A stretch of 64,000 nt of DNA, from assembly GCF_022878925.1 (NCBI RefSeq), contig NZ_CP084630.1, forward strand, positions 112,553 to 176,552, read 5' to 3'. Under the pieces are notes generated by a model. That model saw nothing but the letters and a program-made list of their open reading frames with translations. It had not been told where the DNA came from and did not search any database. Source of the DNA: Caballeronia sp. TF1N1. GTDB taxonomy: Bacteria; Pseudomonadota; Gammaproteobacteria; Burkholderiales; Burkholderiaceae. A program made the position numbers and the translations under genes. Position 1 is the first letter of the stretch; every line of letters begins with the position of its first letter. This document shows positions 1-64,000 of this stretch, one piece after another.

Positions 1-226
1 CACTGCACGCTTCGTCGATCAGTTGCATGCCATGGTCGAGCGAAGCGCGATAAACCAAGTCACAGCTTTCCCCTACCTCGAAAGTCAGAAGAGGCCAACT
101 GAACCCGTCTAAGCTAACGATCTTAAGCGTCAACGCGCGCTCGTCAACGGGAAGCAGTTCGATGATCAATCGATGCCCTCGATACCTTGCTTCCATAGGG
201 ATCTCGCCACGCCGGAGAAGATTCAT
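1..226 (-). CDS. Partial hypothetical protein (N-terminal part, runs off the window start)
   Basis: An uninterrupted reading frame of 75 codons runs leftwards off base 1. Two starts are possible: ATG at 226, or ATG at 196, which gives MEARYRGHRLII and looks the more natural N-terminus. The visible product is soluble, mixed alpha/beta in character (LIIELLPVDERALTLKIVSLDG) and has no motif I recognise. It sits just downstream of a decayed sensor kinase on the same strand. Function unknown; the stop codon is outside the window. Confidence 0.5.
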   Translation of the reverse strand, partial: MNLLRRGEIPMEARYRGHRLIIELLPVDERALTLKIVSLDGFSWPLLTFEVGESCDLVYRASLDHGMQLIDEACS

Positions 227-258
227 GATTCATTATAGGACTGGCGCGCACAAGCCTC

Positions 259-1000
259 TTACTGGAGGCTCGTCATAGAAGCCTGCACCAGCTCGGATTT
301 ATTATGAGCATGATGGTAGGCGATCGGCAGCACGACCATAAATGTTGTGCCGGATTCATGGTTGGACACGACTGATACAGACCCGCCGTGCACTCGGCAA
401 CTCCCTTGATGATGAAAAGACCGCGTCCAATGCCGTGGCTTTCTTATGCCCCGCCTCCCCATTGTTTGGGATGCGCTTGAGTGGATCAAAATCTGCCTGC
501 GCATCCTAAGGAATGGTTTCGCCGAGGTTATGAACATCAAGCCTCACGCACCCATCTGCTTTTGATGCGCTCACCGTGACCGGGGCATTATGGTCGTCAT
601 GGTTGAGAGTAGTACTTATGAGATTGGAGATCACTTACTTGACTCGAATCCGATCCCAGTGACCGTCTAGTCGATCACGTACGTCGAGTTCGATGGAGCG
701 ATGGAGCGCTTCGGTGAAATACACGCAGTTCTCCAACTGCATCGTTGCAAACGTCGCGTAATGACATCTTTTGGCTTCGAATTGAAAATTGCCCGCCCAT
801 ACGTACTTGAGCAAAATCGAGCAGATCCGCAACAATCTTTTCCATCGCCTCAGCGCTGCTCAATATGTGCCCCGCCCAGCGCTTCGTTACGAATCAGGTA
901 ATGGGCGGACATAACGATGCCGCCGAGCGGATTGCGCAGATCATGCGCAATCATGCCGATTAGAATTTCTTGCGCACGAGCGGTGCGCGACGTCTACCAC
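259..1000 (-). pseudogene. Decayed sensor histidine kinase (HisKA and HATPase remnants)
   Basis: Three kinase pieces lie in order on the minus strand but in different frames. Near 905-975 is an H-box with the phospho-acceptor histidine, reading MIAHDLRNPLGGI. Near 790-860 follows the dimerisation helix MEKIVADLLDFAQVRMGGQ. Near 525-640 is an N-box-like ATPase segment (ISNLISTTLNHDDHNAPVTV). The last piece, at about 259-400, is the ATPase end RVHGGSVSVVSNHESGTTF. A G-box-like GIGRGLF is readable near 420 in another frame. At least three frameshifts or stops separate the pieces, so no active kinase can be made. A PAS remnant at 1940-2130 on the same strand may be part of the same ancestral gene. 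Confidence 0.75.
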
Positions 1001-1160
1001 GCAATCGACTCCGTGAGCGCTTGATCGATGGCTAATAGCTATGCCGGTCATAACTTCTGAACACTCCTCAAACAAGGTTCTTGAACGTCTAGCTAGGCAT
1101 CGGTTTACCGTCTTAACATGCAACGCCGTTGGATAATTGCATGATCTTTCTAATGCGAGG

Positions 1161-1649
1161 TTACCGAACATGAAGAACTAGCCGCCGAAGCGCGAACAGA
1201 CCGGCGAGCGTCATCCCCGTTCCAAGCCCTCGCTCGATTTGTTCAAAGGCACGCACAACAACGTCAAGGCGCGTCTCTCTAAGCTGACGGTCATGCTCGT
1301 TGACCACCGCTGTCGCAATTGCCATCTCATCCGTGCTCAATCCCCAACCGCTTAAATTTCCCGACGCGAGGACGCCAGTAAGCGCAGCCTCGGCGGAGGC
1401 AAGGCTTCGCTCGTCGATCTCGCCGTGCCCGACCGCTGCGATCAATCCTGTTAAGGCCACGGCTTGCGCTAGGCAACGCAAAGTCGCCGCGTCGCCTTGC
1501 CCGGCACGGGCGACTTCAAGTGCCATGCGGACCTGGATCGAAATTTGTGCGACCGAATCCGGATCGAGCGGGAGATAAAGGACCTTCTTATGCCTTGCCG
1601 CTTTTGCCACGCTACGGATCGGTTTTCGCGACTTTGGTTTAGGCACCAT
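1161..1649 (-). CDS. Conserved hypothetical protein, 162 aa
   Basis: Intact 162-codon gene. It has a basic N-terminus (MVPKPKSRKPIRSVAKAARHKK), then a helical body with VAQISIQVRMALEVARAG, a middle AVGHGEIDE segment and a C-terminal VNEHDRQLRETRLDVV helix. From memory, proteins of this shape are common in Burkholderiaceae accessory genomes and are sometimes loosely labelled Fis-family regulators, but I see no clear HTH. It lies between fragments of a broken sensor kinase, so it may have inserted into or survived within decaying DNA. Function unknown. Confidence 0.6.
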   Translation of the reverse strand: MVPKPKSRKPIRSVAKAARHKKVLYLPLDPDSVAQISIQVRMALEVARAGQGDAATLRCLAQAVALTGLIAAVGHGEIDERSLASAEAALTGVLASGNLSGWGLSTDEMAIATAVVNEHDRQLRETRLDVVVRAFEQIERGLGTGMTLAGLFALRRLVLHVR

Positions 1650-1769
1650 TGGGCATTCGAGACAGAAGAGGATCGGGTATCAATCGGAGACAGCAAATCC
1701 CGTTCTCGATTGGCTTGAAGAATGCATGAGGCCCAAGTCGGATGTGTCGTTCCAAACTACTACGATCAG

Positions 1770-1960
1770 AGATCGCTCGCGCTCCCGTCGGCGCCGAAGC
1801 ATTGGCGGCCATACTTACCGGCGAAGGATAAAGCTCGTTCTCACTAAGGGCAGCGCCGTGTTCAATGCGCCGTCGGCCTGGGCGCCGCATGTCGTCGTGC
1901 TCGATATAGAAATGCCGATCAGCGACGTCTTCTCGAAGCGAAGCTTGGCCGGTTCGCCAA
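1770..1960 (+). pseudogene. Response-regulator receiver domain fragment
   Basis: Plus-strand remnant of a CheY-like receiver. An N-terminal helix-like EALAAILTGEGY is readable around 1795-1835. In another frame, around 1885-1925, is the phosphorylation strand HVVVLDIEMP with the conserved Asp. The frames differ and no output domain follows, so this is a frameshifted fragment. It overlaps the PAS remnant on the other strand at its right edge. Confidence 0.55.
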
Positions 1961-2130
1961 GCTGTCTTTTGCCAGTGACCCGTGTCATTTGCGTCAGCTT
2001 CGTTTTGAAATACTTCAAAAAAGTTCCGCCCCACCATTTTTTCGCGAAGCAAGGAGGAGACATGAAGGAAGGCGTCGTTGACCGTAAGGATGGTCGCGCC
2101 GGCTGTAGGGGAGAGTAAGTAGCTCCATGC
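1940..2130 (-). pseudogene. PAS-domain fragment of a sensor kinase
   Basis: The minus strand from about 2125 to 1940 reads as a PAS fold: WSYLLSPTAGATILTVND, then REKMVGRNFFEVF and NEADANDTGHW. The GRNxFEVF motif followed by a DTG-type turn is typical of PAS sensors that precede HisKA/HATPase kinases. No start or kinase core follows in frame. It is probably the N-terminal remainder of the kinase whose core is decayed at 259-1000, separated from it by other sequence. Confidence 0.5.
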
Positions 2131-2297
2131 CCCGGCGGCGAGGCCTTTACAACGCCACGTCGCATCCGCAGCACATCGAGCGCACCGTCAATATTTTGAA
2201 TCTATCAATAATCTTATCCTGATAATCGTATAATATCGGGATAGCGTTTCAGGGGTAGAATCGGCCCATTTCAAAACGCGTGAGAGGGCAGGGCCCC

Positions 2298-3020
2298 GTG
2301 GCACAAGACTTTCCGAGCGATTCCGGTGATCCGGACGATGGTGGTGACTTCGGCGGCGACGGCTGGCTACGACGGTCGGGCGATCCGCGCGATCAAAATG
2401 ATCGTTGGCCCGATGAAGCCCCCACGCCCGACGTCGCGCGCGTGGTCTTGAAGGTCGATGAATCCATCACGTTGAAACGCACCGCGGCCGCGGCGTGGCT
2501 CACCGCGCATGGTGACACCGTGCCCTTACTTCCAGTGAAGCCCACGCGCATGGAACTGGCCGTGGTCATCGCGCTCGCCGAGACCTACGGCGCACCGCTA
2601 TATAAAGAGTCACGCTTCGTACCGGTGATCGACTTCATCGCCGATTACGGCGCGGTGGTGTTCATCCAGCGCGTGATGTATGGTGCGCGCCCGGTGACCG
2701 ATTTCGACGTCACCGCCTACGCCGCAGAAAACGCGCGGCTCGCGGACGCGGTGCGCGACGCGCGCGTGGCATTCGAGTTTCTCTGTGCGACCTGGCCCGA
2801 GGTGTTTCTCGCGCAAACTCACGCGGTGCTGGCCGGACTCGGCATACGGGTGCGGCCGCCGGAGGCGGATCTTGTCCCGCCGTTGAGCGATATCGAGGCT
2901 CAGCGTCACGGCGTCGACGAGCACCACCGCAAGAAAGGTGGCCACAACGAAGGTGACCACAAGGACGGTGACGACGACGAAGGTAACGACGCAGATAGCG
3001 AGGAGGGCGGTGATGCCTGA
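2298..3020 (+). CDS. Acidic accessory protein coupled to the tyrosine recombinase, 240 aa
   Basis: GTG start at 2298 preceded by GAGAGGGCAGGG; an in-frame GTG at 2280 is an alternative. The N-terminus is rich in Asp and Gly (DPDDGGDFGGDGW). The central region is folded-looking and hydrophobic (LAVVIALAETYGAPLY, FIADYGAVVFIQRVMYGA). The C-terminus is a low-complexity charged tail of His, Lys, Asp and Glu repeats from about residue 205. The gene overlaps the recombinase start by 8 bases, with its tail encoding the recombinase ribosome-binding site, which indicates translational coupling. I do not recognise the family; a role as recombinase partner or directionality factor is inference from position only. 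Confidence 0.6.
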   Translation: MAQDFPSDSGDPDDGGDFGGDGWLRRSGDPRDQNDRWPDEAPTPDVARVVLKVDESITLKRTAAAAWLTAHGDTVPLLPVKPTRMELAVVIALAETYGAPLYKESRFVPVIDFIADYGAVVFIQRVMYGARPVTDFDVTAYAAENARLADAVRDARVAFEFLCATWPEVFLAQTHAVLAGLGIRVRPPEADLVPPLSDIEAQRHGVDEHHRKKGGHNEGDHKDGDDDEGNDADSEEGGDA

Positions 3021-5004
3021 GCGTAAGTCGATGTCGAAAACGAACGTCTCACCGGTCGCTACGGTTGCGATCGAACGAGGCTTCACGACCAAGGATTTCA
3101 CGGCGCTGCGCGCCTTCGTGCAGCGCATCGCGCCAGCGATCATCGCGCGCACCTACTACGACCCGGATGAAGACGCGCATGCGGCCACACCGGCCGCGAT
3201 GGAACGGCACCTGAACGGCATGCTCGATTCGCTGGTACAGCTCGCGATGGCGCACGGCTCGTCGGCGCTCGCCACGCACCTGCGCGCGTCAATTAAACAG
3301 CACGGTCGCCCGTTGCTCACCGCCGTGACTTTCCGGATGGTGACCGAAGCGGCGCAACTCGTGGCGGCCACCCCGCACGCGGATCACCCGATCGGTGCGT
3401 GGCTGCGTCCGCGCATCGCGCGCCGGCTGAAAGGGGAGGGCATCGCCACGCTCGGCGAACTGTTGGCTTTCTGCAACCGGCGCGGCGCCAGCTGGTGGCG
3501 TTCGATTCCGCGCATCGGGCGCGGTCGGGCGCGGGCCATCGTGAGCTGGTTGCGGAAACACCAGGCGAAGCTGCAGCTCACGGTCGAGATCGATGTCGAT
3601 TCGGAAGAGCGCGACGGCGTGCCGCTGGTCGCGGATGAACTCGTCGAAGTAGTCCCCGAGTATTACGCGGACCGGGGACCGCTTGGAACGTTACCGCGTC
3701 TTCGGCTCGCGCCGCTCGAACGCCTGTCGGTGCCGCACGCGTTGTCCGGCGCCGATGGCGAGAACCGGTCAAGTGCGTTCTGCTACATCCAGGCCAATCA
3801 CGATCTCGATGCGGTGCGCGCGTATCTGAACCGCTACCGCGATCAGCCGAAGACGCTGCGCGCGTACACCAAGGAACTCGAGCGATTTTTACTGTGGGCG
3901 GTGGTGTTGCGCGGCAAGGCGCTGAGCGACCTGAAAGTCGACGATTGCGAGGCCTACAAGGATTTCCTGAAAAAGCCCGATCCGCGTTTCGTGGGCGAGC
4001 GCTTCGCGCGCCATTCGCCGCGGTGGCGTCCTTTTGCTGCATCCAAATCGACTGCAACGGCGGATGGCTCGGCGGTGCTGCTGCCGGAGTCGCAGCGCTA
4101 CGCGGTGCGACTCCTGCGCAGCGCGTTCGCGTGGCTCGTCGACGTGCGCTATCTGGCCGGCAACCCGTGGGTGGCAGTCAATGATCCGCCGATTATTCGG
4201 CGCGCGAACTCGATGAAGATCGACCGAGCGTTGCCGGCCGAGTTATGGCGCAAGCTCCGCGATGAACTCGACGTGCGATGTGCGGATCCGCTCGCCTCGC
4301 AATGGCGGGCGTTACGCGCGACGGTGCTGTTGATGGGCGATTCGGGACTGCGTCGCGAAGAGGCCGCGTCGGCGCGCCGCGAGGGTCTGAAGCCGTCTGT
4401 CTACGGCACGCTCGATCGTCCGGTGTGGGAACTGACCATCGTGGGCAAGGGGCGTCGCGAGCGCACGGTGCCGGTGAGCCTTGCGACGCTCAGCGCGTTG
4501 CGTGCGCACTGGCAGGATCGAGCGCGGACTTTCGATGGCCGCTTCGACGAAGAGAGCGTAGGCGAAAGGGATAGTCCGGATCCAACTGGCCCCTTGCTGG
4601 CGCCAATCATCATCCCGTGGACCGACGCGTCGCGTCGCCGCCACCGGCAAGCGCGAGTCGTCAACGCAGATGAACATACTTCTGCGGCCCTGACTGAAAC
4701 CGGCTACACCGCCGATGGGCTCAACCGGCTAATCGGCCGGATGACCCAGACGCTCGTCGAAACGATGGATTCGCTGGACCTGGAGGAGCGCATGCGGCTG
4801 GGGCAGGTGAATGCGCATGCGTTTCGGCACACCTTCGGGACGCAATCCGTAGCGGACGATGTCCCGGTCGACGTCGTCCAAAAAGTGCTCGGTCACGTGT
4901 CGCTGCAGACCACGACCATCTACGTGCAGGCCGAAAAGCAGCGCGTCCTCGAGGAGGTGGCGCGCTACTACGCGGGGGTCGCCGTACGTCGGACGGCAAC
5001 TTAA
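3013..5004 (+). CDS. Tyrosine site-specific recombinase (large integrase with N-terminal HhH-like/DUF3701-type domain)
   Basis: 663 aa from ATG 3013, chosen because GAGGAGG lies just upstream. The N-terminal third contains a helix-hairpin-helix-like region (ATLGELLAFCNRRGASWW, RIGRGRARAIVSWL), as in DUF3701-type integrases. A core-binding region around AYTKELERFLLWAV follows, then the catalytic domain. Visible catalytic residues are Arg in GDSGLRREEAAS, Lys in VGKGRRERTVP, HxxR in HAFRHTFGTQS, His in LGHVSLQTT and the Tyr in TTIYVQAEK. All are intact, so the enzyme should be active. It probably drives integration, excision or dimer resolution of the element. No attachment site could be identified nearby. 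Confidence 0.88.
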   Translation: MPERKSMSKTNVSPVATVAIERGFTTKDFTALRAFVQRIAPAIIARTYYDPDEDAHAATPAAMERHLNGMLDSLVQLAMAHGSSALATHLRASIKQHGRPLLTAVTFRMVTEAAQLVAATPHADHPIGAWLRPRIARRLKGEGIATLGELLAFCNRRGASWWRSIPRIGRGRARAIVSWLRKHQAKLQLTVEIDVDSEERDGVPLVADELVEVVPEYYADRGPLGTLPRLRLAPLERLSVPHALSGADGENRSSAFCYIQANHDLDAVRAYLNRYRDQPKTLRAYTKELERFLLWAVVLRGKALSDLKVDDCEAYKDFLKKPDPRFVGERFARHSPRWRPFAASKSTATADGSAVLLPESQRYAVRLLRSAFAWLVDVRYLAGNPWVAVNDPPIIRRANSMKIDRALPAELWRKLRDELDVRCADPLASQWRALRATVLLMGDSGLRREEAASARREGLKPSVYGTLDRPVWELTIVGKGRRERTVPVSLATLSALRAHWQDRARTFDGRFDEESVGERDSPDPTGPLLAPIIIPWTDASRRRHRQARVVNADEHTSAALTETGYTADGLNRLIGRMTQTLVETMDSLDLEERMRLGQVNAHAFRHTFGTQSVADDVPVDVVQKVLGHVSLQTTTIYVQAEKQRVLEEVARYYAGVAVRRTAT

Positions 5005-5085
5005 GCGTATCCCATCGACTGCGGTGCTTTGATACAGTGCGCAGCACTGGCCGGCGCACAGGGCGCCGACATTGAGGATAGGACG

Positions 5086-5412
5086 ATGACTGATAAAGAA
5101 TTAAACCTGCGCGCGGGGTTCGCCGCGTTTGCCGATTCGAATCGTGTGGTGGCTGTGAACTTGGATACGTTCGATCCGTTGAACTCGCCCGAGGACCTGA
5201 TCAAGCTGCTGGTGCAAACGGGCATCTCTTTTACGCCGCCTCGTGATGGCGAACTCGCTGCAGAAAACGGGACTGGGAGCGTCGAAGTGACAATCCAAAA
5301 TGGCGACATCAATGCTGCGGCTGCGCGCGCGGCGTGTGAGCTCGCAGCAAGCTGGGTTGAGGATGACGATATGAAGTCGTGGCAGATTGCAACGGGACGG
5401 TTTTCGCGCTGA
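5086..5412 (+). CDS. Hypothetical protein, 108 aa
   Basis: ATG 5086 follows GAGGATAGGACG, a fair ribosome-binding site. The product (MTDKELNLRAGFAAFADSN...) is small, soluble and acidic, without signal peptide or membrane segment. It has a central LIKLLVQTGISFTPPRDGEL segment and a C-terminal AAARAACELAASWVEDDD helix. It stands 81 bases after the recombinase and on the same strand, so it may share its transcript. No family recognised. Confidence 0.5.
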   Translation: MTDKELNLRAGFAAFADSNRVVAVNLDTFDPLNSPEDLIKLLVQTGISFTPPRDGELAAENGTGSVEVTIQNGDINAAAARAACELAASWVEDDDMKSWQIATGRFSR

Positions 5413-5562
5413 GCAAAGGAAAAGGATCTGCGCAGTCTGTTTTACTAAATCAAGACGGCGGGCAAAGCATCAAAACTGAGAATCCGACCCTTTATCGTGT
5501 GTGATAACCTTTCGACCAGCGATCGAAGACTCACGCTCAGCATCCAAGTACCGATACGACAC

Positions 5563-6741
5563 ATGCCGCAGGTCAATCCCGAAATTCTCATATGGGCTAG
5601 AAGCACTGCTGGCCTCGGCATCGACGAGGCTGCCAAGGCGTTGCAGCTTGGTGGCGTTCGCCAAAGCGGTTCGGAAGCGTTGGAAGAGTACGAAGGAGGC
5701 GGCAAACCGCCGAGCCGTCCATTGCTTCTCAGAATGGCCAAGCTCTATCGTCGTCCGCTCCTCACGTTTTATCTTCAGCAGCCGCCGGCGAAAAGCCAGC
5801 GCGGCGAAGACTTCCGTACCCTGCCAGGGGGGCAGGCGTTCGAGACTGCGCCTAAACTGGATGCACTCGTCCGCGATGTATTTGTCCGACAGCGTCTGGT
5901 ACGGTCCATCCTTGAAGACGCCGACGAAGCACAGCCCTTGGATTTCGTTGGTAGCATCACGTTGGCACAGCCTGTAGCGGTAGCAGCAAAGGTTATTTGC
6001 GAGCGCCTCTCGTTTGATTTGACTGCATTCCGTGGCAAAAAGTCGATCGAAGACTCGTTCAATTACATTCGCGGACTGACCGAGAAGCTCGGTGTTTTTG
6101 TCCTGCTCATCGGAAACCTCGGAACGCATCACACAGCGCTGAGCACTGACACCTTCCGAGGCTTTGCGCTCGCGGAAAAGGTTGCCCCGTTTATTGTGGT
6201 CAATGACCAAGACGCAAAAGTCGCGTGGTCCTTCACTTTGCTTCACGAGCTTGCCCATATTTGGCTCGGACGTACCGGATTGAGCGGCGCTGACATTGAG
6301 CAGAAGATCGAGCAGTTTTGCAATGACGTCGCAAGCGAAATTCTTCTACCCGAGGCTGAAATGGAAGCGTTTCGGCCAATGGGCGACGACCGGCAAGGAC
6401 TAATCGATGCGATTAGTGATTTTGCGAGCAGGCGTAAGGTGAGCCGCGCCCTTGTTGTTTATCGACTTCTCAAACGCCATCAGATCAGTCGCAAACAATG
6501 GTTGGATTTAGCGGAGGAGTTTCGACGCCAATGGGAAGTCGAGCGCGCAAGAAAGAAAGAACAAGCAGCCGAATCAACTAGTGGCCCAAGCTACTACGTT
6601 GTCAAACGCCATCGAGTTGGGAACGCCCTTGTCGAGGTTACGCGTCGAGCAATCGCAGAAGGCTTTGTCACGCCGACGAAGGCCGGTCGAATCCTGGGCG
6701 TTCGACCGACCAATGTTCAAGAGTTGGTAGGGGCAGCGTGA
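5563..6741 (+). CDS. ImmA/IrrE-type zinc metalloprotease with N-terminal HTH region
   Basis: 392 aa from ATG 5563 (MPQVNPEILIWARSTAGLG). That N-terminus, followed by GIDEAAKALQL and PSRPLLLRMAKLYRRPLLTFYL, is the usual XRE-like segment of large ImmA/IrrE proteins. The protease motif HELAHIW is at residues 228-234 with the expected HExxH zinc site, and downstream NDVASEILLPEAEM supplies the third-ligand region typical of the family. Members cleave or inactivate repressors, or act as one half of toxin-antitoxin and defence modules. The next gene, a PIN-like DUF4411 protein, starts one base after the stop codon, so the two form one transcription and probably one functional unit. Confidence 0.85.
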   Translation: MPQVNPEILIWARSTAGLGIDEAAKALQLGGVRQSGSEALEEYEGGGKPPSRPLLLRMAKLYRRPLLTFYLQQPPAKSQRGEDFRTLPGGQAFETAPKLDALVRDVFVRQRLVRSILEDADEAQPLDFVGSITLAQPVAVAAKVICERLSFDLTAFRGKKSIEDSFNYIRGLTEKLGVFVLLIGNLGTHHTALSTDTFRGFALAEKVAPFIVVNDQDAKVAWSFTLLHELAHIWLGRTGLSGADIEQKIEQFCNDVASEILLPEAEMEAFRPMGDDRQGLIDAISDFASRRKVSRALVVYRLLKRHQISRKQWLDLAEEFRRQWEVERARKKEQAAESTSGPSYYVVKRHRVGNALVEVTRRAIAEGFVTPTKAGRILGVRPTNVQELVGAA

Positions 6742-6742
6742 C

Positions 6743-7279
6743 ATGACGGGTGGTACAAAGCTTTACCTTCTTGACGCGAACGTCCTGATCACCGCCAACC
6801 GCGACTATTACTCGATGGAGATGGTGCCTGTCTTCTGGGATTGGCTGCTTCACATGGCGGAACTCGGCCATGTGAAGATGCCGCTCGAGACGTTGGAAGA
6901 AGTTCGAGATGGTGGTGGCAAGGCAAAAAAGGATGCACTCGTGACGTGGCTCAACCGCGCTGATGTGTATAAAAAGCTCGTCCTCGATGAGGATGCTGAC
7001 CCAGGAATCGTGACAGAAGTCATCGCAAAAGGCTATGCGCCTGACCTTGACGACACTGAACTTGACGAGGTAGGCAGGGATCCATTTTTGATCGCTTATG
7101 CCGCGGCAGACCCTGACAATCGCGTCGTAGTCTCAATTGAAGTGTCTTCACCCGCGAAGAAGCGAGCAAATCGCCGCGTCCCGGACGTGTGCCGCGACAA
7201 CAGTGTCACATGCTGCAATACGTTCGCGATGCTGCGGGACCTCGGTTTCACGACCACCTGGGTGAAGCCGGCTGACTAG
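6743..7279 (+). CDS. DUF4411 family PIN-like protein (putative RNase toxin)
   Basis: 178 aa. It starts ATG one base after the ImmA/IrrE stop, so the two are surely cotranscribed. The N-terminus TKLYLLDANVLITANRDYY carries the first acidic residue of a PIN nuclease fold. Further acidic positions occur in LEEVRDGGG, DDTELDEVGRDPFLIAYAA and DPDNRVVVSIE, and the C-terminus VPDVCRDNSVTCCNTFAMLRDLGF matches the DUF4411 pattern. In related loci this family sits beside ImmA/IrrE proteins, suggesting a toxin-antitoxin type pair with the PIN protein as RNase toxin. The pairing is seen here; the activity is inferred. Confidence 0.8.
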   Translation: MTGGTKLYLLDANVLITANRDYYSMEMVPVFWDWLLHMAELGHVKMPLETLEEVRDGGGKAKKDALVTWLNRADVYKKLVLDEDADPGIVTEVIAKGYAPDLDDTELDEVGRDPFLIAYAAADPDNRVVVSIEVSSPAKKRANRRVPDVCRDNSVTCCNTFAMLRDLGFTTTWVKPAD

Positions 7280-7537
7280 CCTGACCAACCGATATCTGCG
7301 TTGGCATGCAACTTCCAATTAGACTAGCCGCCCTTTTTTCAGTTAGTTATACGAAATTATAGTCATATACGCGTCGATAACCGAGACTTCGCTAGCAGAT
7401 TTCAATCAATTAGTATAACCGGCGTTGTCGCAAAATATTGGCTTTAGTCTTAGTCGCCCCCCTGAGACTCCACAACGACATCCGTATGATCTAACATACG
7501 CGAAGCTAACGTTGAAAATTTTTATTTCGGGGGCTTA

Positions 7538-8012
7538 ATGAAGTTGCGTCACGCTCGGATAAAAAACTTCCGGCTTCTCTCAGATGTCGAGCTCGTCTTG
7601 GAGGATCTGACTACGGTCGTTGTTGGTCGCAACAACAGTGGCAAGACGTCGCTTTCTGAAGTCATTCGACGGCTTCTTACCGACGGGAGTGCGCAGTTTC
7701 AGCTGGAGGACTTTTCCAGTGCCTGCTATGACGGTTTTCGTCTGGCGTGGGAGGCCAGAAATAATGGCGAACCCGATGATGCAGTCCGTGTGCTCGTCCC
7801 CTACATCGAGCTGCGACTGACTTTTGAGTACGATCCAAACCAACCGCAATTGGGACCGTTGAGCCCATTTGTCATCGACCTCGACCCAAATTGCTCCGAG
7901 GCTCTAGCCGTCGTTCGCTACGAATTGAAGGACGGTCAGCTTCCTCAATTTTTTGAAGGTCTACCGCCGCTGCCGCTTGCTGCTGAAACCGAACTAAGTT
8001 TTTTCCGGACTC
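7538..8012 (+). pseudogene. N-terminal fragment of an OLD-like AAA ATPase
   Basis: The frame begins MKLRHARIKNFRLLSDVELVL and has a Walker A, GRNNSGKTS, at residues 30-38. This is the ABC-type/OLD-family head seen in RecF-like and OLD nuclease ATPases. After about 158 codons, at about base 8012, the protein changes to an IS30 transposase C-terminus in the same frame. The signature motif, Walker B and any TOPRIM nuclease are therefore missing. It starts with a clear ATG but can only yield a truncated fusion. In view of the helicase-like remnant at 9.4 kb, it may be the remains of a defence locus. Confidence 0.75.
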
Positions 8013-8149
8013 GCGAAATCCAAGCTGTTGCTAATACGTTGAACTCAAGGCCGCGAAAAACTCTTGGATGGAAGACGCCTGCAGAAGCTCTGGACGAATA
8101 CCTAAAATCTGTTCAACAATCCAGTGTTGCGACGACCGGTTGAATCCGC
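8013..8149 (+). mobile_element. 3' fragment of an IS30-family insertion sequence
   Basis: In frame with the broken ATPase, the last 43 codons read EIQAVANTLNSRPRKTLGW, then KTPAEALDEYLKS and a stop at 8141-8143. The LNSRPRKTLGWKTPAEAL motif is the hallmark C-terminus of IS30 family DDE transposases. The rest of the IS30 element is missing. Its right side is joined abruptly, near 8150, to a truncated IS3 element in the opposite orientation, so two deletion or insertion events have met here. Confidence 0.8.
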
Positions 8150-8717
8150 CTTGCCAGCCTTGATCCGAGTGGAGCATGGGTCTGTCGTTCGGTCCGAGGC
8201 GCGCGAACGCTCTCTTGAGCATGGTCCCAACCATGTCGAACAGAGGTCGTCGGGCTATCTCGAAAGCGATAACCTCGGCGTTGTACAGGTCGAGAACGGG
8301 CGAGAGATACAGCTTCTCGCCACCGACATTGAACTCGGTGACGTCAGTTACCCATTTGTCGTTCGGACGCTTCGCATCGAATCGCCGTTCAAGAATGTTC
8401 GGTGCCGCAAGGCCCACCTCGCCTCTGAATGCACGGTACTTTTTCAACCGGACGTACGACTTCAGCCGAAGTTCACCCATCAGGCGCTGAATTGTCTTGT
8501 GGTTGATCTTGGTGCCTTCTTGCCGTATCACGGCAGTGATGCGGCGATAGCCATACCGCCCCTTATGCTCGTCAAAGATCGAGCGAATCCGGACCTTCAG
8601 GCTTGCATACTTGTCGGCAATCCCGAGCGCCTTCTTCTGATAGTAGAAGGTACTCCGTGCCAGGCCCGCCACCTTGAGCAAGCCAGCGAGTGGATATTGT
8701 TGCCTTAGTTCAAGCAC
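8150..8717 (-). pseudogene. IS3-family transposase OrfB, truncated before the last catalytic residue
   Basis: The N-terminal HTH_21-like part (GLARSTFYYQKKALGIADKY, GRYGYRRITAVI, NHKTIQRLMGELRLKS) is complete. The rve-type DDE core follows, with the first Asp in WVTDVTEFNV and the second in MLHSDQGWQ. Right after GWQ the sequence leaves the family and runs through the antisense of the IS30 fragment. The conserved Glu region is therefore lost and the enzyme should be inactive. The apparent start is a GTG at 8717; in intact relatives OrfB is made by frameshifting from OrfA. Confidence 0.82.
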
Positions 8718-8728
8718 GATTCGCGCTT

Positions 8729-9273
8729 TTACTGCTGCGCTTCTTGCTTCTTCGCTTGAACTAAGGCGTCGAGTTTTTTTAGGTATGCGTTCTCCATTCG
8801 AAGATGATCCAGTTCTGCCAGCAACTCTTTGCGGCTAGGGGAGCTGCCATCATATGACTTCGGCTGAGGCTTTTTAGTTGACGGCTTTTTCATTCTTGGG
8901 CGGCGCACGGAAGCGTACGGCGACAAGCCGGCCATGCCGCTTCGTCGTATGCGTGTTCCCAGTTGCCAATGATGTTGAAATTTCGGTTATCAAAGAGGGC
9001 TGCAACTTGGCGGTAGGACAATTCGTCATTTCGCATACGTTGCAAAACCGATAGCTTGAATTCTAAGCTATAGGTCGCTCTACGCTTCTCCTGCACACCT
9101 TCAGCGCCATGTACGCGGTAAAGCGCTGCCCATCTACGCAGCGATTCTACGTTGATGCCATGACGTCGCGCGACGACCTTGCGCCCGTCATGGCCAGCGC
9201 AATAATCCTTAACGGCAGCGAGCTTCGCTTGTTCTGTATATTTTCCCAAGACATTCCCCAAAGATAGGTGCAA
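8729..9273 (-). pseudogene. IS3-family OrfA, frameshifted
   Basis: The first part (KYTEQAKLAAVKDYCAGHDG, VARRHGINVESLRRW, a second HTH at SYRQVAALFDNRNFNIIGNW) is a typical IS150-type OrfA with two HTH segments. At about 8930 the frame is lost after AYDEAAWPA. The true continuation, MAGLSPYASVRRPRMKKP..., with the leucine-zipper-like RMENAYLKKLDALVQAKK, continues in a different frame from 8935 to 8729. A one-base change near 8930 explains this. Confidence 0.75.
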
Positions 9274-9390
9274 CCTTCGGGGGTCAGTTCATCGAAAACA
9301 GTGGACATAGCCTGCACGCTCAGATCAAAGAGTTCCAGACGTCGATTTCTGCGCGCTTATTTGGAATCCAAGCATACCCTTACGCCCCCT

Positions 9391-9820
9391 ATGAACCAAC
9401 CGCCAAAACAAACGACTCAACTTCGCGACTGGCAACTGGCCCTTGTTAAGAAATATCTCGCAGACGATGTGCGGCGAGCACGCTTTATTTCGAGCCTTGG
9501 AATGGGCAAGGGTGCAGTTGCGCAGCACACGAGAAATGAGCTGCTGAGATCGAAGCGCAACAGCAACATGCTCGTCATTAGCCATCTCGAGCTCTCGTTC
9601 GCCAACGGCAGGAAGTCGGCGAGCAAAGGGGCATCGCGTTTTTTGATAGCGCAGAGCATCTTACGGATTCTACCCAGTGTGGAATCTCTGTATCCGCTCA
9701 GGAGGTGCTGAAGTCTGGGACGGATTCTCTCTAGTTGAGTTGGCCGGAAAGGCAAGCTTCTTCATCGTTCTCAACGACGCGAACGAGGCGGAACAAACGG
9801 GCGGTACATGAGATCGATGC
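9391..9820 (+). pseudogene. Broken helicase-like gene (N-terminal remnant)
   Basis: From ATG 9391 the frame reads QTTQLRDWQLALVKKYLADD, then RARFISSLGMGKGAVAQHTR, which resembles the Q-motif and P-loop region of DEAD/DEAH-type helicases (GMGKG in the Walker A position). It loses homology-like character after LELSFANGRKS and stops at 9711. Another frame between about 9705 and 9808 reads GAEVWDGFSLVELAGKASFF, then VLNDANEAEQ, which looks like displaced coding sequence. It lies directly beyond the IS3 end, on the same strand as the truncated ATPase, and may belong to the same destroyed locus. Confidence 0.45.
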
Positions 9821-9854
9821 CATAATCGGAGCATCCCGTCATCGATAAAAAACA

Positions 9855-9888
9855 AAAGGCTCGGAGCGCGGCAACGCATCGAGCCTTT
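9855..9888. terminator. Possible bidirectional terminator hairpin
   Basis: Nine-base arms AAAGGCTCG (9855-9863) and CGAGCCTTT (9880-9888) enclose a 16-base loop. An A-rich run lies on the left, giving a U-rich tail for minus-strand transcripts. Confidence 0.45.
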
Positions 9889-9899
9889 CCGTCCAACAC

Positions 9900-10400
9900 C
9901 GCAGGAGTAGAACGGGATCCAACTCGTCTCATTATATCGACGAGCTTGCGAAACACCAAGTGAAACACCGACTTTTGCGCCTGGCGGCGCTGCGCACGCT
10001 GTCGCTAGTTAATAGGTCTTGCTAGTTGTGTCGCACAGGTTGTCGGGCGTATCTGCTCGTCGGAGTCGGCCAGTCGCTCACGTCCTTGAATCTGCCACAC
10101 GCTCCGGCTTTCCCGGTCAGGGACTTTCGCGGCATATCCTCGACCGCTGCGCGCTCTGCGGTATTCCACGTTCCCTTGACCGCGCCGGTGCGCGCAGCAG
10201 AACGGGCTTACCGCGACCGACCGACTCCGACGAGCAGAACCAACGAGCGTCCTCGCGTGCTTTACGCCGGAGGAAGTAAGACAGGCGCTTACGCGCCCGT
10301 CTGGAATGAACGATCCGCTCCCTCACTCGTCCTCGGGGCAGGACCTTGAACGCAAACTTCTTGACGCCAGACAGTAAACACAATAAATAGATATATTTAC
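9900..10400. other. Gene-free spacer before the plasmid backbone genes
   Basis: About 500 bases in which I see no convincing coding frame on either strand. The short open frames here have Arg/Ser-rich, shadow-like composition. The right edge turns AT-rich (about 10375-10440) where the promoter of the next gene lies. Confidence 0.4.
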
Positions 10401-10405
10401 ATGTA

Positions 10406-10434
10406 TTGACTTTTTGTAGATTTCGTCCTATCAT
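10406..10434 (+). promoter_or_regulatory. Strong sigma-70-type promoter of the DUF932 gene
   Basis: TTGACT (10406-10411), a 17-base spacer and TATCAT (10429-10434), about 100 bases upstream of the ATG at 10539. It is the AT-richest stretch of the neighbourhood. Confidence 0.65.
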
Positions 10435-10538
10435 ACATACATCGACACGCTAAACAGCACGGCGTGTCGATACCGGGAATCAAGCGGCGGCAACCGCTCT
10501 CGGACATATCACAACACCGCAATTTAGGAGTACTGAAA

Positions 10539-11366
10539 ATGCAACTCGCATCCAAGTTAGGTTATAACGCGCCCGTTCTCCGTTCGGAACTCCCCCTGAC
10601 GGATGACCAAATCCAAAGCATCGCGCCGTCGATATTCGCTGCTGAGAAGCACGAAAGCCGCTCGAAGCGTTACACCTATATTCCAACGATCGATGTACTC
10701 AACGGCCTGCGCCGCGAAGGGTTCCAGCCCTTCATGGTTGCGCAGACGCGCGTGCGCAACGACGACAAGCGCGATTTCACCAAGCACATGATTCGCCTTC
10801 GCCATGCCGACCAGATTAGTGGCAAAGAGGCGAACGAAATCATCCTGTTGAACAGCCACGATGGAACGAGCAGCTATCAGATGCTCGCCGGTATGTTCCG
10901 CTTCGTCTGCTGCAACGGCATGGTGTGCGGCACGAACGTCGGCGAGGTGCGCGTTCCGCATAAAGGCGACGTTGTTGGCGAAGTCATCGAAGGCGCATTT
11001 CGCGTGCTTGACAACTTCGAGGTGGTGGACGAGCAGCGCGAAGGCATGCAGGTCGTGACGCTCGACACCGGCGCACAAAACGCCTTTGCGCGCGCGGCCC
11101 TCGAATTGAAGTACGACACGGAAGACACCGCGGCGCCCGTAACGGAAACGCAGATTCTCCGCCCCCGCCGCATGGAGGATGGTGGGTCGGACCTGTGGAC
11201 GACCTTTAACCGTGTGCAAGAAAACATGGTGAAGGGCGGGCTGCGCGGACGAAGTGCGACGGGCCGCACGACCACTACCCGAGCGGTCAGCGGCATCGAC
11301 CAGAACGTTAAACTGAATCGGGCTTTGTGGGTTCTCGCCGATGAGATGCGCAAGATGATGGGCTAA
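10539..11366 (+). CDS. DUF932 domain plasmid protein
   Basis: 275 aa from ATG 10539, preceded by TTAGGAGTACTGAAA. The body has the DUF932 pattern: RYTYIPTIDVLNGLRREGFQ, FMVAQTRVRNDDKRDFTKHM, a central SSYQMLAGMFRFVCCNGMVC and then VVGEVIEGAFRVLDNFE. Proteins of this type are very common on plasmids and integrative elements of proteobacteria, where their role is not firmly known. Two cysteines in the CCNGMVC segment are conserved in the family as I recall it. It has its own strong promoter and is followed by an 11-bp hairpin and another plasmid hypothetical gene. Confidence 0.82.
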   Translation: MQLASKLGYNAPVLRSELPLTDDQIQSIAPSIFAAEKHESRSKRYTYIPTIDVLNGLRREGFQPFMVAQTRVRNDDKRDFTKHMIRLRHADQISGKEANEIILLNSHDGTSSYQMLAGMFRFVCCNGMVCGTNVGEVRVPHKGDVVGEVIEGAFRVLDNFEVVDEQREGMQVVTLDTGAQNAFARAALELKYDTEDTAAPVTETQILRPRRMEDGGSDLWTTFNRVQENMVKGGLRGRSATGRTTTTRAVSGIDQNVKLNRALWVLADEMRKMMG

Positions 11367-11375
11367 CGCGGATAG

Positions 11376-11405
11376 GCTACCGGGCGAATGCAACCGCCCG
11401 GTAGC
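11376..11405 (+). terminator. 11-bp hairpin between two plasmid genes
   Basis: GCTACCGGGCG (11376-11386) and CGCCCGGTAGC (11395-11405) form a perfect stem with an 8-base loop. No U-tract follows, so it may be an attenuator or an mRNA-stabilising hairpin rather than a full terminator. Confidence 0.55.
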
Positions 11406-11431
11406 TCCCTTGGACACATGGAGAGAACACC

Positions 11432-11851
11432 ATGAGCAAGGTCTTTTATATTCCGGGCGAGCCGACCGCGATCGATTACGCGTTGGAACTGACGGACGGC
11501 CCAACCACCATTTACGTCACAAACTGGACACGCGAAACGCTCGACCAGCTGGCGCAGCGCTATCCGGGCGTGGTGATCGGTGAGGAGGATTCTTTCATCG
11601 AGCAGCAGGAGCGCGCATTATCGACTCACCCGGAGGAAATCACCGAGGCCGAATATCACGCAGCCATGTCCGGCCCCTGGCCGCCGCTTGTCTGGCAACT
11701 TAGCGTTGGCGTCGAATCGTTCAAAGGTAGCGAACCCGTCGAGGGAAACGTCACCTTCATCTATGCCCGAAAAGGGTCGCGCTACTGGCGATTCCAGGGT
11801 GTCGCCACGCTTCCTCGTCCACTGATCGCGCAGAAGATCCTGCACCACTGA
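11432..11851 (+). CDS. Plasmid-associated hypothetical protein, 139 aa
   Basis: ATG 11432 after GGAGAGAACACC. The product starts MSKVFYIPGEPTAIDYALEL and contains TIYVTNWTRETLDQLAQRYP and a Trp-rich middle (GPWPPLVWQLSVGVESFKG). The C-terminal FIYARKGSRYWRFQGVATLP suggests a small beta-rich fold. No signal peptide or membrane segment. It stands between the DUF932 gene and a strong terminator, so those two genes form a short operon. No known family recognised. Confidence 0.6.
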   Translation: MSKVFYIPGEPTAIDYALELTDGPTTIYVTNWTRETLDQLAQRYPGVVIGEEDSFIEQQERALSTHPEEITEAEYHAAMSGPWPPLVWQLSVGVESFKGSEPVEGNVTFIYARKGSRYWRFQGVATLPRPLIAQKILHH

Positions 11852-11865
11852 CGCGAGAGGACAGC

Positions 11866-11900
11866 ACGCCGCACGCAGAACGCCGTGCGGCGTTCTTTTT
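11866..11900 (+). terminator. Rho-independent terminator
   Basis: Perfect 10-bp stem ACGCCGCACG (11866-11875) / CGTGCGGCGT (11884-11893), followed by TCTTTTT. It closes the DUF932 operon. Confidence 0.85.
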
Positions 11901-11905
11901 GGACT

Positions 11906-11937
11906 CTATTGACTGCTATTGACTCCAGGCAGATAAT
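11906..11937 (+). promoter_or_regulatory. Promoter with tandem repeat in front of the KorA/TrfB-like gene
   Basis: TTGACT (11909-11914), 17 bases, GATAAT (11932-11937). The -35 lies in CTATTGACT, which is repeated exactly ten bases later (11906-11914 and 11916-11924), one helical turn apart. This suggests a binding site for an autoregulator such as the downstream gene product. Confidence 0.6.
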
Positions 11938-11990
11938 CTAGCCCCAAATTCACGCATTCAGATAGGGGCACAAACATGGCAGGAGAGAGC

Positions 11991-12344
11991 ATGACAGCGA
12001 AGGATTTTAAGTCGCTCATGCCCCGTCTTAAACGCATGACGGTCGGCAACGTTGAAGTTGCGCGTCGCGTATTGGTCGATGGCATCTCGCAGACTGACGC
12101 CGCGAATGAAAGCGGATTGACGAAACAGCGCGTTGGCGCAGTGATTAAATCTGTGCTGGCTGTGTCGCAAGAGTACCCGGCAAACTGGGTGCAGGTGGAG
12201 GTGTGGCTGCCGCCTGAACTCGCGACGCAAGTGCGGCAGATGGCTGATGAGGCGAAGGCGCGCATCAAGCAAACAGACCAACCGAGAAGTACCCAGCGCC
12301 GAGGCAATCCAAGGTCCGCGCTCCGGCGCAGACCAGCTTCCTAA
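11991..12344 (+). CDS. TrfB/KorA-like transcriptional repressor
   Basis: 117 aa from ATG 11991 (RBS AGGAGAG); an ATG at 11976 would add MAGES. The core TAKDFKSLMPRLKRMTVG followed by VEVARRVLVDGISQTDAANE and SGLTKQRVGAVIKSVL is the KorA/TrfB HTH pattern of broad-host-range plasmids. In that pattern the recognition helix is in LTKQRVGAVIKSV. These proteins dimerise and repress plasmid replication, transfer and partition promoters. The C-terminal tail after about residue 90 is basic and unlike classical KorA. The tandem-repeat promoter just upstream fits autoregulation. Confidence 0.75.
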   Translation: MTAKDFKSLMPRLKRMTVGNVEVARRVLVDGISQTDAANESGLTKQRVGAVIKSVLAVSQEYPANWVQVEVWLPPELATQVRQMADEAKARIKQTDQPRSTQRRGNPRSALRRRPAS

Positions 12345-12373
12345 CAGCGACGCCGCCAAATTTCCATACCGTC

Positions 12374-12763
12374 CTAGGCGAGATGGCGGACCATGAGGAT
12401 AGCGATCGCTGCGCCAATGGTAGCGCCGATCGTCGCGGTCGTGCCGCAACACACCACGAGCAGGGGAATTGACCGTCGCACGCCCGCTGAGACAGCACCT
12501 TGAGTCGTTGCGGAGACAGATCGCGTAGCGTCTGCGTGGCTGGCTTTTGCATCGCGGAGCGTCTGCGCCAGTTCGCGGTGTGCCGCCACCAATTCTCGTG
12601 TCGCTGCCTGGACCGTAGCATCCAGTTCGCCCTTCGCCGAGACGATCCGTTCCCGGACGCTTTCAGCGTCGGCCACCGCCACCTTTAGGTTGGCAGCGAT
12701 CTCCTTCGAGTCGCCAAGGAACCACTCAAGCAGTACCTCCTCTTTGGACGGCGGCCGATCCAT
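12374..12763 (-). CDS. stbC: StbC-like plasmid stability protein with C-terminal membrane segment
   Basis: 129 aa from ATG 12763 (MDRPPSKEEVLLEWFLGDSK). A long amphipathic alpha-helix, probably coiled coil (AVADAESVRERIVSAKGELD, AHRELAQTLRDAKASHADA), is followed by a hydrophobic tail (IPLLVVCCGTTATIGATIGA and AIAILMV) that should cross the inner membrane. The start codon overlaps the stbB stop by one base. In R388 the stbABC operon lies beside oriT and balances plasmid stability against transfer; gene order, orientation and sizes here match. The assignment rests on position and shape more than on motifs. Confidence 0.6.
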   Translation of the reverse strand: MDRPPSKEEVLLEWFLGDSKEIAANLKVAVADAESVRERIVSAKGELDATVQAATRELVAAHRELAQTLRDAKASHADATRSVSATTQGAVSAGVRRSIPLLVVCCGTTATIGATIGAAIAILMVRHLA

Positions 12764-13479
12764 CACGACACCAGCGTCGAAAATGCGTCGTTGAGGTTGT
12801 TCCGCACCGGTATGGCCAGCTTCTTCCACCGATACATGCGAGCGAATTCCTTGGCCTTGTCCGGGTCGGACTCGGATTTGGCGAGCGTCCGGTAATCCAC
12901 ACCGTCATCGATCAACTGGTCAAAGCCGATTCGCTTGGCTGCCAGATAGCCGTAGATGTCGCTCTCGAACAGGTACGCATTCGGATCGATCCACGCCTTC
13001 TTGGTTTTCTTGACGTAATTGAACACGGCTGGAATTTCGCCGGTCGGCTCCGACGAAATTCTGTTCGGCAACAGGCGAATTTTTGCTGGCTGAACCCCGA
13101 TATTCGAAAGCGCTTCGACGGTCTTCAAACTCTCCTGCCACGCCTTCTGATCGGGCGTCACCGGAATCACATACAGATCGAACTCCTGTTCGGCATCGGA
13201 AAACCGTGACATGGCCTCGAAGAACGGCTCGATGTTGGAGGCCCCGATATCGATGATGGCGTCGTCTTCTAAAACGAGTGCTTCAAGCAATTCGCCAAAC
13301 TTCTTTCCCTGCAGTTGTAAGACTTGATCAGCGCCAAGATCGCTCGCGGATTGATTGATAGTCTCGACTGAAAAGAACGCTGCACTCGGCATCCGCGGCT
13401 TGAGAAGGTAATGCGCGGCGACTGTCTTGCCCACGCTCCCGCTGTAGTTTAAGACGGCAATTTTCAAATTCCACCTCAC
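12763..13479 (-). CDS. stbB: StbB-like Walker-type ATPase of the stability operon
   Basis: 238 aa. The N-terminus MRWNLKIAVLNYSGSVGKTV contains the deviant P-loop NYSGSVGKTV at residues 11-20. The acidic strand of the second nucleotide motif follows in DAIIDIGASNIEPF. DLYVIPVTPDQKAWQESLKT and IRLLPNRISSEP resemble the later strands of ParA/MinD-type folds. It matches the StbB protein of R388-type plasmids, which is needed for conjugation and affects plasmid positioning. It overlaps stbA by four bases and stbC by one, so the three genes are one operon reading away from oriT. Confidence 0.78.
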   Translation of the reverse strand: MRWNLKIAVLNYSGSVGKTVAAHYLLKPRMPSAAFFSVETINQSASDLGADQVLQLQGKKFGELLEALVLEDDAIIDIGASNIEPFFEAMSRFSDAEQEFDLYVIPVTPDQKAWQESLKTVEALSNIGVQPAKIRLLPNRISSEPTGEIPAVFNYVKKTKKAWIDPNAYLFESDIYGYLAAKRIGFDQLIDDGVDYRTLAKSESDPDKAKEFARMYRWKKLAIPVRNNLNDAFSTLVS

Positions 13480-13892
13480 TTGAATTTATCGTCGAACTCA
13501 CTGAAATCCATACTGTGAACACTTTCAAAGTCACGCGTTGTCTTAATGCGATTGCGCTTTGCTGCGGCGTCTTGCGGCTTATCAGATGCCTCTTGATTTT
13601 TTTCGTCCGGAAAAAATCGTTCAGTCGAGCGACTTGTCGGAGCCGGTGTGCGAGATTCCAACTCTTGGAGTTGCGATTGAAGCAAGGTCGGGTGTTCGTG
13701 AGATCTTCTGGCCCGCCACAAAGCCTTTACGAAGCCTTCGAACGTGAGTGTCAGTCCCTGTTCTTCGCAAAGCATCTTCCAGATCGATTCACGTGAGGCA
13801 CCGATACTTAACGCTGTTTCAATTTCTCCAAGCATGTTGCGCACGACCGCCGAATCGCTTTTCGGTTTGAGTTGCGATAGCGGCATTGGCAA
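13476..13892 (-). CDS. stbA: StbA-like DNA-binding stability protein
   Basis: 138 aa. The N-terminal half is helical with an HTH-like stretch (EIETALSIGASRESIWKMLC, then TFEGFVKALWRARR). The second half is polar and low-complexity (TPAPTSRSTERFFPDEKNQE). In R388, StbA binds direct repeats beside its own promoter next to oriT, controlling plasmid segregation and blocking transfer. This gene has the same position and size, transcribed divergently from trwA across the oriT region. Direct repeats like those of R388 were not evident here. The RBS GGAGGGA lies just upstream of ATG 13892. Confidence 0.62.
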   Translation of the reverse strand: MPMPLSQLKPKSDSAVVRNMLGEIETALSIGASRESIWKMLCEEQGLTLTFEGFVKALWRARRSHEHPTLLQSQLQELESRTPAPTSRSTERFFPDEKNQEASDKPQDAAAKRNRIKTTRDFESVHSMDFSEFDDKFK

Positions 13893-14045
13893 TCCCTCCC
13901 GGTGAGTAGCGTCTTCGTGAGTTTGAAGTCACTTTAATGATCACAGCGACTTGACGCAAGCATGTTGTCTCTTGAAACGTGCTATTCAGTCCTCTCTGTT
14001 GCCTCGATTGGTAACCGATGTGTCTCCTTCGTGTCCTCTTTCGGT

Positions 14046-14113
14046 CTATTTGCGCAGATGCCTTCACGCGATGCGTGAAGGATAGAAAGAACGTTATTTG
14101 AACGCGCAAATAG
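14046..14113. repeat. Nested inverted repeats in oriT
   Basis: Outer arms CTATTTGCGC (14046-14055) and GCGCAAATAG (14104-14113) are perfect 10-mers. Inside lies the perfect hairpin CCTTCACGC-GAT-GCGTGAAGG (14061-14081). They are likely protein-binding or single-strand structure elements of the transfer origin. Confidence 0.8.
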
Positions 14114-14169
14114 GTTGTAAACATTCCCGACTTCCCCTTAAATCAGTGGGTCGCCCTGGCCCTTAAAGG

Positions 14170-14199
14170 CTATACACCATACGCAATGCTTCGCATTGC
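14170..14199 (-). other. nic site with adjacent hairpin (MobF/IncW type)
   Basis: On the minus strand a hairpin GCAATGC-GAA-GCATTGC (14199-14183) is followed directly by GTATGGTGT/ATAGCC, with the predicted cleavage between 14174 and 14173. In R388 the same order is hairpin then GTATTGTCT/ATAGCC. The hairpin arms differ but the spacing, the GTAT start and the T/ATAGCC cut context agree. This is the expected substrate of the relaxase encoded at 16247. Confidence 0.82.
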
Positions 14200-14260
14200 A
14201 TAAGTACTTGATTCAGCGCAGTCTTTGCCGATCAACAAAAATCCATGCTGTAAAACCGGG

Positions 14261-14312
14261 GTCCTACACAACCCCTTGAACGTGCTATCGCATAAGGATT
14301 AGGGTGTAGGAC
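14261..14312. repeat. Long-spaced inverted repeat upstream of trwA
   Basis: GTCCTACAC (14261-14269) and GTGTAGGAC (14304-14312) are perfect arms 34 bases apart, ending 23 bases before trwA. A ribbon-helix-helix protein such as TrwA would suit this type of site, for oriT binding and autoregulation. Confidence 0.7.
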
Positions 14313-14335
14313 AAGCGTATTACCGGAGTGAGCTC

Positions 14336-14698
14336 ATGCCCACCATCAGCCTGCGTGTGTCGGAATCTCAGAAAATCGAGCTGGAGGAGCGGTCTTCACG
14401 ACACGAAGGGAACGTATCGGACTACATCAAGCACGCGTTATTTGGAGAAGCCCAGGACCAGCGACAGGCTCTGATTGCGCAACTGGACGAGTTGACGATC
14501 TCCGTCTCAAAGATGGCGAGTCATTCTCAAGGTCAATCAGGTTCGGACGACAGCGAGTCTGCCTCTCATATGTTGATGGAAATATTGATCTTACTCAGAA
14601 TGGCGCTACCACCCGACAAGTTGCGCGGCGCGCGCGCAGAGCTCGACCGCCTGGATATCCGCTCATGGCAGCCTGCACCGGAGAGCAATCGTGGATGA
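14336..14698 (+). CDS. trwA: TrwA-like ribbon-helix-helix relaxosome protein
   Basis: 120 aa. The N-terminus MPTISLRVSESQKIELEERS is a classic ribbon-helix-helix beta strand plus helix, followed by GNVSDYIKHALFG as the second helix. The C-terminal part (ESASHMLMEILILLRMALPP) is probably the tetramerisation region. R388 TrwA binds oriT, helps the TrwC relaxase, stimulates the TrwB ATPase and represses its own operon. ACCGGAGTGAGCTC before ATG 14336 is a good RBS. The stop overlaps the trwB start by eight bases. Confidence 0.82.
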   Translation: MPTISLRVSESQKIELEERSSRHEGNVSDYIKHALFGEAQDQRQALIAQLDELTISVSKMASHSQGQSGSDDSESASHMLMEILILLRMALPPDKLRGARAELDRLDIRSWQPAPESNRG

Positions 14699-16247
14699 TA
14701 TTCAAAAGCGACAGGCCGCGATGGCTGCGTTAGTGTTCGTTCCGCTTTTCGCCTGGTTTGTCACGGCAAAGGCGGTCTTCGGTTTCACGCCACAGGATGC
14801 ACGGGTCGTGGTTCCATATCTGATCTCGAACACCTTTCATCTGGTTCCGCTTTGGGCAGCGCTGATTGGTGGCGAAGTCGTGGCAATAATTGGATTGGTG
14901 ATCGCGGCAAGAGCCGGGAATGGACCGTTCAAAGGCGCAGCATTTTCGAAGTTCTTTCGCGGAACAGAAATCGTCACTGCAAATGAGCTGGCGAGAAAGA
15001 CGCAGGAAAAGGGAAAGCATCAAATCACGATTGCCGGCGTACCCATCCCTCTCTCGGCAGAGAACACCCATGTCTCCATCGGAGGGTCAACGGGGACGGG
15101 AAAATCAACGATCTTCAAAGAGATGATTTTAGGTTCGCTCGCTCGTGGTGATCGCATGGTGGTACTGGATCCCGACGGCGAGTTTCTCTCGACCTTTTAC
15201 CGCAATGGCGACAAGGTCCTAAACCCCTACGATGCGAGATCGGAAGGCTGGTCGTTTTTTAATGAAATTCGCGTGGAATTTGACTTCAAGCGCTACTCAG
15301 CGTCGATTATTCAGCGGTCGGGCAGCGTCGAATCGGAAGAGTGGAATGACTACGGTCGGCTGCTTTTCACAGAGGTCGCCCGAAAGGTGTATGCAACCTC
15401 GCGCAATCCGACTATGGAAGAGGTGTTCGAGTGGACGAATCGCAAGTCCCTTGAAGAATTGGAAGCCTATGTAGAGGGGACCAATGCGCAGGCGCTTTTC
15501 ACGGGAAATAGCCGCGCGTCCGGTAGTGCGCGATTCGTGCTGTCCAACAAGCTGCCACCGCATCTCGACATGCCTCATGGCGACTTTTCACTGCGCGACT
15601 GGATCGCCGATCCCGAGGGCGGGAATCTGTTCATCACCTGGGACGAAAATATGCGGGCGGCGCTCGTTCCGCTGATTTCCTGCTTTGCGGATACGATTTT
15701 CAGCAGCGTGCTCGGGATGAGCGCCGACTTGAATCGCCGGCTCTGGGTCTATCTGGACGAGCTGGAGTCGCTCGCCCGCCTGCCGACCCTGGGCGACGCG
15801 CTAACGAAAGGACGGAAGAAGGGCTTGCGGGTCGTGTCCGGATACCAGACCTATACCCAGCTGGTGGACGTGTACGGCGAGAATCTCGCTGAGACCATGC
15901 TCGGCAATCACCGCACGATGGTGGCCCTCGGCGTCGGCCGCATGGGCGAGAAGACGGCTGAGAAGATGTCGCGCGCCCTTGGCCAACATGAAATCATGCG
16001 TCATCGCTCGGGACGCAGCCGCCGCGCGCTCGGCGGGTTAGGCACCAACAGCCAAAATGAGGAGATCAAGCCGGAGTCGGTCGTGCTTGCGTCTGAATTG
16101 ATGCGGCTTCCGAACCTCGAAGGGTATCTCGCCTTTCCGGGCGATCTGCCCGTCGCTCGCTTCAAAACCGAATCGGTGACCTACACGCGCAAGCGCCGCG
16201 TTCCCGGGATCGTGTCGCCCGATGGCGAAATTCTCGGGGCGGTCTGA
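14691..16247 (+). CDS. trwB: TrwB/TraD-type conjugative coupling protein
   Basis: 518 aa from GTG 14691. Two transmembrane helices lie in the first 75 residues (AALVFVPLFAWFVTAKAVF and VPLWAALIGGEVVAIIGLVI). Walker A GGSTGTGKST is at 131-140, Walker B LWVYLDELESL follows, and conserved Q and MGNHRT-like motifs come later (SGYQTYTQLVDVYGE, LGNHRTMVALGVG). It is the hexameric inner-membrane DNA pump that links the relaxosome to the type IV secretion channel. It overlaps trwA by eight bases and shares one base with trwC. Complete and likely functional. Confidence 0.92.
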   Translation: MDDIQKRQAAMAALVFVPLFAWFVTAKAVFGFTPQDARVVVPYLISNTFHLVPLWAALIGGEVVAIIGLVIAARAGNGPFKGAAFSKFFRGTEIVTANELARKTQEKGKHQITIAGVPIPLSAENTHVSIGGSTGTGKSTIFKEMILGSLARGDRMVVLDPDGEFLSTFYRNGDKVLNPYDARSEGWSFFNEIRVEFDFKRYSASIIQRSGSVESEEWNDYGRLLFTEVARKVYATSRNPTMEEVFEWTNRKSLEELEAYVEGTNAQALFTGNSRASGSARFVLSNKLPPHLDMPHGDFSLRDWIADPEGGNLFITWDENMRAALVPLISCFADTIFSSVLGMSADLNRRLWVYLDELESLARLPTLGDALTKGRKKGLRVVSGYQTYTQLVDVYGENLAETMLGNHRTMVALGVGRMGEKTAEKMSRALGQHEIMRHRSGRSRRALGGLGTNSQNEEIKPESVVLASELMRLPNLEGYLAFPGDLPVARFKTESVTYTRKRRVPGIVSPDGEILGAV

Positions 16248-19200
16248 TGCTTAACATCACGACCGTCAAGCGGCAGAACGTCGGCAAAGTCGTGGGCTAC
16301 TACGCCGACAGCGCCGACGACTACTACGCGAAGGATGGCAGCGCCATGCAGTGGCATGGGAAAGGGGCGGAAGCGCTCGGGTTGGCCGGAGCGGTTGAGC
16401 AAAGTCGCTTTGCTGAACTGCTGGATGGCCGGATCGATGAGCGCACGCAATTGCGCCGAACCAAGCCCTCGGAGACCCGAAAGGAGCGGCTGGGTTACGA
16501 CCTGACGTTCTCAGCTCCTAAGGGCGTCTCGCTGCAGGCGCTTGTACACGGTGACGCGCGGATCATTGCGGCGCACGATAGTGCGGTGGCCGCTGCCTTG
16601 CGCGAGGCCGAGATGCTGGCCGCGGCCCGCTCCACCTTGAACGGTAAGACGAGCGTGGAGCACACTCATAAGCTGGTCGCGGCGACCTTCCGGCATGAAA
16701 CCTCGCGCGAAGTGGATCCGGACCTGCACACGCATGCCTTCGTGCTCAACATGACCCAACGTGCGAACGGCGAATGGCGTGCGCTTGTCAATGACGGCAT
16801 CGTCAATTCGTTGAGCCACCTCGGGAACGTCTATAAAGCAGAGCTCGCGAAGGCGCTCGAGTTGCAAGGCTTCAAACTGAAGTTCGAGCGCAACGGCACC
16901 TTCGATCTCGCGCATTTTACCGAGCACCAGATCTCCGAGTTCAGCGCGAGGCGCAACCAGATCGACGCGAAGCTGGCTGAATGGGGTTTGAGTCGCGAGA
17001 GCGCCACGCCTGAGCAGCGCGATCTGGCCGCGATGCAGACCCGCGAGCGAAAGAGCGTCATCAATCGGGATGACGTGCGCGAGTCCTGGCTTGCGCGCGC
17101 CAAAGAACTCGGGATCGATTTCGATCGCCGTGAGTGGGCCGGCGTGGGGAATGACGGCCCAGCCAGCTCACCGGACAGCGGATTGCGCGATCGGTTAGGC
17201 AATGAACCAGGCAATGAATCGGGCAATGAACCCCGTGATGGATCACGCAACGTCCCTGCAGATGAATGCGGCCATTCGAGCCGACCGCCACAGATCGACC
17301 AGCCGCTCGTCTTTCACGCCGACCAAACCGTGAAATTTGCGATCCAGAGTTTGACTGAGCGGCAGGCGATCGTCACGCGCGAACAGCTCCTTGCGGTCGC
17401 GCTCAGGCACGGCTACGGGCGGCTGAGTGCGACCGACATTCGCGCCGCGATAGACCGCGCGCAGCGCAGCGGACATCTCATCCGAGAGGAGGCCCTCTAC
17501 CGATCGCTGAATCCGGCCGAGCGTGCGGCCGATAAGACGGCATCGACGGGGCCGACGGGACCTGCGATGTCACGCGAGAAATGGATCGCTCAGTTGATGG
17601 GTGACCAGGGCGAGGGTGAAGGCACCCGGGGTGGACGGACCCGCGAACAGGCGCGGGCGCTGGTCGACGCCGGCATTGCGCAAGGACGCCTGGAGAGGAT
17701 CGGGGCGCGCTACACAACGCACATCGCTCAGCGGCGCGAGCGTGACATCTTGGCACTCGAGTCGGCGGGGCGCGGGGCGGTCGGCTCGCGCATCACGGCG
17801 CAGCAGATTGACGCTTATCTGGCGACACGCACCCAGACGGTCGAGCACGCAGGGCTGAACGTCGAGCAGGCGCGAGCGGTCGCGCGCATCGCAGATTCGA
17901 TTAATCGATTCATGGCGGTGCCCGGCTTCGCAGGTGTCGGGAAAAGCTACATGACCAAGGCGGCGAAAGAGCTGCTTGAGCAGCAGGGTTATTCGGTCGT
18001 CGCGCTCGCGCCCTACGGGAGCCAGAAGAAGGCGCTCGAGTCGGAAGGGATCGAGGCACGCACGCTCCAGTCGTTTCTCAAGGCGAAGAACAAGAAGCTC
18101 AACAGCGGCACAGTCATCTTCGTGGATGAAGCCGGCGTCATCCCGGCTCGCCAGATGCTTGAAACGATGAAGATTGTTGAGGCGCATCATGCGCGCGTCG
18201 TGTTTCTGGGAGACACGGCGCAAACGAAAGCGATCGAGGCGGGCAAGCCGTTCGAACAGCTCCTGAAAGCTGGGATGCAATCGACCGAGATTCGGACGAT
18301 CCAGCGTCAGAAGGATCCGGAATTGTTGAAGGCAGTTGAGCTGGCCGCGGTGGGCAAGACTGCCGACTCGCTCGTGCACGTGACGCGTATCAACGAGGTC
18401 AAGGAAGCGGCCGAGCGCTATGCTCAGATCGTAAAGACCTACGTCGACCTGTCGCCGGTAGAACGCGTACAGACGCTCGTGATCACCGGAACGAACCAGA
18501 GTCGCAAGGCGATCAACGAGGGAATACAACAGGCGCTAGGGTTGAAGGGAACCGGTCGCGAGTACACGTTACTCGACCGGCTCGATACGACACAAGCCGA
18601 GCGGCGACACAGCAAATACTATGAGAAGGGCGCCGTCATCATCCCGGAACGCGACTACGCCATCGGTCTGCGCCGCGGCGAGCAATACGAGGTGCTGGAC
18701 ACGGGACCCGGAAATCGGCTCACCGTCCGCGCACCGGACAGCGCAGTGTTGATGTTCTCGCCAGCCCAGACCACGCAGCTATCCGTCTATCGACCCGAGC
18801 GTATCGAGGTGGCGGTGGGCGATCAGATCAAAGTCACACGCAACGACAAGGATCGGGATCTTGCGAATGGTGATCGACTGAAGGTCCGGGAGGTTCAAGA
18901 GACGGAGATCGTTGTTGAGTCGCATGGGCGGTCCATCAAGCTCGATGCGACGCGAGCCATGTATGCAGCGCTCGCCTACGCTTCGACCGTCCACAGTGCT
19001 CAAGGTCTAACGAGCGATAAGGTGCTGATCAACCTCGATACGCGATCCCTCACCACGGCAAAAGACGTCTACTACGTCGCAGTCTCGCGCGCCCGATACG
19101 AGGCAGAGATATTCACCGATAACCGTGCGCGGCTGCCTAGTGCTGTGTTACGAGAAGCGACCAAGACAGCTGCGCTTGAGCTCAGCCAACTTAAGCACTG

Positions 19201-19303
19201 GATTGACCACGGGCACAGCACGAGCGGTTCGTCGCCGAATGATCGAAAGATCCGAAGTAAAGAGAAGGCTGCGGGTGGTCCAGACTTGGGTATCGGTCAG
19301 TGA
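16247..19303 (+). CDS. trwC: TrwC-type MobF relaxase-helicase
   Basis: 1018 aa. The N-terminal relaxase keeps the residue numbers known for R388 TrwC: Tyr18 and Tyr26 in VGYYADSADDYYAKDG, Asp85 in LGYDLTF, and the metal histidines His150, His161 and His163 in RHETSREVDPDLHTHAF. A variable linker with GNEP repeats (about residues 318-329) follows. The RecD/TraI-like helicase then begins with P-loop GFAGVGKS at 560-567, VIFVDEAGVI as motif II, and AYASTVHSAQGLTSDKV near the C-terminus. It nicks oriT, stays bound to the 5' end and unwinds the plasmid. All catalytic parts look intact. Confidence 0.93.
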   Translation: MLNITTVKRQNVGKVVGYYADSADDYYAKDGSAMQWHGKGAEALGLAGAVEQSRFAELLDGRIDERTQLRRTKPSETRKERLGYDLTFSAPKGVSLQALVHGDARIIAAHDSAVAAALREAEMLAAARSTLNGKTSVEHTHKLVAATFRHETSREVDPDLHTHAFVLNMTQRANGEWRALVNDGIVNSLSHLGNVYKAELAKALELQGFKLKFERNGTFDLAHFTEHQISEFSARRNQIDAKLAEWGLSRESATPEQRDLAAMQTRERKSVINRDDVRESWLARAKELGIDFDRREWAGVGNDGPASSPDSGLRDRLGNEPGNESGNEPRDGSRNVPADECGHSSRPPQIDQPLVFHADQTVKFAIQSLTERQAIVTREQLLAVALRHGYGRLSATDIRAAIDRAQRSGHLIREEALYRSLNPAERAADKTASTGPTGPAMSREKWIAQLMGDQGEGEGTRGGRTREQARALVDAGIAQGRLERIGARYTTHIAQRRERDILALESAGRGAVGSRITAQQIDAYLATRTQTVEHAGLNVEQARAVARIADSINRFMAVPGFAGVGKSYMTKAAKELLEQQGYSVVALAPYGSQKKALESEGIEARTLQSFLKAKNKKLNSGTVIFVDEAGVIPARQMLETMKIVEAHHARVVFLGDTAQTKAIEAGKPFEQLLKAGMQSTEIRTIQRQKDPELLKAVELAAVGKTADSLVHVTRINEVKEAAERYAQIVKTYVDLSPVERVQTLVITGTNQSRKAINEGIQQALGLKGTGREYTLLDRLDTTQAERRHSKYYEKGAVIIPERDYAIGLRRGEQYEVLDTGPGNRLTVRAPDSAVLMFSPAQTTQLSVYRPERIEVAVGDQIKVTRNDKDRDLANGDRLKVREVQETEIVVESHGRSIKLDATRAMYAALAYASTVHSAQGLTSDKVLINLDTRSLTTAKDVYYVAVSRARYEAEIFTDNRARLPSAVLREATKTAALELSQLKHWIDHGHSTSGSSPNDRKIRSKEKAAGGPDLGIGQ
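17198..17232 (+). repeat. Short tandem repeat in the relaxase linker
   Basis: Three copies of GGCAATGAAYC at 12-base spacing encode GNEP-GNES-GNEP. It marks the flexible linker between relaxase and helicase domains. Confidence 0.7.
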
Positions 19304-19595
19304 AGCGATCGCGCTTCGACTTTCTGGAGGTTCCTCGAATGAAAATTCTCGATCTTCGAATTGACGAACACGGCAGCTCTGTGAGGCTCGATAGACGGTG
19401 GGTTTCGTCGGCACCTCGCGACTCTGAGATAGATGCCATGCGACTGAGCCGTTCCCGGTCTTGCTCGACGACGTCGTTAAACAGATCGAGCGTATTGACC
19501 AGCGCTACGCGGGGAACATAAGAGCTGATTTCATAATAGTCTTGGATTTCGTTGAACATATCGGGGACGCGCGCAAGCATCAACGAAAGGTGCAT
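19191..19595 (-). CDS. Doubtful hypothetical protein overlapping the trwC 3' end
   Basis: The first 50 residues (MHLSLMLARVPDMFNEIQDY, YEISSYVPRVALVNTLDLFN) look protein-like. The remainder turns Ser/Arg-rich and runs antisense to trwC for 113 bases, which suggests a truncated remnant or a chance frame. There is no clear ribosome-binding site. Apart from this, the stretch 19304-19680 has nothing I can support. Confidence 0.25.
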   Translation of the reverse strand: MHLSLMLARVPDMFNEIQDYYEISSYVPRVALVNTLDLFNDVVEQDRERLSRMASISESRGADETHRLSSLTELPCSSIRRSRIFIRGTSRKSKRDRFTDRYPSLDHPQPSLYFGSFDHSATNRSCCARGQSSA

Positions 19596-19685
19596 GCCGG
19601 AATTTCACCGGCGAGTGAGCACGTCCGACGTGCGATTGATGTACGTGCCCACGTGCCTCTAGACTGTTGTGCTTCGTGCTAGTTA

Positions 19686-20081
19686 TCAGACACCCAGCAT
19701 TTGCACGATGGCCGTGCCGGATTGGTGGATGTCGAAGAAAGGCACACCGCACAGAGGCGCACCGGCAGTGATGAAGTTATTTGACTGAACCCGGCCTGAA
19801 TGGGACTCATCGCTCTCTTGCTGCTGGCCCTGGCGCTGTCTACGCGTACGATGCGTGCGACATAGCTTTCTCGACTGCGTGTTGACTGCGTTGGAGCGTT
19901 GCGGAGCATTCTGCTCCTGCTCCCATCGACGAACAGTATCCAATGGAATGTCGAAGGTTGAGGAAAATTGTTGTTGCGTCATACCCAACTCCTGACGAAA
20001 TTGCTTTATCTCTTCAGCTGTCGGCCAGTCGACTTGCATGAGCACCATGCCCGGCACAGCCGCAATATCTGCTTTCTTCAT
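19686..20081 (-). CDS. XRE-family HTH protein (antitoxin-like), tail possibly frameshifted
   Basis: From ATG 20081 (MKKADIAAVPGMVLMQVDWP) a typical Cro/CI HTH follows: AEEIKQFRQELGMTQQQFSS with recognition helix FDIPLDTVRRWEQEQNAPQ. This layout resembles HigA/MqsA-type or transfer-linked regulators. After about residue 52 the composition becomes odd (Arg, Gln, Ser), so the original C-terminus may be lost by a frameshift. No partner toxin is visible next to it. DNA-binding regulator; target unknown. Confidence 0.55.
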   Translation of the reverse strand: MKKADIAAVPGMVLMQVDWPTAEEIKQFRQELGMTQQQFSSTFDIPLDTVRRWEQEQNAPQRSNAVNTQSRKLCRTHRTRRQRQGQQQESDESHSGRVQSNNFITAGAPLCGVPFFDIHQSGTAIVQMLGV

Positions 20082-20237
20082 TTTCGATAAACTCCAAGAG
20101 TCAATGGTTGAAACGATTTGATAGCCGTAGTTTCGCTGGTTTAGCGACGTTGTAGGCTTCCTGTTCAACTTTGTGTCGGCGCGCGTGTGAAACGAAGTGA
20201 CGCTGCGCCAAACGTCACTTCGTCGAAACATGCACCG

Positions 20238-20657
20238 TCAGGTTTTTCCATCAACGTGTTTCGCATGCGCTACTTCGGTTCTAGGATGAATCTCGACCGA
20301 CGGCATATGCAAGAGCACGCCTACAACAAACGTCCCGATTGCAATGGCTGCAGCAATAGCCCCAAGGATTGGTTGGACCTTGGTCACTCGCGCGTACCAC
20401 CAGACATGCCATCGACCTTCGAGCAACAAAACGCAGGTGCTCTTAACGGCGACAGTCCTGGCATCGAGCCACTCGAACGTCACGTACAGCCTCCGACACT
20501 CATCTATCGGAATCGTGGTTTCACCATCGTCTTTGCCGCGCACACGATCGACTCGCTGCAAGACGTAATGAACGAAGAACAACTGAGTGGCTGTTATCTT
20601 CGGGAAGATGGAGCCTTCGGGGTCGAAAACGACTCTGTTCAGTCTGCGTTTCTCCAT
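20238..20657 (-). CDS. Hypothetical protein with one C-terminal membrane segment, 139 aa
   Basis: Begins MEKRRLNRVVFDPEGSIFPK. A globular first part (VTFEWLDARTVAVKSTCVLL, WHVWWYARVTKVQP) is followed by a 20-residue hydrophobic helix near residues 98-120 (LGAIAAAIAIGTFVVGVLL) and a short polar tail. This suggests an inner-membrane anchored protein facing the cytoplasm. It lies in a stretch of small minus-strand genes between the relaxase and the STAND gene. No family recognised. Confidence 0.45.
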   Translation of the reverse strand: MEKRRLNRVVFDPEGSIFPKITATQLFFVHYVLQRVDRVRGKDDGETTIPIDECRRLYVTFEWLDARTVAVKSTCVLLLEGRWHVWWYARVTKVQPILGAIAAAIAIGTFVVGVLLHMPSVEIHPRTEVAHAKHVDGKT

Positions 20658-20870
20658 GTCCGCACCTATGTGTTTGCGTGGAGGTTCAGTAGCGGTTTTG
20701 CCGCTGCTTATCTAAGACCTAAGTCTCTGTCGGTTGGGTAACTCGACGATTCCAATATAGAGCTGACGAAGGCGGCGGAATTGCCTGGTAAGAGAGGGTG
20801 GAAGCACCCGGAAAATTCCGCTCCTTATTCCGCTTCCAAATCCGCTTAATGCGCAGCGGTTCGATGTGAA

Positions 20871-21119
20871 TCAGTGGTCAAGCTCCTCTTTGGTCAGTAT
20901 CTCCACCCGACGAATGAAAATGGTTTTATCGTCACACCATTCGATAGAGCACCGAAGCGTTGTATTTCGATCAAGCGGAAACACGACTGCAGATATCTGG
21001 TCTCCTTGACGAGGGGTCGTCTTCAATTGTTTGAAAAGCATAAATGCCTGAGCTTTCCCGAGGTGACGCAAGCTATTGGCAAGCTTTGCGTCATCCGGAA
21101 CGAATATTCGCCTAGCCAT
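20871..21119 (-). CDS. Hypothetical protein, 82 aa
   Basis: Small soluble protein (MARRIFVPDDAKLANSLRHL) with a strong ribosome-binding site GGAGGAGGAAAC in front of ATG 21119. The body has a KAQAFMLFKQLKTTPRQGDQ region and a beta-rich end (VVFPLDRNTTLRCSIEWCDD, TIFIRRVEI). It is divergent from the STAND NTPase 88 bases away, so the two could share a control region. Function unknown. Confidence 0.5.
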   Translation of the reverse strand: MARRIFVPDDAKLANSLRHLGKAQAFMLFKQLKTTPRQGDQISAVVFPLDRNTTLRCSIEWCDDKTIFIRRVEILTKEELDH

Positions 21120-21207
21120 GTTTCCTCCTCCGTGCCGCCGAGTTAATAAGAAATTTGCGAGTACTCACTTCAACGTATAGATTTCTGATTCGTCGAAGCA
21201 GTTACGC

Positions 21208-23886
21208 ATGAACCTATTCAAGAACATGACGAGACATCGGAATGTTCCGGTCTCATCCAGACAGCCGGAAGGCCGGGAGGCGGTGCAAATGGTTCGAAAC
21301 ACGCTAGGGGACAAGAGGGCGCCATTCGAAACACAACTTCGCGAGTTGTGGCGGAGATGCCGCTGGTCGATGCCGGAAGAAGTTGATCTGACATGGAAAA
21401 GGGCAGCCTACGAAATGGCCTCCTTTCTCCCTACACCACCGTCGCAAGAAGTCGTGCGAAAGATGGTCACCCAAGGCTACGGTGTCAGCGACGCTCGGAT
21501 CTCGGCGTTACTTAAAGGCATGAAGGCAGTAGGCGCGCTCCCTTCGCACGATGAGCACATGTGGAGGATGGTCGCTTCGCTCTGCGATCTGATGGGCCGC
21601 CCAGAACTGTACGACGAAATCAAAAACTTCGATTTGGAGTCGATTGTTATCGGAGTGAAAGAAGTGGAAGGTGCTGAGGCTCTCACCACTTCCCTTACGC
21701 ACTCGAAAGAAAAACCTTGTAGCCTTCCCAGGCGCGACCTTCACCCTATCGTTGGCCGAAATTTTATTGCGAATGCCCTGAAATCTAGACTTCTCACTGC
21801 GCTCAATTGCGCGTTGGTTTATCGCATAGGAGTGGGCAAGACGGCGATAGCGCTTGAAATCGGAAATGACCCTGAGGTTATGCAGAAGTTCGACGGCGTG
21901 CTGTTGGCAGAGATGGGTCTCGAAATCAATCTCGAGACTGCTTTGAGAAATTGGGCGTCAGCACTTGACATTCAAGTGGAGGAGAAGGCATTGCTGAAGA
22001 ACGACCAGCAATGGGAGGCGGCCGTCAATGATGCGATTGGAAAGCGCAGAATGCTCTTGATCCTTGACGATGTCGTTGGTAGCAAGCTTGATTCGGCAAG
22101 GCGAATCATGCGCAATGTTGGACGTAACTGTGTCTACCTGATTACGACCAGAGAACAACGCGTGGCAAGCCAGCTTGTAGGTAACGACGAAGGTGTCACA
22201 AAAATTGAAGCGCTATCCGAAGAAGACGGCTGTCGTGTCCTTGAATCGCTTGCGCCGCAAGCCGTTGCTTACGACAGGAAGGCGGCGCTCGAGATCGTCG
22301 GGGCTGTAGATGGCCTACCTCTCGCCCTTGTTTTGATTGGCAACTACCTGCGCTATGAGGCGAGTCACGGAGACGAAGAGCGCACCCGCACGGCTTTTAC
22401 TCGCATGACGCAGGCAGGTCAGCGTTTCAGCCTTCGGGACGACGAACGCTCGTTTGGTGAGATCATCGATCTCAGTGTCAAGGCACTTCCAAGCGACGAA
22501 TACCGTGAAGCTTTTGCCGCACTATCAATTTTCCGGGCAAGGCCCTACGGTTTCTCACTCAATGAAGCGGAGCGCCTGTGCCACATAACACGTTCGACGT
22601 TGTGGGGTTTGGTCGACGCTGGGCTCGTTGAATTGCATGACAGAAAGGGTATGTACACGGTCCATCGTGTCATCCACGACTATGCCAGCTTAAAATTGGA
22701 CCCGAAGTCGCGCGTGGCGTTACATCAGGGAGCATTCGAATATTACCGCGACCTACTCGTAACGCTTGAGGAGGGTTACACCGCGGATACCGGGACGCCT
22801 CAGGATCCGCATGCCTATTTGCGATGGCTTCGATATGAGACGCCGGAGTGGCTGGCCGCATTGGATAATTGGCTTCATCATTTGTCGCATGTAGGCGATG
22901 AAGCAGAAAGTCTGATGGCTTTCTTGGGGACATATCTAAATGCTTTTTGGTGGTGGGGATGTTTTGTCGAATATGAGTTTTGCGAGCAACTCATAGAGGC
23001 TCTGCAGCAAAGTGGCCTGTCGGAGTCGGGCCGGCATCTCGTGACGTTACTCAGACGCTTCCAGGAAAACTACGCCATTGAATCCTTGACGCCTACCGAT
23101 CGGAGGCAGGGTTCGTGGAAGATTGTCGCAGCCACGCTGCACGAGCTGATGAATCTAGCCGGACTCGATTGTCCAATTGCCGACCTGAAAAGTTTGGAGC
23201 GCCGACACGTGAGGGCGCTGTTTGATATTTTTCTCGCTGAGGCATATCGCTTTGGGGATGGAAATTTCCCTACGGCCGCCAAATGGTACAGCGAAGCGTG
23301 CGAATTATTCAGGGCTAACTCGGATCGATGGGATCTTGCGTTTACTTCGTATCACTTGGCAGACCTGAACCTCGAGTTTGGGCAGTACGACGCTGGTCTC
23401 AGACACTCCAAGGAGGCGCTTTCCTTGGGGTTGGCGGAGGAAGACCCGGAAGTTGTTGCAGACAGCTATCGAGTGCGAGGAGATCTCTGCATTGCACAAG
23501 GAAAGTTAGAGCAGGCCGTTGACAATTATTTGCTCGCAGTATCCCACGCCTACCGCTTTCAGGTTGAACCCTGTCCGCCCGACCCTTACACGGTGACTTT
23601 CTACTTCAGAATGGTGCGGGATGTCATTGCGAGAATGGAGGCGTTAAATGACGAACAGCGTGCTGTCGCGTTGGCAAGGTTTAAAACGTTCTGGCCAGTC
23701 GAGGCACCCATAGCGGACCGTGATTCCGTCGAACTGACGTTTAATTCATTTCCGGCGTACTTCGATCTCGAACTGAAGAATCTCAAGCAAGACGGCGCCG
23801 CATATGCGATAGAGGTAGAGGCCTCGTGCGCCTCTCTCGTGGAAGAAGTATCGGCGCTCTCGCTGCAAGTCTCCCAAGAAGCGTAG
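21208..23886 (+). CDS. STAND-class (NB-ARC-like) NTPase with C-terminal TPR-like repeats
   Basis: 892 aa. An unassigned N-terminal domain (1-170) precedes the NTPase. The P-loop is at 205-212, reading YRIGVGKT, so the first glycine is replaced by Tyr. Walker B MLLILDDV is at 282-289, the sensor LITTRE at 311-316, GLPLAL at 369-374 and a winged-helix MHD-like VHRVIHDYA at 485-493. The C-terminal third carries helical repeats (AAKWYSEACELFRANSDRWD, ALSLGLAEEDPEVVADSYRV) of TPR type. Such proteins are ligand-sensing switches in regulation or anti-phage defence. The flavin amine oxidase follows after 56 bases. The effector is unknown. Confidence 0.82.
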   Translation: MNLFKNMTRHRNVPVSSRQPEGREAVQMVRNTLGDKRAPFETQLRELWRRCRWSMPEEVDLTWKRAAYEMASFLPTPPSQEVVRKMVTQGYGVSDARISALLKGMKAVGALPSHDEHMWRMVASLCDLMGRPELYDEIKNFDLESIVIGVKEVEGAEALTTSLTHSKEKPCSLPRRDLHPIVGRNFIANALKSRLLTALNCALVYRIGVGKTAIALEIGNDPEVMQKFDGVLLAEMGLEINLETALRNWASALDIQVEEKALLKNDQQWEAAVNDAIGKRRMLLILDDVVGSKLDSARRIMRNVGRNCVYLITTREQRVASQLVGNDEGVTKIEALSEEDGCRVLESLAPQAVAYDRKAALEIVGAVDGLPLALVLIGNYLRYEASHGDEERTRTAFTRMTQAGQRFSLRDDERSFGEIIDLSVKALPSDEYREAFAALSIFRARPYGFSLNEAERLCHITRSTLWGLVDAGLVELHDRKGMYTVHRVIHDYASLKLDPKSRVALHQGAFEYYRDLLVTLEEGYTADTGTPQDPHAYLRWLRYETPEWLAALDNWLHHLSHVGDEAESLMAFLGTYLNAFWWWGCFVEYEFCEQLIEALQQSGLSESGRHLVTLLRRFQENYAIESLTPTDRRQGSWKIVAATLHELMNLAGLDCPIADLKSLERRHVRALFDIFLAEAYRFGDGNFPTAAKWYSEACELFRANSDRWDLAFTSYHLADLNLEFGQYDAGLRHSKEALSLGLAEEDPEVVADSYRVRGDLCIAQGKLEQAVDNYLLAVSHAYRFQVEPCPPDPYTVTFYFRMVRDVIARMEALNDEQRAVALARFKTFWPVEAPIADRDSVELTFNSFPAYFDLELKNLKQDGAAYAIEVEASCASLVEEVSALSLQVSQEA

Positions 23887-23942
23887 ACGCTCAATCAGGC
23901 ATTTGTTCGTAACTCAAAAGCTCGTTACCGGAGACAAGCACT

Positions 23943-25526
23943 ATGGTGCAGCCTTTCGATGGGACCCAGCGCGCGGCACGCGGAACTGGACACAGTCCGT
24001 ATTGGCATCGTTGGCGGATGAGCTTGGTCAGAGCGGCACAAAAGCCAGGATTGGAAGATCGTCGGATGTCTACGTCGGACCCTTCGGCCCACGCGAGCTC
24101 AACGCCAGAAAGAGACGCACTTGTGGCGTCGTATCGGGTGCCACCAATATCGCTCGACCGGCAGTCGCCGCGTGTTGCCGTTGTCGGCGCAGGCTTGGCG
24201 GGGCTCAATTCCGCTTTTTTCTTGAAACAGGCTGGGTGTGATGTCCAGATCTATGAGGCTTCTGACCGAGTGGGCGGACGCGTGCTTACGGATGTGAGTG
24301 GTTTGCAACCGGGCCTGGTCTCTGAGCTAGGCGGTGAGTTCATTGACAGCTCGCATGTAGACATGTTGGCCTTGGCGGAATATCTCGAGCTGCCATTGCT
24401 TGATATCCAACGCCTGAGCGAAACTGCAATGTCAGACGCGTACTTCATCCGAGGCCAGCATTACAGCGAGGGTGACGTGGTTCGCGCATTTGCAGACGTC
24501 GCGCCGCAATTCGCCGCTGACATAGCGCGCCTTCCCGACAACATCAACCATTGGAGTCAAAATGACACGGCAATTGCACTCGATCGCCTGTCGGTCGCTG
24601 AATACCTAGACCGGCTGGGTGTAAGCGGGTGGTTCCGTGAATTAATTGATGTTGCGTACCTCACGGAGTATGGGCTGGAGACGGGAGAACAATCGTCGCT
24701 CAACCTTCTTACGCTGATAGGGACAGACGTGAAGTCTGGATTCGCAGTATTCGGCGAAAGCGATCAACGCTTCAAGGTCATCGGCGGCAATGAACAGATT
24801 ACGCAGGCGCTTGCCCGAAAGCTCGAATCATGTATCAATCTGGAAAACAGACTTGTACGAATGCGTCGCAACGACCACGACGTTTCGCTTACCCTTGATG
24901 TCACCGGTAGCGCGCATGAGGTGCGAGTGGATGGCGTAGTTCTTGCGCTCCCATTTACGTTATTACGGCAGGTAGATCTAGGAGACACGTTCCCACCTGC
25001 TAAGCGCCGAGCGATAGACGAGCTAGGCTATGGTCAGGGTGCGAAGTTGTTACTTGGGACGCACTCGCGATTATGGCGAGATGACGGTTTTGGAGGTGAC
25101 CTCTACTCCGACTTGCCCTTTCAGACCGGGTGGGACAGTAGTCGGCTTCGCCAGGGCGAACTTGGCGTCTATACATTCTTTCTAGGTGGAAACGCCGGTA
25201 GGAAACTAGGAGAGGGAACCGCCGAAGCGCATGCAGATGCCATGGCGGCGCATTTGAATGCTGTGTTCCCTGGCGTCGCGGCGCAACGAACAGGGACAAT
25301 ACGGCGTGTGCATTGGCCGAGCAAGCCGTTCTCGTTGGGAGCGTACAGTTGCTATCGTCCCGGACAGTGGACTTCGGTGGCTGGCATTGAGGGGGAGAAC
25401 GTTGGCTCGATCTGCTTCGCGGGCGAACACTGCAGTCCCGATTTCCAAGGTTTTATGAACGGCGCGGCGGAAAGCGGGCGTCGCGCCACGTGGACCCTAC
25501 TGAAATCGCTTGGGCTCGCTACGTAG
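23943..25526 (+). CDS. Flavin-containing amine oxidase family protein
   Basis: Up to 527 aa. GGAG precedes ATG 23943, but an in-frame ATG at 24066 (MSTSDPSAHASS) may be the true start, as the segment before it has no family features. The dinucleotide motif VAVVGAGLAGLNSAFFLKQAG followed by DVQIYEASDRVGGRVLTD is the FAD-binding GxGxxG plus GGR hallmark of the MAO/LSD1 family. The C-terminal FAGEHCSPDFQGFMNGAAES completes the FAD site. There is no signal peptide. It probably oxidises a primary or polyamine-type substrate. It follows the STAND gene closely on the same strand, so cotranscription is likely. Confidence 0.85.
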   Translation: MVQPFDGTQRAARGTGHSPYWHRWRMSLVRAAQKPGLEDRRMSTSDPSAHASSTPERDALVASYRVPPISLDRQSPRVAVVGAGLAGLNSAFFLKQAGCDVQIYEASDRVGGRVLTDVSGLQPGLVSELGGEFIDSSHVDMLALAEYLELPLLDIQRLSETAMSDAYFIRGQHYSEGDVVRAFADVAPQFAADIARLPDNINHWSQNDTAIALDRLSVAEYLDRLGVSGWFRELIDVAYLTEYGLETGEQSSLNLLTLIGTDVKSGFAVFGESDQRFKVIGGNEQITQALARKLESCINLENRLVRMRRNDHDVSLTLDVTGSAHEVRVDGVVLALPFTLLRQVDLGDTFPPAKRRAIDELGYGQGAKLLLGTHSRLWRDDGFGGDLYSDLPFQTGWDSSRLRQGELGVYTFFLGGNAGRKLGEGTAEAHADAMAAHLNAVFPGVAAQRTGTIRRVHWPSKPFSLGAYSCYRPGQWTSVAGIEGENVGSICFAGEHCSPDFQGFMNGAAESGRRATWTLLKSLGLAT

Positions 25527-26723
25527 CGATGATTCTGTCACACAGCCTGCCATGCTGTCTCAGGTGCTACATAGGCTTCAGGGGACTGCTGCGTCGCTGC
25601 CTCTTCATCAGAACTCGATCCGCATGGAAGTTTTTCCCAAACATTTGGTTTAATCTCAATTTCCTCAACGCTTGACAGGCAGCTGTGTAGGCGAGGCGAC
25701 ACGCCCTCACCGCGACTTCGGGCGCAGACGATAGGTTCGAGTTGCCCGGCCCCGTTAGGCATCAACGACGGAGTCGGTCGAGCAGAGTGGTTGTTAAAGA
25801 TTAGGACACCTTGCAGATCGCCCGTCTACCGCGCGAATACTACTATCGCGATAAGAATAGTTATCGTAATGGCGCAACTTTCTCCAGCAGGACAACGCTT
25901 TGCCTCGGTTAAACAAACGATACCCGAAGACGCGTGACGACTTGCACGGGTTCGTCGCGCTTGGTGCCTCGAGCGCTTCGGCTTCGAAGTGCAGACAGTG
26001 GGACTGGATGCCGACTATTTTACCTTTGCGGTGTGTCACGCTCTGGAACAGCGAGGCGCGCAGGGCGGGGTATCGCACGCCCACAAAAATAACCTGGCAC
26101 CTTTCGTTAGCGCTTGCACGAATACGATGCCTAGTGCGATGAATACATTTGTGCGAAAGGGCCGTCACTGTTCTACCGCACTACGAACCGTAGGGCTCTC
26201 GTCAATTCAAATCCAACTGCGGGACTGGCGGGGGCGCACGGCTCAACCGCAATGCAATAATGCTGCCTATAGATTAAGGCGACGGTGCGTCCGTTACGGG
26301 AGCGCGACAAGGAGCGCGTGAAGCGTGACGCCTGTGTGTACGCGGCAGGGAATTTATGCCCGTCGCAAGGAGACGGTGGAACGCAGCTCCGCAGAAGCTA
26401 AGCAACCGCATGGGCATCGTTTTGCTTGCATGCGGGGAGCGACTGCGTCTAACAGCGCAATGCCTGCGGACGGGAGCTGTGGAAAAAATCAAGCAGATTG
26501 CACTGCTGTCAAGCCGTCTGCGGCGGCTTTTACGCAGATTTATACCAGTTGATCCGGACTGCCAGACGCTGATCGTTCGTATTGGTTCGATTTACTCCGA
26601 TTTGCGCGGCACTAGCGCAACACGCTTTTGGTGAAAACCAAACCCCAAGTATGGGACAACATGGGGTTGGTCAGCAGTCTGAAGCAGCGTATTGCGATGC
26701 CTTATTGTGCTTGGACTTGGCGC
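25527..26723. other. Gene-poor, degenerate stretch
   Basis: About 1.2 kb without a convincing intact gene. A short remnant is readable on the plus strand near 25868-26060: MAQLSPAGQRFASVKQTIPE, then after a stop RAWCLERFGFEVQTVGLDAD and YFTFAVCHALEQRG. This suggests a decayed small gene. The rest has short, compositionally odd frames only. Confidence 0.45.
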
Positions 26724-27080
26724 CTATTGGCCCACTGGCCGAATCGTCAACGCATTCTTGACGGACGTCACGCCCGCGACACCCTGCGCGCTCTTCGTCG
26801 CCTTGTCGATCTGAGATTCATCGGGCACCGTACCTGCAAGCGTGACGACACCGTTCAACGCGCGCACGTTGATATTGGCCACGCTGACGTCCTTAGTGCG
26901 GCTGAGTGCGCGCCGCACATCCTTCGCCAGCTTCCGGTTTGCCGCCTTGTTGTTCGATGCAGGCGCGGCGCTCGACGCCACCATCGCGCCCGAGTCGCTC
27001 GCGTTCTGCGCGAATCCGGTCATGGACGCACTCAGCAACGCCATACCGCAGAGCGTGACTACCGCCATTCTGATTTTCAT
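26724..27080 (-). CDS. BON-domain periplasmic protein
   Basis: 118 aa, RBS AAAGGAGAACGG before ATG 27080. A signal peptide is clear (MKIRMAVVTLCGMALLSASM, cut near GFAQ/N). The mature part has a low-complexity Ala/Ser linker and one BON domain (KLAKDVRRALSRTKDVSVAN, then VRALNGVVTLAGTVPDESQ and ATKSAQGVAGVTSVKNAL). BON proteins of the OsmY type bind membranes or phospholipids and respond to stress. It is a single gene next to the TetR gene and of no visible relation to the catabolic island. Confidence 0.85.
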   Translation of the reverse strand: MKIRMAVVTLCGMALLSASMTGFAQNASDSGAMVASSAAPASNNKAANRKLAKDVRRALSRTKDVSVANINVRALNGVVTLAGTVPDESQIDKATKSAQGVAGVTSVKNALTIRPVGQ

Positions 27081-27135
27081 ACCCGTTCTCCTTTGATGTC
27101 GTTATAAATCAGTCGTGCGAATCAATCCGTGAAAA

Positions 27136-27786
27136 TCACGGAGCCGTGCTTAGTGCATTCCAGACCACGCGGGTCGCGCGGCGAAAGGCGGTCAGGTCCG
27201 GTGTGTTGCGTCCCGCCCGCCGCAAAAACACGATCAGCCCTTGCCAATGCGAATAGATGAGCGCGCCGCGAATATGGCATTCGCTCGCGCCCAGTTTCGG
27301 GTTCATTTGCTCGACGAGGCCACTGAACAAGGACTGAAAGTCTCCGCTCACATCGACCATCATGTTGCGCACGGTTTCGTGGTGTTCGGCGAGACACCAG
27401 ACTTCTAGTGCGAACGGGCTGACGACGTTGTCCGGTCCGGCAAGGACGTCGAACGTTTCGTCCAGCAATGCTTCAAGCCGTGCCTCTGGCGTATTTGATA
27501 CGTCCTCTGCAATCTGCCGGAAGCGGCTCAGATAGCGCTTCGCCAGCTCTTCTATCGTCGCCTGCAAGAGCGAGTCGCGACTGCCGAAATAGTGCTGCAA
27601 CGTGGCCAGCCGGACATCGGCGGCGGCGGCTACGCCGCGCTGCGTGAAGCCGGCATTGCCTTCCATCGCGAACACGCGGATCGCGGCTTCGAGGATCTCG
27701 GGCACGCGTGTTTCTCGCCGTCCGCGCTGCGTGCCTTTGGTGTCTTTCTCGACGGCATCGTTGAGTGCGATCGTCAGGGATTTCAT
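27136..27786 (-). CDS. TetR-family transcriptional regulator
   Basis: 216 aa from ATG 27786 (MKSLTIALNDAVEKDTKGTQ); an ATG at 27822 is possible, and neither has a good ribosome-binding site. The N-terminal HTH is typical: RVPEILEAAIRVFAMEGNAG, then FTQRGVAAAADVRLATLQHYFGSRDSLLQATIEE. The C-terminal part is an all-helical ligand domain (LEALLDETFDVLAGPDNVVS, EVWCLAEHHETVRNMMVDVS). Three GGTC-N4-GACC dyads lie just upstream, which argues for autoregulation and perhaps control of the divergent small genes at 28008. It may or may not control the catabolic genes. Confidence 0.85.
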   Translation of the reverse strand: MKSLTIALNDAVEKDTKGTQRGRRETRVPEILEAAIRVFAMEGNAGFTQRGVAAAADVRLATLQHYFGSRDSLLQATIEELAKRYLSRFRQIAEDVSNTPEARLEALLDETFDVLAGPDNVVSPFALEVWCLAEHHETVRNMMVDVSGDFQSLFSGLVEQMNPKLGASECHIRGALIYSHWQGLIVFLRRAGRNTPDLTAFRRATRVVWNALSTAP

Positions 27787-27828
27787 CGTATTAGGTCTGG
27801 TGACTGGACTGAAGACGCGCATGAACCC

Positions 27829-27840
27829 GGTCTTTCGACC
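27829..27840. promoter_or_regulatory. Candidate TetR operator 1 (GGTC-N4-GACC)
   Basis: GGTCTTTCGACC lies 43 bases before the chosen TetR start and only seven before the alternative start at 27822, where a bound repressor would block expression. Confidence 0.5.
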
Positions 27841-27941
27841 AATTATACGCGCCTTTGACGGCCATCGATTTCATCTGCTTGCAAGCCGATGCGTAGGGCT
27901 TACGTGTAGGTGAAAAGCCCGGTCTCAGATTTCTTGTCTAT

Positions 27942-27955
27942 TGGTCAATTGACCA
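27942..27955. promoter_or_regulatory. Candidate TetR operator 2 (perfect 14-bp palindrome)
   Basis: TGGTCAATTGACCA is a perfect palindrome with further partial symmetry outside it. It lies midway between the TetR gene and the divergent small gene. Confidence 0.65.
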
Positions 27956-27964
27956 TTAAAGTCC

Positions 27965-27976
27965 GGTCATCGGACC
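27965..27976. promoter_or_regulatory. Candidate TetR operator 3 (GGTC-N4-GACC)
   Basis: GGTCATCGGACC is centred 22 bases, two helical turns, from operator 2 and 32 bases before the small gene at 28008. Confidence 0.5.
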
Positions 27977-28007
27977 AATAACGGCGGTGTGCCGGAGGGC
28001 ACGGGAA

Positions 28008-28259
28008 ATGAACGATCGTATGGATTCCCTACATCGGGTCGTCGACAAGTGGCTGGGACAGTCGGCCATGTCGCACGCAAGGATCGTGCGTGAGCGGGCG
28101 GGTGAGCGCCGCTGCGTGCGGATCGAAGTCACGCGCACGGCGAGCCTCGTGTCGATGCGCTTTTTCCGGCATGGCGACGGAACATGGATGGTGTTTCCGC
28201 CCGAACGTCGTGGTCCCTGCATGGGCGGACGTGCGCCGCGCACCTGGCTGGCGCAATGA
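28008..28259 (+). CDS. Small hypothetical protein, 83 aa
   Basis: ATG 28008 follows CCGGAGGGC, a strong RBS. The product (MNDRMDSLHRVVDKWLGQSA) is basic with a beta-rich centre (RCVRIEVTRTASLVSMRFFR) and HGDGTWMVFPPERRGP at the end. I recall similar tiny proteins as frequent, unnamed genes in Burkholderiaceae. Its stop overlaps the next start as ATGA, so the two are translationally coupled. It lies divergent from the TetR gene behind two of the GGTC dyads. Function unknown. Confidence 0.6.
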   Translation: MNDRMDSLHRVVDKWLGQSAMSHARIVRERAGERRCVRIEVTRTASLVSMRFFRHGDGTWMVFPPERRGPCMGGRAPRTWLAQ

Positions 28260-28402
28260 ACACGCTCGGGCGATGGATGAGTCGCGCAAAGCATTGGCTG
28301 CTCTATATCTGCGCCGCGAGCCAGATGGCGGACCCGTCGTGTATGCCGATCGATGAAAAGACCGTCGACCGCTACCTCGGACGCGACCGCAAAAGCTACT
28401 AA
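28256..28402 (+). CDS. Very small hypothetical protein, 48 aa
   Basis: Starts at the ATGA overlap with the preceding gene. The sequence has a hydrophobic centre (AKHWLLYICAASQM) and a charged end (IDEKTVDRYLGRDRKSY), so it may be a single-pass membrane or membrane-associated peptide. Only coupling and frame support it; no family recognised. Confidence 0.4.
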   Translation: MNTLGRWMSRAKHWLLYICAASQMADPSCMPIDEKTVDRYLGRDRKSY

Positions 28403-28423
28403 CCGTCTTTCTCACGCGATGGC

Positions 28424-28472
28424 TTGACATCGAAGGTTGAGCACCGCAGTATATCAATGGTTCATCCAATGA
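28424..28472 (+). promoter_or_regulatory. Promoter and operator 1 of the island-wide regulon
   Basis: TTGACA (28424-28429), a TATA-like -10 near 28448-28455, then the 19-bp operator TCAATGGTTCATCCAATGA (28454-28472), overlapping the -10 and start region. It serves the CoA-transferase/P450 operon. The 19 bases are the exact reverse complement of the site at 58673. Confidence 0.8.
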
Positions 28473-28578
28473 CTTTTCTACGTTTTGGATGTATCAGACA
28501 AAAGATCATTCGCCGGGGCCATGTAGTCGAGCAGAAGTCACCTACGTCCCGGCATGCGCAAAAACAGGAGAAGAAACG

Positions 28579-29769
28579 ATGAAGGGCGCACTTGAGGGTC
28601 TCAAGGTCCTCGATTTCACGCAGATGATGAACGGCCCGTTCGGCACCATGTTGCTGGGCGATTTCGGCGCCGACGTCATCAAGGTCGAACCGCCGCAGGG
28701 CGACACGATGAGGCTGACCGGCGAGACTTTCCTGGGCGACGACGCGGTGTACTTCCTCACGCTGAATCGCAACAAGCGCAGCGTCGTGATCGATCTGACG
28801 ACCGAAGAAGGGCAGCGGCTCGCCGGCAAGATTGCCGAACAGGTCGATATCGTCGTCGAAAATTTCCGGCCGGGTGTGGCCGAGAAGCTGGGGATCAGCT
28901 ACGAAAAGCTGGCGGCGTCGAATCCGCGTCTGATCTATTGTTCGACGTCCGCGTTCGGCCGCACCGGTCCGGACAGTTTCCGTCCCGGCATGGACCCGGT
29001 CGTGCAGGCGATGTCCGGCATCATGCAACTCACCGGCGACGCGCAGACCGGCCCGCTCAAGACGGGCATGCCCTACGCCGATCTGATCACGCCGCTGTTG
29101 TCGACCATCGGCGTGATGGCGGCGATCGAGGCGCGCAACAAGACCGGGCGCGGCCAGCGTATCGATTTGTCGATGATCGACGCCACCATCTTCAGCATGA
29201 TTCCGCGCGACGCGTATTACTTCGCCACCGGCGAGACGCCGGGCCGCATCGGCAATGCGCATTGGCAGATCGTGCCGTACAACACGTACGCGACCTCCGA
29301 CGATCGTCACATCATGGTGATCGCGCATACGGACAAGTTCTGGCGCGTGCTGGCCGAAGCGGTCGGTGCGCATGAATTGCTGGCCGACGAGCGCCTTGCA
29401 AGCAAGGACGGACGCCTCGCGCACCGCGATATCGTCGATGCGGGTTTGTCGGCTGCGTTCGCGAAGATGCCGCTTGCGCACTGGAACGAGACCTTGCTGA
29501 AAGCGCACGCGATGTTCTCGCCCGTGCTCAACTTCGAGGAAGTCTTCGAGGACCCGCGCGTGCAGCGCGATCTCGTCGCCGAACTCGATCATCCGAGTGC
29601 CGGGCGCTTCAAGGTCGTGACCAATCCGCTGCGCCTGTCCGATACCCCGACCAGCATTCGCCGTCCTCCGCCGACGGTTGGTCAGCATACCGAAGAAGTG
29701 CTGCGTGAATTCGGTATCGATCCCGCCGACTTTGCCGCGCCGGCCGCGACTGCTGGAGCGCAGGGATGA
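28579..29769 (+). CDS. CaiB/BaiF-family (class III) CoA-transferase, subunit 1
   Basis: 396 aa from ATG 28579, RBS GGAGAAGAAACG. The fold is shown by LEGLKVLDFTQMMNGPFGTM, LGDFGADVIKVEPPQGD, LNRNKRSVVIDL and FGRTGPDSFRPG. The catalytic Asp that forms the acyl anhydride is Asp168 in GMPYADLITP. It moves CoA from a donor thioester to a carboxylic acid. The next gene is a second family member starting in a four-base ATGA overlap, as in two-subunit transferases (BbsEF-like), so the two may be one enzyme. It probably activates the acid made by the downstream P450/dehydrogenases. Confidence 0.9.
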   Translation: MKGALEGLKVLDFTQMMNGPFGTMLLGDFGADVIKVEPPQGDTMRLTGETFLGDDAVYFLTLNRNKRSVVIDLTTEEGQRLAGKIAEQVDIVVENFRPGVAEKLGISYEKLAASNPRLIYCSTSAFGRTGPDSFRPGMDPVVQAMSGIMQLTGDAQTGPLKTGMPYADLITPLLSTIGVMAAIEARNKTGRGQRIDLSMIDATIFSMIPRDAYYFATGETPGRIGNAHWQIVPYNTYATSDDRHIMVIAHTDKFWRVLAEAVGAHELLADERLASKDGRLAHRDIVDAGLSAAFAKMPLAHWNETLLKAHAMFSPVLNFEEVFEDPRVQRDLVAELDHPSAGRFKVVTNPLRLSDTPTSIRRPPPTVGQHTEEVLREFGIDPADFAAPAATAGAQG

Positions 29770-31025
29770 GCGCCACCATGGACGCGGCTGCATCGCCCAC
29801 GCAGGACGGTTTGCCGCCGCTGGCGAAGCACGAACCGCCCTTGAAAGGCGTGCGCGTGCTCGATCTGTCGCGCGTGCTGGCAGCACCGTTCTCCGCGATG
29901 ATGCTCGCCGATCTCGGCGCCGAGGTCATCAAGGTCGAGCATCCGAGAGGCGGCGACCAGACGCGTCACTGGGGCACGGCGATTCAGGGCGGCGAGCGCA
30001 CCTACTATCTGGCGATCAATCGCAACAAGCAGTCGGTCGCGATCGACTTTTCGAAGCCCGAAGGCGTGGCGCTCGTGAAGTCGCTTGCGCGGCAGAGCGA
30101 CATCCTCGTCGAAAACTATCTGCTGGGTACGCTCGAACGTTACGGTCTCGGCTACGAAGCGCTGAAAGCCGAAAATCCGAAGCTGATCTATTGCTCGGTG
30201 AGCGGCTACGGACGTACCGGTCCGGACGCGGCGCGCCCCGGTTACGACTCGGTCATTCAGGCCGAAAGCGGTCTGATGTCGATCACCGGCGAACCGGAAG
30301 GCGAAGCCTCGAAAGCCGGCGTGCCGATCTGCGATATCACCGCCGGCATGTACGCGACGCAGGCCATTCTCGCGGCTTTCGTGCGCCGCCTGCGCAACGG
30401 CCACGGCGAGGCGATCGATATCGCGCTGTTCGACTGCACGCTCGCCAATCACGTGTCGGTGGCGGCCAATGCGCTGTTGCTGAACAAAGCGCCCGGACGC
30501 TATGGCAACAGTCACGCCGACATCATTCCGCAAGGGCTTTATCACGCAGCAGATGGCCCGCTGATGTTCCACGTCGGCAGCGATCAGCAGTTCGCACGCT
30601 TTTGCGCCGACGTGCTCGGTTTGCCGGAGCTCTCGAAAGACCCGCGTTTCCTCGATAACGACGGCCGCCGCGCCAACCGCGATGCGCTCGACGAGATCAT
30701 GTCCGCGCGCTTCCTCACACGCTCGCGCCTCGAATGGCTGCCGCTGTTTCGCGCGGCGGGCGTACCGGCGGGACTCGTGCAGAACGTGCTCGAAGCACTG
30801 ACGTCCGATCAGGCGAAGGCGCGCGAGATGGTCTGCGAAATCGATCATCCGACTGCCGGGCGCATCAGCCTCGTGAACTCGCCGCTAAAGCTCGAGGAAA
30901 GCTCGCTGGCCGCGCCCAAAGCGCCGCCGCTGTTGGGCGAACACACCGACCGCATTCTCGGCGAGCGGCTCGGACTGGACGACGCGGCCATCGCGCGTTT
31001 GCGCGCTGCGAATATCGTTTATTGA
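29766..31025 (+). CDS. CaiB/BaiF-family CoA-transferase, subunit 2
   Basis: 419 aa, start overlapping the previous stop (ATGA). A 25-residue extension precedes the usual VRVLDLSRVLAAPFSAMMLA start. The family motifs LGAEVIKVEHPRGGD, AINRNKQSVAIDF and GYGRTGPDAARPGYD are present, with catalytic Asp190 in GVPICDITAG. Both copies thus keep their active Asp, unlike some heteromeric enzymes where one subunit is dead. The likely role is CoA transfer to the pathway acid. It is followed after 20 bases by the P450. Confidence 0.9.
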   Translation: MSATMDAAASPTQDGLPPLAKHEPPLKGVRVLDLSRVLAAPFSAMMLADLGAEVIKVEHPRGGDQTRHWGTAIQGGERTYYLAINRNKQSVAIDFSKPEGVALVKSLARQSDILVENYLLGTLERYGLGYEALKAENPKLIYCSVSGYGRTGPDAARPGYDSVIQAESGLMSITGEPEGEASKAGVPICDITAGMYATQAILAAFVRRLRNGHGEAIDIALFDCTLANHVSVAANALLLNKAPGRYGNSHADIIPQGLYHAADGPLMFHVGSDQQFARFCADVLGLPELSKDPRFLDNDGRRANRDALDEIMSARFLTRSRLEWLPLFRAAGVPAGLVQNVLEALTSDQAKAREMVCEIDHPTAGRISLVNSPLKLEESSLAAPKAPPLLGEHTDRILGERLGLDDAAIARLRAANIVY

Positions 31026-31045
31026 AATCATCAGGAGACCTAGTC

Positions 31046-32257
31046 ATGCAAGATCAGACCGCCGCGCCCGCATTCCCGATGCGCCGATGCCCCTTCGCGC
31101 CGCCGCAGGAATACGGCGAGATTCGCAAGCAGGAAGGACTCTCGCGCGTCACCATGCCCGACGGCACGCAGGCATGGATCGCGACGCGCTATGAAGACGT
31201 CCGCGCGATCCTCGGCGACAACCGGTTTTCCACCGTGCCGTCCACGCCGGGTTATCCGTTTATCGCACCGGCGCGCGCCTCGCTGCTGATGAACGAGCAT
31301 CCGCCGACCATCATTCGCATGGACCCGCCGGATCACACGCGCTATCGCCGCATGCTGACCAAGGAATTCATGGTTCACCATGTCGAAGCCATGCGGCCCG
31401 AGTTGCAGAACACCGTCGATATTCTGATCGACGAACTCGAAGCGAAAGGCTCGCCCGCCGATCTGTTCGAAGACTTCGCGCTCGCGGTGCCGACCACGGT
31501 GATCTCGCGCATTCTCGGCGTGCCCTATGAAGATCGCAATTTCTTCCAGGAGCGCAGCAAGGCCAAGCTCGATCTCACCGCCGATCCCGAAGTGCCGGTG
31601 CGCGCCGGTGCGGAAATGCGCGAATACCTCGACCGCCTCATCACCGAAAAGATGAAGGAGCCGGGCAATCGCAGCGATCTCATCAGCCGCCTGGTGACGA
31701 GTCAGGTCGTGCCCGGCCATATGACGCGTGAAGAAGCGCTCGCAACGGTCGAACTGCTGCTGATGGGCGGGCACGAAACCACCGCGAACATGATCGCGCT
31801 CGGTGCGCTGTCGCTGCTGCTCAATCCGGCGCAGAAAGATGCCTTGGTGGCCGATCCATCGCTAGTGCGCAATACGGTGGAAGAGATGCTGCGCTTTCAC
31901 ACCATCGTGCATTACAACGGGCCGCGCGTTGCGCTCGAAGACGTCACGGTGGCCGGCACGCAAATCAAAAAGGGCGAGGGCGTGCTCGCGCTTATCAGCG
32001 CCGCGAATCGCGATCCGAACGCGTTTCCCGAGCCGGATTCCTTCGATATCCATCGCGATGCGCTGCATCACGTTGCGTTCAGCTATGGCGTGCATCAGTG
32101 CCTCGGACAACCGCTCGCGCGCGCGGAATTGCAGATCGTTTTCACGACGCTGTTCCAGCGCTTGCCGAAGCTGCGGCTCGCGGTATCGCCCGAGGAAATC
32201 AAGTTCCGGCACGACGCGTTCGTGTACGGCGTGGGCGCGCTTCCCGTCGAATGGTGA
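31046..32257 (+). CDS. Cytochrome P450 (soluble bacterial class I)
   Basis: 403 aa, RBS AGGAGACC. The I-helix oxygen-activating motif GGHETT is at 241-246, the K-helix ExxR is Glu280-Arg283, and the heme ligand is Cys352 in FSYGVHQCLGQPLAR. HTRYRRML near residue 97 is the C-helix. Overall it resembles the CYP105/CYP107-type bacterial group. It hydroxylates the pathway substrate, taking electrons from the ferredoxin and reductase encoded next. The unusual Gly-Gly-His-Glu I-helix is normal in this group. The exact substrate cannot be deduced. Confidence 0.93.
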   Translation: MQDQTAAPAFPMRRCPFAPPQEYGEIRKQEGLSRVTMPDGTQAWIATRYEDVRAILGDNRFSTVPSTPGYPFIAPARASLLMNEHPPTIIRMDPPDHTRYRRMLTKEFMVHHVEAMRPELQNTVDILIDELEAKGSPADLFEDFALAVPTTVISRILGVPYEDRNFFQERSKAKLDLTADPEVPVRAGAEMREYLDRLITEKMKEPGNRSDLISRLVTSQVVPGHMTREEALATVELLLMGGHETTANMIALGALSLLLNPAQKDALVADPSLVRNTVEEMLRFHTIVHYNGPRVALEDVTVAGTQIKKGEGVLALISAANRDPNAFPEPDSFDIHRDALHHVAFSYGVHQCLGQPLARAELQIVFTTLFQRLPKLRLAVSPEEIKFRHDAFVYGVGALPVEW

Positions 32258-32289
32258 AGCGGCCAATTTCAAAGCAGAAGGAGACGGAT

Positions 32290-32487
32290 ATGAAGATCAA
32301 GGTAGACGCAACCAAGTGTATCGGCGCGGGATTGTGCGTGGTCGCAGCGCCCCAGGTGTTCAGCCAGAACGAGGACGACGGTCTCGTCATCGTGTTGCAG
32401 GAAAGCCCGCCGCCCGAGTTGCACGCGTCGGTGCGCGAGGCGGCGCGTCTTTGCCCGGCGCTCGTGATTACCTGTGAGGAAGAGTGA
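32290..32487 (+). CDS. [3Fe-4S] ferredoxin of the P450 system
   Basis: 65 aa, RBS AAGGAGACGG. The cysteines Cys10, Cys16 and Cys55 in KCIGAGLCVV and RLCPALVI give CX5C...CP, in which the second-position cysteine of a 4Fe-4S site is absent, so a [3Fe-4S] cluster is expected. This matches the small ferredoxins that feed soluble P450s. It sits between P450 and reductase genes and completes a three-component monooxygenase. Confidence 0.9.
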   Translation: MKIKVDATKCIGAGLCVVAAPQVFSQNEDDGLVIVLQESPPPELHASVREAARLCPALVITCEEE

Positions 32488-32520
32488 GTTTATTTCGATG
32501 CGTTCGATCGAGGTCGTGAG

Positions 32521-33765
32521 ATGACGGAGCGAGGCGTGGTGATCATCGGCGCAGGGCAGGCGGGCTATCAGCTCGCGGCCTCGCTGCGCGACGCGGGATA
32601 CACAAAGCGCGTGGTGCTGATCGGCGAGGAAGGGACCTTGCCGTATCAGCGTCCGCCCTTGTCGAAGGCGTTTCAGAGTGGCGCGTGCGAGGCGGAGCAT
32701 CTGACGTTTCAGGGCGAAGCGTTCTATGAGAAAGTTTCGATCGAACTGATGGCGGGCGTACGCGTGGAACGTGTCGAGCGTGAAGCGCGTTGCGTGCTGA
32801 CGGACGATGGACAGCGCATCGAATACGACGCGCTGGTCTTTGCCACCGGCGCGCGCAACCGTGCGTTCGCGGGCGTGCCGGATGCATCCGGCATCTTCGA
32901 TCTGCGTACGCTTCATCATGCCCGTGCACTGCGCGATGCGCTCGGTCAGGCGTCGAACATCGTCGTGATCGGTGCGGGTTTTCTGGGGCTGGAATTCGCC
33001 GCCGTGGCAGCGACGCGCGGTGTGCCGGCGACAGTGATCGAAGCCGGTCCCGCGCCGATGAGCCGCGCCGTGAGCGCACCCGTCGCGCAGGCATTTCGTT
33101 CGCATCACGAAACAATCGGCACCGGGTTTATTTTCGATGCCAGCGTGCGCGCCATCCACGCGCAGGACGGGCGCGTGAGCGGCGTGGAACTGGCGGATAA
33201 CCGGCATATCGTCGCGGATCTGGTGCTGATCTGCATCGGCGTGGTGCCGAACGTGGAACTCGCACGCGATGCAGGTTTGCCCACCGACAACGGCATCGTC
33301 GTCGATGAATCGCTTGCCACCACTGATCCGCATATCTTCGCGCTCGGCGACTGCGCTGCGTATCCGTCGAGATTCGCAGGCGGCCGATGCCGGATCGAGT
33401 CGGTGCAGAACGCGGTCGATCAGGCGCGCTTTCTCGCCGCACGACTTGCCGGACAGAACCCCGACGCGCCGCGCACCTTCGACGCCGTGCCGTGGTTCTG
33501 GAGCGATCAGGGCGGCGCGAAGCTGCAGATTGCGGGCCTCGGCATGCTGAACGCCGACGATATCGTGCTGCGCGGCGATCGTCCGGGCATGAAGTTCTCC
33601 GCCTACGGTTTCGCGAATGGCCGACTGATCGCGGTGGAGTCCGTCAATCGTCCGGCCGATCACATCGCGGCACGCCGTCTGATTGCAGCGGGCGCGCCCG
33701 TCACGCCGGAACATATCGCCGATGCCGCGTTGGATCTGCGCACGCTGCTCGAACCGGTCACCTAA
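32521..33765 (+). CDS. NAD(P)H-dependent ferredoxin reductase (FAD)
   Basis: 414 aa. FAD motif VVIIGAGQAGYQLAASLRD at the N-terminus, then YQRPPLSKAF, the NADH motif VVIGAGFLGLEFAAVAATRG, and the second FAD segment IFALGDCAAYPSR. This is the putidaredoxin reductase/rubredoxin reductase family. It passes electrons from NAD(P)H through the preceding ferredoxin to the P450. The start at ATG 32521 is preceded by GAGGTCGTGAG. Confidence 0.92.
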   Translation: MTERGVVIIGAGQAGYQLAASLRDAGYTKRVVLIGEEGTLPYQRPPLSKAFQSGACEAEHLTFQGEAFYEKVSIELMAGVRVERVEREARCVLTDDGQRIEYDALVFATGARNRAFAGVPDASGIFDLRTLHHARALRDALGQASNIVVIGAGFLGLEFAAVAATRGVPATVIEAGPAPMSRAVSAPVAQAFRSHHETIGTGFIFDASVRAIHAQDGRVSGVELADNRHIVADLVLICIGVVPNVELARDAGLPTDNGIVVDESLATTDPHIFALGDCAAYPSRFAGGRCRIESVQNAVDQARFLAARLAGQNPDAPRTFDAVPWFWSDQGGAKLQIAGLGMLNADDIVLRGDRPGMKFSAYGFANGRLIAVESVNRPADHIAARRLIAAGAPVTPEHIADAALDLRTLLEPVT

Positions 33766-33789
33766 AAAGAAGAGAAGGGATTCAACGTC

Positions 33790-35298
33790 ATGTCTAATGT
33801 TTTGTCATCCTCACGATATGCATCGCTCGGGGCGACGAGTGCGCGCTTTATCGGCGCGGCGCATCGCATGTTGATCGGCGGGCAATGGGTCGAAGCGCAG
33901 TCCGGCAAGACCTTCGATGTCTTCGATCCCGGCACCGGACAGGTCGTCGCGCGCGTGCCGGAAGGCGGCGCGGAAGATATCGATCTCGCCGTGAAAGCGG
34001 CCCGCCGCGCATTCGAAAGCGGTCCGTGGCCGCGCACCAGACCCGCCGATCGCACGCGCCTGCTGCTGAAGCTCGCCAATCTCATCGAAGCCCACGGCGA
34101 TGAGCTGGCCGAGATCGAAGCGGTCGATAACGGCAAGCCCGTCGCCATCGCCAAACGCGGCATTGCGGGCACGGCGGAAATGGTGCGCTACATGGCCGGC
34201 TGGGCGACCAAGCTGAACGGCGAGACAGTCGATGTCTCCGTGCCCGGCGAATGGCACGCGTACACATCGCGCGAGGCGGTCGGCGTGGTCGGGCAAATCA
34301 TCCCTTGGAATTTTCCGCTGTCGATGGCGATCTGGAAGCTCGCGCCCGCGCTCACGGTGGGCTGCACCGTCGTGCTGAAACCGGCGGAACAGACGCCGCT
34401 CAATGCGCTGCGGCTCGGGCAGATTATCGAGGAAGCGGGCTTTCCGGCGGGCGTGGTGAATATCGTCACCGGTTTCGGCGCGACGGCGGGCGCCGCGCTT
34501 GCCGCGCATGAGGATGTCGACAAGATCGCTTTCACCGGTTCCACCGCGACGGGCAAGCGCATTGTCGAGGCGTCGCTCGGCAATCTTAAGAAGGTGTCGC
34601 TGGAACTGGGCGGCAAATCGCCCGTGTTCGTCTTTCCCGACGCCGACCTCGAACGCGCCGCACCGGGCGCCGCCAACGCGATCTTCTTCAACGCCGGTCA
34701 GGTGTGCTCGGCGGGTTCGCGGCTCTACGTTCACAAGAAGGTCTTCGATCGCGTGATCGAAGGCGTGATCGCGCATGGCGATTCGATCACGGTCGGGCAT
34801 GGCCTCGATCCCGCCAGCCAGATCGGCCCGGTCATTTCGCGTCAGCAGCAGGAGCGGGTGGAACGCTATGTCGCGCTCGGCGAGGAAGAAGGCGCGCGAC
34901 GGCTCGGCGCTCCCCGCGCATTCGATTCAGACGGCTATTTCGTCGCGCCCTCCGTATTCGTCGATACCTCCGCCGACATGACCATCCGCCGCGAGGAAAT
35001 CTTCGGCCCCGTGGTCTGCGCCATGCCCTTCGACGACGACGATCTCGAACGCATCGCGGCTGAAGCGAACCAGACGGAGTTCGGCCTGTTCGCGGGCATC
35101 TGGACGCGCAATCTGTCGCTGGCGCACAAGCTGGCGCGGCGCATCAAGGCGGGTTCGGTATCGGTCAATGCGCATATGGTGAACGAACCGGCGCTGCCGT
35201 TCGGCGGCTACAAGCAGTCCGGCTGGGGACGCGAGCGCGGGCGCGAAGTGCTGGACCTGTACACGTCGATTAAAAGCGTGGCCGTGAACCTCGACTAA
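33790..35298 (+). CDS. NAD-dependent aldehyde dehydrogenase
   Basis: 502 aa. Cofactor-binding IIPWNFPLSMAIWKLAPAL and FTGSTATGKRIVEAS are visible, with general base Glu272 in LELGGKSP and catalytic Cys306 in NAGQVCSAGSR. The C-terminal PFGGYKQSGWGRE is the usual family end. It oxidises the aldehyde made from the P450 product, via the GMC or zinc alcohol dehydrogenase, to the acid that the CoA-transferases then activate. A close paralogue begins at 63472 at the right edge of the window. Confidence 0.93.
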   Translation: MSNVLSSSRYASLGATSARFIGAAHRMLIGGQWVEAQSGKTFDVFDPGTGQVVARVPEGGAEDIDLAVKAARRAFESGPWPRTRPADRTRLLLKLANLIEAHGDELAEIEAVDNGKPVAIAKRGIAGTAEMVRYMAGWATKLNGETVDVSVPGEWHAYTSREAVGVVGQIIPWNFPLSMAIWKLAPALTVGCTVVLKPAEQTPLNALRLGQIIEEAGFPAGVVNIVTGFGATAGAALAAHEDVDKIAFTGSTATGKRIVEASLGNLKKVSLELGGKSPVFVFPDADLERAAPGAANAIFFNAGQVCSAGSRLYVHKKVFDRVIEGVIAHGDSITVGHGLDPASQIGPVISRQQQERVERYVALGEEEGARRLGAPRAFDSDGYFVAPSVFVDTSADMTIRREEIFGPVVCAMPFDDDDLERIAAEANQTEFGLFAGIWTRNLSLAHKLARRIKAGSVSVNAHMVNEPALPFGGYKQSGWGRERGREVLDLYTSIKSVAVNLD

Positions 35299-35300
35299 CG

Positions 35301-37028
35301 ATGACAACCTTCGACACGATCATTGTCGGCGGCGGCTCGGCGGGCTCGGTGCTCGCCAACCGTCTTTCCGCCGATCCGGCGCGCCGCGTGCTGCTGTGCG
35401 AAGCGGGCGCGGACCTGCCGAACGACAAGCTGCCCGCTGCGATTCTCGACAGCTATCCGGGCACGGCTTATCTGAATCCCGCCTATCTGTGGCCCGAGTT
35501 GCGGGTCACCACCGTTGCGCCGGAACCCGGCTCCAAGGCCGCGCGCAAGCTGCGCAAATACGAGCAGGCGCGCATTCTCGGCGGCGGCTCGTCCATCAAC
35601 GGACAGTTCTTCAATCGCGGCGCGCCGACCGATTACGACGACTGGCAGGCGCGCGGCGTGACCGGCTGGAGCTGGGACGACGTGCTGCCGTACTTTCGCA
35701 AGGTCGAACGCGATCTGGATTTCGACGGCCCGCTGCACGGCGCGTCGGGGCCGATTCCCGTGCGCCGTATCCATCGCGATGTCTGGCCGGGACATGCCAC
35801 CGCCATTGCCACTGCACTGGCGGAATCGGGCTACGACTATCTGCCGGATCAGAACGGCGAATTCCGCGACGGTTATTTTCCGATCGCCATTTCCAACGTC
35901 GGCGAGAAGCGCGTGTCGGCCTCGATGGCCTATCTCGACGACGCCACGCGCGCGCGTCCCAATCTGACGATCTGGACCGGCGTGGAAGTATCGAACCTCA
36001 TATTCGATGGAAAGCGCTGCGTCGGCATTCGTCTGTCGGCACCGGGCAAGCCGTCCGAAGTCCGCGCGAACGAAGTGGTGCTGTCGGCGGGCGCGTTGCA
36101 GTCGCCCGCGATTCTGATGCGCTCGGGTGTCGGGCCGGCAGCGCATCTGCGCGCACATGGTATCGACGTGGTGCATGCACTCGAAGGCGTCGGACAACAT
36201 CTGATGGAGCATCCGTCGGTGGCGCTGGCATCGTTCATCAGGAAGGGCGCGCGCATCAACGCCGCCACGCGCCGGCACATCATGACCGGCTGGCGTTATT
36301 CATCGAAGATGGGCGGCGCTCCGGCCGGCGACATGTTCGTGTCGATCGTGACGAGGACGTCGTGGCATGCGGTGGGCGAGCGGATCGGCACCATGCTGAT
36401 GTACGTGAACAAGCCGTTCTCGAATACCGGCGAAGTACGGCTCGCATCGTCCGACTGGCGCGTCGCGCCCGAGATCGATTTCAACATGCTCGCCGATACG
36501 CGCGATCTCGACCGTCTGACCGACGGCTTCCGCCGCATGGCCGCCGTGCAGGCGCTGGCCTCGGTACGCGCCGTCACCGACAATCCGTTCCCCGCCAGCT
36601 ACAGCGAGAAAGTCCGTCAAGTGGCGATGCTCAGCCCGCGCAACAAACTCATTACCGATCTACTCGCCGCGCTGCTCGACGGTCCCGCGCCGCTGCGTCA
36701 TGTGCTGATGCGCAAGGTCATTGCAGGCGGTCCGACCCTTGCCGATCTGCTCGCCGACGAGGCCGCGCTGCGTGCCTTCGTGCGCGGCGCATGCGTGGGC
36801 GTGTGGCATCCGTCGTGTTCGTGCCGCATGGGCGCGGCCGACGATCCGCTCGCCGTCACCGACCCTGCAGCGCGCGTGCGCGGCGTGGACGGTTTGCGCG
36901 TGGTCGATGCATCGATCTTTCCGCATATCCCGAGCGGCAATCTCAACTTCCCGGTGATGATGGCCGCTGAAAAAATCGCCGACATGATGATCGCGCAGCC
37001 GCGATTCGCGGCCGCGCAAACGGCTTAG
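35301..37028 (+). CDS. GMC-family FAD alcohol oxidoreductase
   Basis: 575 aa, starting two bases after the aldehyde dehydrogenase stop. The FAD-binding IIVGGGSAGSVLANRLS, the GMC signature ARILGGGSSINGQFFNRG, the second signature GALQSPAILMRSGVGP and the active-site histidine in VWHPSCSCRMG are all present, with GNLNFPVMMAAEKIAD at the end. Choline dehydrogenase/alkan-1-ol dehydrogenase-like members oxidise primary alcohols to aldehydes without NAD. It likely takes the hydroxylated P450 product to the aldehyde. Its stop overlaps the convergent zinc alcohol dehydrogenase by four bases. Confidence 0.92.
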   Translation: MTTFDTIIVGGGSAGSVLANRLSADPARRVLLCEAGADLPNDKLPAAILDSYPGTAYLNPAYLWPELRVTTVAPEPGSKAARKLRKYEQARILGGGSSINGQFFNRGAPTDYDDWQARGVTGWSWDDVLPYFRKVERDLDFDGPLHGASGPIPVRRIHRDVWPGHATAIATALAESGYDYLPDQNGEFRDGYFPIAISNVGEKRVSASMAYLDDATRARPNLTIWTGVEVSNLIFDGKRCVGIRLSAPGKPSEVRANEVVLSAGALQSPAILMRSGVGPAAHLRAHGIDVVHALEGVGQHLMEHPSVALASFIRKGARINAATRRHIMTGWRYSSKMGGAPAGDMFVSIVTRTSWHAVGERIGTMLMYVNKPFSNTGEVRLASSDWRVAPEIDFNMLADTRDLDRLTDGFRRMAAVQALASVRAVTDNPFPASYSEKVRQVAMLSPRNKLITDLLAALLDGPAPLRHVLMRKVIAGGPTLADLLADEAALRAFVRGACVGVWHPSCSCRMGAADDPLAVTDPAARVRGVDGLRVVDASIFPHIPSGNLNFPVMMAAEKIADMMIAQPRFAAAQTA

Positions 37029-38110
37029 GACGATGTTGCGTGGTCGGGAATCAGCACGGCTCGGCCACGCACGTTGCCGGCTTCGAGAGCGTCGAAAGCC
37101 TGCATGGCATCGGCGAGCGGGAAGCGTGTGACGAGCGGTTGGATCGCGCCGCATTGCGCGAGTGCGATCACGGCGGCGAGGTCGGAATACGTGCCGCCGT
37201 ACGGGCACATGACCGTGACGCCGCGCGGCAAAGGATTGTTGGCGGAGCGCGCGATGAACGGCAGCGTGCCGCCGGAAAGACCGACCACGCGGATCGTGCC
37301 GTATCGGCCGACGATGGCTGCGGCGTGGCGCAAGGTGATGTCGTTGCCCACGAAGTCGAGCACGACGTCCGCGCCGAAGCCGTCGGTCATGGCGACGATG
37401 GTATCGGCGAAATCGGGGGCATCGGCGCGCAGGGTGAGGTCGGCATGGGCGCGGGCGGCGTCGATGGCGGCATCGGATACATCGGCGGCGACGATGCGCG
37501 TGGCCGTGGTCGCACGCAGGATTTGCACGGCGAGATTGCCCAGTCCGCCGAGACCGATGACGACCGTGGTCGAACCGGGATGCAGATGTTCGGCGCACGT
37601 GCGGATGGCGTGGTAGGGCGTGAGCGCGGCATCGGTGAGCGTGGCGGCGATGGCCGGATCGAGTGTGCCGATGGGCATGAGCGAGCCGGCGGGCGCGCAG
37701 ACGAAATGCGCCATGCCGCCGTGCCTGGTGACGCCCGGCGTATGCGGCGGCGCGACGCGCGATGAAGTCTTGCGGCAGGCGTTCTGCCGTCCCGCGAGAC
37801 ACGCGGCGCACGTACCGCACGACCAGCACGGATGTACGACCACGCGCTCGCCCGGATGCCAGCGCGTGACGCCGTTGCCGCATTGCTCGATCACGCCGGC
37901 GATCTCGTGTCCGAGCGTGGTGCCGTCGGGCGTGCGCGAGTCGGCGGCGCTGCGGATATGCAGGTCGGTCTGACACAGGCCTGCCGCGAGCACGCGCAGC
38001 AGCACTTCGCCTGCACCGGGCGTCGGGCGCGGTAATTCGGCGAGCCCGACTTCACCGGGTCTCGCGAGTCGTACGCCGAGCATGGTGTCGCAGCATCCGT
38101 TGGTTTGCAT
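37025..38110 (-). CDS. Zinc-dependent alcohol dehydrogenase (MDR family)
   Basis: 361 aa from ATG 38110, RBS AGGAGACACTT. The catalytic zinc ligands are Cys in AAGLCQTDLH and His in TLGHEIAGV. The structural zinc cysteines follow in CWSCGTCAACLAGRQNAC, and the NAD motif is VVIGLGGLGNLAVQIL. It oxidises an alcohol intermediate or reduces a carbonyl. It is convergent with the GMC gene and divergent from the ABC binding protein. The regulon operator at 38229 lies in the latter gap and may affect both directions. Confidence 0.9.
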   Translation of the reverse strand: MQTNGCCDTMLGVRLARPGEVGLAELPRPTPGAGEVLLRVLAAGLCQTDLHIRSAADSRTPDGTTLGHEIAGVIEQCGNGVTRWHPGERVVVHPCWSCGTCAACLAGRQNACRKTSSRVAPPHTPGVTRHGGMAHFVCAPAGSLMPIGTLDPAIAATLTDAALTPYHAIRTCAEHLHPGSTTVVIGLGGLGNLAVQILRATTATRIVAADVSDAAIDAARAHADLTLRADAPDFADTIVAMTDGFGADVVLDFVGNDITLRHAAAIVGRYGTIRVVGLSGGTLPFIARSANNPLPRGVTVMCPYGGTYSDLAAVIALAQCGAIQPLVTRFPLADAMQAFDALEAGNVRGRAVLIPDHATSS

Positions 38111-38194
38111 AAGTGTCTCCTGTTCGATTGTTGGAAAGATTCGCGCACAAGTCCGGCACACGGCTACCGAGGTTAAACCCCGAGCGCCCCATTC

Positions 38195-38247
38195 TTGACA
38201 GCGGAAAATGCACGCTTCTATGATAAATGCAATGGTTCATCCAATGA
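38195..38247 (+). promoter_or_regulatory. Promoter and operator 2 of the regulon (ABC transporter operon)
   Basis: TTGACA (38195-38200), 18 bases, TATGAT (38219-38224), then GCAATGGTTCATCCAATGA (38229-38247), at about +1 to +20. It has the clearest promoter of the set and fits repression by roadblock. Confidence 0.82.
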
Positions 38248-38315
38248 TAAAAGTAACGATTGTCAAAGGTTAAAAACAATCCTGATTCCGCTTTCAAAAG
38301 TTGAGGAGACAAACA

Positions 38316-39548
38316 ATGAATCGCGAAAAAGTTGCAACCGGTCCGAAATCTGCATTCAGGTGGAAAGAGATGATGTGGAGCGCATTCGCTGCGGCGGCGT
38401 TCGCCTGCTCGGTGTCGGCGCATGCGGCGGACCCCATCGTGATCTGCTCGGTCGATGACCGCAGCGGCGCGGCGGCCGACACCGGCACGCAGGGCTATCA
38501 GGCCGTGCAGATGGCGATCGACGAAGCCAATGCGGCGGGCGGCGTGGCGGGCCGCAAGATCAAACTGGTCGCCTACGATGGCAAGACCGATCCGCAGCTC
38601 ACCGCGACGTTTGCATCGCGCTGTGCGGAAGACGATCACGCGCTGATCATCATCGGCGGGAATCCGTCCGCCCCGGCCGCCGCGATGATTCCGGTCGCTA
38701 CCGAAAACAAGATTCCCTACTTCATGCTCTCGGCCGGCACCGACTCGCTCACCGATCCGCCCGCGCCGTATCACTTCCGCTTCGGACCGGCGAATCGCCA
38801 GGACGCTGCGGCGATTGCGGATCTGCTCGCCAAGCAGGGTTTCAAGCGCCCGGCCATCATCAACAATTCGCTGCCGTTCGGAACCGACGGCGCACGTGCC
38901 ACCACCGCCGCGCTCAAGAAGAAAGGCATCACGGTCGTCGCGCAGCAGACTTACGACGTGAACGCGACCGACCTGTCGCCGCAACTCACCAACCTCCGCG
39001 AAGCAAAGCCCGACGTGCTGCTGGTGTTCCCCTACGCCGCCGATGGCGCACGCGTGCTGCGCACCGCGCGTCAGCTCAATATGAGCGCGCCGGTGATCGT
39101 GTCGCGCAGTGCCTTGCTCGACACCTTGCGCCGCCTCGCGGGCCAGGCCAGCGACGGCGCGCTGATCCCCGATACCGTCGATCCCGCCCGCCCCGATGTG
39201 CAGAAATTCTTCGCCGATTTCAACGGTCGCTACGGTCCGCATCAGCCGACGCTCTACCCGGTGATCGGCTATGACGCGGCGAAGGCTGCGCTTCAGGTGA
39301 TCGCCACGCCGCCGGTGCAAAAGGCGCTCGATGCAGGCGATCTCGACGCAGCCCGCAAGGCCCTGCGCGACGGCGTCGAAAAGCTTACGCAGTACAAGGG
39401 ACTGCAGGGCGAGCAGGGCGCGACATATCGCTTCGGTCCGCAACAGCATCACGGTTCGCCCGACGAAAAGTGGTACGTGTTCGTCGAAGTGGCGGGCGAT
39501 GGCGCGAAGCTCGTCAAACCCGATCTTTCGAAGTTCAAGCCGCTCTGA
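38316..39548 (+). CDS. Periplasmic substrate-binding protein of a branched-chain-type ABC importer
   Basis: 410 aa from ATG 38316 (RBS GAGGAGAC). The signal peptide has a long n-region and core WSAFAAAAFACSVSAHAADP, with cleavage probably after AHA. The mature part has the LivK/amide-binding type I fold: IVICSVDDRSGAAADTGTQG, GGVAGRKIKLVAYDGKTDP and a second lobe YDVNATDLSPQLTNLREAKP. Such proteins bind amino acids but often aromatic acids, amides or other organics. Being first in the importer operon under the regulon operator, it probably captures the pathway substrate. Confidence 0.9.
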   Translation: MNREKVATGPKSAFRWKEMMWSAFAAAAFACSVSAHAADPIVICSVDDRSGAAADTGTQGYQAVQMAIDEANAAGGVAGRKIKLVAYDGKTDPQLTATFASRCAEDDHALIIIGGNPSAPAAAMIPVATENKIPYFMLSAGTDSLTDPPAPYHFRFGPANRQDAAAIADLLAKQGFKRPAIINNSLPFGTDGARATTAALKKKGITVVAQQTYDVNATDLSPQLTNLREAKPDVLLVFPYAADGARVLRTARQLNMSAPVIVSRSALLDTLRRLAGQASDGALIPDTVDPARPDVQKFFADFNGRYGPHQPTLYPVIGYDAAKAALQVIATPPVQKALDAGDLDAARKALRDGVEKLTQYKGLQGEQGATYRFGPQQHHGSPDEKWYVFVEVAGDGAKLVKPDLSKFKPL

Positions 39549-39573
39549 CGCGGTCTGACATAAGGCCTTTCCA

Positions 39574-40455
39574 ATGGACAAAATGGCGGTATTCCTGCTC
39601 GCCGGTCTCACCAACGGCAGCGTGTACGGGCTGATCGGCCTGTCGCTTTCGCTGATCTACGGCACCAACCGCATCATCAATTTCGCGCAGGGCGATTTCG
39701 TGATGGCGGGCGCGATGTCGGCGATTCTCTTCATGGTGACGTGCAGCCTGCCCGCGCCGTTCGCGATCGCGGCGGTGATCGCCGTGGTGCTGGTGGCGGC
39801 GCTCGCGCTGGAGTTCGGCATCTATCGCCCGCTGATGAAGCGCGGTGCGCCGCCGCTCACCATCATGATCGGCACGCTCGCGGGCGCGATCATCGCAAGC
39901 GGCGGTGCGTTGTTGATATGGGGTGCGAATCAGTTGTATGTGCCCGCGATCTTTTCGCTCGCTCCGATCACGCTCGGGCCGCTCACGACCAACCTTCAGC
40001 AGCTCGCGATCATGGTTGCCTTCGTCGTGCTGCTCACGGTGACGTGGTTCCTGCTGTATCGCACCAGCTTCGGGCTGTGTATCCGTGCGACGGGTGCGCA
40101 ACCGCGCGTGGCGCAACTGATGGGCATTCGCGCCTCGCGCGTGGTGCGCTTCGGCTTTATGTTCAGCGCGGCGGTCAGCGGCCTTGCGGGCGTGCTGGTC
40201 GGCCCTTTGCTCGGCGGACAGGTGTCGATGGGCGTCGAACTGACCGTGAAGGGCTTCATGGCGGCGATTCTCGGCGGCCTGGGCAGTCCGTTCGCATCGG
40301 CGGCGGGCGGGCTTGCCATCGGCGTGCTGGAGGCGTTCGTCGCGGGATACGGAAGTAGTCTGTATGCCGAACCAATTATTTTTCTGTTAATCCTGCTCGT
40401 CCTGCTGGTGCGTCCGTTCGGACTGCTGGGCGACTTCGAGGCCTCCCGCCGATGA
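39574..40455 (+). CDS. livH: ABC permease, LivH type
   Basis: 293 aa polytopic protein with about eight membrane segments. It has the family start AGLTNGSVYGLIGLSLSLIY and GTNRIINFAQGDFVMAGAM, and later GLCIRATGAQPRVAQLMGI, the EAA-like loop that contacts the ATPase. It ends four bases inside the next permease gene. It forms the inner-membrane channel with the LivM protein. Confidence 0.93.
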   Translation: MDKMAVFLLAGLTNGSVYGLIGLSLSLIYGTNRIINFAQGDFVMAGAMSAILFMVTCSLPAPFAIAAVIAVVLVAALALEFGIYRPLMKRGAPPLTIMIGTLAGAIIASGGALLIWGANQLYVPAIFSLAPITLGPLTTNLQQLAIMVAFVVLLTVTWFLLYRTSFGLCIRATGAQPRVAQLMGIRASRVVRFGFMFSAAVSGLAGVLVGPLLGGQVSMGVELTVKGFMAAILGGLGSPFASAAGGLAIGVLEAFVAGYGSSLYAEPIIFLLILLVLLVRPFGLLGDFEASRR

Positions 40456-41474
40456 AAAGCTCCTCTTCTTCGGCGCACCGCGTCGCGCCGCCCTACTTGC
40501 CGTTCGCGATTTTTCTCGCCGTTGCGCTCGCCGCGCCGCTTGTCATGAGCACGGGATTTCAGTTGCGCGTGGTCTCGCTCATCTGCATCTATGCGATCCT
40601 CGGCATGGGCTTCAACGTGCTGTACGGCTATTGCGGACAGGTATCGATGGGGCATCAGGGCTTCTTTGCCATCGCCGCTTACGTCTATGCGCTGCTGCAA
40701 TCGAAAGCAGGCTTTTCCGCGCTGGCGGCGTTCCCGGCGAGCCTCGTCGTGTGCGCGCTCGCGGCATTGCTGATCGGCATTCCGCTGCTCCGGCTGCGCA
40801 CGCATTATCTGGCGATGGCTACGCTCTGCTTCGGCCTGGTGATCTCGGGCGTGGCCAATCGGTGGATCGACGTGACGGGCGGTTCGGCCGGCCTGCTGAT
40901 TCCGTCGATCATGATCGGCGATACACCGCTGGACCGCGTCACGCTCTACTACCTGATCGTCGTCGCCACCACGGTCGCGCTGGTGTTGCAGAACACCATC
41001 GTGTCCGGGCATCTGGGCCGTTCGCTGCAAGCCATTCGCGACGACGACCGTGCCGCCGCCGCGCTCGGCGTGAACGTCGCCGTGCAGAAGCTGCGCGCCT
41101 TCGTGTTCAGCGCCGCGCTGGCGGGCGTGGCCGGCGTCGGGTTCGCCATCGTCAATCGTCAGGTCAGTCCCGGCATGGGTGAATTCCCCGTGCTCGTCTC
41201 GATGCTGACCATCGCCGTGGTCGGCGGCCTCGCCACGCGCTACGGACCGATCCTCGGGGCCATCGTCGTGGTGATCGCGCCGCAGTTTCTCGCCCGCTTC
41301 GGCGACCTGCAAACGCTGGTCTACGGCGCGTGCCTGCTGCTGTTCCTGATCTTCGTGCCGAACGGATTGTCCGGGCTGATCGCCGGGCTCGTCGCACGCT
41401 TGCGCGGCCCGCGTACGCGTGCGGTGGTCGAACCCATCGGCGGAGAAGTCGCCAGAAAAGGAGCCGGGCGATGA
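40452..41474 (+). CDS. livM: ABC permease, LivM type
   Basis: 340 aa polytopic protein. YAILGMGFNVLYGYCGQVSM and HQGFFAIAAYVYAL are the typical LivM N-terminal region. GRSLQAIRDDDRAAAALGVN is the ATPase contact loop. The C-terminus ends in a polar Arg-rich tail. It overlaps livH by four bases and livG by four (ATGA). It is the second half of the importer channel. Confidence 0.93.
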   Translation: MKSSSSSAHRVAPPYLPFAIFLAVALAAPLVMSTGFQLRVVSLICIYAILGMGFNVLYGYCGQVSMGHQGFFAIAAYVYALLQSKAGFSALAAFPASLVVCALAALLIGIPLLRLRTHYLAMATLCFGLVISGVANRWIDVTGGSAGLLIPSIMIGDTPLDRVTLYYLIVVATTVALVLQNTIVSGHLGRSLQAIRDDDRAAAALGVNVAVQKLRAFVFSAALAGVAGVGFAIVNRQVSPGMGEFPVLVSMLTIAVVGGLATRYGPILGAIVVVIAPQFLARFGDLQTLVYGACLLLFLIFVPNGLSGLIAGLVARLRGPRTRAVVEPIGGEVARKGAGR

Positions 41475-42286
41475 GAACGCTGACTCAACCGCGCACGCCG
41501 GTGAACGCGCCCGTGCTGCTGTCGATGCAAGGCGGCGTCAAGCGCTTCGGCGGCCTGTGCGCCGTCGATACCGTGTCCTTCGATGTATGCCAGGGCGAAG
41601 CCGTCGGACTGATCGGGCCGAACGGCGCGGGCAAATCGACCACGTTCAATCTCATCACCGGGGTCGACGGCCTGACATCGGGCGATGTGTTCTACAAAGG
41701 CGCGCGCATCACCGGCACGCCGCTGCATAGACGCAGCGCAATGGGCATGGCGCGCACGTTCCAGATCGTGCGTCTGTTCGGAGGACTGACGGTTCTGGAA
41801 AACGTGATGCTCGGCTTTCATCCGATGCTCGTGGATGGCTTTGTCGCCTCGCTCGTGCGCCGCCGCCGCGTCGCCGCCGATGAACGCCGCTGCGCCGCCC
41901 GTGCGATGGAACTGCTGCAATTCGTGGGACTCGCGCAGCGCGCACACGATCTGGTTTCGCATCTGCCGCACGGCCAGCAACGCCTGATCGAGATTGCCCG
42001 CGCGCTCGCCAGTGAACCCGGCATCCTTCTGCTCGACGAACCCGCTGCCGGTCTGAACGACGACGAAACCGCCGCGCTCGGCCGTATGCTGCGCCAGCTC
42101 AACGACGACGGCCTGACCATTCTTATCGTCGAACACGATATCGGTTTCATCATGAACCTGTGCCATCGCATTGTCGTGCTGGATCACGGCGCGAAGATCG
42201 CGGAAGGCGATGCCGCCACGGTGCAGTCCAATCCTAAGGTAATCGAAGCATATCTCGGCGTGAGGAAGGCGAATGCTCAACATTAA
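41471..42286 (+). CDS. livG: ABC transporter ATPase, LivG type
   Basis: 271 aa from the ATGA overlap at 41471. Walker [12 protein letters not shown], a signature region [16 protein letters not shown] in place of canonical LSGGQ, Walker [13 protein letters not shown], and the switch His in [10 protein letters not shown]. The LivG-specific insertion around [20 protein letters not shown] is present. The ATPase energises import through LivHM. Confidence 0.92.
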
Positions 42287-42983
42287 GAGTCTCCGCGCGG
42301 GCTATAAAGGCACCGAAGCCTTGCACGGCATTTCGCTCGATATCGCGGCGGGCAGTATCGTCGCGGCGGTGGGCGCGAACGGCGCGGGCAAGTCGACACT
42401 CATCAACGCCATTTCGCGTTTGGTGGATGTCACCAGCGGCAGCATCACCTTCGATGGCGAGGACATCACACGCTTGTCCGCGCCGGAAGTGGTGGGACTG
42501 GGCATCGTGCAAGTGCCGGAAGGACGGCAGGTGTTCGCCGCGCTTACCGTGCATGAGAATCTTCGGCTCGGGTTTCACCGGCTATTGAGACGGCGCGATC
42601 CCGCGCTGTTTCGCCAGCGTCTGGACTACGTGTACGAGCTCTTTCCCAAGCTCAAGGAACGCGCGAATCAACGCGCGATCACGCTCTCCGGCGGCGAACA
42701 GTCGATGGTCGCAATCGGCCGCGCGCTGATGGCCGATCCGAAGCTGCTCCTGCTCGACGAGCCGTCGCTCGGTCTCGCGCCGCTGGTGGTCGAACGCATG
42801 TTCGACGTGCTGCACACGCTGCGTCGGGCGGGACTCACCATTCTGCTGGTCGAGCAACATGCCGACGAAGCGCTCGCGCTGTCGGACTACGGCTACGTGC
42901 TGTCGGTCGGCAACGTGGCGGCGCACGGCACGGGCGAAACGCTGCGGCAGCACGAAGCGATCGCTCAGGCTTATCTCGGCTGA
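42273..42983 (+). CDS. livF: ABC transporter ATPase, LivF type
   Basis: 236 aa, overlapping livG by 14 bases. Walker A GANGAGKSTLI, signature TLSGGEQSMVAIGRAL, Walker B LLLLDEPSLGLAP and switch His in VEQHADEAL. The LivF-type VQVPEGRQVFAALTVHENL is present. It completes the five-gene importer. One base of its stop is shared with a possible upstream start of the next gene, so the dehydrogenase is in the same operon. Confidence 0.92.
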   Translation: MLNIKSLRAGYKGTEALHGISLDIAAGSIVAAVGANGAGKSTLINAISRLVDVTSGSITFDGEDITRLSAPEVVGLGIVQVPEGRQVFAALTVHENLRLGFHRLLRRRDPALFRQRLDYVYELFPKLKERANQRAITLSGGEQSMVAIGRALMADPKLLLLDEPSLGLAPLVVERMFDVLHTLRRAGLTILLVEQHADEALALSDYGYVLSVGNVAAHGTGETLRQHEAIAQAYLG

Positions 42984-43012
42984 TGCCGCTTATCGACACC
43001 GGAGATTTATCG

Positions 43013-44452
43013 ATGACTCAGGATGCGATCAGCGCGGATGCGGCGATCGTCGGCGGTGGGCTGGCCGGTCTGTCGGCGGCCGTGCGTCTCGCCGAACTCG
43101 GCCTGTCCGCCGTCTTGCTCGAAGCGGGCGAGGACGCGCATTACGCGGCCAATTCGCGCTATGCGGGCGGCGTATTCCACCTCGCCTTCCGCGATCTCGA
43201 CGATGCACCGCATGTGCTCGCGCAGGCCATCACCGAAGCAAGCGCGGGTCTGCGCGATCCTTCACTGGCCCTCGCACTCGCCCACGACGGCGCGCGCACG
43301 GTGCGCTGGCTGGCCGCGCACGGCGGCGAATTCGGACGCGGTGGCGAGTACCCCTTCATGGGCAATATGCTGATGCCGTTCAGCCTGCGCGAGACGGGCT
43401 TTCAAAATCACTGGCGCGGCAAGGGCTGCGACCGGCTGTTGCAGGCGCTGGAGGACGCGTTTGTCGCGGCCGGCGGGCGCATCGTGCGCGGTGCGCGGGC
43501 GCGCGAACTGATGTTGTCCGATGGCCGATGCGCGGGCGTCGACGCACAGATGAAGGATGGTCGCCGCTTCGTGGTGCGTGCATCCAGCGTATTGCTCGCC
43601 GATGGCGGTTTCGCCGGCAATGCGCAGATGGTTCGAGAGCATATTTCGCCGCGTCCGGAACATCTGTGCAGGCGCGGCGCGGGCACGGGTCTCGGCGATG
43701 GCATCCGCATGGCGCAAGAGGCGGGCGCGGCGCTGATCGGCATGGACCGGTTTTATGGGCATGTGCAGCATAAAAATGCTTTGTATGACGAATCGCTCTG
43801 GCCGTATCCGGTGCTGGATATCGTCGCCTCTTGCGCAATCGTCGTCGATGCGAACGGGCGTCGTTTCACGGACGAAGGGCTGGGCGGGGTTGCGCTCGCC
43901 AACGCTATTGCGGCACTGGACGAACCGCTGTCGTCCTTCGTCGTGCTCGATGAAAACCTGTGGGAAACCGCAGGCCGTGCGTTTTTACTCGCGCCGAATC
44001 CGGCGCTCGAATCGCTCGGCGCGACGCTGCATCGTGCGAGGGGTCTCGATGCGCTGGCGGCCGAAACCGGCATGAATGCGCAAGCCCTTGCGCGCAGTAT
44101 CGATACGTATAACGCCGCGCTGGAAAGGGGCGCGCTCGGATCATTGCAGCCGCCGCGTACCGTGAAGCCCGCGATGCTCGCAGGCGGCGCCGCGCCGATT
44201 CGCGGACCGCGCTATCTCGCGATTCCGCTGTGCGCGGGCCTGACCTACACGATGGGCGGAATCGTGATCGACGCCGACGCACGCGCGCTCGACTCACACG
44301 ATCGCCCCGTGCGCGGACTCTACGCGGCGGGCGCGACGACAGGTGGAATCGAAGGCGGTACGAACTCGGGTTATGTAGGCGGCCTGATCAAGGCCGCCGT
44401 GTTCGGTATGCGCGCGGCCGAGGCGATTGCCGGCGACCGCGCGGCGGAATAA
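43013..44452 (+). CDS. FAD-dependent dehydrogenase of the fumarate reductase/ketosteroid-dehydrogenase type
   Basis: 479 aa from ATG 43013, chosen for GGAG eight bases upstream; an ATG at 42983 overlapping livF is possible. The FAD motif is AAIVGGGLAGLSAAVRLAEL and LLEAGEDAHYAANSRYAGG follows. The C-terminal second FAD segment is CAGLTYTMGGIVIDADARAL, then GLYAAGATTGGIEGGTNSGY. The family includes 3-ketosteroid delta1-dehydrogenases, tricarballylate dehydrogenase and ring-aromatising cyclohexanone-carboxylate desaturases. Its place in the importer operon suggests that it acts on a pathway compound, possibly introducing ring double bonds. Confidence 0.85.
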   Translation: MTQDAISADAAIVGGGLAGLSAAVRLAELGLSAVLLEAGEDAHYAANSRYAGGVFHLAFRDLDDAPHVLAQAITEASAGLRDPSLALALAHDGARTVRWLAAHGGEFGRGGEYPFMGNMLMPFSLRETGFQNHWRGKGCDRLLQALEDAFVAAGGRIVRGARARELMLSDGRCAGVDAQMKDGRRFVVRASSVLLADGGFAGNAQMVREHISPRPEHLCRRGAGTGLGDGIRMAQEAGAALIGMDRFYGHVQHKNALYDESLWPYPVLDIVASCAIVVDANGRRFTDEGLGGVALANAIAALDEPLSSFVVLDENLWETAGRAFLLAPNPALESLGATLHRARGLDALAAETGMNAQALARSIDTYNAALERGALGSLQPPRTVKPAMLAGGAAPIRGPRYLAIPLCAGLTYTMGGIVIDADARALDSHDRPVRGLYAAGATTGGIEGGTNSGYVGGLIKAAVFGMRAAEAIAGDRAAE

Positions 44453-44457
44453 ACACG

Positions 44458-44484
44458 AAAGCGCCGGTTCAACCGGCGCGTTTC
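44458..44484. terminator. Bidirectional terminator between convergent genes
   Basis: GCGCCGG-TTCAA-CCGGCGC (44461-44479) is flanked by AAA on the left and TTT on the right. It sits between the FAD-dehydrogenase stop and the GntR stop at 44469, within the last codons of the GntR gene. Confidence 0.75.
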
Positions 44485-45269
44485 GTATCCAGCGTCTGCG
44501 AAAGATAGTGCTTCTGCAGCGCCTTCAGATGCGTTTCCATCTCGGCGACGGCTTTCTCTTCGTCGCGCGCAATCAGATGTTTGAGCAGGCGCTTGCGTGA
44601 CGGCATCACGGCGCTGTCGGGCAGCGGCGCGAGCACTTCGAGCAACTGTTCGTGGATTTCGACCAGCGCGTCCGTGAGGATCACGATCACCGGATTGCGC
44701 GCCGCCCGTGCCAACAGCCGATGAAATTCCAGATTGATGCGCACACGCTCGCGGACATCGCCCTGAGCGACGGCGGCTTCGCTTTCGCGCACGTTTTCCT
44801 TCATCGCTTCGAGGTCTTCGTCATTGGCGCGCAGACAGGCGAAGCGCGCCGCCGCGACGCTGACGATCAGACGCGCTTCGGTGAGATCGGCAGGTTTGAT
44901 CGCGCCGAGCCGGAACAAGTCGGAAAAGCCTGCGATGACCGCGTCGCCCTGGCCTTCGCGCACGAATGCGCCGCCGGTTGCGCCCTTGCGGAATTCGAGC
45001 ACGCCGGCGATTTCCAGCGAGCGCAGCGCTTCGCGCACCGTGTTGCGCGACAGATCGAACGACTCCGCCAGATCACGTTCCGACGGCAGCCGGTCGCCAG
45101 GCTGAAGCGCGCCGCTCGCAAGCTGGCTGCGAATCTGATCGGCGACCGCTTCGAAGGCCCGGCGCGTCTGCACCGGCGAGTAAGCAGGGGTGGGCCGTGC
45201 AGACGCAGCGCCCGATTCGGCCGCTGGAGCAGCGGTGGGAGAGGCGGCGCGGCGCAGCGTGCGGTTCAT
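44469..45269 (-). CDS. GntR-family regulator with FCD ligand domain (likely master regulator of the island)
   Basis: 266 aa from ATG 45269 (MNRTLRRAASPTAAPAAESG); a TTG at 45284 would add five residues. The winged HTH is complete: RSQLASGALQPGDRLPSERD, LAESFDLSRNTVREALRSLE, IAGVLEFRKGATGGAFVREG. The all-helical FCD domain has His residues at metal/ligand positions (FHRLLARAARN, KHLIARDEEK, METHLKALQK). It is the only GntR gene in the island. The repeated 19-bp dyad with TTGG/CCAA arms is of the FadR-subfamily type, so it is the natural binder. It probably represses until a pathway acid or CoA ester binds. Confidence 0.9.
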   Translation of the reverse strand: MNRTLRRAASPTAAPAAESGAASARPTPAYSPVQTRRAFEAVADQIRSQLASGALQPGDRLPSERDLAESFDLSRNTVREALRSLEIAGVLEFRKGATGGAFVREGQGDAVIAGFSDLFRLGAIKPADLTEARLIVSVAAARFACLRANDEDLEAMKENVRESEAAVAQGDVRERVRINLEFHRLLARAARNPVIVILTDALVEIHEQLLEVLAPLPDSAVMPSRKRLLKHLIARDEEKAVAEMETHLKALQKHYLSQTLDTKRAG

Positions 45270-45280
45270 GGCAGTGGCTT

Positions 45281-45299
45281 TCAATGATTAATCCATTCA
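45281..45299. promoter_or_regulatory. Weak operator-like sequence at the GntR gene start
   Basis: TCAATGATTAATCCATTCA agrees with TCAATGGTTCATCCAATGA at 15 of 19 positions. It lies 12 bases before the chosen GntR start, where binding would give autoregulation. Weaker than the seven main sites. Confidence 0.35.
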
Positions 45300-45409
45300 A
45301 GGGATAGACAGATGCTAACCGCTCGTCCGGGAATCGACAAGCCAGGCCGAATGGCCAATTGGGAAGTCGGTTTCCGCTTTCGCAGGTATACGCCAATTGC
45401 TTAAAATAA

Positions 45410-45428
45410 ACAATGGATGAACCATTGA
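45410..45428. promoter_or_regulatory. Operator 3 of the regulon (between gntR and MFS gene)
   Basis: ACAATGGATGAACCATTGA; the arms CAATGG and CCATTG are perfectly symmetric. It lies in the AT-rich gap between the divergent GntR and MFS genes, 25 bases before the MFS start. No clean -35/-10 pair was assigned here. Confidence 0.8.
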
Positions 45429-45452
45429 AATATGCGTATTTAAACTAAAGCA

Positions 45453-46712
45453 ATGAAATCCAATCGCCTGACAGTTGACGAAACCGCCGCAGCCGAAACC
45501 GATGACGATGTGGCGGCGCCGGGTTATCGCTGGATCATTCTGCTGGTGATCTGGTCGGCCTTCACCGTGAGTTGCGTGGACCGCTTCGCGTGGGCGAGCG
45601 TGGCCGCATCGGTCGGACGCGAACTGGGCTTTCCGTTAGCGCTGCTCGGCTCGCTGACCACGGCTTTCTATGTGGGATACACGGTGTCGTGCCCGTTGGG
45701 CGGCGTGCTGGCGGATAAGTTCGGCAGCCGCGCGACGCTCGCGCTGTCGATGTTCCCGCTCGCCGCGCTCACCTTCTGCTTCGGCTATGCGCAGAGCTTC
45801 ACGACGGCCGTCGCCTTGCACGCGGCAATGGGATTCGCCGCAGGCGCAGAGTACGGCGCGACCATCAAAGTGCTGACCGTGTGGTTCGTCAAGGATAAAG
45901 GGCGCGCGTTCGGCATCTGGGCGACCGGCACATCCGTGTCCGTGGTGCTCGCCAACGCGACGGTGCCGCGCATCGCCGCATCGTGGGGATGGCAGTTGGC
46001 GTATCGATGGCTCGGTATCGCGACGTTCGCGTTCACCGTGCTGTGCGTGCTGATGGTGAGAAACGCGCCACGGCGACGCGCGAGGGAACGGGTCACATCG
46101 GGTGAACTGATTGCGCTGCTCCGAAACCGCGCGCTCATGCTCGTCGCGCTCGCGGGAGCGGGCGCGCTGTACGGCACGCTCGGCTTTGTCGCGTGGGCGA
46201 ATACCTTGCTGACGGTGGCGCACGGCGTCTCGCAGATCGGCGCGGGCTCGGTGCTGATGGGCTTCGGCGTCGGCGCATTCGTGTCCAAGCCGTGCTTCGG
46301 CTGGCTCTACGACCGATGGCACGCGCAGGCCAGATTCATCGCCATTGCAGCGCTCTTGTGCTTCGTCGTGCTGCTGATCGCCTTCGGCAAATGCACTTCG
46401 ATGACGGGCTACTACGTGATCGCGCCCCTGCTCGGCGCGGCCGCCTATGGCTACACGCCTTTGCTCATCGGACTCTATACACGCGCATCCGGCGCACGTC
46501 TCGCGGGCGCGGCGGCGGGACTCGTCAATACCGTGTGGTCAGTGGGCAGCTTCGTCTCGCCCATCGTCGCGGGCTATGTGTTCGCGCACGGCCGCTCCGT
46601 CGATACCACTCTCGCCGTCATCGCCGCCGGGCCGCTCGCCGGCGCGCTCGTGCTGGCCTTCGTGCGTGAGAACCCACAGCCACACGCATCCGATTTGGAT
46701 GCGGACGCTTGA
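45453..46712 (+). CDS. MFS transporter (organic acid/anion symporter type)
   Basis: 419 aa with twelve predicted membrane segments. It starts with a soluble acidic N-terminus (TVDETAAAETDDDVAAPGYR). The MFS motif A-like GGVLADKFGSRATLALSMFP is between helices 2 and 3, and a second copy-like WLYDRWHAQARF between helices 8 and 9. The ACS/anion:cation symporter group is the nearest in pattern. It probably imports the aromatic or organic acid substrate alongside the ABC system. Its stop codon overlaps the -35 of the next operon. Confidence 0.88.
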   Translation: MKSNRLTVDETAAAETDDDVAAPGYRWIILLVIWSAFTVSCVDRFAWASVAASVGRELGFPLALLGSLTTAFYVGYTVSCPLGGVLADKFGSRATLALSMFPLAALTFCFGYAQSFTTAVALHAAMGFAAGAEYGATIKVLTVWFVKDKGRAFGIWATGTSVSVVLANATVPRIAASWGWQLAYRWLGIATFAFTVLCVLMVRNAPRRRARERVTSGELIALLRNRALMLVALAGAGALYGTLGFVAWANTLLTVAHGVSQIGAGSVLMGFGVGAFVSKPCFGWLYDRWHAQARFIAIAALLCFVVLLIAFGKCTSMTGYYVIAPLLGAAAYGYTPLLIGLYTRASGARLAGAAAGLVNTVWSVGSFVSPIVAGYVFAHGRSVDTTLAVIAAGPLAGALVLAFVRENPQPHASDLDADA

Positions 46713-46759
46713 CATCCACGCGCATCTGCGCAACTATTATTCAAAGGTTCAACCAATGA
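46709..46759 (+). promoter_or_regulatory. Promoter and operator 4 of the regulon (lower-pathway operon)
   Basis: TTGACA (46709-46714), overlapping the MFS stop codon, TATTAT-like -10 (46733-46740), then TCAAAGGTTCAACCAATGA (46741-46759), ending 16 bases before the ATG of the hydratase-family gene. Confidence 0.78.
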
Positions 46760-46775
46760 TATTGTGGAGATAAAG

Positions 46776-47654
46776 ATGAGCGATGACCTGCGAGACCTCG
46801 TGACCTACGAAGCGCACGACGGCCGTGCCTACATCACGTTTTGCCGGGACGAGAAACGCAATGCGCTGACCTATGAAATGTTCGACCGGATGATGGAGCA
46901 CATCGAACGCGCCGAAGCCGACGACGATGTGCGCGCCATCATCTTCCGCAGCGAAGGGCGCGACTTTTCCACGGGGCACGATCTCGCACAGGTCGGTGGC
47001 GCGGAATATGGCTTCTCGAAGGAACCGGGCGCGCGCCGCCCGAGCCAGCGCGTTCGTCTGTCCTTCGACAAGCGCCACGTCGAGCAATTCCGTCAGTTGC
47101 TCTACTGCACCAAGCCGACGCTCTCGCTGGTGCAAGGCTATTGCGTCGGCGCGGGACTTTATATCGTCGAGGCGAGCGATCTGGCGATTGCAGCGGACGA
47201 CGCGAAGATCGGCCATCCCGAACAGAAGATGGGGCTCGCGGGCGCGTCCTATATGACGAGCATCAATATCCTCGCACTCGGGCCGAAAAAGGCCCGCGAA
47301 ATTCTTCTGCTTGGCGAAACCATGAGCGGCACCGAAGCGGCGCGCATCGGCCTCGTGAACAAGGCGGTGCCTGCAAGTGAACTGGCTGCGGCTGGCGAGG
47401 ACTGGGCAGAGCGCATCGTGCGCCTGCCGCGCGATGCCATCGCTATCGGCAAAGCGGCGACGCACTTGTCGCTCGACTCGCTCGGCATGACCTCGCAGTT
47501 CGTGCACGGCTATGTGATGCACGCGCTCGGCACCAATATCCGCTACGAGTCCGATGAAAACAACTTCATGAAAGAGCGCCGCAGCAAGGGCGTGACGGGC
47601 GCGGCCCATTCGCGCGAATCGCGCTACGAAGGGCAGGGCAAGACTGAAGAATGA
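46776..47654 (+). CDS. Enoyl-CoA hydratase/isomerase (crotonase) family protein
   Basis: 292 aa from ATG 46776 (RBS GGAGATAA). The crotonase core is clear: YITFCRDEKRNALTYEMFDR, IIFRSEGRDFSTGHDLAQ (oxyanion hole) and SLVQGYCVGAGLYIVEASDL, then KIGHPEQKMGL. The second catalytic Glu (HPE) is kept, but the first (GGGxE in hydratases) is a Tyr in GAGLY, so it may not be a plain hydratase; ring-cleaving and isomerase members show such changes. It is the first gene of the lower operon and acts on CoA esters formed by the CoA-transferases. Confidence 0.88.
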   Translation: MSDDLRDLVTYEAHDGRAYITFCRDEKRNALTYEMFDRMMEHIERAEADDDVRAIIFRSEGRDFSTGHDLAQVGGAEYGFSKEPGARRPSQRVRLSFDKRHVEQFRQLLYCTKPTLSLVQGYCVGAGLYIVEASDLAIAADDAKIGHPEQKMGLAGASYMTSINILALGPKKAREILLLGETMSGTEAARIGLVNKAVPASELAAAGEDWAERIVRLPRDAIAIGKAATHLSLDSLGMTSQFVHGYVMHALGTNIRYESDENNFMKERRSKGVTGAAHSRESRYEGQGKTEE

Positions 47655-47708
47655 TGCTGGCATCAAGGGCCATCGAAGAAGCAACTGAGCAAGTAAAAAG
47701 GGCAGAAC

Positions 47709-48503
47709 ATGATTACTGATCTCACCGGCGCGGCGGCGGTCGTGCTCGGCGGCACCAAGGGTATCGGGCGGGCTTCGGTCGTGAAGCTCGCGCAAAGCGG
47801 CGCGAATGTCGTGATTCAGGGACGCGACGAAGACGCCGCGCGCGCCCTGATCGACGAATGCAAGGAACATGCGGGCGAACGCGTGTTCGTCAACAGCGAT
47901 TTGCTGAGTTACGAAGGGATCGAGCGTGCCGTCGCGCATGCGGTGGAGCGCTTCGGCAAGGTGGATATCGTGGTGGCGAGCGGCGGTCCGCGCGACCCGA
48001 AACCGAAGCTGTTCGTCGATATGTCGCCGGAAGAAGGCGTCGCTTGTCTGAACAGCCGGCTGATGCCGCGCCTGAATGCCGTGCACGCGGCCACGCGCTT
48101 TATGCGCGAACAGGGCTACGGCAAGATCGTGCTCATCACCACGGACGCGGCGCGCATTCCCACGCCCAGCGAATCGATGATCGGCGCGGCGGGGGCATCG
48201 ATCATGTTTCTGACGCGCGCGCTCGGCGCGGAGCTTGCACATTTCGGTATCCGTATCAATTCGGTAGCGACGACGCTCACCACCGGCACGCCCGCGCACG
48301 ATCGCTTTCTGGCGGCGAAGGAAGCGGGTTCGCAGGAAGTCATCGTCAAGGCCTTTACGAAGGCCGAGCAGCGCGTGAAGTTCAAGCTCAACCGCGCAGA
48401 AGACCTCGCCGAATACATCCTCTATCTGGCGAGCCGCGAATCGGATCAAGTCTCGGGATCGACGTTGAGCATCAACGGTGGCCTCTCGTTTCCCGGCTAT
48501 TGA
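47709..48503 (+). CDS. Short-chain dehydrogenase/reductase-like protein lacking the Tyr-Lys pair
   Basis: 264 aa. The cofactor motif GGTKGIGRASVVKLAQSGAN is intact, and IVVASGGPRDPK replaces the usual NNAG. After the serine-strand equivalent IVLITTDAARIPTPSESMIG, where YxxxK is expected, the sequence reads SMIGAAGASIMFLTRAL. Both catalytic Tyr and Lys are missing. The C-terminal SVSGSTLSINGGLSFPG-like end (DQVSGSTLSINGGLS) is normal. It may bind NAD(P) without classical SDR chemistry or use another acid/base. It is in the operon between the crotonase and the acyl-CoA dehydrogenase. Confidence 0.85.
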   Translation: MITDLTGAAAVVLGGTKGIGRASVVKLAQSGANVVIQGRDEDAARALIDECKEHAGERVFVNSDLLSYEGIERAVAHAVERFGKVDIVVASGGPRDPKPKLFVDMSPEEGVACLNSRLMPRLNAVHAATRFMREQGYGKIVLITTDAARIPTPSESMIGAAGASIMFLTRALGAELAHFGIRINSVATTLTTGTPAHDRFLAAKEAGSQEVIVKAFTKAEQRVKFKLNRAEDLAEYILYLASRESDQVSGSTLSINGGLSFPGY

Positions 48504-48517
48504 ATTCAGGAGTTCAT

Positions 48518-49660
48518 ATGCGTCTCGATGAAGATCTCGTCGCCATTCGCGATTCGGTTCGCCGCATGGTGCAAAAGCATGTCGTTCCGCTCGTCGCCAG
48601 CATGGAAGCAGAGGACCGCTTTCCGCAGGAACTGGTGCCGGTATTCGGCGATATGGGTCTGCTGCAATTGTGGCTGCCCGAGGAATACGGCGGTCCGGGC
48701 GGCAATCTGAAGACCGTGTGTATCGTGAAGGAAGAGATTGCGAAGGTCTCGCTCGCTGCGGCCACGCTCTGCGGCAATAACTCGATTTCCTTCGTGCTGC
48801 CGCTGCTGCACTTCGGCACCGAGGAGCAAAAGAGCCGCTTGCTGCCGCTTGCGGCTGAAGGTCGCCTGGTCAGCGCGATTGCCGTGACGGAGCCGCAATC
48901 CGGATCGGATGTGTCGTCCATTCGCACGCGCGCCGTTCGAGATGGCGACAGCTATGTGATCAACGGCCAGAAAAACTGGATCACCTGGGGCGGTCACGCG
49001 CACTATGTGCTGGTGTTCGCGCGCACCTCGGAAGCAGGCGGCTCGGACGGCATCAGCGCCTTTCTCGTCGATACCACCACGCCCGGTTTCCGGCTCGGCC
49101 GCCAGGAGCACAAGATGGGTCGCCACGGCGCGCCCAATCACGAGCTCTTCTTCGACGACATGCGCGTGCCCGCCGATTGCCGTCTGGGCGCGGAAGGTGA
49201 GGGCTTCAAGGCCTGCATGAAGGTGCTCGATCTGAACCGTCCGACCATCGCCGCGACCTCGCTCGGACTGGCGCAGGGCGCGCTCGATGTGGCGGTCGCG
49301 TATGCCAAGGATCGTCGCCAGTTCGGCCGTCCGATCGCGGAATTCCAGGGCATGCAGTTCAAGCTCGCCGACATGGCGATCAAGGTCGAAGCCGCGCGCA
49401 ATCTGCTCTACAACTGCGCCGACGAGATCGATTCCGGCGACCACTCGCGCCTGAACATGCTGTCGTCGATCACCAAGTGCTTCGTCACGGACATTGCGAT
49501 GGAGGTCACCACCGAAGCCGTGCAGGTGCTCGGCAGCTACGGCTATTCGAAGGAGTTTCCGGTCGAACGCATGATGCGCGACGCCAAGCTCAACCAGATT
49601 ATCGAAGGCACCAACGAGATTCATCGGCTGATCGTGGCGCGGCGGCTGCTAGCGGCCTGA
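48518..49660 (+). CDS. Acyl-CoA dehydrogenase
   Basis: 380 aa from ATG 48518 (TTCAGGAGTTCAT). The N-terminal helical domain is followed by the FAD/substrate motif IAVTEPQSGSDVSSIRTRAV, a W in INGQKNWITWGGHAHYVLVF, and YAKDRRQFGRPIAEFQGMQF. The catalytic base is Glu363 in QIIEGTNEIHRLI. It introduces a double bond in a CoA ester. Electrons pass to the ETF encoded immediately downstream, so the operon supplies its own electron carrier. Confidence 0.93.
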   Translation: MRLDEDLVAIRDSVRRMVQKHVVPLVASMEAEDRFPQELVPVFGDMGLLQLWLPEEYGGPGGNLKTVCIVKEEIAKVSLAAATLCGNNSISFVLPLLHFGTEEQKSRLLPLAAEGRLVSAIAVTEPQSGSDVSSIRTRAVRDGDSYVINGQKNWITWGGHAHYVLVFARTSEAGGSDGISAFLVDTTTPGFRLGRQEHKMGRHGAPNHELFFDDMRVPADCRLGAEGEGFKACMKVLDLNRPTIAATSLGLAQGALDVAVAYAKDRRQFGRPIAEFQGMQFKLADMAIKVEAARNLLYNCADEIDSGDHSRLNMLSSITKCFVTDIAMEVTTEAVQVLGSYGYSKEFPVERMMRDAKLNQIIEGTNEIHRLIVARRLLAA

Positions 49661-49698
49661 GAACGGAAAGCGCCTTCTGAAGCGGAGAAACGGAAAAC

Positions 49699-50451
49699 AT
49701 GAAAGTGATGGTGGCGGTCAAGCGCGTGCTCGACTACAACGTGACGCCGCGCGTGAAGCGCGATGGCTCGGGACTCGATATCGCCAACGCGAAAATGTCG
49801 ATGAACCCGTTCGACGAGATCGCCGTGGAAGAAGCGGTGCGCCTGAAGGAAGCGGGCGTCGTGACCGAGGTGATCGCGGTGTCGTGCGGTGTGGCGCAAT
49901 GTCAGGAAACCTTACGAACGGCGCTGGCTATCGGTGCGGATCGCGCCATTCTGGTGGAGTCGGACGAACCGCCGGAACCGCTCGCGGTCGCCAAGCTTCT
50001 GAAGGCGCTGGCGGATCAGGAGAAGCCCGAGCTCGTGATCGTCGGCAAACAGGCGATCGACGACGATTCGAATCAGACCGGTCAAATGCTGGCCGCGCTC
50101 GCAGGCTGGCCGCAAGCGACGTTTGCATCGAGTGTCGTGATCGAGCAAGGAAAGGCCACGGTATCGCGTGAAGTCGATGGCGGGACCGAAACGATTGCGC
50201 TGAGATTGCCCGCTGTGGTGACCACCGATCTGCGTCTGAACGAGCCGCGTTATGTGACGCTGCCGAGCATCATGAAAGCAAAGAAGAAGCCGTTGACGAT
50301 CATCAAGCCGGCCGATCTCGGTGTCGATATCGCGCCGCGATTGAAGACGCTGAAGGTCGCTGAACCGCCGAAGCGTGGCGCGGGAATCACCGTGCCGGAT
50401 GTGACGACGCTGCTCGACAAACTCAGGACCGAAGCGAAGGTGCTCTCATGA
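49699..50451 (+). CDS. etfB: Electron transfer flavoprotein beta subunit
   Basis: 250 aa. [20 protein letters not shown] and [20 protein letters not shown] are the typical ETF-beta start. [20 protein letters not shown] and [14 protein letters not shown] (the recognition loop that docks on dehydrogenases) follow. It overlaps etfA by four bases. It accepts electrons from the acyl-CoA dehydrogenase next to it. Confidence 0.95.
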
Positions 50452-51380
50452 CGACACTCATCATCGCGGAACACGATCGGACATCGATCAAGGCGGGCAC
50501 CCTGAATACGGTTGCAGCCGCCGCGAAGATCGGCGGCGAGATTCATGTGCTGATCGCGGGTGCGAATGCGCAAGGCGCGGCCGATCAGGCGGCGAAAATC
50601 GCCGGTGTATCGACCGTACTGCTTGCCGATGCACCGCAACTAGCCGACGGTCTTGCCGAAAACGTCGCCGCAACAGTAATCAGTATGGCGAAGGATTATT
50701 CGCATATTTGCCTGCCCGCGAAGGCATACGGCAAGAACATCGCGCCGCGTATTGCCGCGCTGCTCGACGTCGCGCAAATCAGCGATATCACGGCCGTAGT
50801 CAGCGCGGACACATTCGAGCGCCCGATCTACGCGGGCAATGCCATCGCCACGGTTCAATCGAACGATCCGGTCAAGGTCATCACCGTGCGCGCGACGGGT
50901 TTCGATCCCGCTGCAAACGAAGGCGGCAACGCTCGCATAGAAACGATCGAAGCCGCGCCCGACTCGGGTCTGTCGCAATTCATCAGCCGTGAAGTGACGA
51001 AGCTCGATCGCCCGGAACTCACGAGCGCACAGATCATCGTGTCCGGCGGGCGCGGTCTGGGCAGCAGCGAAAACTACACGCGCACGCTCGAACCACTCGC
51101 CGACAAGCTCAATGCCGCGCTCGGCGCATCGCGCGCGGCGGTCGATGCGGGCTATGTACCGAACGACTATCAGGTCGGGCAGACCGGCAAGATCGTCGCG
51201 CCGCAGCTTTATATCGCGGTCGGCATCTCCGGCGCAATTCAGCATCTCGCGGGCATGAAGGACTCGAAAGTCATCGTTGCGATCAACAAGGACCCGGAAG
51301 CGCCGATCTTCAGCGTCGCCGATTACGGTCTGGTCGGCGATCTGTTCGCGCTCGTGCCCGATTTCGTCAACCGTCTCTAG
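50448..51380 (+). CDS. etfA: Electron transfer flavoprotein alpha subunit
   Basis: 310 aa. N-terminal nucleotide-like domain ([20 protein letters not shown]) and FAD-binding C-terminal domain with [40 protein letters not shown] and [20 protein letters not shown]. It makes the heterodimer with the beta subunit and passes electrons to the quinone pool through ETF-QO, which is not encoded in the window. Confidence 0.95.
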
Positions 51381-51404
51381 ATTCAACTCAAGCGGAGGAC
51401 CGCC

Positions 51405-52463
51405 ATGACCGAAGCCGTCATGACCGATACGGCGCAACGCGCGGCGCTCGCCGATGAACTCGCGCAGCACAACTGCCGCATCGCGCAGCCGACCGATGCA
51501 CCGCTGTTCACGCGCACGCCGCAGTCGGCGATGCAGGCCGCGCACTGGAAAGCGAGCGATCTCGAACGCCTGCTCGACAAGATCGGCGCAAACCTCAAGC
51601 TCGAAGCGGGCGGTCAGCGGCGCACGCTGCGGCTCGCCAATCGCGGGCTGCCGTTCGGCACCACGCCCACGTTCTGGGCCTCGATTCAGGTGATCCTGCC
51701 GGGTGAGATCGCCACCGCGCATCGTCATGCGGCGAGTGCGTTGCGCTTCATCATGAAAGGGCGCGGCGCGGACACCATCGTCGATGGCGAACGCTACGAG
51801 ATGAAAGAAGGCGATCTCGTGCTAACACCTGCATGGACATGGCACGACCACGAGCACAAGGGCGACGAACCGATGATCTGGCTCGACGTGCTCGATATCT
51901 CGCTGGTTCGCTCCATGCACGCGACCTTCTTCGAAGGCTCGGAAGCGCCGCGTCAGCCGGTGGCCACGCTGCCGGATGCGTCGTATCGCAAGTACGGCAG
52001 CGGCATTATGAAGCCGCTTGCCGACCGCGCGACGCCCGCGCTCAATCCGCTGCTCGTGTATTCGGCCGAGCGCGCACAGGAAGCCTTGCATCTCGCCAGC
52101 GCTTTGCCACCCGATCCGTACGACGACACCGCGCTCGAATATCTCAATCCGCTGACGGGCGGGCCGGCATTGCCGACCATCGGCACGGTGCTGCAGTCTC
52201 TGCGGCCGGGCGTGCATACCAAGGCGCATCGGCATACGGGCAGCGTGGTGTATTACGTGATGCGCGGCACGGGCACCACCATCGTCGATGGCACGCATTT
52301 CGACTGGGGCGCGGGCGATTTCATGTCGCTTCCGCCGTGGGCCGTGCACGAACACATCAACCGCAGCAGCGACACCACGGCGATGCTCTTCCAGGTCAAC
52401 GACTTTCCTGCGCTGCGCGCGCTCGGCTTGTATCGCGAAGAACCCGCAGATGCGCAAATCTGA
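51405..52463 (+). CDS. Gentisate 1,2-dioxygenase-like bicupin
   Basis: 352 aa, RBS GCGGAGGACCGCC. The first cupin has HxH at His106 and His108 ([17 protein letters not shown]) and His147 in [13 protein letters not shown], giving the Fe(II) three-His site. The second cupin repeats the pattern ([20 protein letters not shown], then [12 protein letters not shown]). The family opens gentisate, salicylate or 1-hydroxy-2-naphthoate rings next to the carboxylate. It lies beside an aromatic FAD monooxygenase and, across the operon end, an FAH-family hydrolase. Together these three give a gentisate-type lower pathway. Confidence 0.9.
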
Positions 52464-52493
52464 ACCAATGAGGACATAGAGGGGAGAATGAAG

Positions 52494-54149
52494 ATGCAAA
52501 CACCGGTATTGATCGTAGGAGCGGGTCCGATCGGACTCGCGCTCGCCGGCGACCTGGGCTTTCGCGGCGTGCCGTGCATGCTGATCGAGCGCAGCGATGG
52601 TCAGGTGGTCCAGCCGAAGATGGACATGATCGGCGTGCGGACAATGGAATATTGCCGCCGCTGGGGCATCGTGCCGTGGGTGCACGAAGCGGGCTACAAC
52701 CGCGAATATCCGCAGGATTGCGCGTGGGTCACGACGCTGACCGGCTACGAGTTCGGCCGCGAAGTTTTTCCCGCGCCGAAGGACGAAAAGTGCCCGCCGC
52801 AGAGCCCGCAGAAACGCGAGCGCTGCCCACAGAATTTCTTCGATCCGGTATTGCGCCGCTTTGCCGAGCGTTCGTCGCTGGCGACCATCGAATATCACAC
52901 GGAGCTGGCCGGGTTCGTCGAAACGGAAGACGGCGTGAACGTGCGTCTGCGCGATGTCCGTACCGGCGAGGAACGCACGGTCGATGCGCAATACCTCGTC
53001 GGTTCGGACGGTGGCGCGAGTGTCGTGCGTCAGGCGCTGGGCATTCAGATGACCGGCGAGGCGACACTTACCTATACGACCAATGTCGTGTTTCGCACCA
53101 AGGATCTCGAAGCGCTGCATGACAAGAAGCGCGCGTATCGGTATATCTTTATCGGTCCGGAAGGCACGTGGGCGACGTTGGTGGCCATCAATGGCCGCGA
53201 TCAGTGGCGCTTCTCGCTGGTCGGCGACGATACGCGTCAGACGCACGACGAGGAACATATGCGCCGCGCGATCGTGCGCGCCGTGGGCCGCGAATTCGAC
53301 TTCGAGATTCTGTCGATGCTGCCGTGGGTGCGGCGTCAACTGGTCGCGGATACGTACGGCACGAAGCGCGTTTTTATCGCCGGCGATGCGGCGCATCTGA
53401 CCTCGCCGACGGGTGGTTTCGGCATGAACACGGGCATTCAGGACGCGGTGAATCTGTCGTGGAAACTCGCGGCGATGTTGCAGGGATGGGGCGGCGAACA
53501 TTTGCTCGATACCTACGAGTCGGAGATGCGTCCCGTGGCAATCCGCAACGTGGCCGAAGCAACCGGCAATCTGAAGCGCATGTTGTCGCCGCGTGTCGTG
53601 TCGCCCTCCGCAGCGATTTTCGACGAAGGGCCGGAAGCCGATGCGGCGCGCATCGAATTCGGTAATGCGTACACCGAACTGATGAAGCGCGAATGGTTTT
53701 CCATCGGCATCCATCTGGGTTATATGTACGAAGGCTCGCCGATCGTGGTCCCGGACGGCACGCCGCAACCCGCCGACGAAGTATCGAGCTATGTGCAGAC
53801 CGCGCGGCCGGGATCGCGCGCGCCGCATGTATGGCTCGAAGAAGGCCGCTCGACGCTCGATCTGTTCGGTAAGTCGTTCGTGCTGATGTGCTTCGGCGAC
53901 AACCGCGTAGGCGTCGATGCGATAACGGATGCCGCGCGCGCCGCCGGCGTGCCGTTCGAGGTCGCGCGGATCGATCATGCGCAGGCGCGCGCCTTGTACG
54001 AGCGCGACTTCGTGCTGGTCCGTCCCGACGGCACCGTGGCGTGGCGCGGCGATGCGCTGCCGGAAGACGCGGGCACGTTGATCGATACGGTGCGCGGCGT
54101 GTATGCGCAACAGGCTGCCAGCGCACAGGAAGCGCGGAACGCAGCGTAA
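52494..54149 (+). CDS. FAD-dependent aromatic hydroxylase (MhpA/phenol hydroxylase-like)
   Basis: 551 aa from ATG 52494, eight bases after GGGGAG; ATG 52488 is too near the RBS. GxGxxG in PVLIVGAGPIGLALAGDLGF, the DG motif YLVGSDGGASVVRQALG, and the GD motif RVFIAGDAAHLTSPTGGFGM followed by NTGIQDAVNLSWKLAAM are all typical group A monooxygenase motifs. A C-terminal thioredoxin-like domain (VLMCFGDNRVGVDAITDAAR) is as in MhpA. It hydroxylates an aromatic ring, presumably to the substrate of the cupin dioxygenase upstream. Last gene of the operon. Confidence 0.92.
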   Translation: MQTPVLIVGAGPIGLALAGDLGFRGVPCMLIERSDGQVVQPKMDMIGVRTMEYCRRWGIVPWVHEAGYNREYPQDCAWVTTLTGYEFGREVFPAPKDEKCPPQSPQKRERCPQNFFDPVLRRFAERSSLATIEYHTELAGFVETEDGVNVRLRDVRTGEERTVDAQYLVGSDGGASVVRQALGIQMTGEATLTYTTNVVFRTKDLEALHDKKRAYRYIFIGPEGTWATLVAINGRDQWRFSLVGDDTRQTHDEEHMRRAIVRAVGREFDFEILSMLPWVRRQLVADTYGTKRVFIAGDAAHLTSPTGGFGMNTGIQDAVNLSWKLAAMLQGWGGEHLLDTYESEMRPVAIRNVAEATGNLKRMLSPRVVSPSAAIFDEGPEADAARIEFGNAYTELMKREWFSIGIHLGYMYEGSPIVVPDGTPQPADEVSSYVQTARPGSRAPHVWLEEGRSTLDLFGKSFVLMCFGDNRVGVDAITDAARAAGVPFEVARIDHAQARALYERDFVLVRPDGTVAWRGDALPEDAGTLIDTVRGVYAQQAASAQEARNAA

Positions 54150-54179
54150 AAAAATCGGGCCGCGCAATGCGGCCCGATT
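54150..54179. terminator. Strong terminator between convergent operons
   Basis: Perfect 11-bp stem AATCGGGCCGC (54153-54163) / GCGGCCCGATT (54169-54179) with loop GCAAT. It has an A-run on the left that gives a U-run for the minus-strand transcript. Confidence 0.85.
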
Positions 54180-54198
54180 GCCTATCGAAGGTCAACCC

Positions 54199-55080
54199 TC
54201 AAGCTGCCGGATGACGCTCCAGAAACGGCAGAATCGCGCCGTTGAAGGCTTCGTTGCGATCACCTGCGATCATGTGCCCCGCGCCCGTCACGCGCCCGAG
54301 CTCCAGTTGAGGCAGAGCAGCACGCAATTCGTCGATACCTTCCTGACTCACCACATCGCTTTCCTCGCCGACGACCAGCATCGCCGGAATCGATACGCCC
54401 TTGCACATAGCGAGCAGCCGCGCGGCATGACGCTCGCGTGCGCCGTCGCCACGTTCGCGGAAAAAGCTCGGGTCCCAGTGCCAGTGCAGACGGCCGTCGT
54501 CACGCAGACGCAGGTTTTTCATCAGCCCGCGCGGACTCTTTGGGCGCGGCCGATGCGGATTGTAGGCGGCGACCGCATCGGCAGCTTCGTCGACGGTGGC
54601 GAAGCCTTCGCGATGCCCGTGCAGAAAATCGTGGACGCGCTTCAGGCCACGCGGATCGACACGCGGTGCGATATCCACCAGCACCACCGCACGGGCGCGC
54701 GGCGCGTCCGTGCGGGCGATGCTGTGCAGCGCCGTCATGCCGCCCATCGATGCGCCGATCATCGCGGGCACGCAGTCCATATGGCGCACGATGGCGTCGA
54801 GATCGTCCGCGAGGCGTTCGTATGAATAGTCGGGCTTGGACGACCAGTCGCTGTCGCCGTGACCGCGTGCGTCGTAGGCGAGGGCGTGATAGCCGAGCGC
54901 GCCGAGCGTGGCGACGCTGCCGCGCCACGAATGGCGCGTCTGCCCTGCGCCGTGCAGCAGGATAACGCCGGGCCGGCCGCGCTCGCCCGCAACGCTCGCC
55001 GCCAGCACGACGCCGTCGCCAGCGTCGATACGTACTTCGCTGACGGGCGCTTGCGCGGTGCCGAAATCCGCGCGCGTCAC
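54199..55080 (-). CDS. Alpha/beta-hydrolase fold protein
   Basis: 293 aa from GTG 55080, which overlaps the preceding stop in a GTGA arrangement. The fold is shown by GVILLHGAGQTRHSWRGSVA and ALAYDARGHGDSDWSSKPDY. The nucleophile Ser111 is in IGASMGGMTALHS, the acid in VVGEESDVVSQEG and the His in TGAGHMIAGDRNEAF. It cleaves an ester, thioester or C-C bond. It is in the operon with the FAH-family enzyme and the third CoA-transferase and so probably acts late in the pathway. Confidence 0.87.
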   Translation of the reverse strand: MTRADFGTAQAPVSEVRIDAGDGVVLAASVAGERGRPGVILLHGAGQTRHSWRGSVATLGALGYHALAYDARGHGDSDWSSKPDYSYERLADDLDAIVRHMDCVPAMIGASMGGMTALHSIARTDAPRARAVVLVDIAPRVDPRGLKRVHDFLHGHREGFATVDEAADAVAAYNPHRPRPKSPRGLMKNLRLRDDGRLHWHWDPSFFRERGDGARERHAARLLAMCKGVSIPAMLVVGEESDVVSQEGIDELRAALPQLELGRVTGAGHMIAGDRNEAFNGAILPFLERHPAA

Positions 55081-55994
55081 GATGCCGTGACGGCGGCCGG
55101 GTCCGGCGCCGTGCGCGATTTGTCCCACACCGGATGGCCGCCTTCCTCGCCCTGCACGACATCGAGCGTCATCGAGCCGACGTTGGCGATCTCGATCACG
55201 ACCTTGTCGCCATGCACGATCGGCCCGACGCCGGCCGGCGTGCCCGACGCGATGATGTCGCCAGGATAGAGCGTCATCACCGCCGAGGCCATGCGGATCA
55301 TCTCGGGAATATCGACGATCAGATCGCGCGTGCTGGCGTGTTGCCTGATCTCGCCATTGACCGACAGATTCAGGTCGATGGCCTCGTGATCGGGCACTTC
55401 ATCCCGTGTGACGATCCACGGGCCGACCGGGCAGAACGTGTCGTAGGACTTGCGCATCACGCGCTCTTCCTTGCCGCGCACCACCACATCGATCAGACAT
55501 GCATAGCCGAACACATGGTCGAGCGCGTTTTCGCGGCTGATCTGCCGTCCGCCTTTACCGATGATTACGGCCAGCTCGCATTCGTGATGAATCTGACGGC
55601 CCGGAATGTCGGGCAGGCGGATCGGATCGTTCGGACCACTGAGACTCGAATTGGCCTTGAGAAAGAAGCCTTGACCGTCCGCCTTGAACGGCGAGATCAG
55701 GCCGGTGCCGGACTTCATTTCCTCGACGTGGGCGTGATAGTTCGCCGGAAAGGCAATCACCTTGTTTGGCCACGCAACGGGCGTTTCCAGACGCACGTCG
55801 GCAAGTGGCTTGCGCGTTGCGCTGCGTGCGCGTTCGGCGAGCGACTCGCGCAGCGCGGGAAATCGATCGATCAGATGCAACATGCCGACGGGCGGCCATG
55901 CGCCTGGAGTAGCGTTGACGATGTCCGTGATATCGACGATCTCGCCGCCGTCCACGATACCGATGCGCCCGCCGTCGAAGCTTGCGAGTTTCAT
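55077..55994 (-). CDS. Fumarylacetoacetate hydrolase family protein
   Basis: 305 aa from ATG 55994 (RBS AAGGAGACACATC). The metal-site motif HHECELAVIIGKGGRQISRE holds the two Glu ligands, and the Asp ligand is in YACLIDVVVRGKEE. The GDIIASGTPAGVGP loop is as in FAH/fumarylpyruvate hydrolases. It hydrolyses the 1,3-diketone produced after gentisate-type ring opening (fumarylpyruvate or a substituted analogue). Overlaps the hydrolase gene by four bases. Confidence 0.9.
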   Translation of the reverse strand: MKLASFDGGRIGIVDGGEIVDITDIVNATPGAWPPVGMLHLIDRFPALRESLAERARSATRKPLADVRLETPVAWPNKVIAFPANYHAHVEEMKSGTGLISPFKADGQGFFLKANSSLSGPNDPIRLPDIPGRQIHHECELAVIIGKGGRQISRENALDHVFGYACLIDVVVRGKEERVMRKSYDTFCPVGPWIVTRDEVPDHEAIDLNLSVNGEIRQHASTRDLIVDIPEMIRMASAVMTLYPGDIIASGTPAGVGPIVHGDKVVIEIANVGSMTLDVVQGEEGGHPVWDKSRTAPDPAAVTAS

Positions 55995-56034
55995 GATGTG
56001 TCTCCTTGATCTACGGTGTATGCAATGGGTGGAA

Positions 56035-57162
56035 TCAAATTTCGCCGTCGTGCTCGCCGATGGCGGGCGGACCGAAGCGCGCGGCAAAACGCCGTTCGTC
56101 GAAGGTGGCGGGATAGCGCGCGGTGCGGATCGGTCCGACCGGCGAGGCAACGGTTTCGAACACGCGGTTGTGCGCCACTTGCGCATCGTCGAGGTAATCG
56201 TCGAGGGAGAACACGGGCGCGGCAGGCACGTCGAGGCTTTCGAAGCGCTCCAGCCAGAACGCCGTATCGCGCGTCTTCACGACCTCGCCCACGCGACGGA
56301 AAAATTCTTCCGCCATTGCCACCGGATCGCGCATCTGTTTGAACTCGTCCTTCCACTCGGGACGTTCGATCGCATTGAGCGTTTTCGACATCTGCGCGCC
56401 GTTGGCAGGCGAGATCACCACGTGCCCGTCCGACGTTTCCAGTACCTGGGATGCAGGCGGCTTCCACGCCGAGGTATCGCCCTCGAAGGTGCGATGCTGG
56501 TACATGTCGGGGAAGTTGAAGTAGCCCATCACGTCGAGCATCGGCAGTTTGACGTGTGCGCCGCGGCCGGTCTTTTCGCGCTCCAGCAGCGCGGCCAGAA
56601 TGGCTTGCGCGCCGAATACGCCGGTTACCTTGTCGACCATGTTGAAGGGCGTCACGGACGGCTTGCCGTTGCGGCCTTCGGCAGCGACGATGCCCGTGCG
56701 GCCCTGAATCAGCGAATCGAAGGCGGGCGCGTTGGCGAGCGCGCCGGTATCGCCGAAACCGTTGATCGACAGGCGCACCAGACGCGGGTTCAGTTCGGCC
56801 AGCACATCCTGACCCAGACCGAGCGATGCCGCCACGCGCGGCCGCCAGTTCTCCACCAGCACATCGGCCTGTGCGAGCAGATTCTTGAGGCGCGCGACGC
56901 CTTCCGCCGTCTTCAGATCGATGACCACGCTGCGCTTGCCGCGATTGGCATTGGTCCACGACGCGCCGTAGCCATCGCGGTTATGGCCGAACTTGCGAAA
57001 GCCGTCGCCGCCGGGCGGCTCGACCTTGATGACGTCGGCGCCGAGATCGGACAGCATCATCGAGGCGAACGGGCCGGTCAGAAAACTCGATGTTTCGACG
57101 ACGACCACGCCGTCGAGCGGACGGCCGGCGGTGTCGTGGGCGCGGGTTGGGGTTTCAGGCAT
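56035..57162 (-). CDS. CaiB/BaiF-family CoA-transferase (third copy)
   Basis: 375 aa from ATG 57162 (RBS ACGGAGATGTG). DGVVVVETSSFLTGPFASMM, LSDLGADVIKVEPPGGDGFR and ANRGKRSVVIDLKT are family motifs; the catalytic Asp is in VTPFNMVDKVTGVFG. It differs clearly from the two copies at 28.6-31.0 kb, so it should use another acid. It is the first gene of the minus-strand operon with the FAH-family and alpha/beta hydrolases, under the regulon operator at 57226. Confidence 0.9.
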   Translation of the reverse strand: MPETPTRAHDTAGRPLDGVVVVETSSFLTGPFASMMLSDLGADVIKVEPPGGDGFRKFGHNRDGYGASWTNANRGKRSVVIDLKTAEGVARLKNLLAQADVLVENWRPRVAASLGLGQDVLAELNPRLVRLSINGFGDTGALANAPAFDSLIQGRTGIVAAEGRNGKPSVTPFNMVDKVTGVFGAQAILAALLEREKTGRGAHVKLPMLDVMGYFNFPDMYQHRTFEGDTSAWKPPASQVLETSDGHVVISPANGAQMSKTLNAIERPEWKDEFKQMRDPVAMAEEFFRRVGEVVKTRDTAFWLERFESLDVPAAPVFSLDDYLDDAQVAHNRVFETVASPVGPIRTARYPATFDERRFAARFGPPAIGEHDGEI

Positions 57163-57225
57163 CACATCTCCGTTTCGGCAAACGATCGAACCATCGACCA
57201 CCAGATCGATTGTTCGTCTCTTTTT

Positions 57226-57286
57226 TCATTGGATCAACCAATGACATTTCCATCGCTATGTTGAGCGGCATGCGGCGCGATGTCAA
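57226..57286 (-). promoter_or_regulatory. Promoter and operator 5 of the regulon (third CoA-transferase operon)
   Basis: Operator TCATTGGATCAACCAATGA (57226-57244), the most symmetric of the seven. On the minus strand TTGACA lies at 57286-57281, with a weak -10 near 57263-57257. Confidence 0.78.
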
Positions 57287-57316
57287 GCGCGTCAAGTTCA
57301 CCAAGGTCCGCGCAAA

Positions 57317-57346
57317 CAAAAACGGCCGGCAGAATCTGCCGGCCGT
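57317..57346 (-). terminator. Rho-independent terminator of the porin gene
   Basis: ACGGCCGGCAGA (57322-57333) and TCTGCCGGCCGT (57335-57346) form a long stem. On the minus strand it is followed by TTTTTGTTT, the U-tract. Confidence 0.85.
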
Positions 57347-57378
57347 CGTGCACGAAAAGCGTGCGCTGCGTCTGGGTC

Positions 57379-58611
57379 TCAGAACTTGTGCCGGATACCG
57401 ATACGCGCCACCACCTGATTCTGCGTATTGGCCGGCGTGAGCGTGACGAGATAGGGCACGGCCGCCTGCTTGGTGGAATCGGTGCCCGAGCCCTTCATAT
57501 AAGCGGCCGCGAGATACACATCGGTGCGCTTCGAAAGAAAATAATCGAGCGAGGCATTGACGGTCTGATAGGCCGCGCTGTCCTTGCCGTTCACCGCGCC
57601 GCCGCGCAGATAGTTGTACGAGCCGCCCGCCACCAGCGCCGGCGTGATGAAGTAGGCCGCATAGACGTTGTAGTTGTTGAACGCGGCGTTGCCCGTGTAG
57701 CCGAAGGGATTGGTGAGCGACAGCGTGCCGGAAGCCGGATCATTCAGATCCTGAAAGCGAATATTTGAATAGCCCAGACCGAGGATGAAATCGCCCAGCG
57801 TGTACTGCGCCGCCGACGCGACGATCTGCATTCTGCCTGCCGACGCGAAGCCGCCGTAGATCGGATTGACCTGTACGCCGCTCGTCGGGCCGAGATTGTT
57901 GGCCGTGGTCGAACCCGTCGCGTTATTGCCGTAGAACGACTGGTTAGGATTGTTGATGTGCATGTAACCGGCCGCGATGCTGACCGGCCCGGTATCGAAA
58001 CGCCCGCCCACCGACCAGATGCTGTTGCGCCCGAACGATCCCGCCACGCCGCCGAGACTATACAAACCCGTGAGCGTCACGCCCGCGAACTTGGGGCTGG
58101 TGTACTTGATGGCATTGTTGATGCGCTGCGAATCCGCCACGTTGTCGATATCGCCCGGATGGTCGGCGAAGGCGCCGCCTGCATAGCTTCCTGCCTGCAT
58201 CGGGCCGATCATGTCGACGATCGAGTCGTACTGGCGGCCGAGCGACACGGTGCCCCATTTCGGCGTCGACAGGCTGATATACGCCTGACGCCCGAAGAAG
58301 GTGCCACCCTGCTGGAAGCGGCCCGTGCCGACATCGAAGCCATTCTCGATCACGAAGATGGCCTTGTAGCCGTTGCCCAAATCTTCCACGCCGCGCAGAC
58401 CCCAGCGCGATGCCTGCGCAAGCCCGGTAGTCATCGACCAGACCGAGGCGCCGGTGCGGCCGTTCGGGGCGCCGGCGCGGGCGGTCTGCGCGTTGTTCAC
58501 GTAGTTGATGCCTTCGTCGAGCAGACCGTACAGCGTCACGCTGCTCTGCGCCCACGCGCTGCCTGCGACTGTCAGCGCGAGCGCACCGAACAAGGGTTTC
58601 GCTAAGTTCAA
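57379..58611 (-). CDS. Gram-negative outer-membrane porin (porin_4/OmpC-like)
   Basis: 410 aa from a TTG start at 58611, six bases after CAGGAGACGAAA. The signal peptide LAKPLFGALALTVAGSAWAQ is cleaved before SSVTLYGLLDEG, the hallmark start of burkholderial porins. The constriction loop region MIGPMQAGSYAGGAFADHPG is present and the chain ends in the outer-membrane signature ARIGIRHKF. Substrate-specific porins of this type admit aromatic or organic acids. It is under the regulon operator at 58673 and so is probably induced with the island. Confidence 0.92.
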   Translation of the reverse strand: MNLAKPLFGALALTVAGSAWAQSSVTLYGLLDEGINYVNNAQTARAGAPNGRTGASVWSMTTGLAQASRWGLRGVEDLGNGYKAIFVIENGFDVGTGRFQQGGTFFGRQAYISLSTPKWGTVSLGRQYDSIVDMIGPMQAGSYAGGAFADHPGDIDNVADSQRINNAIKYTSPKFAGVTLTGLYSLGGVAGSFGRNSIWSVGGRFDTGPVSIAAGYMHINNPNQSFYGNNATGSTTANNLGPTSGVQVNPIYGGFASAGRMQIVASAAQYTLGDFILGLGYSNIRFQDLNDPASGTLSLTNPFGYTGNAAFNNYNVYAAYFITPALVAGGSYNYLRGGAVNGKDSAAYQTVNASLDYFLSKRTDVYLAAAYMKGSGTDSTKQAAVPYLVTLTPANTQNQVVARIGIRHKF

Positions 58612-58672
58612 TTTCGTCTCCTGGATGTTTTGTTATATCGACAGACTGGGATGTGTCTTCACTTCGATAATT

Positions 58673-58733
58673 TCATTGGATGAACCATTGACTTTGTTAG
58701 CTTTAATATGTGAGAGACGGTTTTTCGTGTCAA
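58673..58733 (-). promoter_or_regulatory. Promoter and operator 6 of the regulon (porin)
   Basis: On the minus strand TTGACA (58733-58728), 17-19 bases, CATATT/TATTAA -10 near 58710-58703, then the operator TCATTGGATGAACCATTGA (58673-58691), the exact reverse complement of the site at 28454. Confidence 0.85.
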
Positions 58734-58762
58734 ACGGCACAAACCCTAATCGGGCGATGCGC

Positions 58763-59959
58763 TCAGACGGCGAGACGGCGCGGCACGGCCTTGAACGATG
58801 CCCAGGCAATTGCACTGGAGACGGCTAGCGCGACGATCATGGAGAGCGTGGGGTTGCCGGGCGCGAGACTCACCGCGGCGGTGCACAGCGCGCCGTAGCC
58901 CATTTGCAGGCAGCCGTAGAGGCCTGCCGCCGCACCGACCACGGCCGGTTCGACGTCGAGCGCACTGCTGATGGCAAACGGACTGGACAAGCCGGTGCCG
59001 AAGAACATGACGATCATCGGCGCCATCACGGCGGTGACGGAGAGCACGTCGAAGTACCACGACACGAACAGGCTCAGTGACGCCACGCCCATGATGACGC
59101 TCGCGGCGATCAATGCCGTGCGCGCCGGGACCATGCCCGCGAGCCGCTTCGCCGTGGATTGCCCGGCGGCCAGTCCGACCACCAGCGCGAAGTAAGCGAA
59201 GCTGAAAGCCTGCGCCGATAAGCCCAGCCGCGCTTCCAGTATGAAGGGCGACGCCGATAAAAACGCATAGATGCCCGTCGTGGCGCTCGCACCGCCCAGC
59301 GCGTGAGCGAGAAACACCGGCGAGCGCAACAGCCGCAGATAGCTGCGCGCATAACGGCCCGCCGCGATATCGCGGGACGCCGTATGTGTTTCCGGCACCA
59401 GCAGCCACACGCTGACCAGCACGAGCACATTGGCAACGGAGAGCGCGAGAAAGATCGCGCGCCAGCCGAGATGCGCGACGAACTGCGCGCCGATCACGGG
59501 CGCCACCGCCGTGGCCACCGCCATCGCGATGCTGAGCGTGGCCAGCCGCCGGATCAGCGCGGTCGAGCCGGAACTATCGCGCGCAATGGCGCGCCCCAGC
59601 ACCAGCCCCGAACAGCCGCCGAGCGCCTGCGCCACGCGCGCGAATTCCAGACTTCTGAGCGACGGCGCGAAGGTGGCGGCAAGGCTGGCGAGTGCGAACA
59701 GCGTGAGACCGGCAAGCAGCACCGGCCGGCGTCCATAGCGATCGGATAGCGGCCCGTAGATCAGTTGCCCGATCGACAAGCCAATCACGTACAGCGTAAT
59801 CGTGAGGCCGATTCCTGCCGACGACGCCCCCAGTTCGCTCGCCGCCAGCGGCAACGCCGGCACGAACACATGCAGCGGAAAGGTGCCCGACAGCGTGATG
59901 CACACGAGAATGAACAGCGACGGCGCGCGGACTCGTGAGACGGCGGCAGGATCGTTCAT
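58763..59959 (-). CDS. MFS transporter, Bcr/CflA type
   Basis: 398 aa with twelve predicted membrane helices. The start SLFILVCITLSGTFPLHVFV and motif A IYGPLSDRYGRRPVLLAGLT after helix 2 are typical of Bcr/CflA drug exporters, as is the helix-4 and helix-5 region GGCSGLVLGRAIARDSS. It may export a toxic intermediate or the substrate itself. It is a single gene under the regulon operator at 59981. Confidence 0.88.
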   Translation of the reverse strand: MNDPAAVSRVRAPSLFILVCITLSGTFPLHVFVPALPLAASELGASSAGIGLTITLYVIGLSIGQLIYGPLSDRYGRRPVLLAGLTLFALASLAATFAPSLRSLEFARVAQALGGCSGLVLGRAIARDSSGSTALIRRLATLSIAMAVATAVAPVIGAQFVAHLGWRAIFLALSVANVLVLVSVWLLVPETHTASRDIAAGRYARSYLRLLRSPVFLAHALGGASATTGIYAFLSASPFILEARLGLSAQAFSFAYFALVVGLAAGQSTAKRLAGMVPARTALIAASVIMGVASLSLFVSWYFDVLSVTAVMAPMIVMFFGTGLSSPFAISSALDVEPAVVGAAAGLYGCLQMGYGALCTAAVSLAPGNPTLSMIVALAVSSAIAWASFKAVPRRLAV

Positions 59960-59980
59960 ATCGTTTGAATTGTCATTATG

Positions 59981-60026
59981 TCATTGGATGAACCATTAAT
60001 ATATGAATTCATGCAAGGCGCGTCAA
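59981..60026 (-). promoter_or_regulatory. Promoter and operator 7 of the regulon (Bcr/CflA transporter)
   Basis: On the minus strand TTGACG (60026-60021), 17 bases, TATATT (60003-59998), with the operator TCATTGGATGAACCATTAA (59981-59999) touching the -10. This is the best-spaced promoter of the group. Confidence 0.83.
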
Positions 60027-60033
60027 TCGTGCT

Positions 60034-61461
60034 TTACCTGCGTGCGGTGAGTGCCTCGGTGAGGCGCGAGACCGGCGAATCCGCGATGTTCATGACGGCC
60101 TTTGCGAGCGCGGGTGGCGTGTCGCCAGCCGCGTCGGCACCGGTCATTACGTTGAATTTTGCGAGCAGCGCGGCGTCCGGCAGATGCGTGTCTTCGCGCC
60201 ACGGATCGCCGAGTGCGTAATCGGCTGTCGCGCTGAACACCTGTGAGCGCGCGTGGATATCGACGCCGCCCGGCACGCCGCGCCACTGTCCGCCTGTCAT
60301 CCATTCGGCGATATTCGCCGCGCGCGGCTCCGCCGTCACGCTCACGCGGGCGCGGAAGTCGGAGATGGCTGGATCGTTCATGGTTTGCGGTGTGTACCAG
60401 CGTGGCCCAGCAGGCACGCGATACGCCGCCGCAGCCAGCGCGTGCGCGTGGCTGAATTCGGCGCTGAGCATATCGGCGGGATGGGGTTCGCGGAAGATCG
60501 GCGTTAGCGCGAACGGATTCGCGCGCACCACCACGCGCTTGATCTCCTCCGGCGCGAGCGCGTGTTCGTCGATCAGCCGCGTGAACGCCGTCAGCGGATG
60601 ATGAATCCATCGGCAACACGGCCAGGGCTTGTAGGTCGTGTTGAGGATCTGCCAGTCCGATCCGAGTCCCGCGACGAGCGCGGCGTCATCGTGCGAAGGG
60701 GAACCGTAGGTCTTCCAGAACGCGTTGTCGCCGTCGAGAAAATCCTTGAAACCGGTGCTGCCGAGTTTCGCCAGCATGACCGCCGATACCCCGACCTGCG
60801 CGCACCAGCCCGCATCCGCATATTTGTACATGGGCTGTTGCACGGATTCGGCCCACTTGCGCAAGGTGGGCTGCGGCGAATTCGCCCCGCCGATACCGAA
60901 CGCGTGGTTCGCCTGCCGCGCATCGAGCCGCGCGATATTCGCGGCCGCGCCGATCGCCGCCCACGCGATGGTCCCGGCCGGACCGCCCAGTTCGTTCCAG
61001 CCGGTCACACGTCCGTTTTCGATCTGTATCGGCGCACCCATCCAGCTACCGATTCGCGCGCCGAGATCGAATCCCACAGCGATGGCGGTGAGCAGCTCGC
61101 GCCCGTGCAGCCGGTCCTTTTCAGCCAGCGCCAGCGCCGAGAAGACGGCCGCGTTGCCAAAGTGCGTGGAGGTGGGGAAGGTGTCGTCGGCATCGAGTAT
61201 GTTGGCGAGGCGCGCGTTCGCGTAGGCCGCGTTGACCGCGCTGCTGCGCGCGTTCATGCCGATCACCGTCGCGTCAGGCGTGCCGCCGAGCTGACGCACG
61301 TATTCCAGCGCGATGCGGCCGCTGTCGGTGCGCACCGCGCCGAGCGCGCAGCCGAGCGTATCGAGCAACAGACGCCGGCTTTCCGCCACGACCGCGGCGG
61401 GCAGATGTTCGAAGCGCGTTTCGGTGACGAACGCTGCAAGTTGCTGAGTCAGGCCGGGCAT
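60034..61461 (-). CDS. MmgE/PrpD family protein
   Basis: 475 aa, RBS GAGGAATCG. The N-terminal all-helical domain shows LLLDTLGCALGAVRTDSGRI, ILDADDTFPTSTHFGNAAVF and GFDLGARIGSWMGAPIQ. The family includes 2-methylcitrate dehydratase PrpD, immune-responsive IRG1-type decarboxylases and other acid dehydratases. The H in STHFGNA is in the family position. It follows the larger MFS gene by 21 bases and is surely cotranscribed with it. In this context it may dehydrate or isomerise a C4-C7 acid from the pathway. Confidence 0.88.
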   Translation of the reverse strand: MPGLTQQLAAFVTETRFEHLPAAVVAESRRLLLDTLGCALGAVRTDSGRIALEYVRQLGGTPDATVIGMNARSSAVNAAYANARLANILDADDTFPTSTHFGNAAVFSALALAEKDRLHGRELLTAIAVGFDLGARIGSWMGAPIQIENGRVTGWNELGGPAGTIAWAAIGAAANIARLDARQANHAFGIGGANSPQPTLRKWAESVQQPMYKYADAGWCAQVGVSAVMLAKLGSTGFKDFLDGDNAFWKTYGSPSHDDAALVAGLGSDWQILNTTYKPWPCCRWIHHPLTAFTRLIDEHALAPEEIKRVVVRANPFALTPIFREPHPADMLSAEFSHAHALAAAAYRVPAGPRWYTPQTMNDPAISDFRARVSVTAEPRAANIAEWMTGGQWRGVPGGVDIHARSQVFSATADYALGDPWREDTHLPDAALLAKFNVMTGADAAGDTPPALAKAVMNIADSPVSRLTEALTARR

Positions 61462-61482
61462 ATCGATTCCTCGTCGGTGGTC

Positions 61483-63138
61483 TCAGTGCGTGAGTTGATG
61501 TTCGGCGCTCAAGTCCAGCGCATCGTTGGTATCGGCGGCGGCGTAGGCGGCGAGCTCGGCGCGCGCGGTCGCTTCCCCTTGCGCGAGCGTTTTTCCCGCC
61601 GCCAGCAGCGAAATGACCGAGATCGGCAGCACGCCGAGTGCGCAGAGAATCGCCAGGCGCAGGTCGCCGGTGGCATCGCTCAAGAGGCCGACGCAATACG
61701 GCCCGAGTCCCAGCCCGAAGATGTTCGGGCCGAGCGAGAACGCGGCAAACGCGGTGCCGCGCAGACGCGGAATCACCAGATCCTGCGTGGTGGCTTGCAG
61801 TGGGCCGAACCACATCGGCACGAAAAAGGTGGCGAGCGCATAGGCGATGTAGAACGTCGAGACGCTCGTCGTCAGATATTGGACGACGCTCGCGCCCGTG
61901 AACGCCGTGGCGGTGAAGCAAACGAAATACAGACGCCCGAGCGGATGCCTGCGCCTGGCGAGATCGCACAGATAGCCGCTCAGCGTGATACCCAGCCCGC
62001 CCGCGATGATCGCGATCACGCCGAGATGCAGCCCCGCCTGCGCGGTCAGCCCGAGCGTGCGGCTGGCGTAGACGAAAACGAAGCCATTGACCGCGTTCAT
62101 CGCGAAGGCGAGGAACGCGCCTGCCACGGTGATCGACATGAATGTCTTCGAGCCGGTAATGAGGCGATGCGCGGCCGGGTCGCTCAGGCGCGTGGACTGA
62201 TACCAGTTCGAGCACACGTAGACGGCAATCGCCATTGCGAGCCATTGCACCAGATTGCTCGTCACAGGCACGCCGTAGACCGAGCCGATCTGCACGTTGC
62301 GCGCAGCCGAGAGCATGCCGTTGGTGACGTGCGTCGCGAACACGGCCACGCAGGCGGCGAGCAGCAGATAGCCGACGTTGCGCACGTATTCGCGGCGCGG
62401 TGCATCGAGCGCGGCCAGATGCGTCCAGCTCCAAGGCGGGACCATCGCGCCGAGATCGCGCAGGGCGTGGGCGAACGGGCGCGGATCGGCTTTGGCGGGC
62501 ACGGCATCGAGACGGCCGCGTTGCGGCTCGCGCACCGTGAGCAGCACGATCAGCGCGAACACGAGTCCCGGCACGCCCACGCCGATGAACGACGCCTGCC
62601 AGCCGCTCAGCCCGAACGGCGCGTTCGCCGCCGTGCCGTACGTGCGCTCCCATGCCGCGACGATCGACCCGCCGATCGCCAGCGACGCTCCCGCACCCAC
62701 ATACACGCCGACCGAATACAGCGCGAGCACGGTGCCGCGCCGCGCGCGTTCGAAGTAATCGCCGAGCAGCGAGACGGCGGCGGGCGTGGCGCTCGCTTCG
62801 CCGACACCCACGCCGACACGCGCCGCGCCGAGCTGCGCGAAGTTGCGCGACAGTCCGGAAAGCGCGGTCATCAGCGACCAGAACGACAGGCCGAGGGCGA
62901 GTGTGCGCACGCGGCTCCAGCCATCGGCGAGACGGGCGAGCGGGATGCCGAACACGCAGTAGAACAGCGCGAACGAGGTGCCGTAGAGCAGGCCGAGTTG
63001 CGCGTCGGAAATGCCCATATCGCGCTTCAGATAGGGCGCGAGGATGGTGACGATCTGTCGGTCCACATAGCTGAACGCGTAGATCAGCGTCAGGATGAAC
63101 AACACATACCAGCGATACCAGGGGCGTTCACGGGTCAT
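61483..63138 (-). CDS. MFS transporter (spinster-like), 551 aa
   Basis: Twelve predicted membrane helices. It starts WYRWYVLFILTLIYAFSYVD with motif A FGIPLARLADGWSRVRTLAL and the GVGVGEASATPAAVSLLGDY region, the pattern of the spinster/hexuronate-like group. A long central loop (about residues 190-245, VREPQRGRLDAVPAKADPRP) makes it longer than usual. It probably takes up or exports an organic acid together with the MmgE/PrpD partner in the same operon. No regulon operator was seen upstream of this unit. Confidence 0.88.
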   Translation of the reverse strand: MTRERPWYRWYVLFILTLIYAFSYVDRQIVTILAPYLKRDMGISDAQLGLLYGTSFALFYCVFGIPLARLADGWSRVRTLALGLSFWSLMTALSGLSRNFAQLGAARVGVGVGEASATPAAVSLLGDYFERARRGTVLALYSVGVYVGAGASLAIGGSIVAAWERTYGTAANAPFGLSGWQASFIGVGVPGLVFALIVLLTVREPQRGRLDAVPAKADPRPFAHALRDLGAMVPPWSWTHLAALDAPRREYVRNVGYLLLAACVAVFATHVTNGMLSAARNVQIGSVYGVPVTSNLVQWLAMAIAVYVCSNWYQSTRLSDPAAHRLITGSKTFMSITVAGAFLAFAMNAVNGFVFVYASRTLGLTAQAGLHLGVIAIIAGGLGITLSGYLCDLARRRHPLGRLYFVCFTATAFTGASVVQYLTTSVSTFYIAYALATFFVPMWFGPLQATTQDLVIPRLRGTAFAAFSLGPNIFGLGLGPYCVGLLSDATGDLRLAILCALGVLPISVISLLAAGKTLAQGEATARAELAAYAAADTNDALDLSAEHQLTH

Positions 63139-63471
63139 CTTGGATCTGCCTGTAGTCGGGAAGAGGGCGCGGGCGTTTGCAACGTTCGGCGCGCGGAAGG
63201 GCGTTGACTGTGTCTCCGATGCTTTTTTCTAGTGTTTGCGGCGTCCGTGGAAGACGCGCGATCACAGGATAGACACGGCACGCGGATTCGCACCAATACG
63301 ATTTTCCGATCCAGTCAGACGAAGAACCTGAAGATCGAACCAGAGGAATAAGTTCTCGAAACCTTCGCAAACAGTATTGGTCAGGCGGGGCGGGCTGTCG
63401 TTAGGATGAATCCATCGATCGGCGCTGTTTCGAATCTCTTTCGTATGCCGAATCATTTTCAAAGACATTTC
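63139..63471. other. Divergent intergenic region between the MFS/MmgE operon and an aldehyde dehydrogenase
   Basis: 333 bases without a supported gene. A degenerate operator-like stretch GTTAGGATGAATCCATCGA (63400-63418) has one extra base against the consensus. No clear promoter was assigned. Confidence 0.35.
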
Positions 63472-64000
63472 ATGGACATGACCAAAACGTTTCATCCCGC
63501 ATTGGGCGAGGCCGCGCGCGGCTTTCTGATGCGCGAGCATAAGCTGATGATCGACGGGCGCATGACCGATTCCGATTCGGACCGGCGCACCGACATCCTC
63601 GACCCCGCCACCGGCGACGTGATCGCCACCGTGGCCGAAGCATCGGCAAGCGATGTGGACCGCGCAGTCGATGCCGCCCGCCGCGCCTTCGCGGGACCGT
63701 GGAGCAAGACGACGCCCGCCGCGCGCACCCGCATCATGCTGCGCTTCGCGGAACTGATCGAAGCGCACGCGGACGAACTCGCGCAACTCGAATCGATCAA
63801 CAGCGGCAAGCCGCTGCCCGCATGCCGCAACGTCGACGTGCCGGGTATTGCGGAAATGCTGCGCTATATGGCGGGCTGGGCCACGAAGATCAGCGGCGAG
63901 ACGCCGGCCGTATCGCTCGCAGGCGAGTGGCACGCCTACACCTTGCGCGAGCCGGTCGGCGTGGTGGCGCAGATCATCCCGTGGAATTTTCCGCTGAATA
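63472..64000 (+). CDS. Aldehyde dehydrogenase, N-terminal part (runs off the window end)
   Basis: ATG 63472 (MDMTKTFHPALGEAARGF) or ATG 63478; 176 codons are visible. KLMIDGRMTDSDSDRRTDIL, DPATGDVIATVAEASASDVD, AVDAARRAFAGPWSKTTPAA and the nucleotide-binding IIPWNFPLN at the edge make it an NAD-dependent aldehyde dehydrogenase. It is a paralogue of the gene at 33790 (both have the LRYMAGWAT/VRYMAGWAT and GEWHAYT segments). Catalytic Glu and Cys lie outside the window. Confidence 0.9.
   Translation, partial: MDMTKTFHPALGEAARGFLMREHKLMIDGRMTDSDSDRRTDILDPATGDVIATVAEASASDVDRAVDAARRAFAGPWSKTTPAARTRIMLRFAELIEAHADELAQLESINSGKPLPACRNVDVPGIAEMLRYMAGWATKISGETPAVSLAGEWHAYTLREPVGVVAQIIPWNFPLN

Follow-up and report, generated by a model that had tools for sequence, protein, structure and literature searches.

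What ties together the separate gene groups of a P450-containing catabolic island? In Caballeronia sp. TF1N1 this question is raised by seven near-identical 19-bp dyads within a 64,000-nucleotide stretch of contig NZ_CP084630.1 (hereafter the window). The original prediction was that a GntR-type protein encoded inside the island (44469..45269, minus strand) joins the units into one response. Four lines of evidence argue for this: co-occurrence of regulator and sites, retention of both in Paracoccus and Pseudomonas islands, the lack of a close TetR relative there, and the fit between protein residues and motif. We consider it highly probable that the seven dyads, together with a weaker eighth at the gntR promoter, serve as operators for the GntR protein of the island itself, a FadR-subfamily member acting as an inducible repressor.

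Operators and transcription units

All seven sites were found again with the predicted sequences and positions, and each precedes one gene group, as had been proposed. Operator 1 (TCAATGGTTCATCCAATGA; 28454..28472, plus strand), with TTGACA at 28424-28429 and a weak -10-like CAGTAT at 28447-28452, precedes the P450 operon (28489..37028, plus strand; delimited by gene spacing), which encodes two family-III CoA-transferases, a P450, a small ferredoxin (32251-32487, plus strand; recognised by eye), a ferredoxin reductase, an aldehyde dehydrogenase and a GMC oxidoreductase. Operator 2 (38229..38247, plus strand), with TTGACA at 38195 and TATGAT at 38219, lies before a putative operon for a branched-chain-type ABC importer (38301..44452, plus strand), comprising a solute-binding protein, four LivHMGF-like importer genes (by eye) and an FAD-binding oxidoreductase; it is also divergent from an alcohol dehydrogenase gene. 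Operator 3 (45410..45428, minus strand) is divergent from gntR and precedes the MFS transporter gene MFS1 (45453..46712, plus strand), relative to which it is reversed.

Operator 4 (46741..46759, plus strand), with TTGACA at 46709 and a weak -10, precedes the putative lower operon (46776..54149, plus strand), which runs from an enoyl-CoA hydratase through an SDR, an acyl-CoA dehydrogenase, EtfB and EtfA (by eye) and a gentisate-1,2-dioxygenase-like protein to an FAD monooxygenase. The remaining three operators and their genes are on the minus strand. Operator 5 (57226..57244), with TTGACA 42 nt upstream and a weak -10 (CAACAT), stands before the putative operon of a third CoA-transferase, an FAH-like hydrolase (matches below cut-off) and an alpha/beta hydrolase (54199..57201). 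Operator 6 (58673..58691; TTGACA-17-CATATT), the exact reverse complement of operator 1 as already noted, precedes a porin gene (57379..58611; identified by eye from its translation and kept in relatives' islands), and operator 7 (59981..59999; TTGACG-17-TATATT, with -10 and operator overlapping by two bases) precedes MFS2, of the Bcr/CflA type (58763..59959). Most of these enzyme names hold at family level only.

The predicted regulon, said to cover the whole catabolic island, thus stands for seven units but was drawn too wide, because no separate site precedes the MmgE/PrpD-like and MFS genes at 60034-63138. Within the island there is also the weaker eighth site, TGAATGGATTAATCATTGA (three mismatches; 45281..45299, minus strand), 11 nt before the start codon (ATG) of gntR at 45269. 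A counterpart exists in 9/9 Burkholderiaceae islands, our own included, with a more diverged copy in genome G254. It presumably reflects autoregulation, and through it gntR itself probably belongs to the regulon. This conserved site had been overlooked in the original prediction.

Frequency of the motif

In the window, a scan at up to three mismatches from the first consensus returned only these seven places (14 strand matches), all inside the island as claimed; 100 shuffles of the window gave a mean of 0.05 matches and a maximum of 2. That consensus was nearly right but slightly off: 63 instances read along transcription give TCAAWGGTTSATCCAATGA, an imperfect palindrome. A motif scan of the replicon had been suggested, and we ran it on the whole genome (7,070,108 bases) with the symmetric pattern TCAWTGGWTSAWCCAWTGA. 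Seven sites appeared at 0-1 mismatch, all in the window, followed by one at two mismatches (C1:565895) and three at three, among them 45281-45299; the many copies in unrelated genes that would have spoken against the prediction were not found. The backwards pattern, run as a control across the 7.07-Mb genome, gave no match.

Near-identical copies, with a consistent orientation relative to most genes, could also be repetitive elements or duplicated promoter cassettes rather than operators. Against this, when the six window promoters of the TTGAC type are aligned on the site, their flanks are 27% identical on average (maximum 39%), and each site is kept at its own gene across genera while the flanks diverge. 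Among hand-picked instances across islands, pairwise identity is 0.85-0.95 in the operator columns, partly built in since motif score guided the choice of the 63 instances, and 0.28-0.47 in the flanks; the informative part of this comparison is site position and flank divergence. A repeat or cassette origin has, in our judgement, almost no chance of being correct.

The proposed regulator and its competitors

The GntR protein proposed to act at these operators belongs to the FadR subfamily of the GntR family, the type of PdhR, LldR, GlcC and FadR, according to the parts of Suvorova et al. (2015; PMC4494728) used here. It carries the winged helix-turn-helix (wHTH) and FCD domains of that subfamily: the N-terminal GntR domain scores 69.2 bits against a cut-off of 27 (PF00392) and the C-terminal FCD domain 67.4 bits against 24.3 (PF07729). 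Its best NCBIfam match, PdhR (NF007001), reaches 102.7 bits, far under the curated cut-off of 330, so the protein cannot be equated with any of the named regulators among the matches listed.

Motif and recognition residues are consistent with this subfamily. The protein has all of Arg28, Arg38, Thr40, Arg42 and Glu43, which that paper tabulates for E. coli FadR, and R65 and R75, the base-specific arginines at HTH positions 28 and 38 (numbering transferred by eye), do not vary among the window protein and 10 relatives. The same source links Arg28 to G/C at positions 6/14 and Asn39 to A/T at 9/11; the protein has both residues and all seven sites have both base pairs. Gly at HTH 59 (G96) is ambiguous because the wing has a two-residue insertion relative to most paralogs. 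As described there, subfamily sites are palindromes of TKGT/ACMA boxes with 3 nt between GT and AC, and occur in divergons with the regulator gene, as in the island. A correctly spaced TGG-N5-CCA core is present in all seven operators (site 4 has AGG in one half), and the canonical GT half occurs at least once per site, in both halves only in site 4; the TKGT-N3-ACMA pattern is therefore matched with a variant second half. Unlike the subfamily as portrayed in those parts, six of the seven operators combine one canonical TGGT and one TGGA half, with fixed orientation at TTGAC promoters.

A TetR-family gene (27136-27822) lies next to operator 1, and its product could read the dyads while GntR regulates something else. 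Indeed, the nine other Burkholderiaceae genomes that were examined have a TetR relative (64-90% identity) next to the island. However, at E 1e-20 neither of two Paracoccus genomes nor Pseudomonas 10-1B has a TetR match, and P. typographi has one of only 28% identity, yet these genomes carry 5-6 sites each. Moreover, the window has no 19-bp site within 600 bp of the tetR start, and a different dyad, TTGGTCAATTGACCA, lies near it at 27941-27955 and recurs in islands that align in that stretch. We rejected TetR as the reader on these grounds and hold it to be extremely unlikely. The TetR-type dyad is itself weak as a motif, with 6 matches at two mismatches against 2.9 expected (8/100 shuffles gave as many) and only one exact.

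The genome has 37 FCD matches with this GntR included, and the sites might instead be read by one or several of the 36 other GntR-type proteins with an FCD domain. Motifs can be shared between related GntRs, and two close GntRs occur in each of PREW-6R, P. typographi and Pseudomonas 10-1B. Against such a reader, Asn at HTH position 39 is absent from all 25 other FCD proteins that were aligned (of the remaining eleven, four gave no usable alignment and seven had no locus), the best eight identities listed are GntR itself and others at 32-38%, and the sites follow the local GntR gene across genera. We therefore judge a different FCD protein very improbable and retain the island's own GntR as the predicted reader.

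Co-inheritance of sites and regulator

Sites and GntR are inherited together. GntR at 60% identity or more is found in 9/398 genomes of the family, 9/9 of which carry sites, and all sites in them at up to one mismatch (36/36) are on island contigs. Although gene order is rearranged, corresponding units keep the site in nine other Burkholderiaceae genomes (among them Ax-1724) and in two genomes each of Paracoccus and Pseudomonas; the Paracoccus and Pseudomonas islands have other gene orders and retain GntR and sites. Four GntR relatives of only 42-45% identity also have a near-identical site just upstream (no mismatch in L073, one in L070, two in L065 and L066). GntR matches at E <=1e-30 occur in 25 genomes of the family; in 13 of these, with relatives of 34-48% identity, there is no site at up to one mismatch, and six of the nine searched at two mismatches still had none. 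Loci L041-L046 and L052 correspond to genomes G100, G254, G327, G366, G361, G071 and G091 and were counted once.

Among genomes without a close GntR ortholog, the motif matched in 45/389, 41 of them from one small-genome genus (g12). A second conserved regulon there was considered and rejected: at 15 of the 17 loci read the match lies inside one shared coding frame (RpoA by eye), and the matches at the other two (L033, L034) are also in coding frames. Genome G066 has two matches, of which the one read lies within a coding frame. Backwards-pattern controls gave one match each in 2/398 genomes and in 2/17.

Promoter position and operator direction

Promoters had been noted at five of the seven sites; they are present, and on recount number six. 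TTGAC[AG], a 17/18-bp spacer and a -A---T hexamer occur at 6/7 sites, three of the hexamers being weak matches (CAGTAT, AACTAT, CAACAT), and the exception is the MFS gene at 45453. At these six promoters the operator overlaps or follows the -10, which is a repressor (blocking) position. GntR could also bind as an activator, or activate at some promoters and repress at others. This fits the MFS1 promoters, which lack TTGAC and have a reversed operator in 8/8 islands, with a GGTATAC element upstream in 7/8; for the reversed operator and missing TTGAC, MFS1 may be controlled differently. The blocking position at the six other window promoters speaks against activation, which we consider unlikely, and repression remains the favoured mode.

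Operator direction was followed in 63 hand-picked instances, the sites that precede six units in 15 regions, our own included. TTGAC lies within 50 bp upstream in 63/63, at 32-34 bp in 42, as compared with 4.6% for shuffled upstream sequence. The operator was forward in 54, symmetric in 8, otherwise arranged in 1 and reversed in none. At TTGAC promoters GGTT closes the promoter-proximal half, and the distal half mostly carries TCATTGGAT in reverse reading; the opposite was never seen among the instances examined. The operator is reversed at MFS1 promoters and a few others without TTGAC.

Sites fetched later (Ax-1724 and the Paracoccus and Pseudomonas units) are not among the 63. The operator is forward at three Ax-1724 units, and reversed and without TTGAC before the Paracoccus MKU1 SBP gene and the second gntR of both Pseudomonas. 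T8/G12 is found at sites before Paracoccus CaiB1 and the P. typographi SBP gene, three further Paracoccus sites are symmetric, and some Paracoccus sites lack TTGAC upstream. Before the Paracoccus dioxygenase and third CoA-transferase the operator is forward with no TTGAC in the 50 bp upstream, which argues against a strict link between direction and TTGAC. It is nevertheless tempting to speculate, though we find it rather doubtful, that the operator is a directional hybrid bound in fixed orientation by a GntR dimer (or a heterodimer where there are two copies) that reads out promoter class. If true, one promoter class might, for example, be repressed and the other activated or differently timed. 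A near-palindromic operator with a conserved direction is an unusual feature in the contact between FadR-type repressors and promoters.

Proposed circuit and pathway

Near-identical sites, each before one gene group, with no close copies elsewhere and travelling with the regulator gene into distant bacteria, make it very probable that an uncharacterised degradation pathway is controlled by one on/off circuit. We postulate that, without inducer, a GntR dimer would occupy the start region at every promoter, over the -10 or immediately downstream of it, and block initiation. Binding of a P450/CoA pathway intermediate or substrate to the FCD domain would then release GntR and switch on uptake (porin, ABC importer and MFS) together with the P450 upper pathway, the CoA/aromatic lower pathway and gntR.

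A comparable arrangement is that of Atu1419, an FCD protein of the VanR group that represses hydroxycinnamate degradation in Agrobacterium fabrum, as presented in the sections of PMC7797058 drawn on here. Both are FCD regulators whose aromatic catabolic region has several promoter palindromes, a degenerate one included, the repressor role being proposed for the island protein. Atu1419, however, binds the 10-mer ATGTATACAT, whereas the island dyad spans 19 bp. The same sections describe a metal-binding FCD subgroup with three His and an Asp or Asn as ligands (three His and Asn in Atu1419). As aligned, the island GntR has N179, H183, R225 and H247, with Arg225 replacing one of the His ligands in a column that is His in 24/25 other aligned FCD proteins of the genome and Gln in one. 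The three-His metal site is not a defining feature of the FadR subfamily.

The substrate search gave only family-level matches for the P450, monooxygenase, binding protein, acyl-CoA dehydrogenase and hydratase; our guess is a plant-derived ring compound. No published description of such a P450-containing cluster was found in a literature search in which papers on the host species were judged by titles and abstract openings. In one plasmid record with a close island, that stretch is unannotated. One regulator, one 19-bp word and seven units offer a testable handle on a P450-containing catabolic pathway, and the operator set marks the genes that belong to it. The island is common to several soil- or plant-associated bacteria and one bark-beetle Pseudomonas.

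Results

The seven 19-bp dyads of the original prediction were all located exactly where it had placed them (28454-28472, 38229-38247, 45410-45428, 46741-46759, 57226-57244, 58673-58691 and 59981-59999), and the first and sixth are indeed exact reverse complements. These seven are the only places in the window at three or fewer mismatches, against 0.05 expected. Many further copies in unrelated genes, which would have pointed to a different regulator, did not appear: across the genome (7,070,108 bases in nine contigs, the window being the final 64 kb of contig C5, which has 176,552 bases), the sites with at most one mismatch number seven and all lie within the window. One more site has two mismatches and three have three, and a backwards control pattern gave zero matches in the whole genome. 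Among the three-mismatch sites is 45281-45299, 11 nt upstream of the gntR start codon.

The proposed repressor, GntR (44469-45269, minus strand), carries PF00392 and PF07729 in a profile search; it matches 29 NCBIfam models and reaches the cut-off of none of the 25 listed. One study gives the FadR-subfamily motif as TKGT-N3-ACMA, with Arg at HTH position 28 preferring G/C at motif positions 6/14 and Asn at 39 preferring A/T at 9/11 (PMC4494728). With that numbering transferred onto the protein by us, GntR has Arg at 28 and Asn at 39, and G6, T9, A11 and C14 are present in all seven sites. The helix SRNTVRE is invariant in GntR and 10 relatives, and the HTH-39 Asn was found in none of the 25 aligned FCD paralogs of the genome (11 others fall outside the alignment).

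At six of the seven sites, TTGAC[AG] with a 17/18-bp spacer precedes the operator, three of these six having weak -10 hexamers. The -10 hexamer ends from 13 bases upstream of the operator (porin and CaiB3, the third CoA-transferase unit) to 2 bases inside it (MFS2, 58763-59959), which places the operator over or next to the region where transcription would be expected to start. The remaining promoter, that of the carrier gene MFS1 (45453-46712), has a TAAAAT-like -10 without TTGAC. Among 63 hand-picked promoter instances from six units, TTGAC lies within 50 bp upstream in all 63 and at 32-34 bp in 42, compared with 4.6% of trials on shuffled upstream sequence; operator columns are 0.85-0.95 pairwise identical versus 0.28-0.47 for the flanks. 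The corresponding values for the weak gntR site are 0.78 and 0.37 (13 instances), and each of the nine Burkholderiaceae islands compared has an equivalent of it, the copy in genome G254 being more diverged.

Within the family, 54 of 398 genomes carry a site at <=1 mismatch and 25 a GntR match at E <=1e-30; the backwards control matched once each in two of the 398. All nine genomes with a GntR of at least 60% identity, its own included, have sites, and all 36 of these lie on island-carrying contigs. Of the other 45 site-bearing genomes, three (G276, G296 and G397) encode GntR relatives that are 42-45% identical, with the site directly upstream of the relative's gene in the latter two and 43 kb off in G276, while G066 has no GntR match at E <=1e-30. 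The other 41 are one small-genome genus, and in 15 of 17 loci read the match falls within a single coding frame that was recognised by eye as RpoA. Evidence against the GntR-site link comes from 13 of the 25 GntR-match genomes, all with relatives of 34-48% identity, in which a site at <=1 mismatch is absent. A two-mismatch search of nine of these found sites in G336 and G380, adjoining the GntR gene, and in G291, and none in six; overall that search matched 11 of 17 genomes, and the backwards control once each in two.

Discussion

The case for a local FadR-type regulon is as strong as comparing sequences can make it. The regulon is ordinary in kind, its target is new within the literature searched, and its one surprising feature is the directional operator. 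Along transcription, T8 occurs with T12 in 54 and with A12 in eight of the 63 promoter instances, which are related by descent, with one other combination; T8 is present in all 63, and none is reversed. In the window alone, no more than five sites at TTGAC promoters can be oriented, and all of them point the same way. Conversely, the MFS1 operator is reversed in all eight islands, with GGTATAC about 25 nt upstream in seven and TTGAC within 60 bp upstream in none. Sites outside this set mostly agree with the direction, but two Paracoccus units are forward without TTGAC. This fixed direction is an observation and no proof of function. In the window, the MFS1 promoter stretch lies at 45385-45428.

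A rival reader of the dyads would be the TetR regulator (27136-27822) beside operator 1. Outside the family, five to six sites at <=2 mismatches occur in each of two Paracoccus and two Pseudomonas genomes; 22 of these 23 share a contig with the local GntR gene, and the remaining one, in Pseudomonas 10-1B, is on a different contig. Yet at E 1e-20 TetR finds no match in either Paracoccus or in Pseudomonas 10-1B, and just one of 28% in P. typographi, which argues for GntR as the reader. In these islands gene order is altered, and the hydratase, third CoA-transferase, CaiB1-side (first CoA-transferase) and importer units mostly retain the operator. A different dyad, TTGGTCAATTGACCA, stands with a degenerate copy beside it at 27941-27978, upstream of the TetR gene; it recurs in islands aligning at that stretch and is possibly the TetR protein's own operator. 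A second GntR, 58-65% identical to the window's and with a similar site close by, occurs in PREW-6R (L086:40100-42500), Pseudomonas 10-1B (L159:5700-6500) and P. typographi (L161:6400-7250), which raises the possibility of heterodimers or of divided control.

In metal-binding FCD proteins the ligands are three His plus Asp or Asn (PMC7797058). The window GntR has N179, H183, R225 and H247 at these positions, R225 being invariant in it and 10 relatives; because an arginine stands among the other three, a metal-bound carboxylate effector appears less likely. Our guess would be an acyl-CoA, or else a carboxylate that Arg225 holds in place.

The island encodes two family-III CoA-transferases plus a third; a P450 with ferredoxin and ferredoxin reductase; aldehyde, GMC and zinc alcohol dehydrogenases; a branched-chain-type ABC importer; an FAD-binding oxidoreductase; GntR and its adjoining MFS carrier; a hydratase, SDR, acyl-CoA dehydrogenase and ETF; a gentisate-dioxygenase-like cupin with an FAD monooxygenase; alpha/beta and FAH-like hydrolases; and a porin with the second MFS carrier (ferredoxin, importer membrane and ATPase parts, ETF and porin were named by eye). 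At the right edge (60034-63138), MmgE/PrpD-like and MFS genes are kept with several islands, and in the window they have no operator of the GntR-dyad type. The Paracoccus MKU1 island (L163:12979-18824) has four additional genes, identified by eye as encoding a PrpF-like protein, a hydrolase of the metallo-beta-lactamase fold, a CoA ligase and a binding protein. Three of them immediately follow same-motif sites, and these extra genes are clues to the substrate.
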